DNA of 64,000 nt from Chryseobacterium sp. CY350. Lineage in GTDB: Bacteria > Bacteroidota > Bacteroidia > Flavobacteriales > Weeksellaceae. The DNA lies in assembly GCF_027945075.1 (NCBI RefSeq), contig NZ_CP116034.1:434001-498000 (forward strand), in the 5' to 3' direction. The notes under the pieces are model-generated. The model saw only the letters and a program-made list of their open reading frames with translations, had not been told where the DNA came from and searched no databases. Positions 1 through 64,000 of the stretch are shown piece after piece (within the stretch, counting starts at the first letter, position 1; every line of letters starts with the position of its first letter). The position numbers and the translations under genes were made by a program.

Positions 1-573
1 CAGAGAAATGAGTTTGAAAAACTCAAAGATTCTTTGCTGCTGCAAGCACACAATAGAGTAGAAGAAACAAAACAGACATCAAAAAGACACAAACCTTCCA
101 CAACGTATGACTTTGTTGATGAACCTGCGGCATATTTTTCAAAAATCGTAATGCCTCTAAATAACAAAATTACAGTCACCTCTTCTTATGGAACAAGAAC
201 ACATCCTATTTTCGGAACAAAAAAAATGCATAATGGGATTGACTTAAAAGCCAGATTCGAAAATGTGTATTCCGTTTTGGACGGAATTGTTACTGCAACA
301 GGCTGGGATTCTAAAGGCGGTGGAAATTTTATAAAAGTAAAACATTTTGACCGTTTCGAAACCTCTTACCTACATCTCTCAGAAATATATTATCGAGCTG
401 GAGAAATTGTAAAAGCCGGATTTATCATCGGAAAAAGTGGGAATACCGGAAACTCCACTGGACCACATCTGCATTTTTCGGTAAAAGAATTCGGACAAAA
501 CATCAATCCTTCTCATTTTTTAAATGACCTTATACAAGTAAACAATTTAATAGCAAACCATTATGAACACTAA
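1..573 (+). CDS. M23 (LytM-type) metallopeptidase, 5' end outside window
   Basis: The frame is open from base 1 with no convincing start codon, so the gene begins upstream; 190 codons are visible. The C-terminal two thirds form a lysostaphin-type zinc peptidase domain. HNGID at visible codons 77-81 supplies the first His and Asp ligands, and GPHLHF gives the HxH motif at codons 156-158. Such enzymes cut peptidoglycan cross-bridges. In Bacteroidetes conjugative elements they are thought to open the wall locally for the mating channel, which fits the neighbours here. The next gene starts inside this one with an 11-bp overlap, so the two are translationally coupled. The first visible residues are charged and helical, a linker rather than a signal peptide. 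Confidence 0.88.
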   Translation, partial: QRNEFEKLKDSLLLQAHNRVEETKQTSKRHKPSTTYDFVDEPAAYFSKIVMPLNNKITVTSSYGTRTHPIFGTKKMHNGIDLKARFENVYSVLDGIVTATGWDSKGGGNFIKVKHFDRFETSYLHLSEIYYRAGEIVKAGFIIGKSGNTGNSTGPHLHFSVKEFGQNINPSHFLNDLIQVNNLIANHYEH

Positions 574-1267
574 TACATTACCAACGGACGAACTGAAAAA
601 ATACGGAATTATCAATGAAGATCGGTCATTCTCCAAAAAACTGAATGCAGATGATCTTCAGAAATTTCTGCAAGGATTTACCATCGTTGCAGACCACGAC
701 AAAAACAGGGCGACTTTTCAACTAACTGATAATAACACCAAACTGAAGGTCATCTTTTTGGAAAGAGATAAAAGTATTTCTGACATCCTCGAAAACAGTA
801 AAAATAATATTCAATATACTGATATCAAGAATGTTTCTAAATCTGCAAATGAACTGAGTTTCGAAAAAAAAGCCTTCATTTTTGACAAAGAAACCGAAAA
901 AGTAGTTGAATTTGATTTCATTAAAAATGCAAGAGAATTGACCGCAATTATTGCGGATAAAAAGAATACGGAAGAACTAAACCGTTACATAGCAGAACTT
1001 CTAAAACTTAAATCTTTTCTGCAAGATAAAATTGTTCAGTTCCCAGAAATGGCAAAAGAAATTACGAATGATTTGAATATTGTGTCCAAGGAATTCAATA
1101 CAGTTGCTGGAATCTCTGAAAAGCAAAATCACTCTCAGAAACAGGAAAAATCAAACGTACAACTGAATGTGAATGACCCCGATGTTTATCAGTATGCCAA
1201 TCAAAGACGAGACGATGAGCAGGAACACGACAAAGAAGTGGAGAAATCAAGAAAGTTTAGAAGGTAA
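563..1267 (+). CDS. Conjugative-element protein of unknown function (234 aa)
   Basis: No function recognised. The ATG lies within the end of the peptidase gene (11-bp overlap). The protein is soluble, with no signal peptide or membrane segment. The first 130 residues are mixed alpha/beta; the N-terminal TLPTDELKKYG stretch recalls the DUF4099/DUF3945-type N-termini of Bacteroidetes mobile-element proteins, but I cannot confirm that. Residues about 135-185 are a Lys/Glu-rich helix likely to form a coiled coil, and the tail (about 190-234) is polar and probably disordered. It is followed 5 bp later by the next gene, so it belongs to the same transcript as the peptidase and the methyltransferase-helicase. 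Confidence 0.7.
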   Translation: MNTNTLPTDELKKYGIINEDRSFSKKLNADDLQKFLQGFTIVADHDKNRATFQLTDNNTKLKVIFLERDKSISDILENSKNNIQYTDIKNVSKSANELSFEKKAFIFDKETEKVVEFDFIKNARELTAIIADKKNTEELNRYIAELLKLKSFLQDKIVQFPEMAKEITNDLNIVSKEFNTVAGISEKQNHSQKQEKSNVQLNVNDPDVYQYANQRRDDEQEHDKEVEKSRKFRR

Positions 1268-1272
1268 ATAAA

Positions 1273-2538
1273 ATGGAAGATAATCTTACCTGGTTTGATA
1301 AGAATATAGTTCCGAGAACGAAGGCTTATGAGGATTTTGTATTCAAAATGAAAAACACTTCACCTGAAAATTTTTTCCAAGATGGTGAAAGAATTTTCAC
1401 AAAGAAAGAAAAGGATTTTATGAAAATTTTTGATTATAAATCTTCTAAAATCAAATTTACCTCATCTCATGCTGAACAAGAAAAATTCACACAAAGCCAT
1501 ATTAGTAAAGAACAAAATGCAATTCTTTTTAATGAGCTTAAGAAACTGATTTCTGAAAAAACACCTGCTTTTATTATCAATAATCCTCATATAGAAAATA
1601 CAATTGAGGGTTATAATACAGATGAATTGATAAAGCTGCCCATTGAAGCATTAGAACATTTATTACACTTAAAGGAAGAAGAGTTTAAAGCACAGCAAGA
1701 GAATGATGATTTGAATAGCATGGCTTTCATTGACAGAGAAATAAATGAACTTAAATTAATTATTAACAATCAAAACCCAAACATTATGGAAACACAAAAC
1801 GAATATGATCCAGCTCAGTATCCGAAACTCCAATTAAAATATCTAGGTTTCGGAGAAGGCGAACAACTGCACAAAGATTTAGAAAATGGAATCAATGCTC
1901 CCGAAAAAGAGTTCGAAATTAAAACAACTTCCGACAAAGCGATGCCCGGAAATGAAATGGAATTCACATTAAAATTCAATAAGATAGAAAATGGGAGTGT
2001 CTTTATGAATTTTTATAATGCTAAACTCACTAAAGAAAATGGAGACATTTTATCTCATAATTTCCCGGTTAACAGGGTGAATACATTTACTGCCAAAGAA
2101 GCAGTCAATCTTTTAGAAGGGCGTACAGTAAAAATGGAATTTCACAATCCGAAAACAGAAAAAATAGAACCTGCATTTGCTAAACTGAATTTTAGCGAAC
2201 CCAAAACTGAAAAAGGAAATTATAATTTCCAGAATTTTTACAAAAATTATGGAGTTGATACGGCTCAGATCGTAGAAAAATCCAAACTGATCTTTGATAA
2301 ACCGGAATGGAAGGAAAGTACCATAAAATCTTTGGAAAAAGGAAATATTGTCAAGGTGAAATTTGAATTAAATGATAAAGTGATAGAAGGCAAAGCGGTG
2401 CTGAATCCTCAATATAAAAATCTAAGCCTTTATGATCAGGATATGAACAGAATCAATACCAACAAGCCTTTAGAAGGTTTGGAACAAGACAACAAGCACG
2501 AAAAAAATAACGTGAAGGAACAAAGTATTAAACGATAG
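1273..2538 (+). CDS. Conjugative-element protein of unknown function (421 aa), DUF3945-like C-terminus
   Basis: Soluble 421-residue protein with no catalytic motif that I recognise. Residues 1-170 are helical and charged. Residues 170-300 look like a beta-rich domain. The last 80 residues (LEKGNIVKVKFEL..., GKAVLNPQYKNLSLYD) resemble the short DUF3945-like repeats of Bacteroidetes conjugative-transposon proteins, where a stretch meaning roughly 'l-kG-.v...' precedes a small beta hairpin; this is a family impression only. An internal ATG at 1786 (MetGluThrGln) follows an Asn-rich segment, so two originally separate modules may have been fused. It sits 5 bp after the preceding gene in the same operon. 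Confidence 0.65.
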   Translation: MEDNLTWFDKNIVPRTKAYEDFVFKMKNTSPENFFQDGERIFTKKEKDFMKIFDYKSSKIKFTSSHAEQEKFTQSHISKEQNAILFNELKKLISEKTPAFIINNPHIENTIEGYNTDELIKLPIEALEHLLHLKEEEFKAQQENDDLNSMAFIDREINELKLIINNQNPNIMETQNEYDPAQYPKLQLKYLGFGEGEQLHKDLENGINAPEKEFEIKTTSDKAMPGNEMEFTLKFNKIENGSVFMNFYNAKLTKENGDILSHNFPVNRVNTFTAKEAVNLLEGRTVKMEFHNPKTEKIEPAFAKLNFSEPKTEKGNYNFQNFYKNYGVDTAQIVEKSKLIFDKPEWKESTIKSLEKGNIVKVKFELNDKVIEGKAVLNPQYKNLSLYDQDMNRINTNKPLEGLEQDNKHEKNNVKEQSIKR

Positions 2539-2617
2539 ATAACACGTATAACCAATCATTTATTTCCCAGTGGTAAGTCAAATTAATTGGGCTGCCGCTT
2601 TTTTAAACCCTATATCT

Positions 2618-3298
2618 ATGAAAAAACTTTTAACACTACCCAGCTTGTTTTTTCTTTTTGTAAGCACTTCCTGCCACAAAGAAATCAAATCGGAAAAAGG
2701 AGGAATCGATGTTGTCTCCAATGTATATTTTGATGTTTCCAAAAGTCTGGATAAAATCCAAAGTTTTCATTTGTCAAGCCTTAATTATTCGGGAGATTCT
2801 ATTATAGAAAGGATTCCGGATGCTGATGCTCCCGAAATAACCCAACAGATTTATTTCATTAAAGATTCATTGTGCTATACCATTAAAAATGAAAATCCCG
2901 GCAAAATTATTCTGTCAGACATCATAAAAAAACAAAAGCCGCTTTCGGTTGAAGAGAAAAAAGGAGGAACATTGTTTTCTCAGGAAAAAATCCCCAATTA
3001 CAGAAACAGAAAAAATCTGAGTGATACGGTTCTGTTTAAGAAAAAATACAAACGATTTGAAATCAACTCACCTTGGATGTACACCCGGTTTTACATTTAT
3101 CCAACGGATACTATTTTACCATACTCTATTTACAAACACGCTGAAAAGGACTACCACGGAAGGCTCGAAAGGATTGATTCTTACAATAAAAAGACGGACA
3201 TATTCGTGACGCTTCAATTAATATCAAGAAAAAACTGGGACAGTGAAGCCAAAGAAATTTTTGAATTTAACCACTTCATAAAAAACAGAAAAAAGTGA
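2618..3298 (+). CDS. Small lipoprotein inside the conjugative-element operon
   Basis: I start this at ATG 2618, because the 16 codons before it (from a GTG at 2570) are not signal-like. The 226-residue product begins MKKLLTLPSLFFLFV followed by STSCHK, a lipoprotein signal peptide with the lipidated Cys about residue 19. The rest is a soluble domain with alternating beta strands and no known motif. It ends in an ATGA-like arrangement: the next gene's GTG overlaps its TGA by 4 bp, so translation of the methyltransferase-helicase is coupled to it. A lipoprotein so tightly linked to a DNA-processing enzyme is odd; surface or entry exclusion is one possibility, but nothing in the sequence proves it. 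Confidence 0.72.
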   Translation: MKKLLTLPSLFFLFVSTSCHKEIKSEKGGIDVVSNVYFDVSKSLDKIQSFHLSSLNYSGDSIIERIPDADAPEITQQIYFIKDSLCYTIKNENPGKIILSDIIKKQKPLSVEEKKGGTLFSQEKIPNYRNRKNLSDTVLFKKKYKRFEINSPWMYTRFYIYPTDTILPYSIYKHAEKDYHGRLERIDSYNKKTDIFVTLQLISRKNWDSEAKEIFEFNHFIKNRKK

Positions 3299-6200
3299 AA
3301 GATGAAGATTTTTTTAATGAGATAAATGATGACATTTCTGTAGTTGAAGGAAATAAAAAGGAACTTATTGTTTTCACAAACAGTAAGGATACGCTTTCAT
3401 TCTTGGAGCTTCTTCAATTGAACAAGCAAGTCAATAATAGAACATTGATTACCCTTAATTCCGGTTCAAATAGCAAAAAGTTCCTCAATAGATATCAGAA
3501 TTATGATGGTAAAATGTTTCTTTGTCTTACCGGGGATAGAACGGGAAATGCAATAACCAGGAAAATTCTTACAGAATTTAATGACAAAAATATCAAAGAC
3601 GTTCGTCCGTTGTATGAAATTTCTGAAAATGGGAATCAAGACCTGACCGAATATTTAGAGAATAAACTCAATCTTCAAGATAAAAATACTAATTTAGTTG
3701 AACCAAAAATTTCTGAAAATGAAAGCAATGCATTTGAATCCGGAAGAACATCCGATTCTCAGCAAGTGGGAAACGGAACACCTGAACGCAACACTGGAGA
3801 ACTTAGACATAAGATCCAATCCGAGCAAAACGGAAGTTACGGAAGCGGACAAGCAGTGGGCAGCAACAATGCTGGAAATGGACTTGCAGGCACAGAGCGG
3901 CGTAATTTGGGAAACCGAGAACGAGGAAGAGTATCCTATGACAACTCACAACAGAATAATGTTGGAGAGACTCAAGGACGTTCCGTGGGCGGAATCGTAC
4001 CCGGGAGAACTGTATCCGATAGAAGAAGACCCGATGGAGGACTTTCCGAGATAGGTGAGGAGTCAACAAATAATGTAGAGTTAGATGCTCTTATTTCAAA
4101 ATATAAAGGACAAAAAGTGTCCAATGAACAAGTTGCGGAAGTAGTTTCCGCAGCTTGTTTTGTTTACGAGAATCACAAGGTTATTCTCACAGAAAACCTT
4201 AAAATCACCGATGATTTAAAAGAGATCTGCAACCAATTCCAAAGTGGCGGAACGGCAAAAGAAGGAAGAGGGATTTTAGACGAATATTATACGCAGGATA
4301 AAATTGTTGATGCAGTTCATAATTTAATTAAAGACCATTTTAAAACTCAAAAAGAAATTTCCGTTTTAGAACCAAGTGTTGGAACCGGAAATTTTATTTA
4401 TGCTACTCACGAGCTATCTGTAAATTCTAAAATTACAGGTTTTGAAATCAATGAAACCACAGCAAAAATTGCTAAACTTCTACATCCCGAAGCTGACATC
4501 AATCTTCGTTCGTTTGAAACTGAATTTATTGATGAGAAAGGAAACAAAAAGGACTTTTCTCAGCAATACGATTTGGTAATTGGAAATCCGCCCTATGGCG
4601 AACATCGAGGATTTTACAAGGGATTGGGCGAAGAACCGCAAATTTCAAAGTATGAAGATTATTTTGTTAAACGGTCATTAGATTCCTTGAAACCCAACGG
4701 CGTTTTGGCGATGGTTCTTCCATCAGGTTGGCTCAACCGACAAAAGAATTTACAAAATGTTAGTGTTTTGGAAGGTTTCCGTTTACCCAATGGCGCTTTT
4801 GCAGGAACACAAATCGGAACCGACATTATCATTCTAAGAAAAAACACTCAAAATATCTCTACTGATATTTCTAACTATTTCGATAATAACCCAGCAAGAA
4901 TTTTGGGTGAAACCCGAGAAAAAACCAACCGTTTCGGTCGATTAGAAAAATATATTCACGGAAATTTAGATGAAGCTTTATTTAAGATTGAACAGTTTGA
5001 AAATAGGAAAGAAACCCAGCGGATCGGAAATCTGTTTGAAGATTTGTTTTTAGAGGAAAAACCTAAAGGTGAAAATAAAATTCCTGTACCCAAAAGAGGA
5101 AGTGCAGAAATCGAAGATTTTACGAGGATTGAAAACCAAAATGAACAAGAACTCAATGTAACAAAAACTCAAGAAAAAATTGAACTGGTACTTTCTAAAC
5201 TCAATAACATTAAGTTTAAATCTCCAACAATTACGACTGAAATAAGCAAGTATGAAAAGCTGCGAGAAGATCTGATCACAAAACCAGCATCATTTTCGGA
5301 GGAAAAATTAACAGAACTTATTGAGAAAAGTGATAGGATTATTTCTATTCACAATACAAAAAATCAGAACGAGTATAAAATTCAGTCAAAACCCGAACTC
5401 AAAAAAGGTGTTTTAAAATATCAATTCTCCAAGCAAGATAAAATTGTCAATACTTCATTACAAAACAGTTCTGATATTAGCAAGGAACAAATTGAAGCGT
5501 TTAGAGATAGCAATTATGACGGTACATTAAATAATCGCGAAAAGCATTATCAATTTGCCAACTTCATTGATGGAAACTGGGTTCACGATTTTTATTACAC
5601 CGAAGGAAATATTTATGCGAAACTGGAACAATTGGAGCGGGATTTTTCTGATACAAATGCATTCGGAGGAACAGAAAACCAATACGAAAAACAAAAAGCA
5701 TTATTAGAAAATGTCCTACCAAAAGCGAAATCACTGGATGAAATTTATATCAGTCCGAACCACGAGTTCGTACACAAATTTGGTTTAGGTCAAATAGAAA
5801 AAGACCAATACAATCATATTACAAAACGTACCGAATCAGTTATCGTAGATTACAATCTTGCCGAAAGATTCAAAGATTTTGTAGGCACTTTGTCAAGTGA
5901 AGCCTTTGCGGGTTCTTCAGCTTGGGAAGTGCGAAGCTTTGTAGATAATGAAACGTTTACAGGAAGCGATAAAGAGAGAAATGCTTTAGTCCGTGAAAGA
6001 CGAAAAACTGCAGCGAATGACTTGTTCTACAAGTTTGTTCGGGAAGAACTTTCCGATGATATTAGAACTCGTTTCGTAAAAGATTTTAACCGCAATTACA
6101 ATAACATCCACGTTCCGGATTATTCTAAATTCCCATTGTTTTCAAGAATCTATCTGCATTTTAAAGGTCAGGAATTGCGTTTGACCGAAGTTCAGAAAGC

Positions 6201-8478
6201 TGGAATCGGAAGACAAACTACAAAAGGAGTAGGCCTCTTAGCGCACGAAGTGGGTTTTGGCAAAACATTATCAGGAATCCTTTCAATGCACGAAGCTATG
6301 GGGAGGGGAAATGCGAAAAGACCAATCATTGTTGTCCCGAATGACACTATTTTGAAACAATGGGTGGAAACGATTTTTGAAACGATTCCCAATGCGAAAG
6401 TCAATGTTTTAGGGAATTTGGGGAAAGATTATGACCTTTCAAAATTTGATAATAAAGACGGAGAAATTACCATTGTTACTTATGAAGGCTTTAATAATAT
6501 CGGATTTTCATCAGAAATAACCGAAGAACTTTCTTCAAAATTCAGTTACATCTCTGCAAGCGAAATGAAAGGAGTTACCAATACGGAAAGGGATCTCCAA
6601 ATTGAGTTGCAGAAAGAAAAGGAGATTGAGGGAAAAATGAAGCGTGGTAAAATCTACGATTGGGAAGATTTTGGATTCGACCATTTGACCTATGATGAAG
6701 TTCATAATGCGAATCATATTGTAGGAAAAGTAAAAATTGAAGACCGAAGATTTGCTTCCGATTTTAGAAGTCAAAACCAACAGACTTCCAAATTGGGAAT
6801 TAATACCTGGATGGCAGCTCAGTACATTCAAGACAAAAATGACGGCAGAAATGTAACTCTACTTTCCGCTACACCTTTTACCAATAGGCCATTGGAATAT
6901 TATTCTATTCTTTCTTTGATAGCAAATAAAAGATTAGAAGAATCGGGATACTTCAACGTCAATACATTCTTCGAGACTTTTATGGAAGCGGATAATGATA
7001 TGGAGATTGATGCAAAAGGTGATGTGATGTTTAAAAACAATGTTCGAAGATTTAAAAATAATTCGCTGTTTCAGCAATTACTTTCGGAATTCATTGATAT
7101 AAAAGGAGAAGAAGACAATCCTGAACTGATTCGTCCCAACAAAATTAACAAAGAGTATAAAATTGAGCAGAATGATCTGACAAGAGAACAATATGACTTG
7201 CTCAGTGAAAATTTTTCTGAGACTGAAAAAGGAGCCATTCTAACGTATATTCTCAATGCCCGACTGATTGCAATTTCGCCATATCTGTCACCTTATTATG
7301 AAAGTGAGGAACCTTCTGTAAAAGAATTTGTTGAAAATTCTCCAAAGTTGAAACAGACGATGGATTTAATTTATCAGAATAAAAAAGATCTTCCTGAATC
7401 CGGACAAATCATTTATTCTGAATTAGCGGTTGCTCAATTTCCAAAACTGAAAGAATATCTCATAACAGAAATTGGTTACAAACCCAAAGAAATCGGAATT
7501 ATTACCGGAGCTACCAGTAAAAATCAAAGAATTGCTGTTCAAAATGATTTTAATGAAGGAAAAATAAAAGTAGTTATTGGTAGTGAAGCCATTCAGGAAG
7601 GAATGAACCTTCAGGAGAATACAACAGATGTATATATGCTAACATTACCCTACAATTTCACTTCTTTGCGACAGGTGGAAGGACGGGCGTGGAGGCAAGG
7701 AAATAAAAACGAAAATGTGAGAATAAATTTTATGCTGACGAATGACAGTATTGATGTTTTTATGCTTCAAAAACTGCAATCCAAACAGGCCAGATATTTA
7801 GAAGCGATGAAAAAAGGAGCCGATGTTTTGGATATTTCGGATATCAGTACACAAGAGCTTAAAACGTCTATCATTACAAATCCAGAAACCAGAGCCAACA
7901 TTGAAATCGAATTAATGAAAAGAAGGATCGAAAGTGAGAAAAATAAACACCTCGCAGATAGTGCATTTGTTCTGAGGAAATATGAAGATTTTCTCAAAGT
8001 AAAAGAGTTGGTGACCAAAGCTGAACATTCTTATAACAGGATTGAAGGCTATGCCAAAAATGGCGATGAAAATTCTGACTACTGGAAAAATCAGCTTCCT
8101 TCTTATCAGAAAACAATTGACCTGCACAAAGCTCAAGTTCAAGAAGTAGTTGAAAATTTAGCGCAGAAAGGAATAGATATTACTCAAATTGAATATCAAA
8201 CCAAAACTACCGAAGATAAAATTGCAGAACTGGATAAAAAGCTGAAAGAACTTCCGGCAGTTAGAGAAAATTTAGTAGTTCAATATAAAATTGAAAAGGA
8301 GGAACAACTAAAAATTAATGAGCAAAGAAATTATTTGAAAGAAAGAACCATTGAGAATAAAACTCTTTTTGGTGCTAACCAACTTGAATCAGGAACTATG
8401 CATAAAGGAAATCAATTGTTGCAGCAAGAGGATAAATATGAGCAAATTTTTTCGACATCATCTGGGAGAAAAAGATAA
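3295..8478 (+). CDS. N6-adenine DNA methyltransferase fused to SF2 (SNF2-like) helicase, 1727 aa
   Basis: Start GTG at 3295 overlaps the lipoprotein stop. Domains in order: a Toprim-like N-terminus (residues 1-110, with LTGDRTGNA around 79-86); a Gly/Arg/Asn-rich linker (about 145-260); a gamma-type N6-adenine methyltransferase with SAM motif EPSVGTGNF (359-367) and catalytic NPPY (431-434); a long spacer; an SF2 helicase with Walker A HEVGFGKT (984-991), Walker B DEVH (1134-1137), SATPF (1191-1195) and motif VI QVEGRAWRQGN (from 1460); and a coiled-coil tail (about 1540-1720). All catalytic residues are present. Proteins like this are carried by Bacteroidetes conjugative transposons and resemble phage P1 DarB in plan, so self-protection against host restriction is a reasonable inference; a restriction function is the alternative. 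Confidence 0.9.
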   Translation: MKDEDFFNEINDDISVVEGNKKELIVFTNSKDTLSFLELLQLNKQVNNRTLITLNSGSNSKKFLNRYQNYDGKMFLCLTGDRTGNAITRKILTEFNDKNIKDVRPLYEISENGNQDLTEYLENKLNLQDKNTNLVEPKISENESNAFESGRTSDSQQVGNGTPERNTGELRHKIQSEQNGSYGSGQAVGSNNAGNGLAGTERRNLGNRERGRVSYDNSQQNNVGETQGRSVGGIVPGRTVSDRRRPDGGLSEIGEESTNNVELDALISKYKGQKVSNEQVAEVVSAACFVYENHKVILTENLKITDDLKEICNQFQSGGTAKEGRGILDEYYTQDKIVDAVHNLIKDHFKTQKEISVLEPSVGTGNFIYATHELSVNSKITGFEINETTAKIAKLLHPEADINLRSFETEFIDEKGNKKDFSQQYDLVIGNPPYGEHRGFYKGLGEEPQISKYEDYFVKRSLDSLKPNGVLAMVLPSGWLNRQKNLQNVSVLEGFRLPNGAFAGTQIGTDIIILRKNTQNISTDISNYFDNNPARILGETREKTNRFGRLEKYIHGNLDEALFKIEQFENRKETQRIGNLFEDLFLEEKPKGENKIPVPKRGSAEIEDFTRIENQNEQELNVTKTQEKIELVLSKLNNIKFKSPTITTEISKYEKLREDLITKPASFSEEKLTELIEKSDRIISIHNTKNQNEYKIQSKPELKKGVLKYQFSKQDKIVNTSLQNSSDISKEQIEAFRDSNYDGTLNNREKHYQFANFIDGNWVHDFYYTEGNIYAKLEQLERDFSDTNAFGGTENQYEKQKALLENVLPKAKSLDEIYISPNHEFVHKFGLGQIEKDQYNHITKRTESVIVDYNLAERFKDFVGTLSSEAFAGSSAWEVRSFVDNETFTGSDKERNALVRERRKTAANDLFYKFVREELSDDIRTRFVKDFNRNYNNIHVPDYSKFPLFSRIYLHFKGQELRLTEVQKAGIGRQTTKGVGLLAHEVGFGKTLSGILSMHEAMGRGNAKRPIIVVPNDTILKQWVETIFETIPNAKVNVLGNLGKDYDLSKFDNKDGEITIVTYEGFNNIGFSSEITEELSSKFSYISASEMKGVTNTERDLQIELQKEKEIEGKMKRGKIYDWEDFGFDHLTYDEVHNANHIVGKVKIEDRRFASDFRSQNQQTSKLGINTWMAAQYIQDKNDGRNVTLLSATPFTNRPLEYYSILSLIANKRLEESGYFNVNTFFETFMEADNDMEIDAKGDVMFKNNVRRFKNNSLFQQLLSEFIDIKGEEDNPELIRPNKINKEYKIEQNDLTREQYDLLSENFSETEKGAILTYILNARLIAISPYLSPYYESEEPSVKEFVENSPKLKQTMDLIYQNKKDLPESGQIIYSELAVAQFPKLKEYLITEIGYKPKEIGIITGATSKNQRIAVQNDFNEGKIKVVIGSEAIQEGMNLQENTTDVYMLTLPYNFTSLRQVEGRAWRQGNKNENVRINFMLTNDSIDVFMLQKLQSKQARYLEAMKKGADVLDISDISTQELKTSIITNPETRANIEIELMKRRIESEKNKHLADSAFVLRKYEDFLKVKELVTKAEHSYNRIEGYAKNGDENSDYWKNQLPSYQKTIDLHKAQVQEVVENLAQKGIDITQIEYQTKTTEDKIAELDKKLKELPAVRENLVVQYKIEKEEQLKINEQRNYLKERTIENKTLFGANQLESGTMHKGNQLLQQEDKYEQIFSTSSGRKR

Positions 8479-8715
8479 ATAATACTAAGCAACAATATAT
8501 TTAATGTATTGTAATCTTATGCCTTATTAGATATTTCTTTGGCACCGAGGCAATAGTTATTGACAAAAAACAAACGTTATTAGTTTATACATCTTTTTAA
8601 ATACTCCATATTCATCTTATTTAGTCCAACACTTTAGAGTACTATTGTTTTTGCTATTTATATACTTCAACTTTACTTTAATTTTTAATCAATAACAAAG
8701 TGAAAACAAATAGTT
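8479..8715. other. AT-rich intergenic stretch before the excisionase-like gene
   Basis: No coding potential seen. It separates the large operon from the small DNA-binding genes and presumably holds the promoter of the excisionase-like gene. I see no clean TAnnTTTG -7 box and no strong hairpin. Confidence 0.4.
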
Positions 8716-8976
8716 ATGAAAGTAAATATCATTACCAAAGAGGATCTTCAAGAATTTAAAAGTGAATTACTGGAAGAAATTAAAAATCTATTTAAAAGCA
8801 AGACTTCAGAACAGAAATTATGGCTGCGCTCATCAGAGGTCAAAGAACTTTTAAAAATTTCCTCTGGAACCCTACAAAACCTTCGTGACAATGGAACCAT
8901 ATCCTACACTCGTGTCGGTGCTACATTATATTATAATTATAAGGATATAGAAGAATTACTAAATAGCAATGGTTAA
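8716..8976 (+). CDS. Excisionase-type helix-turn-helix protein (MerR-like HTH_17)
   Basis: An 86-residue protein: an N-terminal charged helix (1-30), then a winged HTH of the excisionase/MerR type (about 34-82) with WLRSSEVKELLKIS as first helix and turn, GTLQNLRDNGTISYTRVG as recognition helix plus wing, and the usual YNYKDIEELL ending. In Bacteroidetes mobile elements such proteins control excision or the element's operons. Position near the right boundary of the element supports that. It could equally be a transcription regulator of the upstream transfer genes. Confidence 0.8.
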   Translation: MKVNIITKEDLQEFKSELLEEIKNLFKSKTSEQKLWLRSSEVKELLKISSGTLQNLRDNGTISYTRVGATLYYNYKDIEELLNSNG

Positions 8977-9049
8977 TTGTATTATATCACGATTTGGCTG
9001 GCATTCTGACGTACGAGAAATTTCTATCAACTAACAATGACTATTCGCA

Positions 9050-9382
9050 ATGACTTACATTAAACATTTAACAGGTTTTTTTGAAAAAGTAGCTCAGGAC
9101 AAAACATTAAATCCAACACATATTAGCTTATACATAGCTTTATTTCAATTTTGGAATTTCAACCGTTTCAGGAATCCGATTAGTATCTCGAGAGATGAAG
9201 TTATGCGGATAAGTAAAATATATTCAAGAGCGACATATCATAAATGCCTAAAGAATCTACATTCTTTAGGATATATAGATTATCAACCATCCTATAATCC
9301 ATTCAAAGGAAGTCAGGTCTTCATGCTGGATTTCACAGAGGAATTAAAACCTCAATTGAAGCAACAAAAAATAAAAAAATAG
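9050..9382 (+). CDS. Small winged-helix-like mobile-element protein
   Basis: A 110-residue basic protein. Residues 20-95 have the pattern of a winged helix: LNPTHISLYIALFQFWN, then ISISRDEVMRISKIYSRATYHK (HTH) and LHSLGYIDYQPSYNPFKGS (wing). This pattern is shared with replication-initiator and phage-type DNA-binding domains and with small proteins next to excisionase genes in Bacteroidetes elements. Function is inferred only from the fold impression. It is the last gene before the probable attachment site and is followed directly by a long hairpin. Confidence 0.65.
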   Translation: MTYIKHLTGFFEKVAQDKTLNPTHISLYIALFQFWNFNRFRNPISISRDEVMRISKIYSRATYHKCLKNLHSLGYIDYQPSYNPFKGSQVFMLDFTEELKPQLKQQKIKK

Positions 9383-9427
9383 CTAAGTATGAAATGACGA
9401 AACACCGTCTCGTAATTTCATACTTAG
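9383..9427. repeat. Long perfect inverted repeat (13-bp arms) just after the last element gene
   Basis: CTAAGTATGAAAT at 9383-9395 is matched exactly by its reverse complement at 9415-9427. After one mismatch (9396/9414) the stem continues with ACGA/TCGT (9397-9400 and 9410-9413) and a 9-base loop. It begins one base after the stop codon of the preceding gene. There is no T-run after it, so it is not a typical intrinsic terminator. It could be an RNA-stabilising hairpin, or a protein-binding site near the end of the integrated element. Confidence 0.75.
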
Positions 9428-9610
9428 AGATGTTTGAAAGTGAGTAAATTTTCAAAAAAAATTTTGCTAATCCGAACGAAAATTTCTATTTTTACTACGT
9501 AAAATTATTACATTGGATTTTACCGCTTTTTGCAAATGTCCTATTTAAGGCCCTTCACAAGATGCTACAGCGAAAACGCTTATCAATAAAAGGATGAGAA
9601 GAATTACAAA

Positions 9611-9628
9611 AATCCCTCTCTCTCCGCT
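9611..9628 (+). other. Probable attachment site: tRNA-Ser 3'-end copy (right end of integrated element)
   Basis: AATCCCTCTCTCTCCGCT has the geometry of a tRNA 3' end: AAT (end of the T loop), CCCTC (3' strand of the T stem, 9614-9618), TCTCTCC (acceptor strand, 9619-9625) and discriminator G (9626). The acceptor strand would pair with GGAGAGA, the usual start of bacterial tRNA-Ser. No matching 5' part of a tRNA lies upstream. A strong terminator with no gene in front of it follows 25 bp later. This is what is left at the far end when an element integrates into a tRNA 3' end. Confidence 0.6.
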
Positions 9629-9650
9629 GGTTGAGAAACTAAATTTAAGC

Positions 9651-9690
9651 AAACCCTTGTTAATTAAATAATTAGCAAGGGTTTTTTTGT
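9651..9690 (+). terminator. Strong intrinsic terminator, orphaned (tRNA-type position)
   Basis: AAACCCTTG at 9651-9659 pairs with CAAGGGTTT at 9676-9684. The stem extends inward to 16 bp with one mismatch and is followed by a T-run. No gene precedes it except the presumed tRNA-Ser 3' fragment. Confidence 0.85.
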
Positions 9691-9962
9691 TTTTATTAAT
9701 ATCAAAATTATTCATTTATGTATAACGAAAAGGTCAAATTCGGGTACCATAAATAGCTAAAATTCTTAATAAATAAATTTTTAAAAGACTCAATGGAGCG
9801 GTACTTTAGAAGTAATCTAATTGACTTATTCAGTATTTAAACATCTTGTGGAGTGAAGAAGTTAAAATTAGATTAAAACATTTAAAAAGTTTGTTTCTAA
9901 ATAGCCATTGACAATTTTTGCAGATACATCAAGAAAAATGTTCTTAGCTAGAAACCAACACT
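9691..9962. other. Intergenic stretch, nothing recognised
   Basis: Chromosomal flank between the orphan terminator and the next (minus-strand) gene. AT-rich, no ORF, RNA or clear promoter seen. Confidence 0.4.
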
Positions 9963-10460
9963 TTAAGAAATCTTATTTAGAAATCTTTTTTTTATTTCTT
10001 CTTTTATGTAATGTTCATCATCTCTATCTAAAAATCCCAGAGGTGCGTAATCGGTATATTTCTTTTTAAAATCTGAGGCTATTTTATGATAAACGTTATC
10101 CTTCTTAATGTATGGCGAATGGTATCTGTTTATTTTATCAAAATCTCTTTCAATATCATTGAAAAAAATTTTAAAGTAGCTTTTGTCATTGATTTCTTTT
10201 TTCCACCTGATAAGCCAGTTAATCTGACTTGCAATGGTATTAGTATTGTCGGGATATCTTAGCTCTTGCCTTAAGAAGAAACGAGGATTTTGATCCTTAA
10301 ATGTAAATATAAGGTCATAATTTTTACCCATTCTTTCGTTAAAATCTGAAAGATTAAGCTGAGCCATTTTTAGAATTTCTGCATTTTTTTCGATTATTTG
10401 CTCAGAGATGTCTTTTTCGATTACTATTATACCCACAAAAAATATTTTAACTGAAGACAA
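9963..10460 (-). CDS. Hypothetical protein, start uncertain
   Basis: No family recognised. The frame opens with a TTG at 10460; the first in-frame ATG is 31 codons later (10367), beginning MAQLNLSDFNERMGKNYD. From there the composition is protein-like: mixed alpha/beta, then a Lys/Asp-rich helical C-terminus ending KKRFLNKIS. No signal peptide or membrane segment. An opposing 62-codon frame (10408-10596, plus strand) overlaps its 5' end and also looks protein-like, so part of this locus may be a decayed gene. It lies just beyond the probable attachment site and may be strain-specific. Confidence 0.5.
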   Translation of the reverse strand: MSSVKIFFVGIIVIEKDISEQIIEKNAEILKMAQLNLSDFNERMGKNYDLIFTFKDQNPRFFLRQELRYPDNTNTIASQINWLIRWKKEINDKSYFKIFFNDIERDFDKINRYHSPYIKKDNVYHKIASDFKKKYTDYAPLGFLDRDDEHYIKEEIKKRFLNKIS

Positions 10461-10760
10461 ATATACTGAAGAATTTTCTTCTTGGTTTACAGATTTTAAA
10501 GTAGATAAAAAGTCAAATGACTATTTAGTTATGACTTTATATCAAAGCATAAAGTATTCAAGCATGACGTATCAGTTTTTCTGTAGTTTAAAATAATGTA
10601 TAGGTAAACAAATCACACGCTTAACATTTTATAGAGACTGTCGGTTTCTTAGAAATCTACTACTTTTATCAACGGAAAAATATTTTTGTATTTCTGAACG
10701 GATTGAATCACACCAGCTAACAGTCTTTACAAATGATAAATTAAAAATGTATAATCTTTT

Positions 10761-11885
10761 TTATTTAATGTAATCAAGTACATTTTTCTTTTCTAAAGTG
10801 AAAGTTGCTTTAGATGCAGTTTCTATAGTGACGGATGAATTGCTGTCAAGTAATGTCTTCACTATACAAAAAGTTTCCGAACTGACCTTAGAAACATCAA
10901 TTTGATTAACTTTTACAATTTTTTCATTTAGACTCAATGCAGATAATTGAGGAATTTGTAATTTGTTGACGATGATCAAAGCGTCTTTCACAGGTGCTAA
11001 AGAGATCCCGAAAGATGAGTATTCTGGTAAACCTCCATTTGGATATAGCATAATATTTTTATGAATAAAGTCAAGCTGAACCTCGTAGTTTTTCATAAAT
11101 CTGGTTCCTAAAAGGTTTCGTGAATCGAAGCTGCTATCCACCATCTGCATTCTTAGATTTGAATTATTAATTTGAACCTCCATTAAATCTACATACTTTT
11201 TTCCTGTGCTTACGCTGCTGATTGATTGAGCTAACATTCCTTCGAAAGTTAAAAACTGATCGTCCCTTACTCGATTATATGAATTTTGATCGAGCGTAAA
11301 TCCCATTGCTGAGCCAGTATCAAAAATATACTGCAAGTTCTGATTTCTAATTTTAACGTTTATCCGTGGGACACCGGTAAAGTCCTCCTCGGAGAATGGA
11401 ATCTGTAGAAAATTTGATGATTTTATGTCATTACTTTGATCAGATATTGTTATTATCTTGTTCATAAAATCAAGTTTCCAAATCTTTCCTTTCATCATGT
11501 TGGCACCAAAAACACCGCTTATTTTTTGACACGCACGAGAACTCATCCAACTGACATCGGCAAAAGAGAAATTTACTTTTTTCAGATCCAGACCTCCTAT
11601 TTGTAGTCTATTTGTAGAGAATACATCCATCTTGGATTTCGAATTGTTTGCATCGATTCCTTCAAATATGATGTTTGTTTTTCTTGCGTCGAGTTTATCC
11701 TGCAATTCAGGTGAAATAATAGTGAATGCTCCGGTATCAAAAATAAATTGATGCTGATCATTTTTGATTTTTACTGCAATCACAATTTTTCCGTCAATTA
11801 ATTCAAAAGGAATTACTGCGGCGTTATAAAATAGAGGAAAAAGTAAGAAGACAATCCTCAAAGAGTGAATTGTGTAAGTTTTCAT
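10761..11885 (-). CDS. Secreted retropepsin-like aspartic protease with two DTG domains
   Basis: I start at ATG 11885; six codons earlier there is only a TTG. The 374-residue product has a signal-like N-terminus (MKTYTIHSLRIVFLLFPL). Two homologous beta domains follow, each with the catalytic motif of retropepsin-like proteases: FDTGAF (Asp50) and FDTGSAMG (Asp189). Because both halves carry their own DTG, it may work as a single-chain pseudo-dimer like pepsin, though bacterial proteins of this class often form dimers. The C-terminal about 90 residues resemble a degenerate PDZ domain, common in this Bacteroidetes family. Substrate unknown; periplasmic or outer-membrane location is inferred. 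Confidence 0.82.
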   Translation of the reverse strand: MKTYTIHSLRIVFLLFPLFYNAAVIPFELIDGKIVIAVKIKNDQHQFIFDTGAFTIISPELQDKLDARKTNIIFEGIDANNSKSKMDVFSTNRLQIGGLDLKKVNFSFADVSWMSSRACQKISGVFGANMMKGKIWKLDFMNKIITISDQSNDIKSSNFLQIPFSEEDFTGVPRINVKIRNQNLQYIFDTGSAMGFTLDQNSYNRVRDDQFLTFEGMLAQSISSVSTGKKYVDLMEVQINNSNLRMQMVDSSFDSRNLLGTRFMKNYEVQLDFIHKNIMLYPNGGLPEYSSFGISLAPVKDALIIVNKLQIPQLSALSLNEKIVKVNQIDVSKVSSETFCIVKTLLDSNSSVTIETASKATFTLEKKNVLDYIK

Positions 11886-12226
11886 TTTCTTGTTTTTGGT
11901 CAAAACAAATATAGGACTTAAAATGAAGACTGCCTTTTAATTAGCGGTGTTAATGCAATATTTTTATGTGCATTACAACGCTTAAACGCTCATTTTGTAT
12001 GATACACAGTCTTATAGTACAAGCATTTTTATCGTCGTTACTATTGTTGAAAGTCTTTCATCTTCCTTAGATCTGCCAATGCAGAAAGAGTTGTCATGTC
12101 CTGCATTTCAACAGGAATCTGTTAAATGAATCAGGTTGCTCATTTGGAAGCTCTGTTTATCAATTTACGAATTTCCTAGACGGTATTAATTTTGCATTTT
12201 TATTTTATCACCAAAAATATTCAAAT
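11886..12226. other. Divergent intergenic region
   Basis: 341 bp between the minus-strand protease and the plus-strand alcohol dehydrogenase. TAATTTTG at 12187-12194 matches the Bacteroidetes -7 consensus TAnnTTTG and would serve the dehydrogenase, whose ATG is 33 bp further on. No TTG at the right distance, and no ORF. Confidence 0.5.
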
Positions 12227-13378
12227 ATGTTAGCAATGAATTTTCGCGGATCTTTCCGCGTGCGTGCAGACCGCAACATGCCGGAGCCGCAAATAGAACA
12301 TCCGGAAGACGCTATTGTGCGGGTTTTGAGATCCTGCATCTGTGGTTCAGATTTACATCTTTATCATGGCCTTGTTCCCGATACGCGTGTGGGAACCACC
12401 TTTGGGCATGAATTCATCGGGGAAGTGGTAGAAATCGGTTCTTCCGTACAAAAACTGAAAGTAGGCGACAAAGTAATGGTGCCTTTCAATATTGCATGTG
12501 GAAAATGTGCTTTCTGTAAACAGGAACTTTTTGGGAACTGCCACGAATCAAATTCAATGGCTACTGCAGTAGGAGGTATCTTCGGCTACTCCCATACGGC
12601 GGGTGGCTTTCAAGGTGGGCAGTCCGAATATGCGCGCGTTCCGTACGCAGACGTGGGACCAACCGTAATTCCTGACTGGATGGATCCTGACGATGCAGTG
12701 CTGCTCACAGATGTCGTTCCCACCGGCTATCAGGCAGCAGAGATGGCTGGTATTCAGAAAGGCGATAACGTAGTAATTTTCGGTGCCGGGCCTATTGGTA
12801 TTATGGCTGCGAAATCTGCGTGGCTTTTCGGTGCGGGTAGAGTGATCGTAATCGACCATCTGGAATACAGGCTTGATTTTGTAGCAAAATATGCACAATG
12901 TGAAGCTTATAATTTTAATAGTATTGGCGACCCGGTTGTGTTTATCAAAACCCAAACTGATTCCATGGGTGCAGATGTCTGTATAGATGCTGTGGGTTGC
13001 GAAGCAAAAGGAAATTTGACCAACACGGTTCTCGGAACGAAGCTGCTTTTGCAGGGTGGCTCTACAACCGCACTTCATTGGGCAATTAATGCCGTGAAAA
13101 AAGGAGGTATAGTGTCAATTGTAGGTGTTTACGGCCCGATAGATGCATTGGTGCCAATAGGAAATATAGTGAATAAAGGAATTACGATTCGTGCAAATCA
13201 GGCCGCTGTAAAACGCCACTTGCCCAAGCTCATTGAGCATGTGAAAAACGGAGTTCTGGACCCTAAACAAATCATTACCCATCGAGTTCCGCTGGAAGAA
13301 GTGGCAGACGCTTATCATATATTTTCACGAAAGCTTGACGGCTGCATAAAGACAGTGCTTATTCCGCCAACCGCATAA
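12227..13378 (+). CDS. Zinc-dependent alcohol dehydrogenase (MDR superfamily, Tdh/FDH-like)
   Basis: A 383-residue medium-chain dehydrogenase. Catalytic zinc ligands: Cys39 (CGSD) and His61-Glu62 (GHE). Structural zinc: Cys91, Cys94, Cys97 and Cys105 (CGKCAFC...C). The NAD(P)-binding Rossmann motif GAGPIG is at 186-191, followed by IDHLEYR, whose acidic residue suggests NAD preference. The length and the insertion around 230-285 match the glutathione-independent formaldehyde dehydrogenase-like branch of COG1063. Substrate cannot be told. The next gene starts 28 bp later and shares its terminator, so the two form an operon. An ATG three codons downstream (12236) is an alternative start. Confidence 0.9.
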   Translation: MLAMNFRGSFRVRADRNMPEPQIEHPEDAIVRVLRSCICGSDLHLYHGLVPDTRVGTTFGHEFIGEVVEIGSSVQKLKVGDKVMVPFNIACGKCAFCKQELFGNCHESNSMATAVGGIFGYSHTAGGFQGGQSEYARVPYADVGPTVIPDWMDPDDAVLLTDVVPTGYQAAEMAGIQKGDNVVIFGAGPIGIMAAKSAWLFGAGRVIVIDHLEYRLDFVAKYAQCEAYNFNSIGDPVVFIKTQTDSMGADVCIDAVGCEAKGNLTNTVLGTKLLLQGGSTTALHWAINAVKKGGIVSIVGVYGPIDALVPIGNIVNKGITIRANQAAVKRHLPKLIEHVKNGVLDPKQIITHRVPLEEVADAYHIFSRKLDGCIKTVLIPPTA

Positions 13379-13406
13379 CGAGTTTTAACTAAAAAAATAT
13401 TACGAC

Positions 13407-13928
13407 ATGCTTACAGACGAAACAAAGCCTTCCGATTTTAAAAAAAGTCAACAGGCAGATTATACTCATATAAAAGGTTGGGGAATAGATGCCGATTCGA
13501 AAAACGACCCCACCTATCCTATAAAAAAACGTACTAATGAAGAACATGAAGGTTACACGTGGGAACGGCCCGCACTACAGACCCAAGAAGTTGAGATTTT
13601 AAAGTCCGTTGAACGTCCGAACTTAACTGCTGTTTTTGGTACTGCTTCACCACCGGAAGGTATCAACGGAGCCATCAGAAAATTTGCTTTTCGCTACAGT
13701 GAATCTAGCTATGGCAGATGGCTTCCACTTGTACTTGCTGACCGTGTAGGTGCAGTTGAAGGTATTATTGAGGATTTAAAAAAAGGATATGTGCCCAATA
13801 TCTTCGCAGAGCGCGGCTGGGGAGCTGAATGGAAGTACAATAAAAAGAATTTTCTTTTGAAAATTGCCGTTGTAGGTGCAGTGACAGCAGTCGCCTTTAC
13901 CTTAATATCATCAAAAAGAAAAAAATAA
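13407..13928 (+). CDS. Hypothetical protein with one C-terminal membrane helix
   Basis: No known domain recognised. The 173-residue protein has a polar N-terminus (1-65), a central segment with FAFRYSESSYGRWLPLVLADRVGAVEG, and a hydrophobic helix near the C-terminus (about 149-166, LKIAVVGAVTAVAFTLI) followed by SSKRKK, so it is probably a tail-anchored inner-membrane protein with its bulk in the cytoplasm. It is co-transcribed with the zinc dehydrogenase and may tether or assist it; that is inference from position only. Confidence 0.7.
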   Translation: MLTDETKPSDFKKSQQADYTHIKGWGIDADSKNDPTYPIKKRTNEEHEGYTWERPALQTQEVEILKSVERPNLTAVFGTASPPEGINGAIRKFAFRYSESSYGRWLPLVLADRVGAVEGIIEDLKKGYVPNIFAERGWGAEWKYNKKNFLLKIAVVGAVTAVAFTLISSKRKK

Positions 13929-13944
13929 TAATTAATCTATTTAT

Positions 13945-13968
13945 GGTCGGGATTTCCCGACCTTTTTT
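13945..13968 (+). terminator. Intrinsic terminator of the dehydrogenase operon
   Basis: GGTCGGGA (13945-13952), loop TT, TCCCGACC (13955-13962), then six T residues. Confidence 0.92.
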
Positions 13969-14031
13969 GGCTCTAATAACTTTACTATAATACTTGTTAC
14001 AAAACGGCAAGGATATTGAGTGATTTCTGAA

Positions 14032-14100
14032 ATGTGATTTGAATCACATATAAATAGTGATTTTAATCCTCTTTTTAAAAGAATAAGATAGCCACCTTTG
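14032..14100 (+). promoter_or_regulatory. Tandem CRP-type sites plus -7 element of the DJ-1/PfpI gene
   Basis: ATGTGATTTGAATCACAT (14032-14049) is a perfect palindrome around TGTGA-N6-TCACA, the classic CRP recognition sequence. A degenerate second copy (AGTGATTTTAATCCTC, 14056-14071; 11 of 16 positions agree) lies 23 bp downstream. The probable -7 element CACCTTTG is at 14093-14100. The degenerate copy ends 22 bp before the -7 element, the same spacing found at three other Crp/Fnr-type sites in this window. Activation by a Crp/Fnr protein is the likely role. Confidence 0.6.
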
Positions 14101-14123
14101 CATTACAAATTAAATAAAAATAA

Positions 14124-14801
14124 ATGAGTAAAAAAGTTTTATTCGTGCTTACGAGTCACGACAAATTGGGAGATACCGGTAATAAAACCGGATTTTGGAC
14201 AGAAGAATTAGCAGCCCCTTACTATGCATTATCTGATAAAGAAGTAGAAATTACTTTGGCATCACCAAAAGGAGGCCATCCACCGATTGATCCTAAAAGT
14301 GAAGAACCTTCATCGCAGACCGATGCTACTCGCAGAATGGATAATGATGAGCTATTACAGGATAAATTAAAAAATACACACCAATTATCAGAAGTCAAAA
14401 GTGAAGATTATGATGCCGTGTTTTATCCTGGTGGTCATGGTCCGTTGTGGGATTTGGCTGAAGATAAAGTTTCACAACAACTTATTGTTGATTTTTATAC
14501 CAATAGTAAACCTGTCGCATTTGTATGCCATGCTCCCGGAGTTTTGAAGGATGTAAAGATAAATGGCGAGTATCTGGTAAAAGGGAAAAATGTAACTGGA
14601 TTCACCAATACTGAGGAAGAGGCGGTACAGTTAACTGATGTTGTTCCTTTTTTGGTTGAAGATATGCTGAAAAAGAATGGTGGTGTGTACAGTAAGATCG
14701 AAGACTGGAGTCCTTATGCGATAGTTGACGGAATATTAGTAACGGGACAAAATCCTGCGTCTTCCGAAAAGGTGGCAGAGGAACTTTTGAAACTTATTTA
14801 G
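14124..14801 (+). CDS. DJ-1/PfpI superfamily protein (Hsp31/glyoxalase III-like)
   Basis: A 225-residue class I glutamine-amidotransferase-like protein. The nucleophile elbow FVCHAPG places Cys135 next to His136. FWTEE near residues 24-28 supplies the conserved acidic residue of the Hsp31-type pocket, and the YPGGHGPLWD loop (101-110) completes the site. Members of this branch act as glutathione-independent methylglyoxal hydratases (glyoxalase III) or redox chaperones; which applies here cannot be told. It is a single-gene unit with its own promoter sites upstream and a terminator downstream. The promoter suggests catabolite or respiratory control. Confidence 0.88.
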   Translation: MSKKVLFVLTSHDKLGDTGNKTGFWTEELAAPYYALSDKEVEITLASPKGGHPPIDPKSEEPSSQTDATRRMDNDELLQDKLKNTHQLSEVKSEDYDAVFYPGGHGPLWDLAEDKVSQQLIVDFYTNSKPVAFVCHAPGVLKDVKINGEYLVKGKNVTGFTNTEEEAVQLTDVVPFLVEDMLKKNGGVYSKIEDWSPYAIVDGILVTGQNPASSEKVAEELLKLI

Positions 14802-14828
14802 AAAAATTCCACATAATAATTTATTAGG

Positions 14829-14852
14829 AAAGCGGCTAAAGCCGCTTTTTTT
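14829..14852 (+). terminator. Intrinsic terminator of the DJ-1/PfpI gene
   Basis: AAAGCGGCT (14829-14837), loop AA, AGCCGCTTT (14840-14848), with a T-run to about 14852. Confidence 0.93.
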
Positions 14853-15181
14853 AATTTACATACTTTCTTTTCTGTTACTTATTAATAGATAATCTTTCGT
14901 CTTCATGCTGTCTGTAGGTTTAGGTTGAAATTTCTATTGGCATAACAGAGAATATTTCGAACAGTTAAAGTGTTAAATATGACTCCAAACGAAGTTTATG
15001 AATATATCCTTATTGTTAATATAAAAATAGGATAGCCGTTCCCAAGCAAGATCATCAAATATTTTCACAAGCAGTTTTTATAATTTTTAGAAAATCCTGA
15101 ATAGGAATGTCACACAGAACCTATACAGTTAAAGTAAAGATATATTTCAATATGCTATCAGGGATAATTTTTTTTTGGAAG
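14853..15181. other. Intergenic stretch, nothing recognised
   Basis: 329 bp between convergent genes after the terminator. No ORF or RNA signature seen. Confidence 0.4.
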
Positions 15182-15778
15182 CTACTTGACTTTAACAAAC
15201 TTAGAATCCTTCACAAAAAATCGCAAAGGTAAACTGGCATGTTCCTGTGCATAGGCAATACCGATTCTTGGTACGGTGCTTACCTGGGATGTATGGAAGG
15301 AAATTGCACGATCTTCAATCCAGATGCGATCTCCTGTCAGGATATCTTTATTAAAAGAAGAGTCGATTCCCAGAGCCTTGGTCACTGATCCGGGACCGGA
15401 AGAAATAGCCTTCTGATCTGCCGGCATTTTTCTTCTCATTTCCATGATCTCCAGGCCTTCAAGTGGTTCGATGCTTCTGATGAGAACACATTGCGGATCG
15501 TCTTTTACCGATGTAACTACATTCAGCAGGAAATGGATACCGTAGCAGAGGTACACGTAAGCAACGCCTCCTTCAATGTACATGGTTTCCGTTCGCGGCG
15601 TCCGGCGGTTTCCATAGGCGTGAGAAGCTTTGTCGAGAGTACCGAAATATGCTTCTGTTTCTACAATAATACCTGAAGTGATGCCATCATCTGTTCGGGT
15701 ACAAAGTATTTTTCCCAGTAAATCTTTTGCTAAAAATTCAGCACTCGGATTTGTATAATATGATGATGATAATTTCAT
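15182..15778 (-). CDS. mpg: DNA-3-methyladenine glycosylase (AAG/MPG family)
   Basis: A 198-residue alkylpurine DNA glycosylase of the human AAG type. VETEAY (39-44) holds the general base Glu42 and the intercalating-loop Tyr44. SHAYGNRRTPR (52-62) supplies the His and Arg residues of the pocket. YVYLCYGIHF corresponds to the intercalating-tyrosine strand, and CVLIRSIEPLEG and SGPGSVTKALGI are further family motifs. It removes 3-methyladenine, hypoxanthine and related bases in base-excision repair. It is complete and of normal length. The serine hydrolase upstream on the same strand ends 22 bp before this start, so the two may share a transcript, but the functions look unrelated. Confidence 0.93.
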   Translation of the reverse strand: MKLSSSYYTNPSAEFLAKDLLGKILCTRTDDGITSGIIVETEAYFGTLDKASHAYGNRRTPRTETMYIEGGVAYVYLCYGIHFLLNVVTSVKDDPQCVLIRSIEPLEGLEIMEMRRKMPADQKAISSGPGSVTKALGIDSSFNKDILTGDRIWIEDRAISFHTSQVSTVPRIGIAYAQEHASLPLRFFVKDSKFVKVK

Positions 15779-15800
15779 GATTTTGCAGGATTATTTATTA

Positions 15801-16841
15801 TTATTCTTTAGAAAAGCTGTATTTCTGATCTTTCAATATGGCTGAAATTGCATCTGACAGTTCAAAAAGTTTTCCGTTGTGGTTATTTCCTAATAAGATG
15901 ACCGTGAACTGTTCATTTAAATCAGAAACTAATATCGCTTCATAACTTCCGGCTCTTCCATCGTGTGAATGCGCGGTTAACTTTTCATTATTAAAGGTCG
16001 CTTTTCCCAGTGCTGATTGAGTTTTTGGCAAATTAAATTGTTGTCCGAGCTCATAGACAGATTTAGAACTCATTATCTTGTTTTTGTGAAGATAATCTGT
16101 CCATTTTAAAAGATCTACCGTTGTTAAATAGGTTCCTCCGGTTATGTCTAGATCAGCTTTATCCGGAACTAAATCATTATTAAATCCGCGGGCAATATTT
16201 TCTTCATTTTCGAATGGTGTCAGAATCGAGGAATTCATTTCACAAGGTTTAAATATGAATTTTTCAGCGTACTTTTTAATAGGCATTCCTGTTATTCTTT
16301 CCACAATAAACTGTCTCAGGAAAATGTTATTGTTATTATAGTCATAACGTGTGCCGGGTTTAAAATCAAGCGTGTCAACGAGCATTAAACCATCAAAAAG
16401 GTCTTTGTCATTTTTAATCTTTTTCCAGTTGACATTAGGGATTCCACTGGTATATTGCAACAGATCTTTGATGCGAACCTCATTAGCCCATTTGGGTAAT
16501 TCTGGAATAAATTTAGAGACTTTGTCAGTTAATTGTAGTTTGCCTTTTTCTTTCAAATGCATGATTGCAGCGGCACTGAATTCTTTGGTTATTGAGCCAA
16601 TATTAAAACGATAGTCGAGCGTTAATTTTTTAGTTTTTGAAGCATCGGTAAATCCAAAAGAAGTATGATAAATAATTTTATTATTTTTTGAGACGAGCAC
16701 ATTTCCATTAAAGAAACCGGCCTGATGTGACCTTTTCATAAGAGAATCAATTTGATTAATCTTCTCCGATTGCGCGAATATGCTATGAACGGAAAGTAAG
16801 AAAATCACAAAAATGGAGAATAGTTTTTTAGAATGTTTCAT
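15801..16841 (-). CDS. Secreted serine hydrolase (class C beta-lactamase / DD-peptidase fold)
   Basis: A 346-residue protein with a signal peptide (MKHSKKLFSIFVIFLLSVHS, cut near IFAQ). Active-site motifs of the class C / Pfam Beta-lactamase family: SITK (Ser83-Lys86) and YNN (Tyr168-Asn170), and a SHDG motif near residue 290 replacing KTG. Such periplasmic esterases or peptidases of the 'serine hydrolase' type act on peptidoglycan-like peptides or small esters and need not be lactamases. Complete and of normal length. It lies upstream of the DNA glycosylase on the same strand. Confidence 0.88.
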   Translation of the reverse strand: MKHSKKLFSIFVIFLLSVHSIFAQSEKINQIDSLMKRSHQAGFFNGNVLVSKNNKIIYHTSFGFTDASKTKKLTLDYRFNIGSITKEFSAAAIMHLKEKGKLQLTDKVSKFIPELPKWANEVRIKDLLQYTSGIPNVNWKKIKNDKDLFDGLMLVDTLDFKPGTRYDYNNNNIFLRQFIVERITGMPIKKYAEKFIFKPCEMNSSILTPFENEENIARGFNNDLVPDKADLDITGGTYLTTVDLLKWTDYLHKNKIMSSKSVYELGQQFNLPKTQSALGKATFNNEKLTAHSHDGRAGSYEAILVSDLNEQFTVILLGNNHNGKLFELSDAISAILKDQKYSFSKE

Positions 16842-17009
16842 ATTTAAATAGGTATGCTTATTAAGAACTGAATTATCTTACCATACAAAGATATGCTTAT
16901 TTTAATACTATGCAATACAAAGTAGTGGAAAATTTATTTTTACTACTTGGGGGTGTCCTAATGTTCCCATTAAGAAAGAAGCCATATATAATTTCCGGTT
17001 GAGAATAAA

Positions 17010-17036
17010 AAAGAAGGCCTTCAAAAGCCTCCTTTA
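17010..17036 (-). terminator. Probable terminator of the large lipoprotein gene
   Basis: On the minus strand, AAGGAGGC and GCCTTCTT arms enclose TTTTGAAG and are followed by six T residues. The stem is imperfect. Confidence 0.5.
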
Positions 17037-17057
17037 CAGTAACAATTTTTATCACCA

Positions 17058-18830
17058 TTAATTGTCTCTGATAACGTGCCCTGTTACGGAAAGCGTGTGA
17101 GTTCCGGTCGAGTTGATGTAGGTGCCGTTGATTGTAAAATCAATATATTGCCCTACGGCTCCAAAATTTATAATCTGTAATGTTAAAGTACTGCCTAAAG
17201 AAGGAATTCCACTCGGTGATGAGCCGCTTCCTATTACATCCAGATGATTGAAAGTGGTGTACGTTCCAACTCCCGATATATTTGAAACGACCATTTGAAA
17301 ACCTCCAAGTCCCGAATTGGGAGGATAACAGGTAACCACCATAGCATTCGTGCCTGTAGAATATTCTGCACCGATTGGAGGAAGCAGATTCTTAGGTGAT
17401 TGGCTGTCAATTTGATAAGTTATATATTCATTGACTGCAGTACAAAGCGTGATATTCCCAAGATTAGTAACAGGGCTCACGCCCGTGAAACTGATTCCGC
17501 TACTGGTCTGCATATTGGCAAAATCATAACCTTCTAAGCTAAACTGTTGATTGGCATTACAAGAAAGAATGTTGATCGAAAACATACCATTGGTAACAAT
17601 CGCAGTACTGCTCTGAAAATAATTGTTTGAACTGCCTCCAGTCTGTACAACAGCAACTCCGTTAGTTACGTTTGCTCCAGCACAGTTCTTTAAAGTTCCG
17701 GTTACTGTAAATGACGTATTGGCAGAAGCAGGGATGATAATATCCGGTAAAGTATGAAGATTTCCTGCCGTAAAAGGTCCTACATTGGCCGTATAAAGCA
17801 CAGTACCGCAAAAATTATATACTTTGAGAACCAGCGTTTCATTTGCAGGAACCAATCCTGAAACTGAACCCGTATTATCCGTCATGCCGTACGTTTCATA
17901 AATCTGCGTGCTTCTCTTTAAGCCAATTTTTAAATTACTCAATGGTTGCCCGGCAGAGTTTTTTACATTCACTTTCAAAGTTGCAAGCGGTAACTGTAGA
18001 TCACAATTCCACCATGAAAAATGGCTTACGTTTCCTACATAGGTATTTCCGACTTTCGTTGCAACGCCTTCTTCCTGCCATAATCCTGAGGTTTCATTGA
18101 AAGCCCATAGCGGAATTGCTGCAGGAGCTGAAGTAGACTGAGCAGCATCGATTGCTAAAGTTATTTCTGCTGTATGATTTGTGGCAATCTGCAGTTTTTG
18201 CCCTGAGGAACCGGTTAATTGTACGTGAAGCATACCAAAAGTTTCCATAATTCTGGAGTTCCCGTTAGAGTTGGTAGCCAGGAATGAACCAGGCATCAAT
18301 TCGTTTAGATACATATTGGACGGTGCTAAATGAAACATCGCGACGTTTACATTTCCAGTATAGTTGCCACCACTTTCATCTTTAAAACTTCCGTCAAATT
18401 TCACTTTTGTGCCATTTGGCAGAGAAACAGTAGAAGGGATTCCCGAATTTACCGTCATCGTATTGGTAGCAGGAATCATCATGATATTGATTCTATTGTT
18501 CCCTGTGGTGGGAACTAATGTTCTGGTCCCATTTAAAAATCCTGCTTTGGTCACTTTAACATAGGCGAAGTTTTCTTTTACATCTGCATCACTGATTGCG
18601 AAGAGACCTTTAATATTTGTCTGTGTTGTCTTTGTACCAACTGTAACGGTAGCGCCAGAAACCGGAATTCCATCTGTAGACAATACCAGACCGTGAAAAT
18701 TTCTTTGAGCCGAGTTTCCAAAACTGAAATCGCCCGCAGCATTTGTCTGATCGACTTCTTCTGTATTACTATCAGTTTTACAAGAAACTAACAGAAAAAT
18801 TAAAGCTAACAAGGTGTATAGTTTACTCAT
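17058..18830 (-). CDS. Large lipoprotein with carboxypeptidase-regulatory-like domains
   Basis: A 590-residue surface or periplasmic lipoprotein: signal peptide MSKLYTLLALIFLL, lipobox VSC with lipidated Cys17. Residues about 45-115 are a carboxypeptidase-regulatory-like beta sandwich (HGLVLSTDGIPVSGATVTVG...). The middle (125-275) is another beta domain ending in VSHFSWWNCD, a motif often seen in secreted Bacteroidetes proteins of unknown role. A second regulatory-like domain (LKVNVKNSAGQPLSNLKIGL, from about 283) follows, and the C-terminus is an all-beta segment without a recognised sorting signal. Role unknown; carbohydrate binding or adhesion is possible. Confidence 0.8.
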   Translation of the reverse strand: MSKLYTLLALIFLLVSCKTDSNTEEVDQTNAAGDFSFGNSAQRNFHGLVLSTDGIPVSGATVTVGTKTTQTNIKGLFAISDADVKENFAYVKVTKAGFLNGTRTLVPTTGNNRINIMMIPATNTMTVNSGIPSTVSLPNGTKVKFDGSFKDESGGNYTGNVNVAMFHLAPSNMYLNELMPGSFLATNSNGNSRIMETFGMLHVQLTGSSGQKLQIATNHTAEITLAIDAAQSTSAPAAIPLWAFNETSGLWQEEGVATKVGNTYVGNVSHFSWWNCDLQLPLATLKVNVKNSAGQPLSNLKIGLKRSTQIYETYGMTDNTGSVSGLVPANETLVLKVYNFCGTVLYTANVGPFTAGNLHTLPDIIIPASANTSFTVTGTLKNCAGANVTNGVAVVQTGGSSNNYFQSSTAIVTNGMFSINILSCNANQQFSLEGYDFANMQTSSGISFTGVSPVTNLGNITLCTAVNEYITYQIDSQSPKNLLPPIGAEYSTGTNAMVVTCYPPNSGLGGFQMVVSNISGVGTYTTFNHLDVIGSGSSPSGIPSLGSTLTLQIINFGAVGQYIDFTINGTYINSTGTHTLSVTGHVIRDN

Positions 18831-18995
18831 ATGTGAATAATTAAAAGTTTTGGCTAATTTAATTAAAAATACATGATGAAAACGTTTTTTTTAAGTAGTA
18901 GCTGCAAATTAGCAGGTAAATTGTATAAACATCGTATTTTACACGGTCAAATACGAATAGCCAACAAAAAAATATAAATAAGTAACTGATCGTTT

Positions 18996-19040
18996 TTTAC
19001 CAAATGGTAAATATGTCAAGGTAAGTATTGTTTAATTTTG
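18996..19040 (+). promoter_or_regulatory. Crp/Fnr-type operator and -7 element of the regulator gene
   Basis: TTTACCAAATGGTAAA (18996-19011) has perfect 7-bp arms TTTACCA/TGGTAAA with a 2-bp centre. The -7 element TAATTTTG lies at 19033-19040, its first base 22 bp after the last base of the operator, and only 5 bp separate it from the start codon at 19046, so the mRNA is nearly leaderless. The same operator recurs in front of the next gene. Autoregulation by the Crp/Fnr-type protein is the natural reading. Confidence 0.7.
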
Positions 19041-19045
19041 TAATA

Positions 19046-19615
19046 ATGAATGAACTAATAAACTATATTTTGAAGTTTGGAAATTTGAACCAACAACAAA
19101 TAGAATTTATCAAAAGCAAAACAACTGAACTGGAATTCAATACAGATGATTTTTTTTCTGAAGCAGGAAAAATTCCGATGCACATAGGTTTTGTTCTTGA
19201 GGGTGTCTTTCGTTGTTATTACTACAATAACAGAGGTGAGGAGGTCACAAACTATTTCATTGATGAGTACAGTTTTGTTTCGGACCAGCAAAAATTCGAT
19301 GCACAAATTGCAGCGTCAGAATATGTGCAAGCTGTTACACCTTGTAAGTTACTTGTTTTCACAAAGAAAAGTTGGGACGAACTTTCAAATACAATTCTTG
19401 ATTGGGATAGAATCGCTGCAAAAGTGGTGCAAAAATGTTTGATGGATGCGATGGACAGAAGAAGTCCATTAGTTTCAGAAGATGCTACAACGCGATATTT
19501 ATCGTTTCTGGAAAAATTTCCAAAAGTGGCCAATCGCGTTCCGCTTTCATATGTCGCCTCATATTTAGGAATTACGCAACAATCATTGAGCAGAATAAGA
19601 AAAAATATTCGATAA
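19046..19615 (+). CDS. Crp/Fnr-family transcriptional regulator (short type)
   Basis: I choose ATG 19046, because the upstream TTG at 19028 lies within the promoter. The 189-residue product has an N-terminal cNMP-binding beta barrel (about 20-120) and a short C-terminal HTH (from about 160) ending GITQQSLSRIRKNIR. The barrel lacks the phosphate-binding cassette motif of true cAMP receptors, as is usual for these small Bacteroidetes regulators; no Fe-S cysteines are seen. The recognition helix QQSLSRIR differs from the RExxxR type of E. coli CRP and fits a non-TGTGA site. Operator copies lie before this gene and before the adjoining dehydrogenase, 77 bp downstream. Confidence 0.88.
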   Translation: MNELINYILKFGNLNQQQIEFIKSKTTELEFNTDDFFSEAGKIPMHIGFVLEGVFRCYYYNNRGEEVTNYFIDEYSFVSDQQKFDAQIAASEYVQAVTPCKLLVFTKKSWDELSNTILDWDRIAAKVVQKCLMDAMDRRSPLVSEDATTRYLSFLEKFPKVANRVPLSYVASYLGITQQSLSRIRKNIR

Positions 19616-19622
19616 GATGCTT

Positions 19623-19667
19623 TTTACCAAATGGTAAATGCTCCTCTAACTAAAAAAGCAACCTTTG
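19623..19667 (+). promoter_or_regulatory. Second copy of the TTTACCA-N2-TGGTAAA operator, with -7 of the SDR gene
   Basis: TTTACCAAATGGTAAA at 19623-19638 is identical to the copy at 18996. The -7 element AACCTTTG (19660-19667) begins 22 bp after the last operator base, the same spacing as at the first copy. The start codon of the SDR gene follows at 19693. Confidence 0.7.
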
Positions 19668-19692
19668 TATCATTAATTTAAATAAATAAAAA

Positions 19693-20556
19693 ATGAGCAA
19701 AAAGATTGTACTAATCACGGGAACAAATAGTGGTTTTGGTTGGCTTACCGCAAATACAGTAGCCTCTTTAGGGCATCAGGTGTATGCGACTATGCGAGAT
19801 ACTGAAGGAAAAAATGCCGAAAAAGCAAACGAGTTGTCAAAAGTAAAGAACATTATTGTTTTGGATGTAAACCTGACTGATGAAACCAGTGTGAAAAATG
19901 CGGTGGAGAGAATTATAGCTAAAGAAGGCACAATTGATGTTTTGGTAAACAATGCAGGTTTCAGCAGAAATGGTGTCGCAGAAAGCTTTACCAAGGAAGA
20001 TCTTCAGGAAATGCTTGACATCAACTTGATAGCACCTTGGAGTTTGATCAAAGCGGTCTTACCATCTATGCGTGAGAAATCTGAAGGCCTGATCATCAAT
20101 ATTACAAGTGGATTTGGAAGATTTGGATTCCCGTTCGCTGCAATGTACAGCTCTTCAAAATTTGCATTCGAAGGATTGAGCGAAGGGCTGCACTACGAAT
20201 TAAGACCTTTGGGAGTAGATGTGGCAATAGTTCAACCGGGCGCATTCCCAACCGAGATGTCTCAAAAATTGGCTTTTGGCTCCGATTCTTCTGTTAATGA
20301 GGGGTATTCAGCGATTGCTGATTTTCCAAATAAGATGGGAGCCGCCGTTGGACAAATGTTTGAAACTTTAAAACCGAACCCGCAAGATGTTGCCGATGCA
20401 ATAGTTGGCCTTATTGATTTGCCAAAAGGACAGAGGCCGTTAAGAACCGTCGTTGATCCATTTACGGGAGCTTTTGTAAAAGCCGCTAATGATGCGGTAA
20501 AAGCAGAATATGAACAGGGCATCGTCGAATTTGGAATGAAAGACCTTCTTATTTAA
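19693..20556 (+). CDS. Short-chain dehydrogenase/reductase
   Basis: A 287-residue classical SDR. The Rossmann motif TGTNSGFG is near residues 9-16, NNAG around 91-94, the catalytic Ser in NITSGFGRFG, and the YSSSK active-site Tyr/Lys pair follows. The RDTEGKNAEK stretch after the second strand (Arg near 36) suggests NADP(H) preference. Substrate unknown. Its promoter carries the operator of the preceding Crp/Fnr-type gene, so it is the likely main target of that regulator. Confidence 0.9.
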   Translation: MSKKIVLITGTNSGFGWLTANTVASLGHQVYATMRDTEGKNAEKANELSKVKNIIVLDVNLTDETSVKNAVERIIAKEGTIDVLVNNAGFSRNGVAESFTKEDLQEMLDINLIAPWSLIKAVLPSMREKSEGLIINITSGFGRFGFPFAAMYSSSKFAFEGLSEGLHYELRPLGVDVAIVQPGAFPTEMSQKLAFGSDSSVNEGYSAIADFPNKMGAAVGQMFETLKPNPQDVADAIVGLIDLPKGQRPLRTVVDPFTGAFVKAANDAVKAEYEQGIVEFGMKDLLI

Positions 20557-20588
20557 TTATTGTTGTTTCATCAATGGATCAAAACATT

Positions 20589-20614
20589 GAAGCCCTCATC
20601 AAAATGAGGGCTTC
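20589..20614 (+). terminator. Probable terminator of the SDR gene
   Basis: Perfect 11-bp stem GAAGCCCTCAT / ATGAGGGCTTC (20589-20599 and 20604-20614) with a 4-base loop. The tail TGTAATTTTA is a weak T-run. Confidence 0.75.
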
Positions 20615-21055
20615 TGTAATTTTATATTGAATTGTAAACGTGGAATTTATAAATATAGATAAGTTAAAACGATTAGCTTTCCAAAAACGAAAAATAAGCA
20701 GAAAAAAAAGTTATTGAGCTTCAGAAAAAAGGCAAGTTCAAAACTTTTTTTAAAATTATCTTATTGGATTAAAAATGGTCACGATTCATATGATCTTTTT
20801 CGTGACCCATCCTGAAAATTCGGAAATAGATCACTAAAAATTCTCAGCTACAGAGTAGAGACAATCGTTAAGCTTGAATTCTCATATGCAATATTCAAAC
20901 GACTTTGTCTATTTTTTGCAACTTCCCAATTTGCTGTCAATAAACCGGTTGTAGTTGACGAAAAGTATTAAAATCATGACTATGGATTTTCCAAATCTAT
21001 AAAATATTACGTTTTGTTGCAAAATTTTGTATATTTGTTGATACGATTTATAGCA
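20615..21055. other. Intergenic region before the S24-type regulator
   Basis: 441 bp, AT-rich, no ORF. TATATTTG at 21030-21037 matches the -7 consensus and lies 18 bp before the start codon of the regulator. The upstream TTTTGTTGCAAAATTTTG stretch contains repeated TTTTGT and may hold an autoregulatory operator. Confidence 0.5.
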
Positions 21056-21820
21056 ATGTCAATTTTTTCAGAAAATATAAAGTTCTTAAGAGATAAAATT
21101 AAAGCATCTCAGCAGAAGGTTAGTGATGAAATTTCAATAACCCGCGGACGGTATGCTACTTATGAGGATGGGCGTTCAGAACCACCGATTGAAATTCTTG
21201 TCAACATTTCAACATACTACAAAGTGAATATTGATTTGCTTCTGACCGTTGATTTAAAGAAGTATCCGTTAGATGAGGTGGTCAATCTTCCCAACAACAG
21301 AATTTTGTTACCGATGAAAGTTGATCATACAGGAGAAAATAAAATTGAAATTGTCCCTCAAAAAGCAAGCATGGGATATCTCAGCGGATATAATGATCCT
21401 GAATTTGTGGAAGGATTACAACATCTTTCACTTCCATTTTTAAGAAATGGAAAGTTTCGGGCTTTTCCTGCGGATGGTGACTCTATGCCGCCTTACAACG
21501 ACGGAACTTATATTGTGGGAAAATATCTGGAAGATAAAAAGGATCTGAAAAAAGGAAAAACATACATCTTTATTACGAAAGACGGTATTGTATATAAAAG
21601 ATATTCAAAGCAAAATGATTCCGGGAGTTTTGTAAGTTCTGATAATTCTTTTTATGAACCTTATGAGATCAAATGGTCTGAAGTCTATGAAATTTGGGAA
21701 TTTGCATGCAGCATCAATACGAAGGAACTGAGAATTGAAAACTTAGAATACCAGGAAATCAAAAGCATGTTTGAGAAGTTGCGACTAGAGATCAGAAGTT
21801 CTCATAAGAATATACAGTAA
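21056..21820 (+). CDS. XRE-family repressor with S24 (LexA/CI-like) peptidase domain
   Basis: I take ATG 21056 (MSIFSENIKFLRDKI); 14 upstream codons from a TTG are not protein-like. The product is 254 residues: an HTH_3 domain (1-65, FLRDKIKASQQKVSDEISITRGRYATYEDG), a linker, and a C-terminal S24 fold (about 125-230) with the nucleophile Ser in GDSMPPYNDGTY and a Lys candidate in GIVYKRYSK. Such proteins are SOS-type or stress repressors that cleave themselves. It lies 111 bp upstream of an AlkB dioxygenase, so control of an alkylation- or DNA-damage response is plausible. Confidence 0.85.
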   Translation: MSIFSENIKFLRDKIKASQQKVSDEISITRGRYATYEDGRSEPPIEILVNISTYYKVNIDLLLTVDLKKYPLDEVVNLPNNRILLPMKVDHTGENKIEIVPQKASMGYLSGYNDPEFVEGLQHLSLPFLRNGKFRAFPADGDSMPPYNDGTYIVGKYLEDKKDLKKGKTYIFITKDGIVYKRYSKQNDSGSFVSSDNSFYEPYEIKWSEVYEIWEFACSINTKELRIENLEYQEIKSMFEKLRLEIRSSHKNIQ

Positions 21821-21931
21821 CAGCTTTATTTTAAACTGAATAAAAGCTTTCCAGCTATAAGACTTAAAACACAAATAATGGAAATTCCCAAATGGGATTT
21901 GTAACATTAATTTATAAAAGTGAACAGCATA

Positions 21932-22546
21932 ATGGGTCAACTCAGTTTATTCAGCGCAGAAGAATTCTATACTTTTCCGAAGGAATTATTAGAGTTCAGA
22001 GAACATTTTCTAACGACGGAAGAATCAGATCGGCTTTTTTCTCAACTTTTGGAAAATACTCCGTGGAAACAGAGAACCCAGACAATGTATGACAAGAAGG
22101 TATTAACGCCACGTTTAACAGCTTGGTATGGTGATGGTGAAAAGTCGTATAAGTTAGGAGGAAGCGAATTTGAAGTGAATGCCTGGACCCCTGAATTGCT
22201 TGCTTTAAAAAATAAAATTGAACAGGTTTTCGAACATGAATTTAATTCAGTTTTGTTGAATTTGTATCGTGATAATAATGATTCTGTAGCATGGCACCGG
22301 GACAAGGAAAGTAGGTACGGTGATAGACCGGTCATCGCGTCTTTAAGTCTTGGACAAACCAGAAAATTCGATTTTAGAAAACTCAATCATCACCAGAGCA
22401 GACACAGTATACCGCTTCCGAATGGTTCTTTGCTTTTGATGAAAGGAGATCTTCAGGAACACTGGGAACATCGTATCGCTAAATCTTCTCTGTTGATGAA
22501 AGAAAGAATTAATTTGACTTTTAGATTGGCGAACGAACTTAGCTAA
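21932..22546 (+). CDS. alkB: AlkB-type 2-oxoglutarate/Fe(II) dioxygenase
   Basis: I start at ATG 21932 (MGQLSLF); a GTG four codons earlier is possible. The 204-residue protein has the AlkB fold. The iron ligands are His122 and Asp124 (WHRDKE) and His180 (WEHRI). The 2-oxoglutarate arginines are Arg192 and Arg198 (RINLTFR). The nucleotide-recognition region LTPRLTAWYGD and the NLYRD strand are also present. It repairs 1-methyladenine and 3-methylcytosine by oxidative demethylation. The S24-type repressor just upstream is the likely regulator. Its sequence is closest to the ALKBH2/3-like branch that acts on DNA and RNA. Confidence 0.9.
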   Translation: MGQLSLFSAEEFYTFPKELLEFREHFLTTEESDRLFSQLLENTPWKQRTQTMYDKKVLTPRLTAWYGDGEKSYKLGGSEFEVNAWTPELLALKNKIEQVFEHEFNSVLLNLYRDNNDSVAWHRDKESRYGDRPVIASLSLGQTRKFDFRKLNHHQSRHSIPLPNGSLLLMKGDLQEHWEHRIAKSSLLMKERINLTFRLANELS

Positions 22547-22561
22547 TGACAATTGTGTCGT

Positions 22562-22604
22562 TTTCAGATAAGGCGAAAATTTCTCTTTTTGTCATTATCT
22601 GAAA
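22562..22604 (+). terminator. Possible terminator after alkB
   Basis: TTTCAGATAA (22562-22571) and TTATCTGAAA (22595-22604) form a perfect 10-bp stem around a 23-base loop. No T-run follows, so confidence is low. Confidence 0.4.
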
Positions 22605-22919
22605 TCTGAGAATGATGAAATTCATCAAATCTCCATCTCAACTCAAAATCATTTAACGAAATTCTTTCTTTTGTCAATTTGAATATTCAACCCTTTAAAT
22701 TTTTTTTTAAAATAAAATGTCTACAGTTTTTAAGTGTAAAATTTTCGATGATTTGAATAGTCTTAATTTATAAAACCTTATTATCGGAAATTTAAAATTA
22801 TTAATAAAAAATTATCTTCAATTTATTTTATTCTTCTAAGATTTAATTTCCATGTCAATTAAATGTGCTTTATTACCCGTTTCAAATAAAAAGTGAGAAA
22901 ATTATATCAATTACAGCGA
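22605..22919. other. AT-rich intergenic stretch, nothing recognised
   Basis: About 315 bp between convergent genes with very high AT content. No ORF or structure that I can support. Confidence 0.4.
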
Positions 22920-23195
22920 TTAAGAATACTCCACAATAATGTCATCCACATAACAATACATCCATTGCTCACCGGCCGCTGATGAGATTACGACAGGATG
23001 TAATTCTTTTTTACAATGGTGTGACATATGTTGCATAGGAGAAGAGTCACAACATAACGTGGTGCCGCAAGTTTGACAGGTACGTAAATGTACCCACTGC
23101 GTGCCTTCTTCTATACAGCTACTGCACTCGTTTTTCTGAGCTGTCTTCAGCTTTTTTACTGATGTGATATGATCACACAAATTATTATTTTCCAT
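22920..23195 (-). CDS. UBP-type zinc-finger protein
   Basis: A 91-residue protein consisting almost entirely of a UBP-type (ZnF-UBP/BUZ) finger: CDHITSV at the start, CSSCIEEG (24-31), CQTCGTTLCCDSS (about 40-52) and HHCKKELHPVVIS near the end, which supply the Cys/His zinc ligands. In eukaryotes this finger binds the free C-terminus of ubiquitin. Bacteria have stand-alone copies of unknown partner. It is coupled to the flavoprotein gene: only 2 bp separate that gene's stop from this start. It probably acts with it, perhaps as a thiol/zinc partner. Confidence 0.88.
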   Translation of the reverse strand: MENNNLCDHITSVKKLKTAQKNECSSCIEEGTQWVHLRTCQTCGTTLCCDSSPMQHMSHHCKKELHPVVISSAAGEQWMYCYVDDIIVEYS

Positions 23196-23197
23196 AA

Positions 23198-24436
23198 TTA
23201 TAATTTTGATAAATATTGATGTACCTGTGTTACCGCCATCGCACCTTCCCCGACGGCCGATGCAACTCTTTTCACTGAATTAAACCTTACATCACCTGCT
23301 GCAAATGATCCCGGAACGCTCGTCTCCAAATGGTAGGGTTGTCTGTCTTCGCTCCAGCAGCTTGTAAATTGATCTTGGCCAATCAGATCGCTTCCGGTGT
23401 AAAGATAACCATTGATGTCCCGGCAAATTGCTGTTTCAGAAGCCCATTGCGTATTGGGTTTGCCTCCGATGCATATGAATAGTTTGGAAGTCTCATGCCA
23501 TTGTTCTGTTTCTTCTTTAGAATTGGCAATTTTGATTTGCTGCAGATGATCATCACCGTCAAGCTCAATAACCTGGGAGTGATATAAAACTTCTATATTA
23601 CCGATACTGGAAATTCTTCGGATCAGGTAGTCAGATAAGGTGTCTGAAAGGTTTCCTTTTCTGATAACCATAAACACTCGTTTTGCAAAACCCGAAAAAT
23701 AAACCGCAGCCTGACCGGCAGAATTGCCTCCTCCAACAATATACAGATCTTTATCCTGACAAAAATATGCTTCGCTGGCACCAGCACCGTAATAGACACC
23801 TTTGTGAAAAAATCTGTTTTCATCAGGAAGATTCAGACGCGCATATTCTACTCCGGTAGCACAGATATTGGTTTTGGCAACAAGTTTTTCACCCGTAGCA
23901 AAGTCTACATGAATTTTTTTGTCGTAAAATGTACCTTTTACGCCTTCTTTCAAGAGCAGTATTTCCACACCGAACTTTAAAGCCTGCTGCCTTGCGCGCT
24001 CAGCTAAATTGGCACCCGAAATACCGTTTGGGAAACCTAAGTAATTTTCAATCATAGAACTTGTCCCTGCCTGACCGCCGACTGCCTCTCGCTCTATTAA
24101 AATCGTTTTAAGACCTTCTGAAGCGGCATAAACGGCGGCACTTAATCCAGCAGGCCCGGCACCGTAAATTGAAAGGTCATACTCTTTATATTTTGGTTTG
24201 GTAATCCATCCAAGAATACTGGCAATCTCTTCCAGTGAAGGGTTTACGATCAGTTTTCCGTCTGGAAATTCTATCATAGGATGCGCCTCGGGATTCAAAG
24301 TGTATAGGTCTCCTTGTTCAGATTCATCAGTTTTCAGATCAACCCATTCAAAGTCGACAACACTTCGGTTTAAAAAATCTCTTATTGGATATATTTCCGA
24401 GGAATCTGGCCTACCGTACAATTTTAATTTATTCAT
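23198..24436 (-). CDS. Thioredoxin-reductase-like flavoprotein with N-terminal glutaredoxin-like domain, no CxxC
   Basis: A 412-residue protein. Residues 1-78 look like a thioredoxin/glutaredoxin fold (KLYGRPDSSEIYPIRDFL) without the usual Cys pair. Residues 85-410 follow the TrxB plan: FAD motif GAGPAGLSAA (about 93-102), the NAD(P)-binding GGGNSAGQAA, and the AAGDVR FAD motif near the end. The redox-active CATC motif of thioredoxin reductase is absent from its usual place. It is upstream of, and coupled to, the UBP finger gene. The reaction is unknown; NAD(P)H-dependent reduction of an external disulfide, or a sensor role, are possible. Confidence 0.85.
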   Translation of the reverse strand: MNKLKLYGRPDSSEIYPIRDFLNRSVVDFEWVDLKTDESEQGDLYTLNPEAHPMIEFPDGKLIVNPSLEEIASILGWITKPKYKEYDLSIYGAGPAGLSAAVYAASEGLKTILIEREAVGGQAGTSSMIENYLGFPNGISGANLAERARQQALKFGVEILLLKEGVKGTFYDKKIHVDFATGEKLVAKTNICATGVEYARLNLPDENRFFHKGVYYGAGASEAYFCQDKDLYIVGGGNSAGQAAVYFSGFAKRVFMVIRKGNLSDTLSDYLIRRISSIGNIEVLYHSQVIELDGDDHLQQIKIANSKEETEQWHETSKLFICIGGKPNTQWASETAICRDINGYLYTGSDLIGQDQFTSCWSEDRQPYHLETSVPGSFAAGDVRFNSVKRVASAVGEGAMAVTQVHQYLSKL

Positions 24437-24939
24437 AAGTTCATTTATGTAATAGGATATGATACCGTAATTTATAAAAATAAAATGTATTTAAACATCA
24501 TTTGTGTTGATAATAAGTTGCAATATTATCTTGTTACATCAAAGACTTCTGCAATGTCTTATAAGTACTAATTTTTATATTTTGATTGTTTATTCTCTTC
24601 TAATTTAATAAGTTTAAACTATATTTTGTCAGTTATTTTCAGAAATCTTTAACTATAAGTTGAGGTTTTAACTTCATAAAGTTATTGGAGTTTTAGAGCT
24701 TTAAAAGTATTATGTATCACAGTAGTGCAAAAAAAATATCTTAAAAATTAGACTTCGACTTTTCTATGCTCTTAATATTCTTTTGTCGAGAGTAAATTTT
24801 ATAAGTTTTCCTTTTGTAATTTTGGATGAATTGTTTTTCAAATAATACTTCGAAAGCCAATCTGTGTGGGGAAAAAAAGCTTAATTATTTAAGGAAGGGA
24901 AGGACTGTGGATTTTAGATGAAATGAAATCTCACAATGA
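24437..24939. other. AT-rich intergenic stretch, nothing recognised
   Basis: 503 bp between the divergently isolated minus-strand genes. I see neither an ORF nor a hairpin of note. It should hold the promoter of the flavoprotein gene. Confidence 0.4.
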
Positions 24940-25275
24940 TTAATATGTTTTTATCCTTTTATTTTTCAGGCCAATTATTGTGTAGGTGTAATCCTGATCA
25001 CGGTGATAAAAGATGATCGTTAGCGGAATCCCAAAAGTGTATTCGGTGATACAAATATTATAAATCCTGTTATTTTTAATAAAAAAAGTAATTTCATCAG
25101 TTAGTAGAAATTTACATCTGCTATGGTGATAAAAAACAATGTCCTCATTAATGGTACTTTGAATTTTTAAATCTGATAAAACCATTTCCTTGGGCATATC
25201 CAAATATCTCTTAAGGTATAACTCAATTTTTTTTAACTTTCCTATCATTAATATTATAGAATTTGTTTGATGCAT
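24940..25275 (-). CDS. Hypothetical protein (111 aa)
   Basis: I start at ATG 25275 (MHQTNSIILMIGKLKKIE); the 17 codons before it run from a TTG and are not convincing. No family recognised. The protein is basic and beta-rich in the second half (FYHHSRCKFLLTDEITFFIKNNRIYNICITEYTFG), with Ile/Tyr-rich strands. No signal peptide. Isolated gene with no obvious partner. It could be a spurious or strain-specific ORF. Confidence 0.45.
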   Translation of the reverse strand: MHQTNSIILMIGKLKKIELYLKRYLDMPKEMVLSDLKIQSTINEDIVFYHHSRCKFLLTDEITFFIKNNRIYNICITEYTFGIPLTIIFYHRDQDYTYTIIGLKNKRIKTY

Positions 25276-25488
25276 TCTTATATTCCGGAGTTTAAAATAT
25301 GTAGAAATATCCAACGGCTGTAACAATACTACGCCAGTCTCAGAACTGTAACAAATAGATATAAGTTCATTTTACTGAAAAAGGGTATGTCTTTTTTCTA
25401 ACAATATTGCACGTCATCAGTGCGATGCGATCTTGAGATTGTTGATTTGTTGACTGTGTTAAATTTAAGAATTAAGAGATCTAATTTA

Positions 25489-25986
25489 TTATGTGATGTT
25501 CTTTTGATTTTGAAGGAATTGCGATGGCGACACATCTGTAACTTTTTTAAAGGCGTTGGCAAATTTGCTTTGTGATGAAAATCCGGCCTCCTCAGCTAAA
25601 CTTGCAATTTTATACTTAAGGTACTTAGGTTCGGATCGTATCTTAGCAATAATATAATTGATCCTCAGTTCATTGATGTAATTGTTAAAATCTTTTTCTG
25701 TGAAGCGATTGATTACGTATGAGAGATATTTCGTATTCGTCTCGCAATACGTTGCTAAATATGGAAGTGATATAGTATTACGGGTATATAGTGTTGTTTT
25801 TTCAAACTTTTCCAGTTTTGCAAGAATTTTTAGTTCAGTGGCGACTGGCATCATGGGTAGCTGCTCTGTGTTGTTTACTGCTCTTTGACCATCAGTAATT
25901 TCTTTAGTTTCGATCTGCGTTTTAAGATCGGAAAAGCTTTTCTGTACATCATTGAAATGAATGATGGTGTATGTTACAACAACCAA
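25489..25986 (-). pseudogene. N-terminally truncated AraC-type regulator remnant
   Basis: The C-terminal 100 residues are a clear AraC HTH pair: SLPYLATYCETNTKYLSYVI and KIASLAEEAGFSSQSKFANAFKKVTDVSP. Upstream there is only a short linker (HFNDVQKSFSDLKTQ) and the frame is closed by a TGA directly before a TTG at 25986; no in-frame ATG occurs before the middle (MMPVATEL). Bacteroidetes regulators with this linker normally carry a long N-terminal TPR sensor and a transmembrane helix (the VVVTYTII here looks like the tail of one). I therefore read it as the 3' remnant of a TPR-AraC gene. A short functional protein from an internal start is less likely. Confidence 0.6.
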
Positions 25987-26059
25987 TCAGTTGGCACTGT
26001 ATAACGGCAGAGAATGGTCTTTTTGGACCAAACCTTAAACAATACTATTTTTTTAATGC

Positions 26060-26091
26060 AATAGCCACTTCCTAATGAAGTGGCTATTTTT
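26060..26091 (+). terminator. Strong orphan terminator
   Basis: AATAGCCACTTC (26060-26071) and GAAGTGGCTATT (26077-26088) form a perfect 12-bp stem with a 5-base loop and a T-run on the plus strand. No plus-strand gene ends nearby, so it is probably left over from a deleted gene. Confidence 0.85.
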
Positions 26092-26446
26092 TACAGTCCT
26101 ATCCCGAACTCTTTTACTTCGTTTCATATTTTAAAATCATGGTTGTGCTAAACTTTTATTAAAAGCTAAATTACAATAGAAGTGGCAACGACATATCAAA
26201 CAGCGCGGGTTTGTCAAAAAAAAATCTTCTATATCAAATTTGACAGTAATCATAATAATCTACAAATGATCGATGGGAAAACCTTATATGGTGAAGATTT
26301 ACCTCGACGTGATACAGTTTCTTTAGTGTTATTTGTCTCTTAAATTCAGAGGAAAGTTTGTTCAAATTTCAGTGTGAAAAAGTGAATTATTATTTTCAAT
26401 TACGTAGTTTTGTGGTCTTAAAAAGTTATTAAACACTAAATCAACC
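26092..26446. other. Intergenic region with promoter of the 45-aa gene
   Basis: 355 bp without ORFs. TAGTTTTG at 26405-26412 matches the -7 consensus TAnnTTTG and would serve the small gene at 26447. Confidence 0.45.
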
Positions 26447-26584
26447 ATGCCTGAACGTATTAAAATTTCTGAGAATTTACAAATTCTAGTAAGTGTAATC
26501 GTTGGAGGATTAGGTGGCATTCTCGCAAGATTAGCACTTATTAAACTAAAGATTAAAAATCAAAAAGAAGATGAGAAATCTTAA
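26447..26584 (+). CDS. Small membrane protein, 45 aa
   Basis: A short ORF, ATG 26447 to TAA 26582-26584. It begins MPERIKISENLQI, has one hydrophobic, glycine-rich helix (about residues 12-34, LVSVIVGGLGGILARLALI) and ends in a charged tail KNQKEDEKS. The -7 box TAGTTTTG lies 35 bp upstream, and the gene stands alone. The GGLGG motif in the helix suggests helix packing or assembly in the inner membrane. Composition and the -7 box argue that it is a real small gene. No family assigned. Confidence 0.5.
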   Translation: MPERIKISENLQILVSVIVGGLGGILARLALIKLKIKNQKEDEKS

Positions 26585-26949
26585 ATTTGATATTTTCACC
26601 CTTTTTATTTGATCCCATTTTGGATATTTAATAACATTTTATTAACGTCTTATAAGTAATTCAATTTTTTCTTGCCACATTTTAATTGGTCATTATTAAT
26701 AGTCTAATGGTGATATCCTATCTTCATATAATAAATCATGATATTTTCATTAATATTAAAATAAAAACTTTGATAAAGGCTACTATCGATGTAATTTATA
26801 GGCTTATATGACATAGCATTATACTTCTAATTATAAAATATTTAATTTTCAGGAATAGATCCAGCGCCCATTTTTGTTTACAGATCCCCCGATTCTGTTA
26901 TTTTATTTCCCTCAGCTTGACGCAATTTTGTACTCATAAAATAAGTACA
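26585..26949. other. AT-rich intergenic stretch before the NmrA gene
   Basis: 365 bp, no ORF. CAATTTTG (26923-26930) is a near match to the -7 consensus 20 bp before the start of the NmrA-like gene. Confidence 0.4.
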
Positions 26950-27861
26950 ATGAAAATCGTAAATACAGGTTCTTTAGGGAACATCGGGAAACCACTCACA
27001 AAATTATTAGTTGCAAAAGGACATCATGTAACTGTGATCAGCAGCAAGCCTGAAAGAAAATCTGAAATAGAGGAATTGGGAGCGATCCCTGCTATTGGAA
27101 CTATTCAGGACGTAGAATTTTTAGCTGAAACATTTACAGAAGCTGATGCTGTCTATCTGATGGAAGCCTGGGAAGGAATAGGAAGCCTTTTTGATCAGGA
27201 TATTAAATTTTTAGATGAATTTAAAAAAATAGCGAACAACTACGTTCAGGCTGTTCAAAAGTCAGGCGTTACCAAAATTATTCATCTGAGCAGTATTGGC
27301 GCGCATTCGGATAAGGGAACAGGAAGTTTGCAGGTTCATCATCATGTTGAAAATATTTTGCGAACACTTCCTGATAATGTATCAATAAAATTTATGCGAC
27401 CGGTCGGTTTTTTCAGCAATATATACCGATGGTTGCCGATGATAAAATCTCAGGGAGCAATCATTCAAAGCTATGGTGGCGATCAGAAAGAACCGTGGGT
27501 GTCTCCTTACGATATCGCGTCAACAATTGCTTCCGAAATGGGAAAGCCCTTTGATGGGAAAACGGTACAATATGTTGCAAGTGACGAGGTTTCTCCGAAT
27601 GAAATCGCACAGGCTTTAAGTAAAGCTGTCGGAAACCGCGATCTGCATTGGAAAGTAATTCCCGCAGAAGAATTATTAAATCAAATGCGGTCTGCCGGAA
27701 TCAATGAATGGATTGCCAATGGAATGGTCGCAATGCAACAGGCACAAGGAAATGGAAGTTTGTACGAAGATTTTTATTTAAATAAACCTAAGCTCGGCGA
27801 AACAAAACTGAGCGATTTTGCCAAAGAATTCGCTGAAATCTATCACAATCAAAATATTTAA
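26950..27861 (+). CDS. NmrA-like NAD(P)-binding protein
   Basis: I start at ATG 26950 (MKIVNTGSLGNIGKPLTKLL), as the upstream 11 codons are not protein-like. The 303-residue protein belongs to the atypical SDR / NmrA group: the glycine motif NTGSLGNIGKP at the start, VISSKPERKSE after the second strand, and an HLSSIGAHS segment typical of the family without the classical YxxxK pair. Members act as NAD(P)H-dependent reductases or redox sensors. It is followed after 4 bp by an SDR, so the two form an operon. Confidence 0.85.
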   Translation: MKIVNTGSLGNIGKPLTKLLVAKGHHVTVISSKPERKSEIEELGAIPAIGTIQDVEFLAETFTEADAVYLMEAWEGIGSLFDQDIKFLDEFKKIANNYVQAVQKSGVTKIIHLSSIGAHSDKGTGSLQVHHHVENILRTLPDNVSIKFMRPVGFFSNIYRWLPMIKSQGAIIQSYGGDQKEPWVSPYDIASTIASEMGKPFDGKTVQYVASDEVSPNEIAQALSKAVGNRDLHWKVIPAEELLNQMRSAGINEWIANGMVAMQQAQGNGSLYEDFYLNKPKLGETKLSDFAKEFAEIYHNQNI

Positions 27862-27865
27862 TACA

Positions 27866-28603
27866 ATGAAAAATGCACTCATCACAGGAGCTAACAAAGG
27901 AATTGGCTTCGAAACAGCTAAACAGCTTTTGGAAAACGGTTACTTTGTTTTCATAGGAAGCCGAAATCTCGAAAACGGAAAATTGGCCGTCCAAAAGCTT
28001 CACGAAGCAGGATTTGAAAATGCAGAAGCCATTCAACTTGACGTTACCGATATGGCATCTGTAGAAAACGCAAAACTTGAAATTGGAAATAAAATCGAGA
28101 TATTGGACGTTCTTATTAATAATGCAGGGATCAATGGCGGATTTCCTCAGGCCGCTCTGGAAGCTTCGGCTGAAGCTTTTCATAATGTAATGGATACTAA
28201 TTTGTACGGCGTTGTAAGAGTGACGCAGGCTTTTATAGATATGCTTAAAAAGTCAAATGAACCAAGAATCGTAAATGTCTCTTCCAGCGGATGCTCACTC
28301 ACTTTGCACTGCGATCCAAGCTGGAAATATTACAGCCACAAAGCCGCTGTGTATACTGCATCAAAAGCTGCGATGAATATGTACACCATCAATCTGGCGT
28401 ATGAACTTCGTGATTCGCCTTTCAGAATTAATGCAGTTTGTCCGGGATTTGTGGCGACTGATTTTAACGGGCATAGAGGGACGGGCACCGTTGAGGAAGG
28501 CGGAATGCGTATAGCAAAATATGCGATGATAGGAGCAGAAGGACCGACCGGAAAGTTTATCAGTGAAGAACATAATCCTGAAACAGGCGAAACACCTTGG
28601 TAA
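27866..28603 (+). CDS. Short-chain dehydrogenase/reductase
   Basis: I start at ATG 27866 (MKNALITGANKGIG), since the earlier frame overlaps the preceding gene. 245 residues with TGANKGIG, NNAG, the catalytic Ser in NVSSSG, and YTASK as the active-site Tyr/Lys pair. The PGFVATDFNG loop is typical of carbonyl-reductase-like members. It is co-transcribed with the NmrA-like gene 4 bp upstream; an AraC regulator follows on the same strand. Substrate unknown. Confidence 0.9.
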   Translation: MKNALITGANKGIGFETAKQLLENGYFVFIGSRNLENGKLAVQKLHEAGFENAEAIQLDVTDMASVENAKLEIGNKIEILDVLINNAGINGGFPQAALEASAEAFHNVMDTNLYGVVRVTQAFIDMLKKSNEPRIVNVSSSGCSLTLHCDPSWKYYSHKAAVYTASKAAMNMYTINLAYELRDSPFRINAVCPGFVATDFNGHRGTGTVEEGGMRIAKYAMIGAEGPTGKFISEEHNPETGETPW

Positions 28604-28677
28604 TTAATTTGTTATTTTTGTTGGATATAATGTTCGGATACGTAATTCCGGATGTTGTATTCAACATTTAATTAGAT

Positions 28678-29595
28678 GTGAAAATGAGAAGTAAACAAAG
28701 CAAAATTCATAAATTTAGGTCTTTATCTGAGTTTCATGTGATGTTTGGACTACCAAAGCCTGAACATCCGCTGGTCAGTTTCATCCGTCTGGAGGATATG
28801 AAAATGCCGGATGAAACACTGCCCGAATTTCTGGTTTTGGATTTCTATAAAATCGCTTATAAGGATAATGTTGGAAAGGCTAAGTATGGACAGCATCATT
28901 ACGATTTTGGAGAAGGCGGATTGGTGTTTACAGCCCCGCGTCAGCTTTTTGAAAAACCGAAAAGTAATAAAGTCAAAGGCTGTCTTCTGCTGATTCACCC
29001 TGATTTTTTCCTTTCGTATCCTTTATCTAAAAAAATCAAACAATATGGATTTTTCTCATATGCAGATGATGAAGCGCTCCATCTGTCTGAAAAGGAGAAA
29101 GAAACCCTTTTTTCTGTATTCAAAATTATTGACGAGGAACTCAACAGCAGGGTAGACGACTTCAGTCAGGACGTCATGATTTCGCAGATCGAACTCCTTC
29201 TTACCTACAGCAGCCGATTTTATAAGCGGCAGTTTATTACCTACAAGGCGGTCAACGATGATCTTTTTCAACAATTCGAAGCGGTTTTGGATTCTTATTT
29301 TAATTTTGATCACCAATTGCAAAACGGGATGCCTTCGGTACAAAATATTGCAGAACAACTGAATGTTTCTGCGAATTATTTAAGTGATGTTCTCCGCTCA
29401 TTGACAGGTTATAATACGCAACAGCATATTCATAACCGATTGATTGATACAGCGAAAGAGATACTGTCGACCACTCAGCTCTCAGTATCAGAAATTGCTT
29501 ATCATTTGGGATTCGACTATCCGCAGTCTTTCACCCGATTGTTTAAAAGCAAAACCAAACGTACCCCTTTAGAATTCCGACAGTCTTTTAATTAA
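28678..29595 (+). CDS. AraC-family transcriptional regulator
   Basis: 305 residues from GTG 28678, or ATG 28684 two codons later. The N-terminus (1-190) resembles the cupin-like ligand domain of AraC regulators that end with HTH. The C-terminus has the two HTH motifs: VQNIAEQLNVSANYLSDVLR and VSEIAYHLGFDYPQSFTRLF followed by KSKTKRTP. It follows the NmrA-SDR operon by 74 bp on the same strand and probably controls it. Confidence 0.87.
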   Translation: MKMRSKQSKIHKFRSLSEFHVMFGLPKPEHPLVSFIRLEDMKMPDETLPEFLVLDFYKIAYKDNVGKAKYGQHHYDFGEGGLVFTAPRQLFEKPKSNKVKGCLLLIHPDFFLSYPLSKKIKQYGFFSYADDEALHLSEKEKETLFSVFKIIDEELNSRVDDFSQDVMISQIELLLTYSSRFYKRQFITYKAVNDDLFQQFEAVLDSYFNFDHQLQNGMPSVQNIAEQLNVSANYLSDVLRSLTGYNTQQHIHNRLIDTAKEILSTTQLSVSEIAYHLGFDYPQSFTRLFKSKTKRTPLEFRQSFN

Positions 29596-29675
29596 TAGAT
29601 ACTTTTACGGTCTATTTACAAGTATGAAAAGCAAAAATCCAGACTTTCATCAAGAAATTGCTGTTCAATTATAGA

Positions 29676-30569
29676 TTATTCAGGCTGAATAATGACAAAT
29701 CTCACCAATGGAAATTCATTTTTTATATGTCCGCGGATTCGCTGTATGGCTTCAGTGATCTCTTCCGTATCAAGATGATCCTGAAAATTGATAATGAGCA
29801 TCAAAACAACTTCTTCCGGTGATTGGTACGTAGAAAGTATATTTTTAGTTTTCAGTACAGCAGGATCTTTTTCAGCAAGTTTGGCAATTTTATCTCTTGT
29901 TTCCGGAGCTATCCCTTCACCCATCAATAAACTGCGGCTTTCTCTGGCCAGAATAAAAGAAACGAAAACCAGAATGAGCCCTACAATAACCGAAGCTAGA
30001 CCATCCAATTCAGGAATCTGGAATGCATTACTAATACCCATCAGCACTATGACTACGATGAGACCGGCAACAGCTGCACCATCTTCAAAAACAACAAGAA
30101 AACTTGCTGGATCTTTACTTTTGACGATCGCATCCCACCATCTCATGCCGTTGCGGGTTTTGTTAAATTCTTTCACGGCAATAAACAATGAGGTTCCTTC
30201 AAAAATAAGTGAAAGTACTAATACAATATAGTTCCAGAACGGATCTTTCATTACTTCAGGTTCCAGAATGTGTGAAATTCCCTGATAAATTGATAAAGCA
30301 CCTCCTAAACCAAATATTAAAATAGAAACAACAAATGACCAGAAATAAAGTTCTTTGCCATATCCGAAAGGATGGGATTCATCGGCCGGTTTTTTACTTC
30401 TTTTCAATCCGTATAAAAGCAGCAGCTGATTCGTAGTATCCACTGTTGAATGAATTCCTTCAGATATCATAGAAGAACTGTTGGTAAACGCGCCTGCAAT
30501 AAACTTTGTTAGAGCAATCAAAAGATTGGCGGCAAGTGCACTGTAAATTGATTTGTGATTATTGGCCAT
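29676..30569 (-). CDS. Cation diffusion facilitator (CDF) transporter
   Basis: A 297-residue membrane protein of the CDF family with six predicted helices. Helix 2 carries SEGIHSTVDTTNQ, matching the HxxxD metal site. Helix 5 has FEDGAAVAG, which replaces the second HxxxD by acidic residues. The C-terminal cytoplasmic domain (about 215-297) is a ferredoxin-like fold with metal-binding residues DHLDTEEI. It exports a divalent cation; the acidic helix-5 motif points more to Mn or Fe than to Zn/Cd, but this is inference. Single gene, no partner. Confidence 0.87.
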   Translation of the reverse strand: MANNHKSIYSALAANLLIALTKFIAGAFTNSSSMISEGIHSTVDTTNQLLLLYGLKRSKKPADESHPFGYGKELYFWSFVVSILIFGLGGALSIYQGISHILEPEVMKDPFWNYIVLVLSLIFEGTSLFIAVKEFNKTRNGMRWWDAIVKSKDPASFLVVFEDGAAVAGLIVVIVLMGISNAFQIPELDGLASVIVGLILVFVSFILARESRSLLMGEGIAPETRDKIAKLAEKDPAVLKTKNILSTYQSPEEVVLMLIINFQDHLDTEEITEAIQRIRGHIKNEFPLVRFVIIQPE

Positions 30570-30621
30570 TTAATGTAAGTAAGATGGAAATTATTTTAAT
30601 AATTAAGTATATTCAAATCAT

Positions 30622-30993
30622 TTACGATTCATTTTTTGACTTCATTCCGGAAATAATGCGTTGTCTGTGGATAAATCCCCAGTCTGCAATTGTATTGGTC
30701 AATTGTTTGAGTGATTTTCCATAGTCTGTAATCTTATACTCGACTGCAACTGGTGCAGTGTTAAGCACGTGACGCTCTATCAGTTCATTAATCTCCAGGT
30801 CCTTCAATTCTCGGCTGAGCATCTTACCGGAAATACCTTTTACCTCTTTTAAAAGTTCAGAATACCGCATCGGCTTATAACACAGACAAGCAATGATAGA
30901 CATTTTCCATTTGCCATTCAAGATTTCCATTGTATCACTGATTGCTAATATTTTTTGGCTGCAATCTTTAGTTAAATCAAATTTCTGTTCCAT
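30622..30993 (-). CDS. HxlR-type transcriptional regulator
   Basis: I take ATG 30993 (MEQKFDLTKDC) over the GTG three codons upstream. 123 residues, a single winged-helix domain of the HxlR/MarR type: the conserved N-terminal Cys in KDCSQKI, DTMEILNGKWKMSIIACL, GISGKMLSRELKDLEINELI as recognition helix, and YKITDYGKSL near the wing. The family often senses electrophiles or redox state through the Cys. It is divergent from the nitroreductase gene, with overlapping control region between them. Confidence 0.88.
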   Translation of the reverse strand: MEQKFDLTKDCSQKILAISDTMEILNGKWKMSIIACLCYKPMRYSELLKEVKGISGKMLSRELKDLEINELIERHVLNTAPVAVEYKITDYGKSLKQLTNTIADWGFIHRQRIISGMKSKNES

Positions 30994-31029
30994 ACCATTC
31001 ACTTGGTTACCCTTATGTTACTATAACTT

Positions 31030-31073
31030 TTTGTCACTTAGTTACAAAGATACATATTGAAACTATAACTTTG
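31030..31073. promoter_or_regulatory. Divergent HxlR / nitroreductase control region
   Basis: The plus-strand -7 element TAACTTTG is at 31066-31073. On the minus strand TATCTTTG (31052 to 31045) fits the regulator's -7. An imperfect palindrome, TTTGTCAC-TTA-GTTACAAA (31030-31048), overlaps the regulator promoter and is a good candidate operator for autorepression. Confidence 0.6.
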
Positions 31074-31095
31074 CTGATCTAATTTAAGTAACAAT

Positions 31096-31725
31096 ATGGA
31101 ATTGATAAAAAATTTAAAATGGCGTTATGCTGCCAAGAAATACTCAGATCAGTTGGTGAGCGAAGATAAAATCGATCAGATTATCGAAGCCGTAAATCTT
31201 ACCGCTTCTTCGTGCGGCATTCAACCTTATCGGCTCTACGTCATCACCAATCCAGAGGCGAGGCAGAAATTAGGAGAAGGTTCATTCAATGAACAGATTT
31301 ACACTTCTTCCCATTTGTTGGTTTTTGCAGGATTCAATAAAATTACGAATGAGTACATCAAAGCTTATGTAGATATGATGGAACAACAGCGAAATTTAGA
31401 AACAGGAGCTTTGAAAATGTTGCAGGATACTTTGATTGGATATTTCTCACCTCAGACAACAGAGCAAAATGTTATTTGGTCTGATAAACAAGCCTACATC
31501 GGTTTGGGAACCGCTTTGATTGCGGCCGCAGAATTAAAAGTTGATGCAACACCGATGGAAGGTTTTGATCCAAAATTGTTTGATGACATTCTGGATTTGC
31601 CGGAAAAAGGTCTTCACGCGTCGGTGATTATGTCATTGGGTTATCGAGATGCTGACAATGATTATCTTGCATCAGCACAAAAAGTCAGACTGCCGATTGA
31701 TGAATTTTCTATCAAAATTAAATAA
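31096..31725 (+). CDS. NAD(P)H-dependent nitroreductase-family oxidoreductase
   Basis: A 209-residue FMN-dependent enzyme of the NfsB/FRP type. RYAAKKYSD (10-18) holds the FMN-phosphate Arg and Lys, LTASSCGIQPY is the conserved Ser/Gly/Pro segment, and ASVIMSLGYRDADND near the C-terminus carries the last FMN-binding Arg. It reduces nitroaromatics or quinones using NAD(P)H. It is divergently transcribed from the HxlR regulator, a common pairing for electrophile-inducible reductases. Confidence 0.92.
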   Translation: MELIKNLKWRYAAKKYSDQLVSEDKIDQIIEAVNLTASSCGIQPYRLYVITNPEARQKLGEGSFNEQIYTSSHLLVFAGFNKITNEYIKAYVDMMEQQRNLETGALKMLQDTLIGYFSPQTTEQNVIWSDKQAYIGLGTALIAAAELKVDATPMEGFDPKLFDDILDLPEKGLHASVIMSLGYRDADNDYLASAQKVRLPIDEFSIKIK

Positions 31726-31773
31726 TCAAAGCAGATTGAATATCTTGAAACTTTAAAGTTGTCATTCATAAAC

Positions 31774-31801
31774 AAAAGTTCTGACGCTGGTCAGAACTTT
31801 T
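31774..31801 (+). terminator. Intrinsic terminator of the nitroreductase gene
   Basis: Perfect 12-bp stem AAAAGTTCTGAC / GTCAGAACTTTT (31774-31785 and 31790-31801) with loop GCTG. Confidence 0.9.
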
Positions 31802-31931
31802 ATCTTCTATGTGAAGCAAATTTTGCTGATGAAAAATATTTGGAGAATGAATCTTCCAAGAATTTATTTCAGCTTGAAAAAAAGCAGCTCTACAGAATAT
31901 TTTAATTTGTATTGGTCTATTTATTAATAAG

Positions 31932-32740
31932 TTAAAGATCAGAAGTAGGTGTTTTTCCAAATTTCTTTTTAAAGGAGTGTGAGAAATGGGAGAGGCTTTC
32001 AAATCCCAAATCCAGATATATTGAAGATGGCTTTTTGTGTTTATTCTCTATCAGATGGCGGGCTTCATTAAGTCTTTTTTCCTGTAACCACTGTCTTGGC
32101 GGCATTCCGAAAACTTTCTGAAAATCTCGTTTAAAACTTGCCAAACTCCTTCCCGTAAGTTGGCAAACTTCTCATTCGTTACATTGAACTGATAATTGCT
32201 GAGCATGAATCTTTCAAGATCCATCTTATAAGGAATTGAAAAGTCAAACAGAAAGTTTCGAAGCTCGGGAACCGCTAGCAGCAATAATTTGACGCCTTCT
32301 TTTACCTTCAAAATGCCCATTTCATCGGTCATAGCAGCTCCCGAGTTTCTTGCGTATGGGACAATCGACTGGAAATAACCTTTCAGAAAATCATTCGAAG
32401 GAATCAGGATATTTAATGGTCCGTTGTATTTTCTGTCGGCTTCCAGTTTTTCTTCTAAAGTTATCTTTCGCAGAAGATCATCTTGCAGAGAGATTACAAT
32501 GGTTTCATAATTACCTCCTGCTACCGGCGTTTTCGTAAGCGTGCCTAGTTGATTTTTACCAATCAGCAGCATTTGTCCTCCTGTCATTGATATATTTTGC
32601 CCGGATGTTTCAAGAATCAGCTGTCCCGAAACCTGGAGGATAAGGGTGTGCTGATTCCAGACACAGACTTTTTCTTTCCGCTCTGAAGAGAGGTAAGAAT
32701 AGAATATGACGCCGGGAAGAATTTCTGCTGGACTTTCCAT
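31932..32740 (-). pseudogene. AraC-family regulator split by a single-base frameshift
   Basis: The upstream part (from ATG 32740) reads as an intact AraC ligand domain until FANLREGVWQ. The other frame then supplies TGRSLASFKRDFQKVFGMPP and the second HTH YLDLGFESLSHFSHSFKKKFG, ending at 31932. The join falls at about 32155-32158: reading AAC TT(x) ACG GGA restores FANLTGRSLASF, so one base is missing. The gene directly follows the aldo/keto reductase with no gap. It may be a true loss of function or a base-calling error; both HTH motifs are otherwise intact. Confidence 0.8.
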
Positions 32741-33712
32741 TTACCGTTGTAGATAAGTGCCGCCTTGTATTGCACCTGTTGCAAATGTAGTATTTAATAT
32801 TTTCATTTCTTGAGGAGTAAATTCAATATTCATTGCTGCTATATTTTCGGGTAACCGAGATCTGCGGCTCATACTTACCAATGGCATTATATCATCTCCC
32901 TGCGCCTTTACCCATGCGATGGCAAGCTGAGTTGGAGAGCAGCCTTTGTTCTTAGCCAACTGTTTCAAAACTTCAACTTTCTCTAAATTTCTCACCAAGT
33001 TGTTGCCTTGAAAACGTGAAAAATGATTTCGGTAATCGTTTTCTGCCAGCGGTGCTTTCAAATCGCCCGACAATAATCCTTCTGCTGTATTTGCAAAAGC
33101 GATGACGTTTATTCCTAATTCTTTTGCGGTCGGAAGTAATTCTTGTTCTATTTGACGGTCTGCCAGAGAATATCCTATCTCTAATGCACTAACAGGATAG
33201 ATACTATTGGCTTTGCGAAGCTGATCGGCGTTAATTTCAGATACTCCCAAATGACGCACTTTGCCTTCTGTAATAAGATCAGCAACGGTTCCGACAATAT
33301 CTTCTACAGGAACGCTGCCATCCATACGACTTGGCTGATAAAGATCAATTGTTTCAATTCCCAAGCGGGTAAGGGAATAGTTGATGAAATTTTTAATAGC
33401 AATCGGACGCAGATCCATTCCCAGCCATTGTCCGTTATGAAATATAGCACCAAATTTTACACTGATAAAAGCATCATCTCTTCTACCTTTGATGGCTTTT
33501 CCGATGAGCATCTCGTTATGACCGGCACCATAAAAGTCTCCGGTGTTCAGGAAATTTATACCATGATCCAAAGCTTCATTAATTGTTGCGATACTTTCTT
33601 TTTCATCCGGTGCAGAACCTCCCCAGATAGATGACATACGCATACATCCTAGACCAAGCTTAGATACCAAAGGTCCGTTTTGTCCTAACTGAATTTTTTT
33701 AATTGTTGACAT
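32741..33712 (-). CDS. Aldo/keto reductase
   Basis: I start at ATG 33712 (MSTIKKIQLGQNG); eight upstream codons begin with a TTG. The 323-residue protein has the AKR barrel: LGLGCMRMS, the catalytic Asp/Tyr in NTGDFYGAGHNE, the Lys in ISVKFGA, and the NADPH-binding SRRSRLPEN at the C-terminus. The catalytic-His region reads DLYQPSRMD, a variant (QPSR) seen in the YakC/AKR13-like branch. It reduces carbonyls with NADPH. The frameshifted AraC gene begins right after it on the same strand, so both were probably one operon. Confidence 0.9.
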   Translation of the reverse strand: MSTIKKIQLGQNGPLVSKLGLGCMRMSSIWGGSAPDEKESIATINEALDHGINFLNTGDFYGAGHNEMLIGKAIKGRRDDAFISVKFGAIFHNGQWLGMDLRPIAIKNFINYSLTRLGIETIDLYQPSRMDGSVPVEDIVGTVADLITEGKVRHLGVSEINADQLRKANSIYPVSALEIGYSLADRQIEQELLPTAKELGINVIAFANTAEGLLSGDLKAPLAENDYRNHFSRFQGNNLVRNLEKVEVLKQLAKNKGCSPTQLAIAWVKAQGDDIMPLVSMSRRSRLPENIAAMNIEFTPQEMKILNTTFATGAIQGGTYLQR

Positions 33713-33961
33713 TGATTTTTGTTTATTATAATACAAAGGTCAGTATTTATCAAATCAGCTACTTTCGTGTGCGGCTCAAATTACTTGCTTGTAAAGCTCA
33801 GTTAATTGGTCAGACTACTTTGACTTTTCTTCTCTATAACGTCGTTCCCGTAATCGAAAATGAAAGCTAACAATTCTTCCGATAAAATATACTCACTAAA
33901 TCTTTAGCAGTATTTATTCACTTATTCATCTCTATACAAATGTCAACTCTTTTATAATTTT

Positions 33962-34858
33962 TTACTTTAAAAAAGTTTTCAGATAGTCGATACTGTCAGT
34001 CCATGAGATGTCTTCATACCGTTTGTTACTTAATGTTGAGTGTTGCGTTGTAAACATGGAGTACATGTATTGTGCTTGCTGAAATTTCGCGTACAATTCA
34101 TTTTCACTTGCCGGATTTTCGTCTCTTTGTTTCCTGATCGATGCGGCAAAATTTTCTAAAGTTGTTATATTGTGTAGTTTAAATGACTCACCCGTAATTT
34201 TTTTCACATTGTTAAAAATCATATTAGGACTGATTTGGAAACTTGCAATCTGCAGATTTCTCGGTGCTGTCTCATCTAAAGCTACCTGAGCTGTAAAAGC
34301 AGCCGTATTATCCATCGTCGTAAAATCTAATTTCCAGTCTGCCTTGTCTCCCCAATACCCGATACTCTTGTCTTTTAAATTTAAAATCGGAGTATTGTAC
34401 ATCAAAATATCCGCAAAACATCCATTAAAAATAGAAGAAACTTGAATTGCAGTTTGGTCGATATACTTTTTGAAAGTTCGTCTCAGGTCAAAATTTCTAT
34501 TTTCACCCTCCGGAAGTTGATTATAATCTGTACAAAAATCAGACGGAATAAATCTGGGAACACCAGCTTCTATCGCAGCGTTTAAGATTTTTTTTTGAAG
34601 ATCAATAATAACATTGCCCAGCCCCGCCAAAGCAGAAACCACGCAGTCAACATTTAAGCATTCTTTCGTTAATGCTTTTTCATCATCAAAGTCTATCATT
34701 TTAATTACAACTCCCATTTCCTCAAGAAGTGCTACCTTATCACTATCGGTCGATTTTCTTACAATTGCTTTTACTTTTGCTCCACGCAATAGCAATTCTC
34801 TGCAGATTCTCAGTCCCAGATTACCTGTTGCGCCGGCAACCAAAATTGTTTTTTTCAT
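33962..34858 (-). CDS. NmrA-like / isoflavone-reductase-like NAD(P)-binding protein
   Basis: 298 residues with the N-terminal nucleotide motif GATGNLGLRI, the NADPH-discriminating VRKSTDSDK segment and the IPSDFCTDYN strand typical of isoflavone-reductase-like proteins. It lies 2 bp after the stop of the alpha/beta hydrolase gene and is thus the third gene of a Crp/Fnr - hydrolase - NmrA cluster. Substrate unknown. Confidence 0.86.
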   Translation of the reverse strand: MKKTILVAGATGNLGLRICRELLLRGAKVKAIVRKSTDSDKVALLEEMGVVIKMIDFDDEKALTKECLNVDCVVSALAGLGNVIIDLQKKILNAAIEAGVPRFIPSDFCTDYNQLPEGENRNFDLRRTFKKYIDQTAIQVSSIFNGCFADILMYNTPILNLKDKSIGYWGDKADWKLDFTTMDNTAAFTAQVALDETAPRNLQIASFQISPNMIFNNVKKITGESFKLHNITTLENFAASIRKQRDENPASENELYAKFQQAQYMYSMFTTQHSTLSNKRYEDISWTDSIDYLKTFLK

Positions 34859-34860
34859 AT

Positions 34861-35793
34861 TTAATCTTTTTTTGATTTTAAAAAATTAAGAACCAGATTC
34901 AATACTTCCTCTGGTTTTTCTTCGAATAAATAATGTCCGCTGTTCTTAATTTCGACAACCTGAAGATTATTCGCAACCAACGGCAACCCGTAGTTCATAT
35001 AATTGTAGCTGATGTAGCTGCCAATTCCCAAAACTGGCATTTCCAATTTTTTATAATGTTTTGAATCTTCAATATCGTCATTAAAAGTTTGATACCATGC
35101 ATTAGAAGCTCTGATGCTTTCTTTATCACTGTAAGCATACGCGTAAACTTCTCTTTCAAGCTTGGTCATTTTGCTTTCGTCTATCATAACATAACTGAAG
35201 AGCCAATCTTGCAAAAGATGAAACCTGCCTTCCAATAATTGTTCCGGCAGACCTTTTACCTGATTAAATCCCATCCACCATGCATAAGGCATTTCAGAAT
35301 CCATCTTTTCATTGAATGTTCCCGGAAAAGGAATCAACGGCATCTGGTGTATTCCTTCACTGGGATGTGAGCCGTCAAGAACAATCAGCTTTTCAGTAGC
35401 TTCAGGAAAATTAAAGGCAAAACTCATCGCAACCATCCCGCCAATATCATGACCTATCAAATTTACTTTCTCAAAACCTAACTGTAAAACAAGCTGATGA
35501 ATATCTGTCGCCATTGTTTTTTTGTCGTAACCAGAATCAGGTTTTTCTGAAGTTCCCATCCCACGAAGATCAATAATGATAACGCGAAATTCTTCAGCAA
35601 GTTGTAATGCTACAGATTGCAGTGAATACCATGTTTGTGGCCAACCCGGCAAACAAAACAGAGGTTTTCCTTTTCCGCCTTCCACATAATGCAGTTTTAT
35701 ACCGTTTACAATGGTATATTTATTTTGAAAGCCCGGAAGCACCTTGATTAATTCTTCGTCAGAATATTTTTCTGCGTCAACATTTACATTCAT
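34861..35793 (-). CDS. Alpha/beta hydrolase, epoxide-hydrolase/dehalogenase-like
   Basis: 310 residues. The nucleophile motif IGHDIGGM carries Asp116 rather than Ser, as in epoxide hydrolases and haloalkane dehalogenases. The oxyanion segment LPGWPQTWY and NSGHYLFEE (catalytic His) complete the plan. The insertion around 160-230 would be the cap domain. Cytoplasmic. Its upstream region carries the CTACCA-N2-TGGTAG palindrome and a good -7 box, so it is likely the target of the Crp/Fnr-type gene next to it. Confidence 0.9.
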   Translation of the reverse strand: MNVNVDAEKYSDEELIKVLPGFQNKYTIVNGIKLHYVEGGKGKPLFCLPGWPQTWYSLQSVALQLAEEFRVIIIDLRGMGTSEKPDSGYDKKTMATDIHQLVLQLGFEKVNLIGHDIGGMVAMSFAFNFPEATEKLIVLDGSHPSEGIHQMPLIPFPGTFNEKMDSEMPYAWWMGFNQVKGLPEQLLEGRFHLLQDWLFSYVMIDESKMTKLEREVYAYAYSDKESIRASNAWYQTFNDDIEDSKHYKKLEMPVLGIGSYISYNYMNYGLPLVANNLQVVEIKNSGHYLFEEKPEEVLNLVLNFLKSKKD

Positions 35794-35810
35794 ATCTCTT
35801 TAATTTGAGA

Positions 35811-35855
35811 CAAATGTATATCCTCTTTTTTCGGAAAAATCTACCATCTGGTAGT
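35811..35855 (-). promoter_or_regulatory. Crp/Fnr-type operator and -7 element of the hydrolase gene
   Basis: CTACCATCTGGTAG (35841-35854) has perfect CTACCA/TGGTAG arms with a 2-bp centre. On the minus strand the -7 element is TACATTTG (35818 to 35811). Taken as a 16-bp site (35840-35855), its near edge is 22 bp from the -7 edge, matching both sites around the Crp/Fnr gene at 19046. Confidence 0.65.
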
Positions 35856-35862
35856 AAATATT

Positions 35863-36426
35863 TTATTTTATATTTTTTCTTATTCTGCTTAGAGCATTGG
35901 GTGTGATTCCTAAAACGCTTGCTAATTGTTTAACAGGAATTTTTTGAAGAACCTCCGGTGTATTGACGAATTGCAGGTATCGCTCTTCTGCAGTAAGCGT
36001 CTGAAAATTCAAAATCTGATCAATCATTCGAACAGTAGTTTCTTCCCAAATCTTTCTTCCGAACTCATGCCATACAGGAATGTGACCATACAAAAAATCC
36101 ATATCTTTTTTATCAATGACCACGAGTTCTGTATCTTCGATTGCGATAATATTAAATCTAGTCGGCTTCTGCGGATTAAGACTTGAAATTTCAGTGAGAA
36201 ACTCATTTTTAAAAACAACCCACGTTGTGCTTTCGTCATTCAGCCCGTCATAAAAGAAACGGAGGCCTCCTGAAATGATAAAAAAATATTGCTGTGCGAT
36301 CTGACCTTTCTGTAAAACTAAATTTCCCTTAGAAACATTCTTTTTTCTACATCTTGATAGAACAATATTGAGTTCGGTTTCGTCGATTTCAATTAAATTT
36401 TTAATAAATGACACAAAATTATCCAT
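35863..36426 (-). CDS. Crp/Fnr-family transcriptional regulator (short type)
   Basis: 187 residues: cNMP-binding beta barrel (about 15-115) and a C-terminal HTH ending GITPNALSRIRKNIK. The last residues (LSRIRKNI) are shared with the regulator at 19046, and the operator half-site TACCA is shared too, so the two are close paralogues with related DNA specificity. It sits 69 bp upstream of the hydrolase start on the same strand, and the operator lies in that gap. Confidence 0.88.
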   Translation of the reverse strand: MDNFVSFIKNLIEIDETELNIVLSRCRKKNVSKGNLVLQKGQIAQQYFFIISGGLRFFYDGLNDESTTWVVFKNEFLTEISSLNPQKPTRFNIIAIEDTELVVIDKKDMDFLYGHIPVWHEFGRKIWEETTVRMIDQILNFQTLTAEERYLQFVNTPEVLQKIPVKQLASVLGITPNALSRIRKNIK

Positions 36427-36835
36427 GAATCTGTTGAGATTGATTTTAAAAATTTATTCTTCCTTGTCCAATTAAATTGGTTGTGAAAAACATGAAAGAT
36501 TTATTTGAGTTTTATTCATTAAAGTAAAACTGCTCATTTCATTACTTTCTAGAATTTTAACTGTTCACAAATTTAAGAAAGGATTGTTTAGCATTACAAT
36601 TTCATTTAAGAATTCAAATTTACATAACTGCACACCGAAATTTTCCTCTTAAATAGTTTTTTTACCAGGAATAATTTTAAGTCTTAATGAATCACCATTC
36701 GTAGTCTGACTAATATTAAGCAATTACATTGCGAAAAAAACCAATAAAGAAGTAATTCTTTAAATTTTTATATTCACAAACTTGTGAGATTAAATGTTTA
36801 AAATTATATTTACAAAACACTAATCACTAAAGACA
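36427..36835. other. Divergent intergenic region with a promoter for the secreted protein gene
   Basis: 409 bp. TTG (36782-36784), 20 bp, then TATATTTA (36805-36812) fits a Bacteroidetes promoter for the plus-strand gene at 36836. CCAATTAAATTGG (36468-36480) is a small palindrome upstream of the minus-strand Crp/Fnr-type gene; its half-site differs from TACCA. No ORF. Confidence 0.5.
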
Positions 36836-38725
36836 ATGAAAGCGATTTTTTCTTCACTATGGGAAATTCAATTATTTATTTCTAAACTTTTCAGCCGTTT
36901 TCACTTCAATTTAAGCTACAATAAGTTTCTGAGTAAAAACATGTTTTTTATTCTTCTTATCTGCGCCAATTACCAGGCGCAAAGTGGTTTTGAATTTGAG
37001 AGGAGTTGGGGGACTTATTTTGGAGCGAATGGTGGACAAATTTCCGGAATAAATACGACAAGAGGTATTCTTTTCGACTCTCAAAAAAATTTAAATATCA
37101 GAGGGACGTTATGGAATCAGCAAAATACTCCTGCAAGCTATTACAATCAGTTTTTAATAGGCGGAGGAAGTCCTTATATTATTCAGCAAGGCCTTAGTTC
37201 ATTTCAGGCAACTTTTTCACAAGCAGGCAGTCTTTCATATTACGGTTACATTAATCCTGTAAACTTTGCCAATCTTGAAAAAATAGATCAGTCAGACAAT
37301 CGATATTATATCATTCGTGGTTCAGCATTATCAGTTCAGCCGACACCGGGAGCTTATTTTACAACTGATCCTAATCCTTCTTCTGCAAATAAAGTGATGC
37401 TTGCAAAGTATTCACCTTCCGGTGTACTTTTATGGGCGACTTATCTTCCGAATGCCTTTGGAAATGTCAACATAGAACTTGATCCGGCGGGCAATGCATA
37501 CGTTTATGGTGAAACACGAATGGTTCAGAATATTTCTACTGCAGGCGTTCTTCAGGAAAATTTTGATTTAATTTATGATTCACACGGAGATCTGATTCCC
37601 AGTGGATATATATTAAAGTTTTCTCCCGGCGGACAAAGGCTTTGGGGTACTTATATGCCATCGGGAGCGAGTTACTCTATGCAGTATTTTGATGATGCCT
37701 TGTATATAATTACCGGAAAAAACACTAACGCTACACTGAATACCATGGCAACAGTTGGTGCATATCAATCATCCGTTGCGGATGCTTCTTTAACTAAGAT
37801 CAACACTCTGAACGGGACAAGAGAATGGGGAACCTATTATGGGCCGCCCAGTGGTTCAAGTATGGTACTGATGTACGATTTAGCTGTTAACGAAACCGGT
37901 CTTTACGTGACGGGTACTGATTATAATTTTGATGGTTCAAGTTTTTTCGGAACTCCTACAAGCTATAAACAAACTGTTACGGGCGGATCAGATTTATTTC
38001 TTTCAAAATTTACTTTATCAGGAAATAGAGTATGGAGTACATATTTTGGTTCTTCCGGCGAAGATATGAATGAGTTTGACAAAGTAATTGCTGTAGCGGG
38101 AAATGATGTATTTATAACCGGATTATCCTATGGAGCGACCAATAATATTGCAACTCCGAATTCTTATCAATCTGCTCCGGAATTTAACAGTGCTGGTTCG
38201 AATAATTTTTATTTTGCTAAATTCGACTCTTCCGGAAGCCTGTCTTGGGCATCATATTACGGCGGTACAAATAATTCAGCAGGAATAACAATTCCTATTA
38301 ATGTAGGAGTAGATGATGGTAATCTTTATCTGTACGGAAGCACCAATTCAAATACCGGTTATGCAGCTGAAGGCGCATGGATGCCGGTTCGAAATCCTAA
38401 CAATACAAACCAACTCACTGGTTTTATGGCAAAATTCATCAATAAAAATCTGCTGGGTGTTTCTGATAATACCAAGAATAGTGATCTGGTGCTGTACGAC
38501 AATCCAAATAACGGAGAATTTTCTATCAAAGGAAAAATTCTTACTGTTAAAAAGTGTGAAATGCAGCTGTATGATGTTGCCGGACGACAGATTTTGGTGA
38601 AAAAAATGAGTACTGATGAGACGCAGAAATTTGATCTAAAGTCGGTTTTGCAGAAGGGCAATTATGTCATTAAAATATCTGAAGGCAAGAGCATTATAAA
38701 AACTTTTAAAATGACCGTTAAATAA
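36836..38725 (+). CDS. Secreted beta-propeller protein with T9SS C-terminal sorting domain
   Basis: 629 residues. The N-terminus is hydrophobic from about residue 36 (MFFILLICANYQAQ), the probable signal peptide, so ATG 36941 is an alternative start; the promoter at 36782-36812 supports 36836. The body (50-540) consists of repeated blades with W-x-T/S-Y-x-G motifs (RSWGTYFG, LLWATYLP, RLWGTYMP, REWGTYYG, RVWSTYFGSSGED, LSWASYYGG), a beta-propeller of the SBBP kind. The last 75 residues (VLYDNPNNGEFSIKGK..., GNYVIKISEGKSIIKTFKMTVK) form a type A sorting domain of the type IX secretion system, so the protein is exported to the surface or medium. Function unknown. Confidence 0.88.
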   Translation: MKAIFSSLWEIQLFISKLFSRFHFNLSYNKFLSKNMFFILLICANYQAQSGFEFERSWGTYFGANGGQISGINTTRGILFDSQKNLNIRGTLWNQQNTPASYYNQFLIGGGSPYIIQQGLSSFQATFSQAGSLSYYGYINPVNFANLEKIDQSDNRYYIIRGSALSVQPTPGAYFTTDPNPSSANKVMLAKYSPSGVLLWATYLPNAFGNVNIELDPAGNAYVYGETRMVQNISTAGVLQENFDLIYDSHGDLIPSGYILKFSPGGQRLWGTYMPSGASYSMQYFDDALYIITGKNTNATLNTMATVGAYQSSVADASLTKINTLNGTREWGTYYGPPSGSSMVLMYDLAVNETGLYVTGTDYNFDGSSFFGTPTSYKQTVTGGSDLFLSKFTLSGNRVWSTYFGSSGEDMNEFDKVIAVAGNDVFITGLSYGATNNIATPNSYQSAPEFNSAGSNNFYFAKFDSSGSLSWASYYGGTNNSAGITIPINVGVDDGNLYLYGSTNSNTGYAAEGAWMPVRNPNNTNQLTGFMAKFINKNLLGVSDNTKNSDLVLYDNPNNGEFSIKGKILTVKKCEMQLYDVAGRQILVKKMSTDETQKFDLKSVLQKGNYVIKISEGKSIIKTFKMTVK

Positions 38726-38817
38726 AAAATAGTGATTAATGATTTACCTGCTCAATTTAAATAGAATCTTAAATAAAGGCCATTTTTAAATAAACAATTC
38801 AATTTTATTTAGCGTAA

Positions 38818-39303
38818 TTATTTTATAGTTTTTACTGATGCTAAAATTTCTTGAATTTGCTTTATTTGCTCCGGAGAAAGATTCTTTTTAGGAATTAAAA
38901 TCGCTGATAAATTATTTTGATAGATCAAAAACCAACTTTTCTTTTCAACGATTTTGTAGATCTTCGACCAAAGAATTTCCATGTAAAAGGATTCTCCTTT
39001 GATTTTGATCTCGTTTTCTGCCAAAGTCATATCCAGTGTTTCCCGTAAATGATTGCTGGAGTAATAATTCCTCAGAATTGTTGTAAATATTACGGTCGGC
39101 TGAATTAAGACAATTAAAGCAAGAGTAATATATTGATAAATTACAGGTTCCGGTAGATTTAAAATATCTAAGTGGTAAAGAGCGATCCAAAGCAAGAGTA
39201 TAAAAGCAAAACACACAAGAAATATCATTATTGGCTTAGAATACGTTAAGCTAAATAATATCTTCAAATATTGTCGGATGGTCACTTTTGCTTTTAACTT
39301 CAT
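38818..39303 (-). CDS. YcxB-like membrane protein
   Basis: 161 residues: a short N-terminal strand, two transmembrane helices (about 24-44 and 57-77), and a C-terminal domain with ETLDMTLAENEIKIKG, MEILWSKIYKIVEKKSWFLIY and AILIPKKNLSPEQIKQI, the pattern of YcxB-like proteins. Role unknown; inner membrane. Single gene. Confidence 0.75.
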   Translation of the reverse strand: MKLKAKVTIRQYLKILFSLTYSKPIMIFLVCFAFILLLWIALYHLDILNLPEPVIYQYITLALIVLIQPTVIFTTILRNYYSSNHLRETLDMTLAENEIKIKGESFYMEILWSKIYKIVEKKSWFLIYQNNLSAILIPKKNLSPEQIKQIQEILASVKTIK

Positions 39304-39769
39304 TCTATCATTTTTTTAGATTAATTATAGCTACCATCAACGATTTTTCTATTGACGAAGATTGATTTGTTACTTATTTAATTACTTATCTTTCTTGAGC
39401 CGAAAAAGTTCCGGAAATTACCAGCGAACACAAAATTATATACAATTTAGCACATGATCTGGTCGCAATTCTAATCATTCTTCTTTTATCTTTTAAATGT
39501 ACGAATTATTTGATAGACACTGCATACTGTGTTTCTCTAATATATGATTTAGCGTTTTTCGTGTAAGAAAAAATGATTAAAATTATTTAAATATATTGAT
39601 AAAAGTTTATTGTAATTTATATCTGAAAGTCAAAATGGTTTAACTTTTCCTAAATCTACGGATGAAGAATTTTTAATGAAATTTCATCATTTTTAATGTG
39701 AAATTTTTAATAGCTAAGTGAATATGCTGAAATAAATCGAAACCTTTTTCTGATGATGACAAATTGTTA
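39304..39769. other. AT-rich intergenic stretch with short repeats
   Basis: 466 bp, no ORF. ATTTTTAATG occurs at 39669 and 39689 (20-bp period), a third ATTTTTAAT follows at 39703, and ATGAAATTTCAT (39676-39687) is a 12-bp palindrome between them. They lie downstream of the minus-strand secreted gene; role unclear. Confidence 0.45.
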
Positions 39770-40327
39770 CTATTTCCAATAGCTCCAGTTAATTCCATCA
39801 AAAACCGCAATAGCATTACTCAAAGTGTCATAGCACATCATTCCCTGATAAGGACTTTTAACTTTATTTGCGGGATCTTTGATGTGAGGTAAATTGAGGG
39901 CTTTATTAGATGACTCCAGAATAAATACTCCCACTGCAGTGCTGGTTGCCGAGCCAATAATTACTCCCGAACCAATTTCAGTTCCAGCGGTAGGAACTAA
40001 GCCTGTATTTGTACCGGTATCGGTCATGTCAATCCACTTTCCGTTTTCGAACATCCTTACTTTCATAAGCTCTCTGTCATATAGAAATGTTCCGTTCTGT
40101 GGATTGTTAGTGGACGGATTTACTACGGGAAAAGTAGGAGAATTCGTTACACCCGGCAAAATAATACCCCGGAAATTTGCTGTTTCTGTATCGTTGGTAG
40201 AATTGGTCGCAGTTGCTCCTCCAAATTCAATTGTCGAACTTACGCTCACCACATTGGTTTTGCCAATGGCTATTTGGGCATTACAAAAATTTCCTATAAA
40301 AAGTAGGGATAAAAGTAATTTTTTCAT
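39770..40327 (-). CDS. Secreted protein with repeated YD...G.W modules
   Basis: 185 residues with signal peptide MKKLLLSLLFIGNFCNAQ. Two copies of a small module are visible: GIILPGVTN... NGTFLYDRELMKVRMFENGKW (about 54-97) and LNLPHIKDP... YQGMMCYDTLSNAIAVFDGINW (about 143-182). The same module ends the neighbouring 601-residue protein. Common in Chryseobacterium surface proteins, function unknown. It is 17 bp after the stop of that gene, so both are in one operon. Confidence 0.75.
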   Translation of the reverse strand: MKKLLLSLLFIGNFCNAQIAIGKTNVVSVSSTIEFGGATATNSTNDTETANFRGIILPGVTNSPTFPVVNPSTNNPQNGTFLYDRELMKVRMFENGKWIDMTDTGTNTGLVPTAGTEIGSGVIIGSATSTAVGVFILESSNKALNLPHIKDPANKVKSPYQGMMCYDTLSNAIAVFDGINWSYWK

Positions 40328-40344
40328 TTCTATTGAATCAAAAA

Positions 40345-42150
40345 TTAGTCGTTACAAGTTCTCTTAATACAGTTCCAGACAGTACCGTTATAAAGCTTCG
40401 TACACGCAGAACCAATATCATAAACGATCATTCCTTTCCGCGGATTGGTAATCAGATTGGTATTTGCAATCCTGGTAATCACCATTCCTTTAGATAAAGA
40501 TTCGAGAGCTAAGAAGCCGTTGGGAATTCCTCCTTCTGCTTTGTTAGAACCTGCAGGCCAATTCCGGTATCTTGAGGATTGGGTAGAAATTCCCATCTGT
40601 GTATATCCGTCAGGCGTTCCAGACAAACCGGGTTTCATGCAATAGTCAACATTTATTGTTATTGATGCTAAATTACTAACCAGATTGGCATTATCTCTAA
40701 TTGTGTAATTGACCACCGAGGCTGTATTGAAAAAATTCTGTACAGGCGTAAAAGTCATTATGCCGTTGTTATCAACAATCCAGGTACCTTGTCCGCTCAC
40801 AGAAAAGCCTTTAATATTTCCATTCACTGTGCTGATATTAGCGGCTCCGGATGGAGGGACCAAATTGATACTTGATGGGATGAGCGTACCAGAATTTGGA
40901 TCTGTATCATTGCTGATAATACTGAATACTTTATTTAAATTTTTATGCGCTGATACAACATCGTTGGTTGCGACAGGTGGCTGATTGATTGCAAAGTTAT
41001 TTCCCATTGAGGTACCGTTTGCCAAGACCACAGAAGAAGAATTGGTAAGCGTACCGTTGCTATTTCCAACCAGTGTAAAACCTGATGGCACAACGAGTTC
41101 CACCGTATAAGGTCCCTGATAAGTGTTGGTGTTGATATTGTCGAAGAAATAAAATCCTGCCGTATTAGTCGTTGTTGTTCTAATCTCGGTACCATTGTTA
41201 TAAAGCTTCACTGTGGCACCCGAATATCCGTTTCCGTCTGGTGTTCCTGCATTATTATCGTTGTAAACAGTCCCGGCTACACTGGCAGCAAAGGTGATAG
41301 ATTCTTCGTTGTAGGCGCCAATAAAAGCAAGGTCTGAGGTGCCGGAAAATGACTGAATAAGTTTTACTGCCTGACCGTAATTTGCTGACGTTAATCCGAA
41401 TTCTGACCAGTCGGCTGCTAGAACCCTGATGTCCCTGCTACATCCGGATGTAACGGAAACGCCCAGATTGTATGCCGGCGGAGTGACGTTAGCATTATAA
41501 AACTTCCAGCACGCACTACCTATACTTGGAACAGAAGTAAATGCTACAGAATACATTGATCCTACCATATTTCCGTTGATGTCCTGAAAGTAAAAAGTAT
41601 CATTGGCAGCAGAGGGAGATCCCATCTGAGTGAATATAAGATCTGGAATACCGTCTCCAATAGATGCGGGGACGATACCCATCGTATTTAAGCTAATACT
41701 TGTTCCCTGAGGTATGTTAAAAATGGCTGATCCAAGGCCTAAGCCATTAAGACCGTCGGAGAGATATTCCACCATATTATTATGAACAGGAACCGGCGAA
41801 ATGTTTCCGTTCCCACCAAAATTTTGTCCCACACCGATAAATGTACTTCCACCGGGAGGCGGAATATTGTAGATAGGTAAGGAAATAAAGGTTCCCGTCT
41901 GAAAGTTTACATTTGCAGCCACCAACGCTGCGTCATTCACTCCTGTAGAGTAGGTTACTGGACTGTGTACTGTACCGGAGCCATCTGCATCCCATACAAA
42001 TCCAAGCAAATTATGACTATTATTTGGTTGTACAGAGCTGGAACTTTCCCAAAAGCCATTAAAATCTGAGTAGATCTTTGAAACTGCACGCTGTGCATTG
42101 GCTGATAGTGAAAAGATAATTCCCGATAGTACAAATATTTTTCTCATCAT
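40345..42150 (-). CDS. Secreted SdrD-B-like / cadherin-like multidomain protein
   Basis: I start at ATG 42150 (the codon before is GTG). 601 residues with signal peptide MMRKIFVLSGIIFSLSANAQ. Residues 20-290 are a unique beta-rich domain. About 300-385 is an SdrD B-like domain (AGTVYNDNNAGTPDGNGYSGATVKLY, TTTTNTAGFYFFDNI). About 393-500 resembles a cadherin/Big-like repeat (PPVATNDVVSAHKNL...ISNDTDPNSG, YTIRDNANLVSN). The end (about 550-601) carries one YD...NG..W module shared with the downstream gene. No type IX sorting domain seen. Probably cell-surface adhesive. Confidence 0.8.
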   Translation of the reverse strand: MMRKIFVLSGIIFSLSANAQRAVSKIYSDFNGFWESSSSVQPNNSHNLLGFVWDADGSGTVHSPVTYSTGVNDAALVAANVNFQTGTFISLPIYNIPPPGGSTFIGVGQNFGGNGNISPVPVHNNMVEYLSDGLNGLGLGSAIFNIPQGTSISLNTMGIVPASIGDGIPDLIFTQMGSPSAANDTFYFQDINGNMVGSMYSVAFTSVPSIGSACWKFYNANVTPPAYNLGVSVTSGCSRDIRVLAADWSEFGLTSANYGQAVKLIQSFSGTSDLAFIGAYNEESITFAASVAGTVYNDNNAGTPDGNGYSGATVKLYNNGTEIRTTTTNTAGFYFFDNINTNTYQGPYTVELVVPSGFTLVGNSNGTLTNSSSVVLANGTSMGNNFAINQPPVATNDVVSAHKNLNKVFSIISNDTDPNSGTLIPSSINLVPPSGAANISTVNGNIKGFSVSGQGTWIVDNNGIMTFTPVQNFFNTASVVNYTIRDNANLVSNLASITINVDYCMKPGLSGTPDGYTQMGISTQSSRYRNWPAGSNKAEGGIPNGFLALESLSKGMVITRIANTNLITNPRKGMIVYDIGSACTKLYNGTVWNCIKRTCND

Positions 42151-42153
42151 CAC

Positions 42154-42846
42154 TTAAGTTAATCTTTGTAGCAAGTTGCGAAATTAATAAAAATAATGAT
42201 AGTTAGTGGATTAAGATTTGTTCAAAATAGATTTTGTTGACATATATCATAAATATTTCCGTTTATTATTGTGAATTCTTATCATTTTGATACCACAAAG
42301 AATTACTTAAGACTTTGTATATAAGTAGAGTAGATGTCACAAGCCAGCGCGAACGAAAATGTATGCAAAATTGTTAAAAGAAGCAGATATAATAAGAAAC
42401 AAAGCTCTGGAATTTAGGTGTGGCACTGGAAATCGCTGTAGATGCTAAAAGAAAAATAGAATTGATCGCATTGAAATAATTATAAAAAACCTATGGAGCT
42501 GGTTTTCTTTTCGGGTTGAAGATTGGTTTTGCGTCCGATATTAATAAAAAATTCGCGTAATTGATTTATTTAAATAAAAAAGCTTGTGTATATCAATTAA
42601 TTGACATACATTTGTAAAATAATAAAGCGACTAATTGTTTTGATTTTAATAATTCAGATAAAAAAGAAGCTTGTTTTTGTCATTAATTTTTAGGTGCACT
42701 ACCTTTTAAGAAGTTCGATTTTCACTCTTAAATTCTAAACATCCACATTTTTCTTTCAAAAATTTATTATCGTTTTGATGTTAATCAAAATATCAGGATA
42801 ATTGATCCTATAAAATAGAATACAATAATTTTTAATACATAATACA
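42154..42846. other. Long intergenic region upstream of the cold-shock gene
   Basis: 693 bp between divergent genes. It contains a short decayed-looking coding stretch (42359-42479, listed separately). The last 150 bp include the untranslated leader region of the cold-shock gene. Confidence 0.5.
42359..42479 (+). pseudogene. Possible decayed coding fragment
   Basis: From ATG 42359 the frame reads MYAKLLKEADIIRNKALE and then needs a one-base shift (near 42412) to continue LGVALEIAVDAKRKIELIALK before TAA at 42477. Both pieces look helical and protein-like, but the match to any family is unknown. It may be the end of a lost gene. Confidence 0.25.
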
Positions 42847-43038
42847 ATGCAACAAGGAACAGTAAAATTCTTTAACGAAACTAAAGGATTTGGTTTTATC
42901 ACTCCATCAACTGGTGGACAAGACGTTTTCGTACACACTTCAGGTTTAGTAGATAATATTCGTGAAAATGATGTCGTAACATTCGATTTACAAAATGGAA
43001 ACAAAGGGGTGAATGCAGTGAACGTTAAAATAGCGTAA
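42847..43038 (+). CDS. cspA: Cold-shock domain protein
   Basis: 63 residues, a complete cold-shock domain: GTVKFFNETKGFGFITP with RNP1 (KGFGFI) and VFVHTS (RNP2). RNA/DNA-binding chaperone that melts mRNA structure in the cold. The RBS lies in an AT-rich leader after the long intergenic region, as is usual for cold-shock genes whose 5' leader acts as thermosensor. A strong terminator follows. Confidence 0.97.
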   Translation: MQQGTVKFFNETKGFGFITPSTGGQDVFVHTSGLVDNIRENDVVTFDLQNGNKGVNAVNVKIA

Positions 43039-43066
43039 CTTCATTTACAACCATCATATGGTATAG

Positions 43067-43100
43067 AGAGCAGAACATTTATTGTTTTGCTCTTTTTTTT
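43067..43100 (+). terminator. Intrinsic terminator of the cold-shock gene
   Basis: AGAGCAGAACA and TGTTTTGCTCT form an 11-bp stem with one G-U pair and a 5-base loop, followed by a run of eight T residues. Confidence 0.92.
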
Positions 43101-43287
43101 GTGCTGTGATTAAAGTCTTAATCCGATTAATGAACAAAGATTTATAGATTACCTGAACCACAATTTGAATATCAATTTGGAAAATTCAGACAATAAACAT
43201 TACACAGAGACATACCAAATTTAACAATAAAATTCAGCAGAACTTCATTTATTCAAGAAACAGGAAGTGAAGATTCGTATTTTTCAT

Positions 43288-43854
43288 TTACTTCTCCACT
43301 ATGGAGATCAGTTTTACCATCATTTCTATTACTCCATCTTTTTTTAAAGGGATCACATTGCTAACAATCGTATAGCCTTCTACAAATGGGATAAGAAAAC
43401 TTACAATCTCATCAGGATTTTTACAGAATTTTGAGACTAAATCGATCAACCACAGGCAATATGTTTTGTAGTAAGTTTCTACAGCAACCTGCAATTCTTT
43501 ATTTCTAGCTGCTAAAGTCCAGATTTCCTGAAACATCAAAGTCTGATGACTGGTTCTACCATCTACCAGTAACATATTCAGTATTTTTTCCAGAAAAACA
43601 TTTTTATCCGGTGCGCTGTCTGAACTCAAAAGTTTTATAGCTTGGGAAAGTTCATTTTTGCAACTTTCAAAGTAAAATTCTACGGTGGCAATTAAAAGAA
43701 GATTTTTATCTTTATAATAATACTGAAGATTACTTAAAGACAAACCGGCATTTTTTGCTACTTTTCTCATCGAGAGATTTTCTGCTCCTTCTTTGATAAG
43801 AAGATCTATTGTTGTTTCTAAAATCTTATTTAAACGCTCTTCTTTTTTGTCCAT
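43288..43854 (-). CDS. TetR-family repressor
   Basis: 188 residues. The N-terminal HTH (about 8-55) has the TetR pattern ILETTIDLLIKEGAENLSMRKVAKNAGLSLSNLQYYYKDK. The C-terminal ligand domain is helical and of the type with LMFQEIWTLAARN. It is divergent from the saccharopine-dehydrogenase-like gene; two identical TAGGTCA-AA-TGACCTA palindromes between them are its probable operators. Confidence 0.9.
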   Translation of the reverse strand: MDKKEERLNKILETTIDLLIKEGAENLSMRKVAKNAGLSLSNLQYYYKDKNLLLIATVEFYFESCKNELSQAIKLLSSDSAPDKNVFLEKILNMLLVDGRTSHQTLMFQEIWTLAARNKELQVAVETYYKTYCLWLIDLVSKFCKNPDEIVSFLIPFVEGYTIVSNVIPLKKDGVIEMMVKLISIVEK

Positions 43855-43883
43855 TTGGTAAATTTAAAAATAAAATATTAAAG

Positions 43884-43935
43884 TTGTGATTATTTAGGTC
43901 AAATGACCTATATTTGTAGTAGGTCAAATGACCTA
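43884..43935. promoter_or_regulatory. Two identical TetR operators flanking a promoter
   Basis: TAGGTCAAATGACCTA occurs at 43895-43910 and again at 43920-43935, centres 25 bp apart, each with perfect 7-bp arms. The -7 element TATATTTG (43909-43916) of the plus-strand gene starts within the first copy and ends before the second; its TTG (43884-43886) lies 22 bp upstream of it. Binding at either copy would block the promoter. Confidence 0.85.
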
Positions 43936-43957
43936 AATTAATTTTTAAAATGGTTTT

Positions 43958-44962
43958 ATGGAATCACAGGAAAAAAGAATCTTAATTATTGGCGGGTACG
44001 GCCAAGTGGGAAGCAATATTGCAAGGCTGATCAGAAAAAACGACAGCTACGTTGAAATTATTCTTGCAGGAAGAAGTCCCAAAAATGGCGAACTTCTGGT
44101 TAAAGAATTAACAAATGCTAAAACCGCCTACATCAATCTTGAGGAAGGTTTTGATTTAAATAAATTTCAAAAAATAGACCTTATCATATCTGCATTGAGT
44201 GATCACACCAATATCTTAAGAGAAACTGCTATTTCAAACAGAATTGCCTGCATCACGGTAAGCGAAGTGGCTGATCAGATTTCTACTACGGCATTTCTCG
44301 CATTGCACAAAACAATAACTGCTCCGATTGTCTTTGCCGGGCATTGGCAGGCGGGATTGCTGACTCTTGTAGTAAAGCATTTGGCAGCAAAATTTAGCAA
44401 TATTACATCCATTGAAACAGCAGGATTATATGATGAAAAAGATCCCGTAGGTCCATTAGTGAAGAACGAGGTCACAGGTTTTGTCGGTAGGGCATTAATT
44501 CGTCAGGATAGAAATTGGCTGCATGTAGATGCAAAAACCAATACAAGAGTGATTGATTTATACAACGGTGAATCTGCTATAGGTCATCCAATGGGCACAC
44601 TTGATGTTCCCAGCATCGCTGCATTTACAGATGCTGCAAATATCAGATTTGATTTTGTTATCGGAAATTCTATCGGAAGTACTAAAGGAATCGGAGCTTC
44701 ACATGATCTTTATATAGAAATTGAAGGAACTTTGGTATCGGGCGAAAAGAAAAATCTTCGTACAATAGTTTCCGGACCAAAAGGAAATTCTCACCTCACA
44801 GCAGTTGGTATTTATCTTATTACCGAGAAAATATTAGGTTTTAACGGACGTTCTGTGCAAAAAACGGGAGGTCTTTATCTTCCTGAAACAATTATTTCAG
44901 AGGAAAACATCATTAAACGTCTGGCAGAATTCGGGATTCAAACCTATGAAGATATTTCTTAA
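43958..44962 (+). CDS. Saccharopine-dehydrogenase-like NAD(P)-binding protein
   Basis: 334 residues with the N-terminal nucleotide motif IGGYGQVGSNIARLI and the LAGRSPKNG segment, then an SDH/NmrA-type core ending in a helical C-terminus. I do not see which substrate. It is repressed by the divergent TetR gene and is followed 35 bp later by a small secreted SnoaL-like gene in the same operon, a combination consistent with an inducible detoxification or secondary-metabolism function. Confidence 0.85.
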   Translation: MESQEKRILIIGGYGQVGSNIARLIRKNDSYVEIILAGRSPKNGELLVKELTNAKTAYINLEEGFDLNKFQKIDLIISALSDHTNILRETAISNRIACITVSEVADQISTTAFLALHKTITAPIVFAGHWQAGLLTLVVKHLAAKFSNITSIETAGLYDEKDPVGPLVKNEVTGFVGRALIRQDRNWLHVDAKTNTRVIDLYNGESAIGHPMGTLDVPSIAAFTDAANIRFDFVIGNSIGSTKGIGASHDLYIEIEGTLVSGEKKNLRTIVSGPKGNSHLTAVGIYLITEKILGFNGRSVQKTGGLYLPETIISEENIIKRLAEFGIQTYEDIS

Positions 44963-44997
44963 ATTTAATCTAAAATCTTATCAATTCAGCTTTTAAA

Positions 44998-45435
44998 ATG
45001 AAAAAAATATTGATCATTATACCACTTTTTCTCTTATTCAACATTGATGCACAGACAAAAAGTAACCATATAAAACAACAGAAAATTATGAACAACACAA
45101 CAATCCTCAACACAGCGAATGAAAATGTATCAAAAGGCGATTACGAAAGTTTTTTAGCTTATTGTACCTCTGATACAAAATGGGTATTTGTAGGCGAGCG
45201 GATTCTGAATGGAAAAGAAGAAGTGCGTGCTTATATGAAAGAATTTTATGTCGAACCACCTGTATTTGATGTAAAACTGGCTATAGAAGATGGCGATTTT
45301 GTTACAGTGACGGGTAATATTAGCTTAAAAAATAAAAACGGAAAGTTTGAACACTTTGATTATTGTGATATCTGGAGATTTGAAAACGGAAAAATTGCAG
45401 AGTTAAAAGCATTTGTCATTGAAAAGAAACCATAA
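44998..45435 (+). CDS. Secreted SnoaL/NTF2-like protein
   Basis: 145 residues: signal peptide MKKILIIIPLFLLFNIDAQ, then an NTF2-like fold (ILNTANENVSKGDYESFLAYC at the start, DIWRFENGKIAELKAFVI at the end). SnoaL-like proteins bind small hydrophobic molecules or act as cyclases/isomerases. Operon partner of the preceding gene and under the TetR operators. Confidence 0.85.
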   Translation: MKKILIIIPLFLLFNIDAQTKSNHIKQQKIMNNTTILNTANENVSKGDYESFLAYCTSDTKWVFVGERILNGKEEVRAYMKEFYVEPPVFDVKLAIEDGDFVTVTGNISLKNKNGKFEHFDYCDIWRFENGKIAELKAFVIEKKP

Positions 45436-45481
45436 TGAATCACAATTAATATTTAAATATATCTTACGCGAATTATAAATG

Positions 45482-45510
45482 TCACCACTAATACAAGTGG
45501 TGATATTTTT
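45482..45510 (+). terminator. Terminator of the TetR-controlled operon
   Basis: TCACCACT / AGTGGTGA stem (45482-45489 and 45496-45503) with a 6-base loop, followed by TATTTTT. Confidence 0.85.
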
Positions 45511-45663
45511 CTAAAAAACCCTTAGCAATTGGTTGCATGATGGTCAGCCGGAAATCGCGAAAATAAGATTAGCATTTATAAGCGAACTTATACTTTAAAG
45601 AATTGATTAACAATTTTTAAATAAATCATTTAGTTAGATAATTTCCTTACTTCGATTTTAAAT

Positions 45664-46068
45664 TTATTTTAAGACAATTTGATAATATCCTTTCTGATCG
45701 GTTACGTCAATTGCAATTCCGGTAAACGTTAATTTATTGATTTGATATCCGTTACAGCCGCCTTTGTACTCAGAAGATTCTATCGAAAACTGAAAAACTC
45801 TGACAGGAGAGTAGAAAGTGTAATTTTTTGTACCGTTAAAAATTCCTACATTTTCCAGAATAACTTTTCCGTCATCCGTTTTGGTAAGTGCTACACCAAC
45901 CTGATTTTCATCCATTACAGAAAACGGATTTAGGGTTCCATTGGTTATAAGATTGTTTCCATTATCATCAACAAACTCGAAAATAACAGGAAGCGGTGCA
46001 TTATAACATTCTTCACCACATGAAGACATAAAAAACGTCATCACCAGAAAAAGTATTAATTTTCTCAT
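45664..46068 (-). CDS. Small lipoprotein
   Basis: 134 residues: signal peptide MRKLILFLVMTFFMSSC with a lipobox (MSSC, Cys17). The mature part is a beta-rich domain (FEFVDDNGNNLI..., FTGIAIDVTDQKGYYQIVLK) of unknown function. Stands alone. Confidence 0.8.
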   Translation of the reverse strand: MRKLILFLVMTFFMSSCGEECYNAPLPVIFEFVDDNGNNLITNGTLNPFSVMDENQVGVALTKTDDGKVILENVGIFNGTKNYTFYSPVRVFQFSIESSEYKGGCNGYQINKLTFTGIAIDVTDQKGYYQIVLK

Positions 46069-46224
46069 ATAATAAAATTTGATGCTGATGTAAAGTTATA
46101 TATTATGCGTCTATATCCAAAATCATATCAATAATTCTTATTTTTTCAGCATTTAAATTTTAAATACGTCAAAAAAAATATGATTTAATCTTAAATGTAA
46201 TATAAGAATTTTAATAATAAAAAA

Positions 46225-46250
46225 AGGACAAACCAAGCGGTTCATCCTTC
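46225..46250 (-). terminator. Terminator of the haloperoxidase-like gene
   Basis: On the minus strand AAGGATGAACC pairs over 11 bp (two G-U) with GGTTTGTCCTT around loop GCTT, followed by a T-run. Confidence 0.88.
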
Positions 46251-46272
46251 AATTTTATTTTTTAGAATAATT

Positions 46273-47094
46273 TTAAGCCTCAATAAATTCCAAAAGATCT
46301 TTATTAATCGTCGGAGCTTCCGTAGTCGGCATTCCGTGAGGGAAACCAGGGTATGTTTTTAAAGTTCCGTTTTTCAGTAATTTGATAGATTTCAAAGCTG
46401 CATTTTGGTAAGGCACAATCTGGTCATCTTCACCGTGAAGTACCAAAACTGGAATGTCGGTGTTTTTCAAATCTTCAGTCTGATCGGTTTCAGAAAACGC
46501 TTTGATTCCGTCGTAATGCGCTACAATTCCGCCCATCATTCCCTGTCTCCACCAGTTTCTCTGCACACCTTCTTTCACGTCTGCACCTTCTCTATTATAG
46601 CCGTAGAAAGGGAAAGTTAAATCAATGTAAAACTGATTTCTGTTGTTCAGAGTCTGATCTCTGATACCGTCAAAAACCGACATCGGAACCCCATCAGGAT
46701 TGCTGTCACTTGCCACCATAATCGGCGGAACAGCGCTGATTAAAACCGCTTTTTTCGCTCTTCCATTCGCATATTTCGCTACATAACGGATCACTTCGCC
46801 ACCACCTGTAGAGTGACCGATGTGAACTACATCTTTCAGGTCAAGGAATTCCACCAGTTCTGCGGCGTCAGACGCATATTGATCGATCGTGTGGTTGTAA
46901 ATATTCTGGCTTGAACGGCCGTGACCTCTTCTGTCATGCGTCACCACTCTGTAACCTCTTTGCAGAAAGAAAATCACCTGTGCATCCCAATCGTCTGATG
47001 ATAAAGGCCATCCGTGGTGAAACATCAAAGTTGGTCCTTCGCCTTGGTCTTTGTAAAAAATCTCTGTTCCGTCTTTTAATTTAAGTGTGCTCAT
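46273..47094 (-). CDS. Alpha/beta hydrolase of the non-heme chloroperoxidase type
   Basis: 273 residues. HHGWPLSSDDWD (oxyanion segment), DRRGHGRSS, nucleophile GHSTGGGE (Ser95), an Asp in LHGEDDQIVPYQ, and FPHGMP with the catalytic His. This is the cofactor-free haloperoxidase/perhydrolase family, which forms peracids from acetate and peroxide in vitro; physiological role often unknown. It has a canonical promoter (TTG at 47184-47182, 17 bp, TACATTTG at 47164-47157) and a further LytTR-type promoter 290 bp upstream. Confidence 0.92.
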   Translation of the reverse strand: MSTLKLKDGTEIFYKDQGEGPTLMFHHGWPLSSDDWDAQVIFFLQRGYRVVTHDRRGHGRSSQNIYNHTIDQYASDAAELVEFLDLKDVVHIGHSTGGGEVIRYVAKYANGRAKKAVLISAVPPIMVASDSNPDGVPMSVFDGIRDQTLNNRNQFYIDLTFPFYGYNREGADVKEGVQRNWWRQGMMGGIVAHYDGIKAFSETDQTEDLKNTDIPVLVLHGEDDQIVPYQNAALKSIKLLKNGTLKTYPGFPHGMPTTEAPTINKDLLEFIEA

Positions 47095-47156
47095 AATTGT
47101 TTATTTTTAATGTTTTGATAATTTTATTTTAATATTTTTTTGTCTTAATTCTTTAG

Positions 47157-47184
47157 CAAATGTAGTCGAGCGAAATCCTTTCAA
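47157..47184 (-). promoter_or_regulatory. Canonical promoter of the haloperoxidase-like gene
   Basis: TTG (47184-47182), 17-bp spacer and TACATTTG (47164-47157) on the minus strand match the Bacteroidetes consensus; 62 bp separate it from the start codon. Confidence 0.6.
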
Positions 47185-47225
47185 CATTGACATAAGATAA
47201 TATCGTTTATTTCTCGTACTTTTTT

Positions 47226-47340
47226 ATTTGGGCAGCTACTTCCGCCTTCCGTTCCCAATCTTTTTTGCCCGACGATTTCAGTTGAATAGAAATTGACAGT
47301 AAGCAAAAAAGGATTTCCACTCAAGTCGGGCTGCAGATTC
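47226..47340. repeat. Probable interspersed intergenic repeat with inverted arms
   Basis: GCCCGAC at 47267-47273 and GTCGGGC at 47325-47331 are inverted arms; between them AATCTTTTTTGC and GCAAAAAAGGATT are also nearly complementary. I recall similar GCCCGACTTGAGTGGAAATCC blocks in other flavobacterial intergenic regions, so I read it as an interspersed repeat. It sits between the upstream LytTR-type promoter and the hydrolase gene. Confidence 0.5.
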
Positions 47341-47381
47341 GGTTTAGATTCACGTTTGCCGTTTCTCTGTCTTAACTGATG

Positions 47382-47446
47382 TAAAACTACTGCAGATTAT
47401 AAAGTTTTTGATTTATCTTTCGACGAACAGGCAAAAATCGTCGTTG
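47382..47446 (-). promoter_or_regulatory. LytTR-type direct-repeat promoter (copy D)
   Basis: Read on the minus strand: CAACGA (47446-47441) and CGTCGA (47425-47420), 21-bp period, with GCCTGTT between, then 30 bp, then the -7 element TAGTTTTACA starting at 47389. This is the most diverged of four copies, and the only one far (287 bp) from the next start codon. Confidence 0.55.
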
Positions 47447-47528
47447 AGTTCAGGAAAGAATTAGTTGCAATTATTTTTTAAAGATTCCCTGAGAAAAAAC
47501 GTTAAATACTAATGACAAACTTCCAACG

Positions 47529-48044
47529 TTATTTCACGTTTTCCCGTACCAGTTCTAATAGATTTTCCGCGCCACCATCGAATTTCTTTCCATTCACAAA
47601 GAAAGAAGGTGTTCCGTTCACGCCGCTCATAATTCCGCTTTCAAAATCTGAATCTACTTTGTCGGCAAGTTCCGTACTTTCCAAATCCTTTTCAAATTGA
47701 GGAATATTCAGTTTTAACTGTTCCGCCAGTTTCATCAGTAAGTTTTCATTTAGATCTCTTTGGTTTTCGTAAATCGCATCGTGCATTTCCCAGAATTTCC
47801 CCTGAAGATTGGCCGCCTCCGCTGCGATAGCCGCCGGTCTTGCATATTGGTGCATTTCAGATAAAGGAAAGTTTCTGAAAACAAATTTGATCTGGATTCC
47901 AAATTCTTTCATCAATTCCTTCAGAACCGGATAAGCAGCACCACAATATGGACATTGATAATCTCCGTATTCTACGATAACGAGGTCGGCGTCTAAGTTA
48001 CCTTGTGCGTGGTCAGTCTGGCTGACATTTGGTTTTAGTGACAT
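47529..48044 (-). CDS. DsbA-like thiol oxidoreductase without signal peptide
   Basis: 171 residues with a thioredoxin-fold start (DLVIVEYGDYQ), active site CPYC (Cys31-Cys34), a helical insertion, and GTPSFFVNG with the cis-proline. No signal peptide, so it is probably cytoplasmic, unlike classical DsbA. Last gene of a five-gene minus-strand unit (bicupin, M17-N, DUF1275, peroxiredoxin, this gene) whose promoter is the LytTR-type copy A; it is 3 bp after the peroxiredoxin gene. Confidence 0.9.
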   Translation of the reverse strand: MSLKPNVSQTDHAQGNLDADLVIVEYGDYQCPYCGAAYPVLKELMKEFGIQIKFVFRNFPLSEMHQYARPAAIAAEAANLQGKFWEMHDAIYENQRDLNENLLMKLAEQLKLNIPQFEKDLESTELADKVDSDFESGIMSGVNGTPSFFVNGKKFDGGAENLLELVRENVK

Positions 48045-48047
48045 AAT

Positions 48048-48509
48048 TTATTTGGTGTTAAGGGTTTCTAAAGCTTCTAAAATTCCGTCTGCGCCAGGAT
48101 TAATGGCTGTTGGCGACAGATAACTCCATTCGATGATGCCATCTTTGTTGATAACGAAAAGTGCGCGTTTGCATTCTCCTTCTTCCTCATCGTAAACGCC
48201 ATACTGCTTGGCGATTTCTCCTTTGGCTTCAAAATCTGCGAGTAATGGAAAGTGTAAATTTCTTGATTGTGAAAATGCGAGATGACACCATTTGCTGTCG
48301 ACGGAAATTCCGAAAAGTTCTGCATCATATTTCTTGAAAAACTTCAAAGTTTCATTATACAAAGCCATTTGGTCGCTGCAAACCGGACTCCAGTCGGCGG
48401 GATAAAAAGCGAGAATCACATTTTTTCCTTTGAATTCGGAAAGCTTAATTTTCTGGTCAGGAGTTGCGTACAGGGTGAAATCTGGAGCAACATCATTTTT
48501 TTGTAACAT
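48048..48509 (-). CDS. Peroxiredoxin (AhpE/BCP-like)
   Basis: 153 residues. Thioredoxin-fold peroxidase with the peroxidatic Cys44 in FYPADWSPVC (the usual Thr before the Cys region is replaced by Ser-Pro). Further cysteines are Cys75 and Cys113, either of which could resolve. It reduces H2O2 or organic peroxides; the DsbA-like protein encoded next may be its reductant. Part of the LytTR-type operon A. Confidence 0.9.
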   Translation of the reverse strand: MLQKNDVAPDFTLYATPDQKIKLSEFKGKNVILAFYPADWSPVCSDQMALYNETLKFFKKYDAELFGISVDSKWCHLAFSQSRNLHFPLLADFEAKGEIAKQYGVYDEEEGECKRALFVINKDGIIEWSYLSPTAINPGADGILEALETLNTK

Positions 48510-48520
48510 AATTTTAGTTT

Positions 48521-49225
48521 TTAAAGTTTAATATGTAAAACTGAAAGCAGTGATCCGCAAAATATTAACAACAGTGCCGGAAGAATCAAAGTCCAGTCTT
48601 TTAAATAACCGAGTAGGAAAGGAGCTGCGAAAGCACCTGCTAAAAAGCCAAACCATAAGAGCAAAAGATGAATGGCATTCGATTTCGATTCTTCTTTTTC
48701 TGCTTTATCAGTGGTCATCGTCATTGTTGCAGTATTTCTGGCCAGGCTGTTCAAAGTTCCGGTTACGAAGTCTGTATTTATTTTTTGTTTGCCTACAGAA
48801 GTTACAATCGTGTTCATTATTCCCATTGAAAACCCAATTGTCGCAACAGATACCACATTATTGATCATATAAAAATAAGCAATTATCGAATAAAAAATCA
48901 GAATTCCTGCAACGATGTAAAATGTTAATATTTGGTTCTTAATTCTCTTCCATAACGAGAGACAAGTTCCGGCATAAATTCCTAAAAGAAAACAGATTAT
49001 AACAGTAAATGAAGTGATAATGATTCCCAGTTTACCGGTTGAAACTGCCGCTCCAAGTGAAGTCGTATTCCCACTCATAAAAGAGACGTAGGTTTTCCAC
49101 TGTATCAATCCTGTTGCATCCACGTAGCCTGCAATCAACGCAAGGAATATGGCTAATCTTTCCTGCATTTTTACTGACCCGGACAGAGCGACAATCTTCG
49201 GTGAGGAAATGATAGGCTGTTCCAT
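48521..49225 (-). CDS. YoaK family (DUF1275) membrane protein
   Basis: 234 residues with six predicted membrane helices and the family motifs GYVDATGLI, FMSGNTTSLG and TDFVTGTLNSLA. Inner-membrane protein of unknown function, possibly a transporter. 11 bp after this gene the peroxiredoxin gene starts; 26 bp separate it from the M17-N gene before it. Confidence 0.88.
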   Translation of the reverse strand: MEQPIISSPKIVALSGSVKMQERLAIFLALIAGYVDATGLIQWKTYVSFMSGNTTSLGAAVSTGKLGIIITSFTVIICFLLGIYAGTCLSLWKRIKNQILTFYIVAGILIFYSIIAYFYMINNVVSVATIGFSMGIMNTIVTSVGKQKINTDFVTGTLNSLARNTATMTMTTDKAEKEESKSNAIHLLLLWFGFLAGAFAAPFLLGYLKDWTLILPALLLIFCGSLLSVLHIKL

Positions 49226-49251
49226 TGTTTTACATTTTAAACAATTTGTTT

Positions 49252-49986
49252 TTATTTGTTTAATGCCCCAATGGCTTTCGTAATTCCTTCTCCTGCAGTG
49301 GTAAAAAACGCTGGTCCGGCAAGCAATGTTATTTTCTCAATCGGTTTGAATGAAGACATTTTTTTATCCTTTAAATAAAGCTGAGTTCGGTACGCATTGA
49401 TAGCTCCGGTCACGCCATATCCTGCAACTTCAGCGGTTGGCGAATCTATTCCCGCATCTTTTAAATCGGTTGCAAAACCATATTTGGTGACACCCAATCG
49501 CAGTGCTTCTTCCATCCCGACACTTGCAACCTGCTGCATCAGTTCTGGAGTGAATCTATTCCGGTCGCCCAAACCGATGAGTAACAGTTTCTTTGCTCCG
49601 ATAGTTCCGGAAGGTGGCGTAATCAACAGTGTTTCCAGGGAATGTCCGGCAAATTTCCCGGATTTTCTAAGGTCTGTGATGAGGCCTTTCAGACTTTCAT
49701 CGAGGTGAACCATTCCGTTTACAGCAGCCGGAAGAGCCGGTGGCGAATTGAAAATATCACCTTCTGTATATTCAAAAACGCAGGCGATCTGTAACGGCGC
49801 AATCTCTGTGGAAGGTCCCTGTACCATTCCTTCGATGGCGATTCCGTCCACTTTCCCCCAGATTTTTGATGTGTTTGCAGGCGTTGTCTGAACGGTTGTC
49901 TGGGCAGAATATATTTGCGGAGTGGAAATAAATATTGATGCAAATAAAAATATTTTTAGCGTGTTTTTAAGATTTGTAGTTTTCAT
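49252..49986 (-). CDS. Secreted protein with only the M17 leucyl-aminopeptidase N-terminal domain
   Basis: 244 residues: signal peptide (MKTTNLKNTLKIFLFASIF..., cut near YSAQ), then the N-terminal macro-like domain of M17 aminopeptidases (IEGMVQGPSTEIAPLQIACVFEYTEGD, LLITPPSGTIGAKKLLLIGLGDRNRF, AYRTQLYLKDKK). The catalytic metal-binding domain is absent. Macro domains bind nucleotides or regulate the peptidase; here it may be an extracytoplasmic binding protein. It lies 45 bp downstream of the bicupin gene in operon A. Confidence 0.85.
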   Translation of the reverse strand: MKTTNLKNTLKIFLFASIFISTPQIYSAQTTVQTTPANTSKIWGKVDGIAIEGMVQGPSTEIAPLQIACVFEYTEGDIFNSPPALPAAVNGMVHLDESLKGLITDLRKSGKFAGHSLETLLITPPSGTIGAKKLLLIGLGDRNRFTPELMQQVASVGMEEALRLGVTKYGFATDLKDAGIDSPTAEVAGYGVTGAINAYRTQLYLKDKKMSSFKPIEKITLLAGPAFFTTAGEGITKAIGALNK

Positions 49987-50031
49987 AATATTAAATTTTT
50001 AGATGATTAAAGTAATGAAATGTGTTTTTAA

Positions 50032-51072
50032 TTAAGGTTTAATGAAAATTTTCTCTTTCGGAAATTTCTCTATTTCGCCATCTTTCAAACCAAAGTTGGT
50101 TACAACAACATCTTTCGGATTTCCGGATAACCATTGGCTCAAATCAATCGATTCATAATGACCGCTGTTGAAGCCAATTAAAATTCTGCAAACCGTGTCG
50201 CCTGTATTTTTGATGTAATGTCCGGCTCCCATTGGAACGTAGCCCACATCTCCGGCACTGAACTGCTCTGTAACGCAGGTAGATTCTGCCAGGAAAACCG
50301 ACATTTCTGCCTGTCCGGAAATAAAATACTGCCATTCGTCCGCATTCGGATGCCAGTGCATTTCTCTCAAAGCTCCGGGTTGCAACTCCAAAACAGAACC
50401 CGACATTGTACTGCTGATTGGGAATTCTTTACTCGTCACCAATCTCTGCAAACCTCCGCCGGGAACAATTCTCGGCTGTTGAGAATGCAAAGGATAACGG
50501 TGAAAACTTGTGAGTTCGATATCAGATTCACTCGGGCGGGCTTCAGCGGTAAACGATATTTCATCAGGAACAATTCCCGCTGCGAAATAGGCTTCCTTCT
50601 GAGGTAAAGCCGCCACTTCTTCCAATGTCAATCCTAAATTCTGAGCAACAATTTTGGGTGGAACAGACGAAACAAAATCAGTTACGCTGAACGTGTGGTC
50701 TTCAGAAAAATTACCGTTATCGAAAATTAAAATGAAATGACATTCTTCCGTTCCCGTCGCCTGAATCGAGTGACCATAACCTTTTGGAAAATACCAAACA
50801 TCGCCCGGCTCAAAATTATCAGTATAGCTGTGTCCATCAGGATGAATTATCGTGGTACGAACCGTTCCTGAAATTACGTAAGCCCATTCGGCGGCGTTCG
50901 CGTGCCAGTGAAGTTCTCGCATACTTCCCGGCTGCAGTCTCATAGAAACTCCTGCAATGCCGATAGAAGCAGGGAAATCTTTGACAGAAGCGCCTCTTGT
51001 AGTTCCGCCATCGTTGGTTCTTGGTTCTTTTTTTTCCAGTTCGTATTTGAAACTTAATGATTCGTTTTTCAT
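50032..51072 (-). CDS. Bicupin oxalate decarboxylase-like enzyme
   Basis: 346 residues, two cupin domains. Manganese motif in the first: HWHANAAEW (His55, His57, Glu62) with His101; in the second: HWHPNADEW (His239, His241, Glu246). The flexible lid near residue 123 reads SEDHT, with Glu124 in place of the proton donor of the Bacillus SENST lid; SENST marks decarboxylase versus oxidase activity, so the variant is worth testing. No signal peptide. First gene of operon A, 47 bp downstream of a LytTR-type promoter. Confidence 0.92.
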   Translation of the reverse strand: MKNESLSFKYELEKKEPRTNDGGTTRGASVKDFPASIGIAGVSMRLQPGSMRELHWHANAAEWAYVISGTVRTTIIHPDGHSYTDNFEPGDVWYFPKGYGHSIQATGTEECHFILIFDNGNFSEDHTFSVTDFVSSVPPKIVAQNLGLTLEEVAALPQKEAYFAAGIVPDEISFTAEARPSESDIELTSFHRYPLHSQQPRIVPGGGLQRLVTSKEFPISSTMSGSVLELQPGALREMHWHPNADEWQYFISGQAEMSVFLAESTCVTEQFSAGDVGYVPMGAGHYIKNTGDTVCRILIGFNSGHYESIDLSQWLSGNPKDVVVTNFGLKDGEIEKFPKEKIFIKP

Positions 51073-51118
51073 AATATTAATTTTTATAGTTGATGATAGT
51101 TTGTCATTATTTCTACTG

Positions 51119-51183
51119 TAAAGCTATCCCGAAATGACAGGTTTTTGAAGAGCTTTTCGGTGAACGGGCAAAATGAGTCGGTG
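51119..51183 (-). promoter_or_regulatory. LytTR-type direct-repeat promoter (copy A, operon of bicupin to DsbA-like)
   Basis: On the minus strand CACCGA at 51183-51178 and 51162-51157, period 21 bp, with TTTTGCCCGTT between; then 30 bp; then the -7 element TAGCTTTACA from 51126. 46 bp separate it from the bicupin start. See the LytTR finding for the four-way comparison. Confidence 0.7.
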
Positions 51184-51420
51184 GGAATTTGAAAGTGGTA
51201 GATGGTTGAGGAGATGATAGAAAAAAGAGTAAAGAATAAAGATTTCATAGTCAGAATTTCATAAGTGTTTCACATTATTTTAAAATAAAAACGATGCCCA
51301 TTCTTTGTATTTCCTTGTTAAGTTTACGCCTTGGTATAACTTATAAAAATTCTAAGTTTTAAATTCTTTGTCTGACTTGCGTTATTTAAGCATCATTACA
51401 ATGCCGATATTTAAAAATAA

Positions 51421-51450
51421 AATCCGTCCCAATTATATTTGAGAAGGATT
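51421..51450 (-). terminator. Terminator of the quinone-reductase operon
   Basis: On the minus strand AATCCTTCTC pairs with GGGACGGATT (one mismatch, one G-U) around AAATATAATT, followed by TTTT. It is nearly identical to the terminator at 53890-53917. Confidence 0.75.
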
Positions 51451-51487
51451 TAAATTTGACTTAAATTAAATAAAAAGCGCAGAAATT

Positions 51488-52456
51488 TTATCTAACCAAA
51501 ATAATTTTTCCCGTGTGACTTCCGTCTTCAAGCAATTGGTGAGCTTCTGCAGCTTCCGATAAAGGAAAGGTTTTGTAAATCACAGTTCTGAATTTTCCTG
51601 ATTCTATGAAAGGCCAGACATTCTTCTGGACTTCTCTTGCCAATTGTTTTTTGAACTCATATTCACGGCTTCTCAAAGTGCTTCCGGTGACGGTCAGGCG
51701 CTTGGACATTACTTTCCAGATATCCAAGTCTACACGGCTGCCACTTACCGCATTGATGTGAACCAGTTTGCCTTCAGGATTCAGAATGTTGATATTTTTG
51801 GCTAAATAATCACCGCCAATCATATCGAGAATAACGTCGACACCTTCATCTTGCAATTCAGTTTCAAAATTTTGGGTTTTGTAATTGATGTAAGAATCGG
51901 CACCCAGTTCCAGACAATTCTGTCCTTTTTCATCAGAACCAACAGTGACAATTACTTTTGAACCCAATGCTTGTGCAATCTGAATTCCCGTAATGCCGAT
52001 TCCGCTGTTTCCGCCGTGAATCAATAACGTTTCACCGGATTTTAAACTTCCTCTCTGAAAAACATTCGACCAGACCGTGAAAACAGTTTCAGGCAAACTT
52101 GCCGCTTCCGCAAAACTCAAATCTCCCGGAATTGGTAAACATTGGCCTTCTCTCACAGCGACATATTCTGCGTAACCGCCACCTGCTAGGAGTGCACAAA
52201 CTTTGTCGCCCACTGTGAAATCTGTCACATCAGGTCCGCATTTTACGACAGTTCCGGCAACTTCCAACCCCGGAATTTCTGCAGAAGCTCCTTTTGGTGC
52301 AGGATAATTGCCTTCCCGCTGAAAAATATCGGAACGGTTGAGCCCGGCTGCTTTCACTTCGATCAATACTTCGTCTCCGGAAACCTCGGGAGTCGGCAAA
52401 TCCTTTACTTTCAAGACGTCGGGACCACCGTATTCTGTAATAACAATTGCTTTCAT
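51488..52456 (-). CDS. NAD(P)H:quinone oxidoreductase (PIG3-type MDR)
   Basis: 322 residues of the zinc-free MDR branch: MKAIVITEYGGPDVLKV, GLNRSDIFQREGNYP, GLEVAGTVV, the NADPH motif IHGGNSGIG (about 151-159) and the SDEKGQNCLELGAD segment. It reduces quinones or unsaturated carbonyls with NADPH. Third gene of the SRPBCC - lipocalin-like - quinone reductase operon under LytTR-type promoter C; starts 21 bp after the lipocalin-like gene. Confidence 0.92.
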   Translation of the reverse strand: MKAIVITEYGGPDVLKVKDLPTPEVSGDEVLIEVKAAGLNRSDIFQREGNYPAPKGASAEIPGLEVAGTVVKCGPDVTDFTVGDKVCALLAGGGYAEYVAVREGQCLPIPGDLSFAEAASLPETVFTVWSNVFQRGSLKSGETLLIHGGNSGIGITGIQIAQALGSKVIVTVGSDEKGQNCLELGADSYINYKTQNFETELQDEGVDVILDMIGGDYLAKNINILNPEGKLVHINAVSGSRVDLDIWKVMSKRLTVTGSTLRSREYEFKKQLAREVQKNVWPFIESGKFRTVIYKTFPLSEAAEAHQLLEDGSHTGKIILVR

Positions 52457-52477
52457 TTTATGATTTTTAAATTTATT

Positions 52478-52819
52478 TTAAATCCTTCTCCAGGTCAGCC
52501 GATGCTTTACCATACGCGAATTCCGGAGGAATGGTTTCTCAGTTTCGAGGTACAGAAATCCATCTTCAAAGCGGACATTTCTCTTCTGTGTTTCTCCAGA
52601 CCAGTTTGGGAAAAGTGAAACAAACATTGTGTGACTTACCGTCTTTTTTTCGTCATCCGTTTCGAAAGGTCCCGAATAGGCAAGATAATCCGAAGTTTCT
52701 TCTGTGTTTTGCTCAGAATGATTTTTCAGGTCAGTGTTTTTTCGGTTAAGATTCATAATCTGTGCCGACATAAAACCTTCAGCACTGTACATAATCAGTC
52801 CTTTTGGATTTTCGCCCAT
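52478..52819 (-). CDS. Lipocalin-like (lipocalin_5) domain, N-terminally truncated
   Basis: 113 residues from ATG 52819: MGENPKGLIMYSAEGFMSAQI, then LAYSGPF, TVSHTMFVSLFPNWSGE and RHRLTW-like end (KHRLTWRR), typical of the lipocalin-like family. The domain normally begins some 20-25 residues earlier with an L-x-GTW motif; here the open frame upstream ends at a TAG just after the preceding gene's stop, so the first strand is missing. It may be a 5'-truncated gene still transcribed in the operon, or translated from this internal ATG. Confidence 0.7.
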   Translation of the reverse strand: MGENPKGLIMYSAEGFMSAQIMNLNRKNTDLKNHSEQNTEETSDYLAYSGPFETDDEKKTVSHTMFVSLFPNWSGETQKRNVRFEDGFLYLETEKPFLRNSRMVKHRLTWRRI

Positions 52820-52872
52820 CGGATGGGAATTTTCGCCACCATTTAAAGGAATTTCGATGAGCTCTACCTAAT

Positions 52873-53430
52873 TTAGAAAGGCTGATTATATTTCCCTGTC
52901 AGAGCCTTGTTTTCGATGCTTTTTGCAAAGTTGGGCGTTTCTTCGTGATTGTGTGCGTCGGAAGCGGCCTGTCTGGAAGCGGCTGCATCGGCAAGTTTCA
53001 CATTGTGTTTTTTCAGATATTCAAACATTTCCGGCGTTGCTGTCGCGTGAATTTCGTTAGTGTACAAAGTTGTCTTGTCGTCGATTTTTGTTGCTTTCAA
53101 TTCCCATAAAACCTGAACTTTTGTTCTGCCGTTTTGAGTAATCGAATCTGAAATAGATAACATTCTGCAGTAATCCGGACGGTGAACAACTGCGACATAA
53201 TGCTGAACCATCAATGCATCTCCGATGGTTTCAACATTCAGAGAAACCGGTTCGCCATCGAAAGTGGAAGAGATTGCCGCGCCGATATGCTGCGTAGAAC
53301 ATCTTTGATATTCCGCATCAGGAAGGTTAAGCAGCCAGTCTGCGATATTTACTTTTTCGATAGGAGCATTGATAATCGCTGTAACGGTAGAGTGGGACAA
53401 TGCGTTTTCGGGTGTTTGCAGGATTTCCAT
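52873..53430 (-). CDS. SRPBCC-like protein, 185 aa
   Basis: 185 residues without signal peptide. Residues 13-140 have alternating strands (TVTAIINAPIEKVNIADWLLN, GDALMVQHYVAVVHRPDYCRML, KVQVLWELKATKID) and a final helix (PEMFEYLKKHNVKLADAAAS), compatible with an SRPBCC/START-like ligand-binding fold; I cannot exclude another fold. First gene of operon C, 43 bp downstream of a LytTR-type promoter. Confidence 0.65.
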   Translation of the reverse strand: MEILQTPENALSHSTVTAIINAPIEKVNIADWLLNLPDAEYQRCSTQHIGAAISSTFDGEPVSLNVETIGDALMVQHYVAVVHRPDYCRMLSISDSITQNGRTKVQVLWELKATKIDDKTTLYTNEIHATATPEMFEYLKKHNVKLADAAASRQAASDAHNHEETPNFAKSIENKALTGKYNQPF

Positions 53431-53473
53431 AATGTTTAAAGTTTAATTGTTTGTACGTGTTAATTTGATGATG

Positions 53474-53538
53474 TAAAGCTACATTCAACAAATTTCAAAA
53501 TTGATTGACATTCGATGAACAGGCAAAAAGACTCGGTG
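53474..53538 (-). promoter_or_regulatory. LytTR-type direct-repeat promoter (copy C)
   Basis: On the minus strand CACCGA (53538-53533) and CATCGA (53517-53512), period 21 bp, with GCCTGTT between; 30 bp; then TAGCTTTACA from 53481. 43 bp from the start of the SRPBCC-like gene. Confidence 0.7.
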
Positions 53539-53582
53539 GAAAAGATAGTTTAAAGACTAAAGGAAAATGAAGGTTTTTAATA

Positions 53583-53870
53583 AAAGTAAATGTCATTTGG
53601 TTAAAAAACGGTCGTTGAGACACAAAAGTAAAAGTCATTTGCTTTCCCGCAGACCGTGGGAGACTTCTGCCAAAGTCATTTGGTTACAAAACACCTGATT
53701 TGTGACCAAAGTAAAAGTCATTTGGTTACAAAACAGTCGTTTTGAGACTTCCGCCAAAGTTGTTTTGTTTCAAACAGGTTGCGGAAAACGAAACGCGAAG
53801 TTTTTTTGGTTTAAACAAAGTGTTTTAAAGCAAATGCAAGTTGTGTTTTAGCTTAAACAGGTTGTTTTGA
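53583..53870. repeat. Cluster of imperfect intergenic direct repeats
   Basis: A unit beginning AAAGTAAAAGTCATTTGG and going on TTACAAAAC, often followed by GTCGTT(TT)GAGAC and TTCCGCC, occurs at 53583, 53625, 53672 and 53708, with weaker copies from 53756 onward (AAAGTTGTTTTGTTTCAAAC). Unit starts are 36-48 bp apart. It lies between promoter C and the terminator of the next minus-strand gene. No coding potential. Confidence 0.7.
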
Positions 53871-53889
53871 AGAAAAATTTAAAACAAAA

Positions 53890-53917
53890 ATCCGCCCCAA
53901 TTATGTTTGAGACGGAT
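53890..53917 (-). terminator. Terminator of the HK - OYE - monooxygenase operon
   Basis: On the minus strand ATCCGTCTC pairs with GGGGCGGAT (two G-U) around AAACATAATT, then TTTTTG. Nearly identical to the one at 51421-51450. Confidence 0.75.
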
Positions 53918-53934
53918 GATATTTAAATTGAATT

Positions 53935-54483
53935 TTATTTATAAAGCCATTTCCTGATCAGTTTCGTATAATTAGGCATTACAAGGAAAACCATCAGAAA
54001 AACAATAATACCGGAATTGAGTAACGCATCTGAATAGTGAAATGCAGGAATTTTCAGGAACCTCAACAATGGAATTGAAACCAGCGGAACCAGAATTGAC
54101 AGTGGATAGATCGCTGACCAGGTCACCAGAAACTGTTTCCAGCGAACGGGAACTTTGGTTTCACTTTCAGACTCGAAAAGGAAATCGAGACCGGATTTTA
54201 TTTTGTAATTGTCATTTTTCCTGAATAGCGGATTTGCTTTCTCAATCATCCTTTTCCGACTGTCAGATTCCATCCAGTTTCGCAGATTTGCTATGGTATC
54301 GAAACGGATGATAACTGTGTAAACGTAAGTCAGATCGGGAATCGGACGTACAATCTGCAAGTCGATAAAACCTGCAGAATGTTTGGTGATGGGTAAGATT
54401 TCGCTGAGCCATTTTTCATATTCAGCCTGTTTGTCATTCAAAATATGATGCGTGATGACCACAGATGCGCCTGGATTTTCCAT
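53935..54483 (-). CDS. Antibiotic-biosynthesis-monooxygenase (ABM) domain with membrane helices
   Basis: 182 residues. Residues 1-100 form an ABM ferredoxin-like domain (ASVVITHHILNDKQAEYEKWL, HSAGFIDLQIVRP, TVIIRFDTIANLRNWMESDSR). Residues 115-175 hold two membrane helices (FLVTWSAIYPLSILVPLVSI, GIIVFLMVFLVMP). This ABM-plus-membrane plan occurs widely; function unknown, perhaps oxidation or binding of a hydrophobic molecule at the membrane. Last gene of the HK operon, 21 bp after the OYE gene. Confidence 0.85.
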   Translation of the reverse strand: MENPGASVVITHHILNDKQAEYEKWLSEILPITKHSAGFIDLQIVRPIPDLTYVYTVIIRFDTIANLRNWMESDSRKRMIEKANPLFRKNDNYKIKSGLDFLFESESETKVPVRWKQFLVTWSAIYPLSILVPLVSIPLLRFLKIPAFHYSDALLNSGIIVFLMVFLVMPNYTKLIRKWLYK

Positions 54484-54504
54484 TTTTTGAGGATTTAAAT
54501 CAAG

Positions 54505-55563
54505 TTAAAATGCTCTTTTATACTGCCAGGGAATTTCGGTTTCTATTTCCAGTTCTTTAGCCGAATGAATCGCAAAATAAGGATCACGAAGATGCTCGCG
54601 GGCGATGACCACCAAATCTGCATCACTGTTGACGATGATTTCATTGGCCTGTTTTGCCTCCGTAATCATTCCCACAGCGCCGGTGAGAATTCCGGTCTGT
54701 TCTTTAATCGCTTTCGAAAAGGGAATCTGATAGCCTGGATAAACCAGATCTTTGCTCACATTGGTAAATCCGCCGCCGGAAGCCGTGATAAAATCTACAC
54801 CATTTTCTTTCAGAATTTCGGCAAGCGCAATGCTGTTTTCGAGAGTCCAGCCTTCTTCGGATTCTATATAATCTACCGCTGAAATTCTTACAAGCAGAGG
54901 CATAGATTCCGGAATTGCTTTTCTGACATCCTGAACAGTTTCTACAAGAAAACGGATTCTATTGTGGAAACTTCCGCCGTACTCGTCATTTCTTTTGTTG
55001 ATGACGGCAGAATAAAACTGATGAAAAAGATAACCGTGACCGGCGTGCAGTTCTACCGTATCAAAACCTGCATCAACCGCCCGCAAAGCTCCTTCAACAA
55101 ATTTTATTTTTAATTCCTGAATTTCTGCGACAGTAAGTTCTTCCGCCAAAACACCGTTGAAATCGTGTGCAGAAGATGATTTTACAGTCCACGCTCCTTC
55201 CTCTTTGGTCAGCGGTTTCATTCTTTCGTTGGGATGTTTCAGGTTTCCTTTTCCGCCGGAATGCCAGAGCTGCATTCCGATTTTGGCATCTTGTTCGTGA
55301 ACGAAATCTACAATGTTTTTCCACGCATTTTTCTGCTCGTCATTCCAGATTCCGACATCACTGAGTGTTGCAAGACCTTCCTGAGAAACGGCTGTACATT
55401 CGGTAAGAATCAATGCGGCTCCGCCAACGGCACGGCTTCCCAGATGTACAAGATGCCAGTTGCCAGGAACGCCATTTTTTGCGCTGTATTGCTGCATCGG
55501 AGACAGAACGATTCTGTTTTTCAACTCCATTTCGCGGAGTTTTATGGGTGTGAAAAGATTCAT
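54505..55563 (-). CDS. Old Yellow Enzyme-type NADH:flavin oxidoreductase (YqjM-like)
   Basis: 352 residues with the OYE barrel: NRIVLSPMQQYSA at the first strand, the catalytic HAGHGYLFHQF (His-x-x-His) motif, INKRNDEYGGSFHNR, and VIAREHLRDPYFA at the phosphate site. It is the short, YqjM-like class (about 340 residues) that reduces enones and nitro compounds with NAD(P)H. Its gene starts 12 bp after the HK stop, so it belongs to the HK operon. Confidence 0.93.
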   Translation of the reverse strand: MNLFTPIKLREMELKNRIVLSPMQQYSAKNGVPGNWHLVHLGSRAVGGAALILTECTAVSQEGLATLSDVGIWNDEQKNAWKNIVDFVHEQDAKIGMQLWHSGGKGNLKHPNERMKPLTKEEGAWTVKSSSAHDFNGVLAEELTVAEIQELKIKFVEGALRAVDAGFDTVELHAGHGYLFHQFYSAVINKRNDEYGGSFHNRIRFLVETVQDVRKAIPESMPLLVRISAVDYIESEEGWTLENSIALAEILKENGVDFITASGGGFTNVSKDLVYPGYQIPFSKAIKEQTGILTGAVGMITEAKQANEIIVNSDADLVVIAREHLRDPYFAIHSAKELEIETEIPWQYKRAF

Positions 55564-55575
55564 TTTTGTTACGTT

Positions 55576-57783
55576 TTAAAGTGATTTTAAAAATATTTCA
55601 GCCTCAGCCAAAGATTGTTTGATGATTGTTTTTGTTTCGCCGAGACTTTTCTCTGAAGCTGGGTTCTGTTCTGTTGTCGTTTCCAAAACATTTAATTTTT
55701 CCTCTAAAAATGGCAGTAAACCCATTATTGCTACACTAGATTTGAGGTCGTGGGCTCTGAGTTTTACCGTCGTGAAATCTTGATTTTCATAATCTGATTC
55801 CAGTTCTGCCAAATGTGGAGGAATATTGTCTAAAAACTGTTGGGTAACCGTTTTCTCAAAAGATGTATCGCCACCGCTTATTGACTGCATATAGGTTAAA
55901 TCAATATATTTAAAATCGGCTTTAGCATTATCTGAATTTAATTCTTGAGGCTGATGTTTCTGCAATCCGAAGGTTGAAATCAATTTGAACAATTCCTCTT
56001 CTTTGATTGGTTTTGAAATATATTCGTTCATTCCCCGGCTCAGGCATTTTTCCCTTTCTCCAGCCAAAGCGTGCGCCGTCATTGCAATAATCGGAATATC
56101 CAGTTTCAGAACTTCACGGATTTGCTGGGTTGCGGCGTAGCCACCCATTTTTGGCATTTGAATATCCATTAAAATTAAATCATAGGTTTGATTGATTAAC
56201 TGTTCTACAGCTTCCAGACCGTTGGAAACAATGTCAAAATCTATATTCCACTGTAACAGCAGATGTTTCATAAGGCTTTGGTTGATTGTATTGTCATCTA
56301 CCACGAGAACACGGAGCGGCACATTTGTTTTGTCTTTATAATAATCTGAACTGACTGTTGAAATCGTGTTCAGCTGCTCTTCTGAAATATCATACGGGAT
56401 ATTGAAAATAAAGTTTGTTCCTTTTCCCTGTTCGCTTTTCACCTCAATATTTCCGTTTTGAAGGATAATTAAATTCTTGACAATCGAAAGACCCAAGCCT
56501 GTTCCTCCAAAATTTCGGGTGATAGAATCTTCGCCCTGGTTGAAACGTTCAAAAACTTCATTCAGTTTTTCTTTGTCGATACCAATTCCGGTATCTGAAA
56601 TTTTAAATCCGAGTGTGATATTTTTTTCGGTTTGAGACTGTTTAAAAACTTCAATATCAATTTTTCCCTGATGGGTAAATTTAATCGCATTTCCGATGAG
56701 GTTCACCAATATTTGAGTCAGTCTTGTTGCATCGCCAATCAAAGTATCAGGAATCGAAGCATCAACTTTGCTGGAAATCGTTAGACCTTTTTCTTTAGCG
56801 CGTTCCAGAAATAATGTTTCCACAGAATTGATTAAACCATTGATGCTGAAAGTTCCGGGCGTGATTCTCATCATTCCCGCTTCAATTTTTGATAAGTCTA
56901 AAATATCATTGATAATCGCCATCAGATTTTCTCCCGACCGCTGAATGGAGGAAACAAATTCTTTTGAAGTTTCATCTAAAGGTCTTTTTTGCAGAAGATT
57001 GGTGAATCCTAAAATTCCGCTTAAAGGCGTACGGATTTCGTGGCTCATATTGGCGAGGAAATTCTCTTTGGTCTGTGCGGCAACCGAGGCTTTTTTCTCG
57101 GAAACATCTAATTCTTTGATTAATAAATGCTGTCTTCTGAACTGTCGGATAATGTGATAACCGATGATAGAACCGCTGAGCACCAATAAAGCAAGGAGTG
57201 AAATGTCGTACATTTTTGCTTTGTTCCCCATTTCCGCATTTTTTCTGCTGAGGTCAGCCATTTGAAGTCTGCGGCTTTTGTAGATTTTTGCGGTGATGTC
57301 TGTAATTTCGTTCGATATTTTTCTCGCTCTTGGATTGGCAATAGAAGTCTGGTCGTCCATATCGCCGATGGAGTGGTAGCGGTGCAGGAGTTTTTCTTTG
57401 ACTATTTTTTTGTCCATTGCCAGTTTGCCCAGTCTTTTGATGAGTTTATCTTCGGTGGCATCTGCGTTGTCTTTTGAAAGAGAATCGAGGAAGTTTTCTA
57501 CTTCGTCAATTTTCTGATCGACACCGTTCAGATGGGTTGTGTCGTTGGTAGCGATGGACGCCCGGATTCTGCTTTCCACGCCCAGAATGTCACGGTCTAT
57601 TTCACGCAAATGATTGCTGGAACTGAGCTCGTGGAGCAGTATATTGTTGTTTTTGATGAGTTCTTTCGTATTCCTTGCCGAATTAATCTGCACTGCAATC
57701 AACAATATGGAGTCTGCAATGAATGTCAAAACAATCAAGTAAGCAAAACGTTTGTTACCCATTACTGAGGAGGTGTTTATCAT
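55576..57783 (-). CDS. Hybrid histidine kinase: CHASE3-like sensor, HisKA, HATPase, REC, Hpt
   Basis: 735 residues. Helix 1 (about 13-32), a helical periplasmic sensor (33-190, CHASE3-like four-helix bundle by impression), helix 2 (about 193-213), a coiled linker, HisKA with His248 (NMSHEIRTPLSGI), HATPase with N box near 361, DTGIGI (397-402) and GGTGLGLSI (426-434), REC with DD near 496-497 and phosphoacceptor Asp540 (LILMDIQMP) plus Lys591, and a C-terminal Hpt with His678 (LRAHDLKSS). All phosphorelay residues are present. With the LytTR regulator encoded 266 bp upstream it makes a plausible complete His-Asp-His-Asp chain. First gene of an operon with the OYE and ABM genes. Confidence 0.93.
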   Translation of the reverse strand: MINTSSVMGNKRFAYLIVLTFIADSILLIAVQINSARNTKELIKNNNILLHELSSSNHLREIDRDILGVESRIRASIATNDTTHLNGVDQKIDEVENFLDSLSKDNADATEDKLIKRLGKLAMDKKIVKEKLLHRYHSIGDMDDQTSIANPRARKISNEITDITAKIYKSRRLQMADLSRKNAEMGNKAKMYDISLLALLVLSGSIIGYHIIRQFRRQHLLIKELDVSEKKASVAAQTKENFLANMSHEIRTPLSGILGFTNLLQKRPLDETSKEFVSSIQRSGENLMAIINDILDLSKIEAGMMRITPGTFSINGLINSVETLFLERAKEKGLTISSKVDASIPDTLIGDATRLTQILVNLIGNAIKFTHQGKIDIEVFKQSQTEKNITLGFKISDTGIGIDKEKLNEVFERFNQGEDSITRNFGGTGLGLSIVKNLIILQNGNIEVKSEQGKGTNFIFNIPYDISEEQLNTISTVSSDYYKDKTNVPLRVLVVDDNTINQSLMKHLLLQWNIDFDIVSNGLEAVEQLINQTYDLILMDIQMPKMGGYAATQQIREVLKLDIPIIAMTAHALAGEREKCLSRGMNEYISKPIKEEELFKLISTFGLQKHQPQELNSDNAKADFKYIDLTYMQSISGGDTSFEKTVTQQFLDNIPPHLAELESDYENQDFTTVKLRAHDLKSSVAIMGLLPFLEEKLNVLETTTEQNPASEKSLGETKTIIKQSLAEAEIFLKSL

Positions 57784-57829
57784 AATTTACTTTGTGCTTT
57801 TTTATCATATTGTTGAAACCACCCCGTCA

Positions 57830-58020
57830 AAAATTCTTTGAATTTTCGCCACCCCTCCAATGGAGGGGAATTCTGAGCTCATTTTGAGGGCGGATCTGTA
57901 GCCCGGCTTGAACGGAGCTCTTTTTTGTAATTGCGATTGCTGAAAAGTTCAACAAATTGCTAAAATTTCTTCGCAATGACAAAAAAAGCGGGAGCCCTTC
58001 GACAAGCTCAGGATAAATTC
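57830..58020. repeat. Cluster of intergenic repeat elements
   Basis: Between the LytTR and HK genes: the palindrome CCCCTCCA-A-TGGAGGGG (57852-57868), a CTTCGCAATGACAAA-type block (about 57969-57983), and CCCTTCGACAAGCTCAGG (57995-58012), a sequence I recall as a very common bacterial interspersed element. No T-run. It may end or attenuate the LytTR transcript or simply be repeat debris. Confidence 0.65.
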
Positions 58021-58049
58021 CAGACGGATTAAGCTGCCCAAAAAACCAG

Positions 58050-58745
58050 TTAAAAAACATTCATTCTCGTGTTGAGTGACTTTCTGTAAGCGTCTGCCAC
58101 GGGAATGAATTTTCCGTTGATCATAATTCCGCCATCCTGCAACGTGTCAATTTTATCGACCGCAATGATGAAAGACCGATGAACTCTGATGAAATTATCT
58201 TTCGGCAGACGTTCTTCCGCAGATTTCATTGTTCCGTGAATGGCGAACATTTTTTCTCTGGTATAAAATTTTACATAATCGCCCATTGCTTCGGCATAAA
58301 AAATATCGTCCAGCTTCAAACGCCTTGTGATATTGGAATCGCGGACGAAAAGGAATTCATCTTTGGTCACTTCTACCTCATCTTTTCTGCTTTCCAGAAT
58401 CGACTGTGCCTTGCTCACCGCCTGTAAAAATCTCGCAGGCATCACCGGTTTCAAGATGTAATCTGCGATATTGAGTTCGAAAGCTTCGAGCGCATAATCT
58501 TTGTTGGATGAGGTGAAAATAATAATGGTTTCTTTCCCAGAAAGTGCTTTTGTAAGCTCGATTCCTGTCATTTCGGGCATTTCGATATCCAAAAATATCA
58601 GGTCAACGTGGTTATTCTGAAGATGATGGTAAGCTTCTATTGCGTTGGAATATTCATTGACAATCGTGAGATTGGGAACCTGTTTTGCCAAATGTGATAA
58701 AGTGGTACTGGCAATATCGTTATCATCAACAATTAGGGCTTTCAT
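58050..58745 (-). CDS. LytTR-family response regulator
   Basis: 231 residues: REC domain (1-115) with DD (8-9), phosphoacceptor Asp53 (LIFLDIEMP), Thr78 and Lys99, and a LytTR DNA-binding domain (about 126-228; FLFVRD, DIFYAEAMGDYVKFY, FIRVHRSFII, FIPVADAYRKSL). LytTR proteins bind two 9-bp direct repeats 12 bp apart (21-bp period). Upstream -7 TATATTTG (minus strand, 58770-58763) is canonical, so its own gene is not expected to need activation. Neighbour to the hybrid kinase. Confidence 0.95.
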   Translation of the reverse strand: MKALIVDDNDIASTTLSHLAKQVPNLTIVNEYSNAIEAYHHLQNNHVDLIFLDIEMPEMTGIELTKALSGKETIIIFTSSNKDYALEAFELNIADYILKPVMPARFLQAVSKAQSILESRKDEVEVTKDEFLFVRDSNITRRLKLDDIFYAEAMGDYVKFYTREKMFAIHGTMKSAEERLPKDNFIRVHRSFIIAVDKIDTLQDGGIMINGKFIPVADAYRKSLNTRMNVF

Positions 58746-58804
58746 AGGAGTAGTTTATTTATGGTTGACACAAATATAATTATTCCTTTCCGTATTTTTT
58801 CCGA

Positions 58805-59278
58805 TTATCTGAAATAAGAACGAATCATCCAAGCCATTTCTTCGTGCGTTTCTATAAGACCTGTGATGAAGTCGCTGGAGCCGTAATCTTTGTATTTATC
58901 AGCAAAAGGCGTCACATTTCCTCTTAAGAAATCGATGATGCTTTCGTGGTCTTTCAGCAAATCTTTCATATAGCCCAAACCGTCATTGGTTCTGTCGCTG
59001 TATTCGGTAAGATGTGTTAATTCCAGATACATTTTCATTGTTGCAGGTGCGTAATGTCCGATTTTACGAAGACGTTCTGCAACGCTGTCAATCACTTTAT
59101 CTAACTGTTTGTACTGCTCCTCAAAGAAAATATGGTTGGCGTGGAAGTTATCGCCAGTCACATTCCAGTGGGCATTTCTTGTTTTGATGTAAAGTACAGT
59201 TTCGTCTGCCAAAAGTTTTGCCAATTGTTCTGCTACAGCTTCTGTGTTTTTTTCTGTAAGTCCGATATTTGTTTTCAT
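58805..59278 (-). CDS. dps: Dps ferritin-like DNA-protection protein
   Basis: 157 residues. The ferroxidase centre is conserved: His37, His49, Asp64 and Glu68 (HWNV, ANHIFFEEQY, KVIDSVAERL), with the same 12/27/31-residue spacing as in E. coli Dps. No long Lys-rich N-terminus, so DNA binding may be weak, but iron/peroxide detoxification should work. Preceded by LytTR-type promoter B with a 46-bp leader. Confidence 0.97.
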   Translation of the reverse strand: MKTNIGLTEKNTEAVAEQLAKLLADETVLYIKTRNAHWNVTGDNFHANHIFFEEQYKQLDKVIDSVAERLRKIGHYAPATMKMYLELTHLTEYSDRTNDGLGYMKDLLKDHESIIDFLRGNVTPFADKYKDYGSSDFITGLIETHEEMAWMIRSYFR

Positions 59279-59324
59279 AATATTGAGATTTTAAGTTTAA
59301 AGCGTTGTTGCTCTAATTCTTGTG

Positions 59325-59389
59325 TAAAGGTCTGCAGGAATCTTACGGAAATGATGGGTTTTTCGGTGAACGGGCAAAATGAGTCGGTG
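59325..59389 (-). promoter_or_regulatory. LytTR-type direct-repeat promoter of dps (copy B)
   Basis: On the minus strand CACCGA (59389-59384 and 59368-59363), period 21 bp, with TTTTGCCCGTT between; 30 bp; then GACCTTTACA from 59332. The repeat core is identical to copy A over the full interval. Confidence 0.72.
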
Positions 59390-59710
59390 GAATTGATATT
59401 AAGGTTGTTCAACTAATTAGTAATGCAGTTATAAAAAGATTGATTTTAACATTATGGTTTAACAGAAAAAAGATTTCAAACAAACTGACAATAACGAATT
59501 AATAAGAAGGATCTGATAACATATAGACGATCAATTTTAACTCGATAAATACCGTTGAAAATAATAAATTTTCTTTTGTATAAATTTTTTTAAAACTTCT
59601 ATAAAGATGATTACTAAAAGTTTATATTCGCACAGTAAAAAAAGATCGCACAAGTTTGAGAAAAAACAATTACTATTTAGGATAATTGATCATGATTAAA
59701 AAAACTAAGA
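59390..59710. other. Intergenic region upstream of the AraC gene
   Basis: 321 bp, AT-rich. TCGCACA occurs twice (59628 and 59647 area) with about 18-bp spacing before the AraC gene. No ORF. Confidence 0.4.
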
Positions 59711-60574
59711 ATGTACGTGCTTTCTGAACAGCTGAAAAAAAACGGATTTAATATCGATTTTCTGCATAGTGCAATCTTGCGAAACGGATCGTTGTTAAAA
59801 TTTAATACTTTAGAATTTTATTGTATTTACCTCATTCTTGAAGATCTGGATTTGAAAATAGAAGGCGAATCTATAAGTATTAAAGCTGGTCATGCAGTAT
59901 TTTTGGGGCCACATAGAAACATCGAATTTTTAGGTGCTCCAAAAGATAATAATATCTACGTAATCGCCTTCTCTGCAACATTTTTCGAAAGATCAAAGAA
60001 AGACAGCATTTTTCTTAATTCAAAGGTTTTTTATAATCATCTTGCTAAATTTACCATTGCACCGTATTTCGGGAGCAATGAATATATTGAGACAATTCTG
60101 ATCCAAAGGTTACGCTATTTTTACGAGAAAGATAAGAGTCTCTATATTTATGCAGCTCATAACGTAATTGAAAATTTGATTTTAGATGCGATGATGCATA
60201 TCGATTCTAATGAAGATTTGATAGACGAAAAATTAGATTTTGTCTCAAAGATCAACTATTTCAATACACTTTTGCAGCGGGACTATAAAACATACAGAGA
60301 TGTTGCGTACTATGCGTCGCAGCTGCATATCTCACCCAAAAAATTAACATCAATGACAAGCTATCTTTATGGAAAAACTGCCAAACAGGTTATTATCCAG
60401 AAAGTTATAAGCGAATCTCTCATAAATCTTAGGAACACGAGATCAACAATTTCTGAAATTTCTTATGAAATGGGTTTCAAGTGCGAAAGTGTTTTTACTC
60501 ATTTTATCAGTAAGCATACGGGGAAAAGTCCTTCAGCTTTAAGAAAAGGAACAAATTTAGATTCTTCAAATTGA
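59711..60574 (+). CDS. AraC-family transcriptional regulator
   Basis: 287 residues. The N-terminus (1-170) is a cupin-like domain (LNF.., ILEDLDLKIEGESISIKAGHAVFLGPHRNIEF). The C-terminus has two HTH motifs: YRDVAYYASQLHISPKKLTSM and ISEISYEMGFKCESVFTHFISKHTGKSP. Target not evident; no closely linked enzyme. Confidence 0.9.
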   Translation: MYVLSEQLKKNGFNIDFLHSAILRNGSLLKFNTLEFYCIYLILEDLDLKIEGESISIKAGHAVFLGPHRNIEFLGAPKDNNIYVIAFSATFFERSKKDSIFLNSKVFYNHLAKFTIAPYFGSNEYIETILIQRLRYFYEKDKSLYIYAAHNVIENLILDAMMHIDSNEDLIDEKLDFVSKINYFNTLLQRDYKTYRDVAYYASQLHISPKKLTSMTSYLYGKTAKQVIIQKVISESLINLRNTRSTISEISYEMGFKCESVFTHFISKHTGKSPSALRKGTNLDSSN

Positions 60575-60852
60575 AACTTTAAAAATAATATTTAAGGAAA
60601 TATATCATAATTAGATTAAATCTAAATTTTTAATATTATACGATTCTGTCAAAATTAACAAATTTTAATACTTTTTTAACAAGTTCATTTGTAAAAATGC
60701 CAGGTATATTTGCAATATAAAATCATATATCATTTCATATTTTAATATTAATAAAATGAATAAAGATCTGGACTTATAGTAGGAAATAGTTACAGGTCAT
60801 TAGTGAATTATTTGATTTTTAGTGATCAGCATATTTAAAAGTTTAATTTTTA
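60575..60852. other. Intergenic region with promoter of the Crp/Fnr gene
   Basis: 278 bp. TATATTTG (60705-60712) fits the -7 consensus. A 7-codon mini-ORF (ATG 60756, MNKDLDL) lies in the leader. No CRP-type palindrome at the usual spacing here. Confidence 0.45.
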
Positions 60853-61512
60853 GTGAAAATAATTACTGAGCCAGACCTGAAGAAAATATTTCTAACGATG
60901 GACGGAAATTTTTTTGATGAAGTGAAAGAATTTTCTGTGCAGACGACGATTGAAGCCCGAAAAGAAATAATCAATGAGGGCGACAGAATTCATCACGTGC
61001 CGATTTTGCTGAAAGGTTCTGTGAAAGTATTTACTCTAGATGACGGTAAAGAATTGCTGTATTATTATCTGAAGCCCTATGAGACGTGCATTATGACGTT
61101 TTCATCAGTCTTTCAGGGTTCTACAAGTCGCATATATGCCTGCGCAGAAGAAACCTGTGAAGTATTGCTGTTGCCGGTAAAAAAAGTGATAGATTGGATC
61201 GAGCGATATCCGCAGTTTAATCTATTTTTCTTTAGGGAATATGATAAAAGATATGTCGCAATCATGGAAATGGTAACGCAGGCAGTTTTTCACAAACTTG
61301 ACAAACGAATACTAGCTTTGCTCAAGAAAAAAAATGATGAACAGGAGGGAAATCCGGTGAAAATTTCGCATAAAGAAATTGCAAATACACTTGGGACAGC
61401 TAGAGAGGTGGTGAGCAGAATACTCAAAAAATACGAAAACGAAGGAGTAATTTCTCAGTCGCACAACGGAATTAAAATACTAACAGAATCAGAAGCTAAA
61501 GGTCAGCGGTAA
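60853..61512 (+). CDS. Crp/Fnr-family regulator with CRP-like recognition helix
   Basis: 219 residues from GTG 60853. cNMP-binding barrel (about 20-130), long dimer helix, and a winged HTH (about 165-205): ISHKEIANTLGTAREVVSRILKKYENEGVI. The recognition helix keeps Arg-Glu-x-x-x-Arg (REVVSR), the residues with which E. coli CRP reads TGTGA (RETVGR). No Fe-S cysteines of FNR. It is the best candidate in this window for the TGTGA-N6-TCACA site at 14032. A small hypothetical gene follows 24 bp later. Confidence 0.88.
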   Translation: MKIITEPDLKKIFLTMDGNFFDEVKEFSVQTTIEARKEIINEGDRIHHVPILLKGSVKVFTLDDGKELLYYYLKPYETCIMTFSSVFQGSTSRIYACAEETCEVLLLPVKKVIDWIERYPQFNLFFFREYDKRYVAIMEMVTQAVFHKLDKRILALLKKKNDEQEGNPVKISHKEIANTLGTAREVVSRILKKYENEGVISQSHNGIKILTESEAKGQR

Positions 61513-61536
61513 AAATAATAAAAGGATTACATTACA

Positions 61537-61806
61537 ATGAATTATCAGGAAGCTTTGGCAAGAGTTGAAAAACTACAGCAATATGCAGAAGAATATTATC
61601 AGGAAGCAAAGTATATTGTTGTTCCGGCTGCATTAAAAGACATGGACAATTTTCTTAAAGATAGTGAGCAATCTGCGACTAAGGAAGTGATTAATTGTCA
61701 GGCATATTCTTCAGACGGAATTTTCTCAGTATACAGAATTGATCTCAGTTCGAAAAATAAAAAACAAAATAGCACAGCAAAAAATAAAAAACTAGGGATT
61801 TTTTAG
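61537..61806 (+). CDS. Small hypothetical protein (89 aa)
   Basis: No family recognised. Helical N-terminus (YQEALARVEKLQQYAEEYYQ) and a Ser/Lys/Asn-rich, probably disordered tail. Co-transcribed with the Crp/Fnr gene (24-bp gap). Confidence 0.55.
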   Translation: MNYQEALARVEKLQQYAEEYYQEAKYIVVPAALKDMDNFLKDSEQSATKEVINCQAYSSDGIFSVYRIDLSSKNKKQNSTAKNKKLGIF

Positions 61807-62037
61807 TACGCTGGTTCTTTTAGATATAATTGCAATATTCTCAGGTTGATAGCAGTTTCAGATGAATGATTTGATTGATAATAATTGAATCAGAAAGACC
61901 TTTTATACTAAGTAAACTTCTTTGTTACTCAAAACAGCAGAGGCATGAAATTAGTTTATTCTCAGCATTCTCCTTATATTTGAATGTACAAATCTGAAAT
62001 GATCTGTACCAAACAGATACTCTTTTATAAAAATAAA

Positions 62038-63456
62038 ATGGATACATATAATTATGGAATGATCGGCCTTGGTGTAATGGGAAGAAATCTCCTTTACAAC
62101 ATTGCTGAAAACGGATTTTCTATCGCAGGTTTTGATCTTGATATACAGAAAATCAACGATACGCAGGAAAATGCTGCAGAAGGAATGAAAGTAATCGGTA
62201 CCGATTCTCTGGAACAATTTGTTTCTCACCTGGAATCACCGAGAAAAATTATATTAATGGTGCCTGCAGGAAGTCCTGTCGACACGGTTTTAGAAAATAT
62301 CACTCCGCTTTTGAGCAAAGGTGATATTGTAATAGATGCGGGTAATTCGTACTTTAAAGATACCGACCGACGCGTGAAAAATCTTGCGACAATAGGTTTG
62401 CATTTTATGGGGATGGGTGTCTCAGGCGGAGAGAAAGGTGCCCGTTTCGGACCAAGCATCATGCCGGGTGGAGATATGGAAGCTTTTCATTCTGTTCGCC
62501 CTATGTTAGAGGCAATTTCAGCAAAAGTAAATGGAGAAGCCTGCACAGACTATATGGGTAAAGATGCTGCTGGTCACTATGTAAAAATGGTGCATAACGG
62601 AATTGAATACGCCGTAATGCAACTCATCAGTGAGGCATATGATCTTCTCAAACAAGGCGCAGATCTTACAAATGATCAGCTATATGAAGTTTTTAGAGAG
62701 TGGAATGATGGCGAATTAAATTCATTTTTAATAGAAATCACAAGAGATATTTTTCAGCAGAAAGATCCCATGACAGGAGGATTTCTGGTGGATCAGATTT
62801 TAGATAAAGCTGGATCCAAGGGTACAGGAAAATGGACTTCCGAGGAAGCGTTAGAATTGGGAGTGGCAATTCCTGCCATTGATGCAGCTGTAGCATCTCG
62901 TACCTTATCATCGTACAAAGCAGAAAGGGTAGAAGCGTCTTCATTATATGCAAAGCCCGAAATCAGTAAGCGAGAAGATCCGAAATTATTTATTAAAGAA
63001 GTTGGTGATGCTTTATTTTTATCCATCCTGATCAGTTATACGCAGGGTCTTTCTCTGCTCGTGAAAGCATCTGAAGAATATCAGTTTCAGATTCCTTTAA
63101 AAGCAGTTGTGAAAATTTGGCGCGGAGGCTGCATCATTCGCTCTTCTTTATTAGAAAAATTTTATGAAGTATATACCGTTAATCCGAATTTATCAAATAT
63201 ACTTTTGAGCAATGATATTGCCGAGATTGTCAATTCAAAAATTACTGCATTGAGAAAGACCGTTTCATTCTCAACAGCGAATGGAATTTCTACACTTGGG
63301 ATGCAAACTGTTTTAGCTTATTTTGACGCTTATACTACAAAAGATTTACCGATAAACTTAATTCAGGCGCAGCGAGACTATTTCGGAGCCCATACTTATC
63401 AGCGAAAAGATCAGGAAGGTATTTTTCATACGCAATGGGGAAATACAGATCATTAA
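62038..63456 (+). CDS. gnd: 6-phosphogluconate dehydrogenase, decarboxylating
   Basis: I start at ATG 62038 (MDTYNYGMIGLGVMGRN); 18 upstream codons are not protein-like. 472 residues. NADP motif GLGVMGRN, then MVPAG, DAGNSYFKDT, the catalytic Lys in GHYVKMVHNGIEY, and SGGEKGARFGPSIMPGG. It oxidises 6-phosphogluconate to ribulose 5-phosphate with CO2 release, the third step of the oxidative pentose phosphate pathway. zwf follows 10 bp later. Full length. Confidence 0.97.
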   Translation: MDTYNYGMIGLGVMGRNLLYNIAENGFSIAGFDLDIQKINDTQENAAEGMKVIGTDSLEQFVSHLESPRKIILMVPAGSPVDTVLENITPLLSKGDIVIDAGNSYFKDTDRRVKNLATIGLHFMGMGVSGGEKGARFGPSIMPGGDMEAFHSVRPMLEAISAKVNGEACTDYMGKDAAGHYVKMVHNGIEYAVMQLISEAYDLLKQGADLTNDQLYEVFREWNDGELNSFLIEITRDIFQQKDPMTGGFLVDQILDKAGSKGTGKWTSEEALELGVAIPAIDAAVASRTLSSYKAERVEASSLYAKPEISKREDPKLFIKEVGDALFLSILISYTQGLSLLVKASEEYQFQIPLKAVVKIWRGGCIIRSSLLEKFYEVYTVNPNLSNILLSNDIAEIVNSKITALRKTVSFSTANGISTLGMQTVLAYFDAYTTKDLPINLIQAQRDYFGAHTYQRKDQEGIFHTQWGNTDH

Positions 63457-63466
63457 ATTTAGATCA

Positions 63467-64000
63467 ATGAACGAAAATAAAATGTTGCAGTCGACCAGTA
63501 TCATTATTTTTGGTGCAACGGGAGATCTTGCAAAAAGAAAACTTCTGCCAGCTTTTTTCAACTTATATATTGAAGGCAGAATGCCAGAGCAGTTTAATAT
63601 TGTAGCTTTGGGAAGGGCTGAGAAGAATGATGATGATTTTAAGAATTATATTAAAGAAAATCTTATCCTTTTTTCGCGGAATAAGAAAGCAATTGATACA
63701 GAATGGGAAAAATTTCAATCACATATTACTTATTTCAGACATCAGATCGATGAAGACAAGTCATACGAAGATTTAGAATTAAAATTAAAATCCTTAGATA
63801 AAGCTTATGGTCTGAGAGCCAACCGATTGTTTTATCTTTCAATCGCTCCGAATTTTGTTTCTACAATTTCCGGACATCTTAAAAAAGCAGAATTAGCTTC
63901 TGAACCTGCACAGGATAGAATTATTATTGAAAAACCTTTTGGACATAATAAAAAGTCTGCGGTAGAATTGAACGAACTTTTGTCAAGAACTTTTGAAGAA
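63467..64000 (+). CDS. zwf: Glucose-6-phosphate 1-dehydrogenase, 3' end outside window
   Basis: ATG 63467. The 178 visible codons show the N-terminal NADP-binding domain with FGATGDLAKRKLLPAFFNLY (FGATGDLA motif), VALGRAEKNDDDF, the FYLSIAPNFVSTI strand and the RIIIEKPFGHNKKSA substrate/cofactor motif. It oxidises glucose 6-phosphate, giving NADPH, and forms an operon with gnd 10 bp upstream; the gnd-zwf order is common in Flavobacteriia. The gene continues beyond base 64000. Confidence 0.96.
   Translation, partial: MNENKMLQSTSIIIFGATGDLAKRKLLPAFFNLYIEGRMPEQFNIVALGRAEKNDDDFKNYIKENLILFSRNKKAIDTEWEKFQSHITYFRHQIDEDKSYEDLELKLKSLDKAYGLRANRLFYLSIAPNFVSTISGHLKKAELASEPAQDRIIIEKPFGHNKKSAVELNELLSRTFEE

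Follow-up and report, generated by a model that had tools for sequence, protein, structure and literature searches.

Four promoters with one layout

Which protein controls the four minus-strand promoters that carry the same direct repeat within a single gene island of Chryseobacterium sp. CY350? The window (the whole 64,000-nucleotide stretch that was analyzed) was originally predicted to contain four such sites, and direct reading found all of them at the predicted positions and on the predicted strand (Table 1). Each has a direct repeat with a 21-bp period (YYCAMCGA and then TTCAYCGA), followed at one fixed distance by ANNTTTA, and GCCYR precedes the proximal repeat copy. The prediction that the −7 element starts 31 bp from the repeat is correct, as 30 bases separate the end of the proximal CGA from the −7 element. 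The −7 sequences had been listed correctly but in an order that did not match the sites; when reread, they are GACCTTTACA for dps, TAGCTTTACA for both SRPBCC and bicupin, and TAGTTTTACA for the haloperoxidase-like gene (CPO), and the octamers take the form TAnnTTTA or GAnnTTTA. The 28-mers of the dps and bicupin promoters are identical. In addition, a separate promoter of canonical appearance, TACATTTG, serves the CPO gene in the window. Two ∼9-bp direct repeats separated by 11 to 13 bp are a LytTR-type feature and are present here, with a clear unit of 8 bp common to both half-sites. The two half-sites are not equivalent, as the distal one lacks GCCYR.

The island genes, which likely have stress defense functions, include a LytTR response regulator adjoined by a kinase with HisKA, ATPase, receiver, and Hpt domains, i.e., the domain set of a multistep phosphorelay. 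Very probably, the switch of the four promoters is worked by this regulator encoded in the same cluster. Our main reading, with a probability of roughly 0.85, is that LytTR binds and activates the four island promoters, including that of its own operon, and that these form a near-private regulon. The originally predicted LytTR control of these promoters is supported by the genomic checks described below (co-occurrence, restriction, and conservation), while we infer activation, binding, and the stress signal. Two other types of system were considered and rejected: a LytTR Regulatory System of the HdrRM type, as LytTR here contains a receiver domain and is paired with a hybrid histidine kinase, and an ECF sigma factor regulon, as the 20 proteins scanned have no sigma factor domain and the −7 element is sigma-A-like.

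Table 1. Operators, −7 elements, and genes of the island and its neighborhood (window positions)
Feature	Position	Strand	Remarks
Operator 1 (28-mer)	59362-59389	−	Upstream of dps; half-sites 59384-59391 and 59363-59370
Operator 2 (28-mer)	53511-53538	−	Upstream of SRPBCC-lipocalin-quinone reductase genes
Operator 3 (28-mer)	51156-51183	−	Upstream of bicupin to DsbA-like genes
Operator 4 (28-mer)	47419-47446	−	325 bp upstream of alpha/beta hydrolase (CPO) start
dps promoter −7	59325-59332	−	GACCTTTA(CA)
SRPBCC promoter −7	53474-53481	−	TAGCTTTA(CA)
Bicupin promoter −7	51119-51126	−	TAGCTTTA(CA)
Upstream CPO promoter −7	47382-47389	−	TAGTTTTA(CA)
Crp-like gene	60853-61512		Beside the window's dps
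AraC gene	59711-60574		Beside the window's dps
Dps/ferritin-like protein	58805..59278	−	Pfam Ferritin; first gene of dps-LytTR-HK series
LytTR response regulator, 231 aa	58050..58745	−	Pfam Response_reg (PF00072) 2.1e-21 and LytTR (PF04397) 1.7e-19; proposed activator
Hybrid histidine kinase (HK), 735 aa	55576..57783	−	Pfam HisKA, HATPase_c, Response_reg, Hpt; proposed partner
Old yellow enzyme family NADH:flavin oxidoreductase	54505..55563	−	Pfam Oxidored_FMN; 28/52 loci
ABM-like monooxygenase-domain protein	53935..54483	−	Just under Pfam cutoff; 49/52 loci
185-aa protein (originally called SRPBCC)	52873..53430	−	No Pfam/NCBIfam match; 43/52 loci
Lipocalin-like protein	52478..52819	−	Pfam Lipocalin_5
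Zinc-type quinone oxidoreductase/alcohol dehydrogenase-like protein	51488..52456	−	Pfam ADH_zinc_N_2, ADH_N
Bicupin, oxalate decarboxylase family	50032..51072	−	TIGR03404 361 bits, cutoff 254
244-aa protein (M17N)	49252..49986	−	Pfam Peptidase_M17_N; only N-terminal domain of M17 aminopeptidase matched
DUF1275 protein	48521..49225	−	Pfam
Peroxiredoxin (AhpC/TSA)	48048..48509	−	Pfam
DsbA-like thioredoxin-fold protein	47529..48044	−	Pfam
Alpha/beta hydrolase (CPO, "haloperoxidase-like")	46273..47094	−	Pfam Abhydrolase_1

Spacing and promoter elements

At ≤3 mismatches, the window had four matches, compared to none in 100 dinucleotide shuffles (with the pattern offset by one base). Across the 4.09-Mb genome, a 15-position layout pattern matched four sites with no mismatches, none with one, and 14 with two; the reversed pattern, used as a control, had 11 matches in total at ≤2 mismatches. 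As expected for a repeat that is not spread genome-wide, the four exact sites are the only ones in this genome. When C..CGA repeats plus −7 were sought in 67 loci of relatives, 160 matches were found at a period of 21 and none at periods of 17 to 20 or 22 to 25, and a scan of gaps from 21 to 41 in these loci gave 160 matches at gap 31 and two in total at other gaps. Half-site identity was 0.79 at lag 21 and ≤0.48 at other lags. Shifting the −7 element in 63 loci gave 178 matches at the true position, one at +6, four at +8, and none at −8 to −1, +1 to +5, or +7.

This near-fixed geometry bears on the sign of regulation (activation or repression), which is inferred here from sequence alone. LytTR could bind the repeat but act as a repressor or switch between repression and activation, and a LytTR repressor acting on identical repeats is described in PlnD, which occurs beside the activator PlnC (PMC2714321). 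We consider this unlikely for the present promoters. The repeat is located upstream of the promoter core and not over it, and the distance from the 28-mer to TTTA is 33 bp in all 152 strong sites from 53 islands (none of which lies inside a recognized island gene), a constancy to be expected if the regulator contacts RNA polymerase. Furthermore, the −7 element is off consensus, with TTTA instead of TTTG, followed by C in 148/152 strong sites; it begins with GA in 51/53 dps promoters and with TA in 99/99 other strong sites. A TTG near −33 was found in 2/53 dps, 0/47 bicupin, and 29/43 SRPBCC promoters, and its absence is therefore a rule for dps and bicupin only. These features argue for activation by LytTR.

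Co-occurrence with the LytTR gene

In a sample of 173 genus genomes, in which LytTR orthologues were counted at ≥80% identity and repeat matches at ≤3 mismatches, 53 genomes carried the orthologue. All 53 had at least two repeat matches, compared to none of the 120 LytTR-negative genomes, where at most one weak match each was seen (in 9 genomes). The predicted co-occurrence extended beyond the genus, with sites in 64/64 close LytTR carriers among 320 family genomes and, in a class sample of 390 genomes, the exact layout in 3/3 with LytTR at ≥79% identity versus 0/387 others. Family genomes often encode several relatives of this LytTR, with up to nine matches per genome among the nine candidates scored in each. 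Also in the family sample, G174, which has a LytTR relative at 53%, carries sites with TTCA in place of TTTA, and three other genomes had single matches.

Where LytTR is kept, the repeat was predicted to persist upstream of the orthologous genes, and it was found there for dps (53/53), bicupin (47/47), and SRPBCC (43/44); the CPO promoter carries the site in only about 6/53 islands. In locus L071, the effector half of the island is inverted, and the sites turn along with their genes. Fisher tests of co-occurrence ignored phylogeny, and the genus pattern is partly co-inheritance because genomes that have lost LytTR have lost the island genes with it. At E ≤ 1e-40, Dps was found in 2/30 LytTR-negative genus genomes, and SRPBCC had no match in 80 of the 120 (a search without a positive control). 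The distribution of the island among relatives is patchy. One genome without the orthologue (G144) has a relic-like site upstream of CPO, in which the repeat is degenerate but the −7 element is still intact, and locus L092 has one 24.7-bit match inside a gene, without a −7 element.

The repeat might instead travel with the island, which moves as one block, and be bound by some other regulator encoded inside or outside it, such as one of the AraC, Crp/Fnr, and TetR proteins encoded nearby or a housekeeping factor; mere co-occurrence with LytTR does not distinguish between these readings. In the window, AraC and Crp-like genes are indeed adjacent to dps, and a TetR gene is located beyond CPO. 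However, AraC was present in 0/52 and Crp in 2/52 loci of relatives (at ≤51% identity), though 49/52 extend to that region, reaching ≥3 kb upstream of dps; this lack of conservation with the repeat agrees with LytTR as the predicted controller. The conservation of TetR is hardly assessable, as only 3/50 loci with CPO reach its region. Among the 21 window proteins compared, only LytTR, HK, and Dps are kept in 52/52 loci, LytTR being the sole DNA-binding protein so conserved. HK lies within ∼3.3 kb downstream of LytTR in 11/13 named relatives (one cut by a contig end), and in L131 and L133, the match is only a short kinase-like open reading frame. A housekeeping regulator should also have sites elsewhere, yet the window's genome contains none beyond the island at 0 to 1 mismatches, and the 387 other class genomes contain none. 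The repeat is also found beside distant LytTR-HK pairs (Dyadobacter and Chitinophaga) whose surroundings have little else in common with the island. Control by another regulator is thus very unlikely, and LytTR remains our preferred candidate.

Sites outside the island and beside distant LytTR-kinase pairs

Off-island sites at the exact distance were found before M17N (a putative off-island target in relatives), SRPBCC, or bicupin/M17N pieces in G043, G161, and G493. The spacing to TTTA is 33 bp in three off-island sites and 34, 32, and 34 bp in G041, G046, and G066, respectively, so that 3/6 vary by one base; the G046 site precedes M17N, and the G041 site precedes a hydrolase. Recent promoter duplication within the island, which would make the 65-bp blocks alike without any regulatory code and might be suspected from the two identical window 28-mers, is barely credible and already largely contradicted, as the bases between the repeat and the −7 element are mostly poorly conserved over the 152 sites while both elements are fixed, and as the layout is also seen in another order (G493) and in front of genes at other genomic positions.

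Consistent with a LytTR operator, similar sites adjoin LytTR-kinase pairs of only 52 to 66% identity in other orders. Eleven loci with a LytTR 45 to 66% identical had 10 layout matches (≤2 mismatches) in 205 kb, compared to three in 1.15 Mb surrounding 65 LytTRs with ≤40% identity, and 7 of the 10 are located in the LytTR-HK interval, immediately after HK, or in front of dps. Some of these 10 may be chance matches because shifted −7 elements gave 0 to 5 matches per shift in the same loci (mean, about 2). No layout site at ≤2 mismatches was found in 4 of the 11 loci (two Pedobacter, Niastella, and one Chitinophagaceae record) or in L275 and L276 (LytTR, 50 to 53%); eight loci with LytTR at 40 to 45% had two 2-mismatch matches. 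The module probably moves between orders, too.

More tentatively, the layout might be the operator code of a Bacteroidota-wide clade of LytTR-hybrid kinase pairs in which LytTR replaces −33 recognition, and in one branch it might now serve as the private switch of a stress protection island that is self-contained, moves horizontally, and controls almost nothing else in its host. As proposed, the clade-wide code consists of a 21-bp direct repeat, 31 bp before a TTTA-type −7 element and usually without −33.

Proposed mechanism

In the proposed mechanism, the hybrid kinase would phosphorylate the LytTR regulator, which would then bind YYCAMCGA-N13-TTCAYCGA with one protomer per half-site. With the TAnnTTTA box placed at −12 to −5, the repeat would extend from about −71 to −43, and LytTR bound there may activate sigma-A-type promoters that have a weak −7 element (TAnnTTTA or GAnnTTTA) and mostly no recognizable −33. 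The predicted targets are three putative operons, dps-LytTR-HK (implying positive feedback), SRPBCC-lipocalin-quinone reductase, and bicupin-M17N-DUF1275-peroxiredoxin-DsbA, together with the upstream promoter of the alpha/beta hydrolase; this genome would have few or no others. The signal may be a redox/electrophile-type stress, and regulator, operators, and targets would be gained, lost, and exchanged together as a stress protection module.

The fixed geometry and off-consensus −7 element provide a concrete model for a LytTR activator on the unusual −33/−7 promoters of the phylum. Since comparative genomics alone was enough to derive the operator, the spacing rule, and the probable regulator, the regulon can now be tested directly. 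It is also a clear example of a module in which a regulator stays together with its operators and target genes and apparently passes from one species to another.

Comparison with known systems

Promoters of this architecture are usual for LytTR regulators. Within the literature open to search, to which the original statement that no description was known is likewise limited, neither the operator nor its Bacteroidota setting nor the regulon appears to have been described, and we came across no published operator for any LytTR regulator of this phylum.

Known LytTR sites are described as 9- to 11-nt repeats with 11- to 13-nt spacers and no common consensus (PMC4847170), located about 10 bp before −35 (PMC6193735), and the geometry of the present sites agrees with this. 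The AgrA repeat is reportedly centered near −60 (PMC4227749), compared to about −57 here if the −7 box spans −12 to −5. The pln promoters have 9-bp repeats with a 12-bp spacer, giving the same 21-bp period, and there, as here, the right repeat is better conserved than the left (PMC2714321). AgrA (P2/P3), PlnC/PlnD, and YpdB (yhjX) are likewise described as LytTR-domain response regulators with 21-bp-period repeats just upstream of the core. They differ from the present system in operator sequence and in promoter type (−35/−10 there and Bacteroidota −33/−7 here), and the kinase here is a hybrid HisKA-REC-Hpt protein. The targets here look like stress protection enzymes, whereas those of AgrA, Pln, and YpdB are quorum-sensing, bacteriocin, or transport genes.

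AlgR of Pseudomonas aeruginosa is also a LytTR response regulator. Its reported core site is CCGTTCGTC (PMC4064291), which the proximal half of operator 4 (CTGTTCGTC) matches at 8/9 positions and that of operators 1 and 3 (CCGTTCACC) at 7/9, a resemblance only. AlgR sites are described as scattered (−470, −394, and −45 at algD), in contrast to the fixed direct repeat here (PMC4064291). HdrRM and BrsRM are reported to use direct repeats whose spacer is 12 bp long and which are usually found 10 bp before −35, along with positive autoregulation, as proposed here (PMC6193735), but the partner there is a membrane inhibitor protein, in place of the hybrid histidine kinase and receiver-bearing regulator of this island. 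Finally, the Flavobacterium sigma-A promoter TAnnTTTG is described with its −7 element at −12 to −5 and shares TA and TTT with the promoters studied here, its −7 element ending in TTTG where ours end in TTTA (PMC9723704).

Four sites within 12 kb of the genome

The original prediction placed four sites on the minus strand of this region, each a direct repeat of two half-sites followed at a fixed distance by a −7 element, and all four were recovered at exactly the predicted positions. Their common form is a 28-mer, CMMCGA-N4-TTTTGCCYGTTCRYCGAA, a gap of fixed length and a −7 element like TAGCTTTACA, with GACCTTTACA at dps and TAGTTTTACA at the upstream CPO promoter as variants. We ran a 15-position pattern, which specifies bases in the two half-sites and in the −7 element at its set distance, against the complete genome, a single contig of 4,090,637 bases. 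It matched perfectly at 4 places and with two mismatches at 14, with no one-mismatch match; the reversed pattern gave 11 matches in all (up to two mismatches). At that strictness, the site set therefore consists of the four promoters, all in about 12 kb, and the motif is not spread through the genome. Shuffling the window yielded matches in 0 of 100 shuffles. A chance origin is rejected by these controls, together with the period and gap controls described below.

Positions in the window of the predicted sites, the genes discussed and two elements of the CPO leader
Feature	Position	Strand	Description
dps site	59325-59389	-	Operator 1 and −7 element before dps
SRPBCC site	53474-53538	-	Site before the SRPBCC gene
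Bicupin site	51119-51183	-	Site before the bicupin gene
CPO site	47382-47446	-	Site before the CPO gene
Dps	58805-59278	-	Dps-like ferritin
LytTR	58050-58745	-	Response regulator
Kinase	55576-57783	-	Hybrid histidine kinase
SRPBCC	52873-53430		185-aa protein
Bicupin	50032-51072		Oxalate-decarboxylase family
M17N	49252-49986		244-aa protein
CPO	46273-47094		Alpha/beta hydrolase
18-bp element	47317-47334	-	GCAGCCCGACTTGAGTGG
Canonical-looking −7 in the CPO leader	47157-47164	-	TACATTTG

The response regulator carries a LytTR domain, and the kinase has HisKA, ATPase, receiver and Hpt domains; a PDB search gave receiver-domain relatives only among the 60 of 199 matches listed. Besides the Dps-like ferritin, the locus encodes an AhpC/TSA peroxiredoxin, a DsbA-like protein, a quinone-reductase-like dehydrogenase and an old-yellow-enzyme reductase. 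A lipocalin-like protein and a DUF1275 protein are also encoded, alongside the bicupin and the hydrolase. The sole domain match of M17N is to the N-terminal domain of M17 (leucyl) aminopeptidase. No Pfam or NCBIfam model matched the protein that the original prediction named SRPBCC. An extracytoplasmic function (ECF) sigma regulon is rejected, as the locus proteins scanned contained no sigma-factor domain.

Conservation and geometry of the sites

To compare gene content, we fetched 52 further loci, picked via repeat matches and LytTR matches, and compared 21 window proteins with them. Dps, LytTR and the kinase were present in 52/52 loci, followed by CPO (50/52), ABM and DsbA (49/52 each), the bicupin (46/52), DUF1275 (45/52), the peroxiredoxin (44/52) and SRPBCC (43/52). 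A position matrix scan of the 53 loci, window included, gave 156 rows above 9 bits, from which four weaker ones (in loci L074 and L084) were set aside. The remaining 152 strong sites (at least 30 bits) precede dps (53), the bicupin (47), SRPBCC (43), CPO (4) and the peroxiredoxin (4), and the last one sits at the end of a contig; none of the 152 lies inside a recognised island gene. If the regulon is real, the repeat should precede the orthologous genes wherever LytTR is kept, and it does so in 53/53, 47/47 and 43/44 of the loci holding dps, the bicupin and SRPBCC, respectively.

The predicted spacing also held, with 33 bases between the 28-mer and TTTA in 152/152 strong sites. The stretch between them shows little conservation beyond runs of A/T and a weak ATT some 10 bases upstream of the −7 element, and promoter duplication is rejected on the grounds of this poor conservation over the 152 sites. 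In 67 loci (the genus, a second genus and four others), a strict regular expression found the repeat and −7 element 160 times at the predicted 21-bp period and never at 17 to 20 or 22 to 25 bp. A gap of 31 gave 160 matches, and the remaining gap lengths between 21 and 41 together gave two. Allowing one mismatch yielded 102 matches at −3 and 45 at −4, which are uninformative because a shifted CGA can match in part. Identity between half-sites reached 0.79 at lag 21, and no other lag from 8 to 29 exceeded 0.48.

The distal half-site reads YYCAMCGA, and the proximal one reads TTCAYCGA with GCCYR before it. The −7 element starts with GA in 51/53 dps promoters and with TA in 99/99 other strong sites, which suggests graded promoter strength. 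A TTG near −33 occurs in 2/53 dps, 0/47 bicupin and 29/43 SRPBCC promoters. Three sites (L074 3668 [−], L084 12474 [+] and L123 7277 [+]) have three half-sites in 21-bp steps, the proximal one degraded and the −7 element kept in place, as if the extra copy compensated for the degraded half.

Co-occurrence of the repeat and the LytTR gene

Among 173 genomes of the genus, the 28-mer (at most three mismatches) is present in 62 and a LytTR orthologue (at least 80% identity) in 53. The expected co-occurrence was borne out, as 53/53 LytTR-positive genomes have at least two repeat matches. The other nine repeat-positive genomes have one match apiece, eight of them listed with three mismatches; the ninth, G164, has no match at two mismatches or fewer in the family scan. 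That scan, of 320 genomes, finds the repeat at this threshold in 68: 64 with a LytTR orthologue of at least 80% identity, G174, with a 53%-identical LytTR relative on the same contig, and three with single matches, G272 and G293 among them. Of 390 genomes sampled evenly across the class, three show the exact layout, and LytTR at 79% identity or more is confined to these three; one of them, G493, belongs to another order.

These distributions bear on whether a housekeeping regulator, or the neighbouring AraC or Crp-like regulator, could use the sites. AraC occurs in 0/52 loci and the Crp-like gene in 2/52, at 51% identity or less, and this is a fair test because 49/52 loci extend at least 3 kb upstream of dps. 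Both readings are rejected, since AraC and Crp are not conserved with the island and near-exact sites are absent elsewhere in the genome. A housekeeping regulator is further disfavoured by the lack of the exact layout in all 387 class genomes without a close LytTR. The TetR gene was likewise found in 0/52 loci, but this says little because just 3/50 CPO-bearing loci extend that far downstream.

In LytTR-negative genomes, a Dps relative (E ≤ 1e-40) was found in just 2/30, without a site. SRPBCC had no match in 80 of 120 such genomes, in a search without a positive control, and for the bicupin, 11 of the same 80 had only paralogues (62 to 65% identity), with no layout site in the locus. The island therefore seems to be lost as one piece, and this restricts the weight that co-occurrence inside the genus can carry. 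A CPO homologue (E ≤ 1e-100) was present in 29 of the 31 genomes examined, which comprised 30 negatives and G144, included for its already-known site. CPO is a weak test gene, since a CPO site is also missing from most LytTR-positive islands. Across the 30 CPO loci read, the sole site, a degenerate one, was in G144.

G144 (L213/L120) has no LytTR orthologue; upstream of its CPO lies a degenerate repeat (20.7 bits) whose −7 element is intact, perhaps a decaying relic. In the window, the CPO leader contains a canonical-looking −7 element near the gene, and thus CPO may have two promoters. The 18-bp element in this leader recurs in many relatives' loci and resembles REP-type repeats.

Apparent mobility and distant relatives of the system

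The same system was found in named records from Flavobacterium sp. ACN6, Sphingobacterium (two records) and Dyadobacter sp. CY356. In the last, LytTR is 66% identical, a perfect layout precedes a 69% identical Dps, and LytTR and the kinase flank a two-mismatch layout. The orders of Sphingobacterium, Dyadobacter and Chitinophaga differ from that of Chryseobacterium. L071 (genome G108) carries the effector half (CPO to SRPBCC) in the opposite orientation to Dps-LytTR-kinase, and the sites of that half are turned with it. DNA identity to the window is 92.6 to 94% in the effector half and 74 to 78% in the regulator half; the halves therefore seem to have been exchanged separately, making L071 a mosaic island.

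Off-island sites precede M17N in G043 and G046, a hydrolase in G041 and SRPBCC-quinone reductase in G161. In G493, such a site is on a separate contig, upstream of a bicupin piece and M17N pieces. G066 has its CPO site on a short contig of its own, which may be a piece of the same island split off in assembly. From 28-mer to TTTA, the distance is 33 in G043, G161 and G493, 32 in G046 and 34 in G041 and G066, and the spacing rule is therefore exact in islands and within one base elsewhere.

Eleven loci with LytTR 45 to 66% identical (205 kb in total) contain ten layout matches in seven loci; four have none, nor do L275 and L276 (50 to 53%). Of these ten, seven are found in the interval from LytTR to the kinase, directly after the kinase or before dps, and L127's match and two of L125's four lie away from LytTR. 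Shifted controls on these loci gave 0 to 5 matches per shift (mean, ~2), and chance may therefore account for a few of the ten. Eight loci at 40 to 45% (L278 to L285) gave two two-mismatch layouts, and 65 LytTRs at 40% or less gave three matches in 1.15 Mb. L277 duplicates L134 and was left out of the count.

Proposed mode of action and comparison with known LytTR systems

Taken together, the sites form a real, conserved and almost private regulon, very probably that of LytTR. Judging by its target genes, the signal may be oxidative or electrophile stress. The regulon appears to be undescribed within the literature searched: in line with the original prediction, we found no such regulon among the papers listed, nor any LytTR operator or regulon in Bacteroidota in their titles and abstract openings, which include few subscription journals.

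Since dps, the LytTR gene and the kinase gene lie in series downstream of operator 1, positive feedback would be expected. The sigma-A −7 element of Flavobacterium spans −12 to −5 (PMC9723704). With the TAnnTTTA box placed likewise, the half-sites would span roughly −71 to −64 and −50 to −43, a separation of two helical turns. Where the repeat lies, how little its distance varies and how poor the core promoter is all suggest that LytTR would activate through contact with RNA polymerase.

The features that could be tested for membership among LytTR regulons were found here, except that half-site likeness gave no clear outcome: the proximal half resembles the AlgR site (PMC4064291), but known LytTR sites share no common consensus (PMC4847170). 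Earlier reports describe direct repeats of 9 to 11 nt with spacers of 11 to 13 nt for LytTR regulators (PMC4847170; PMC2714321), AgrA repeats near −60 (PMC4227749) and LytTR repeats about 10 bp before −35 (PMC6193735). By analogy, we propose that this regulon would work like other LytTR systems.
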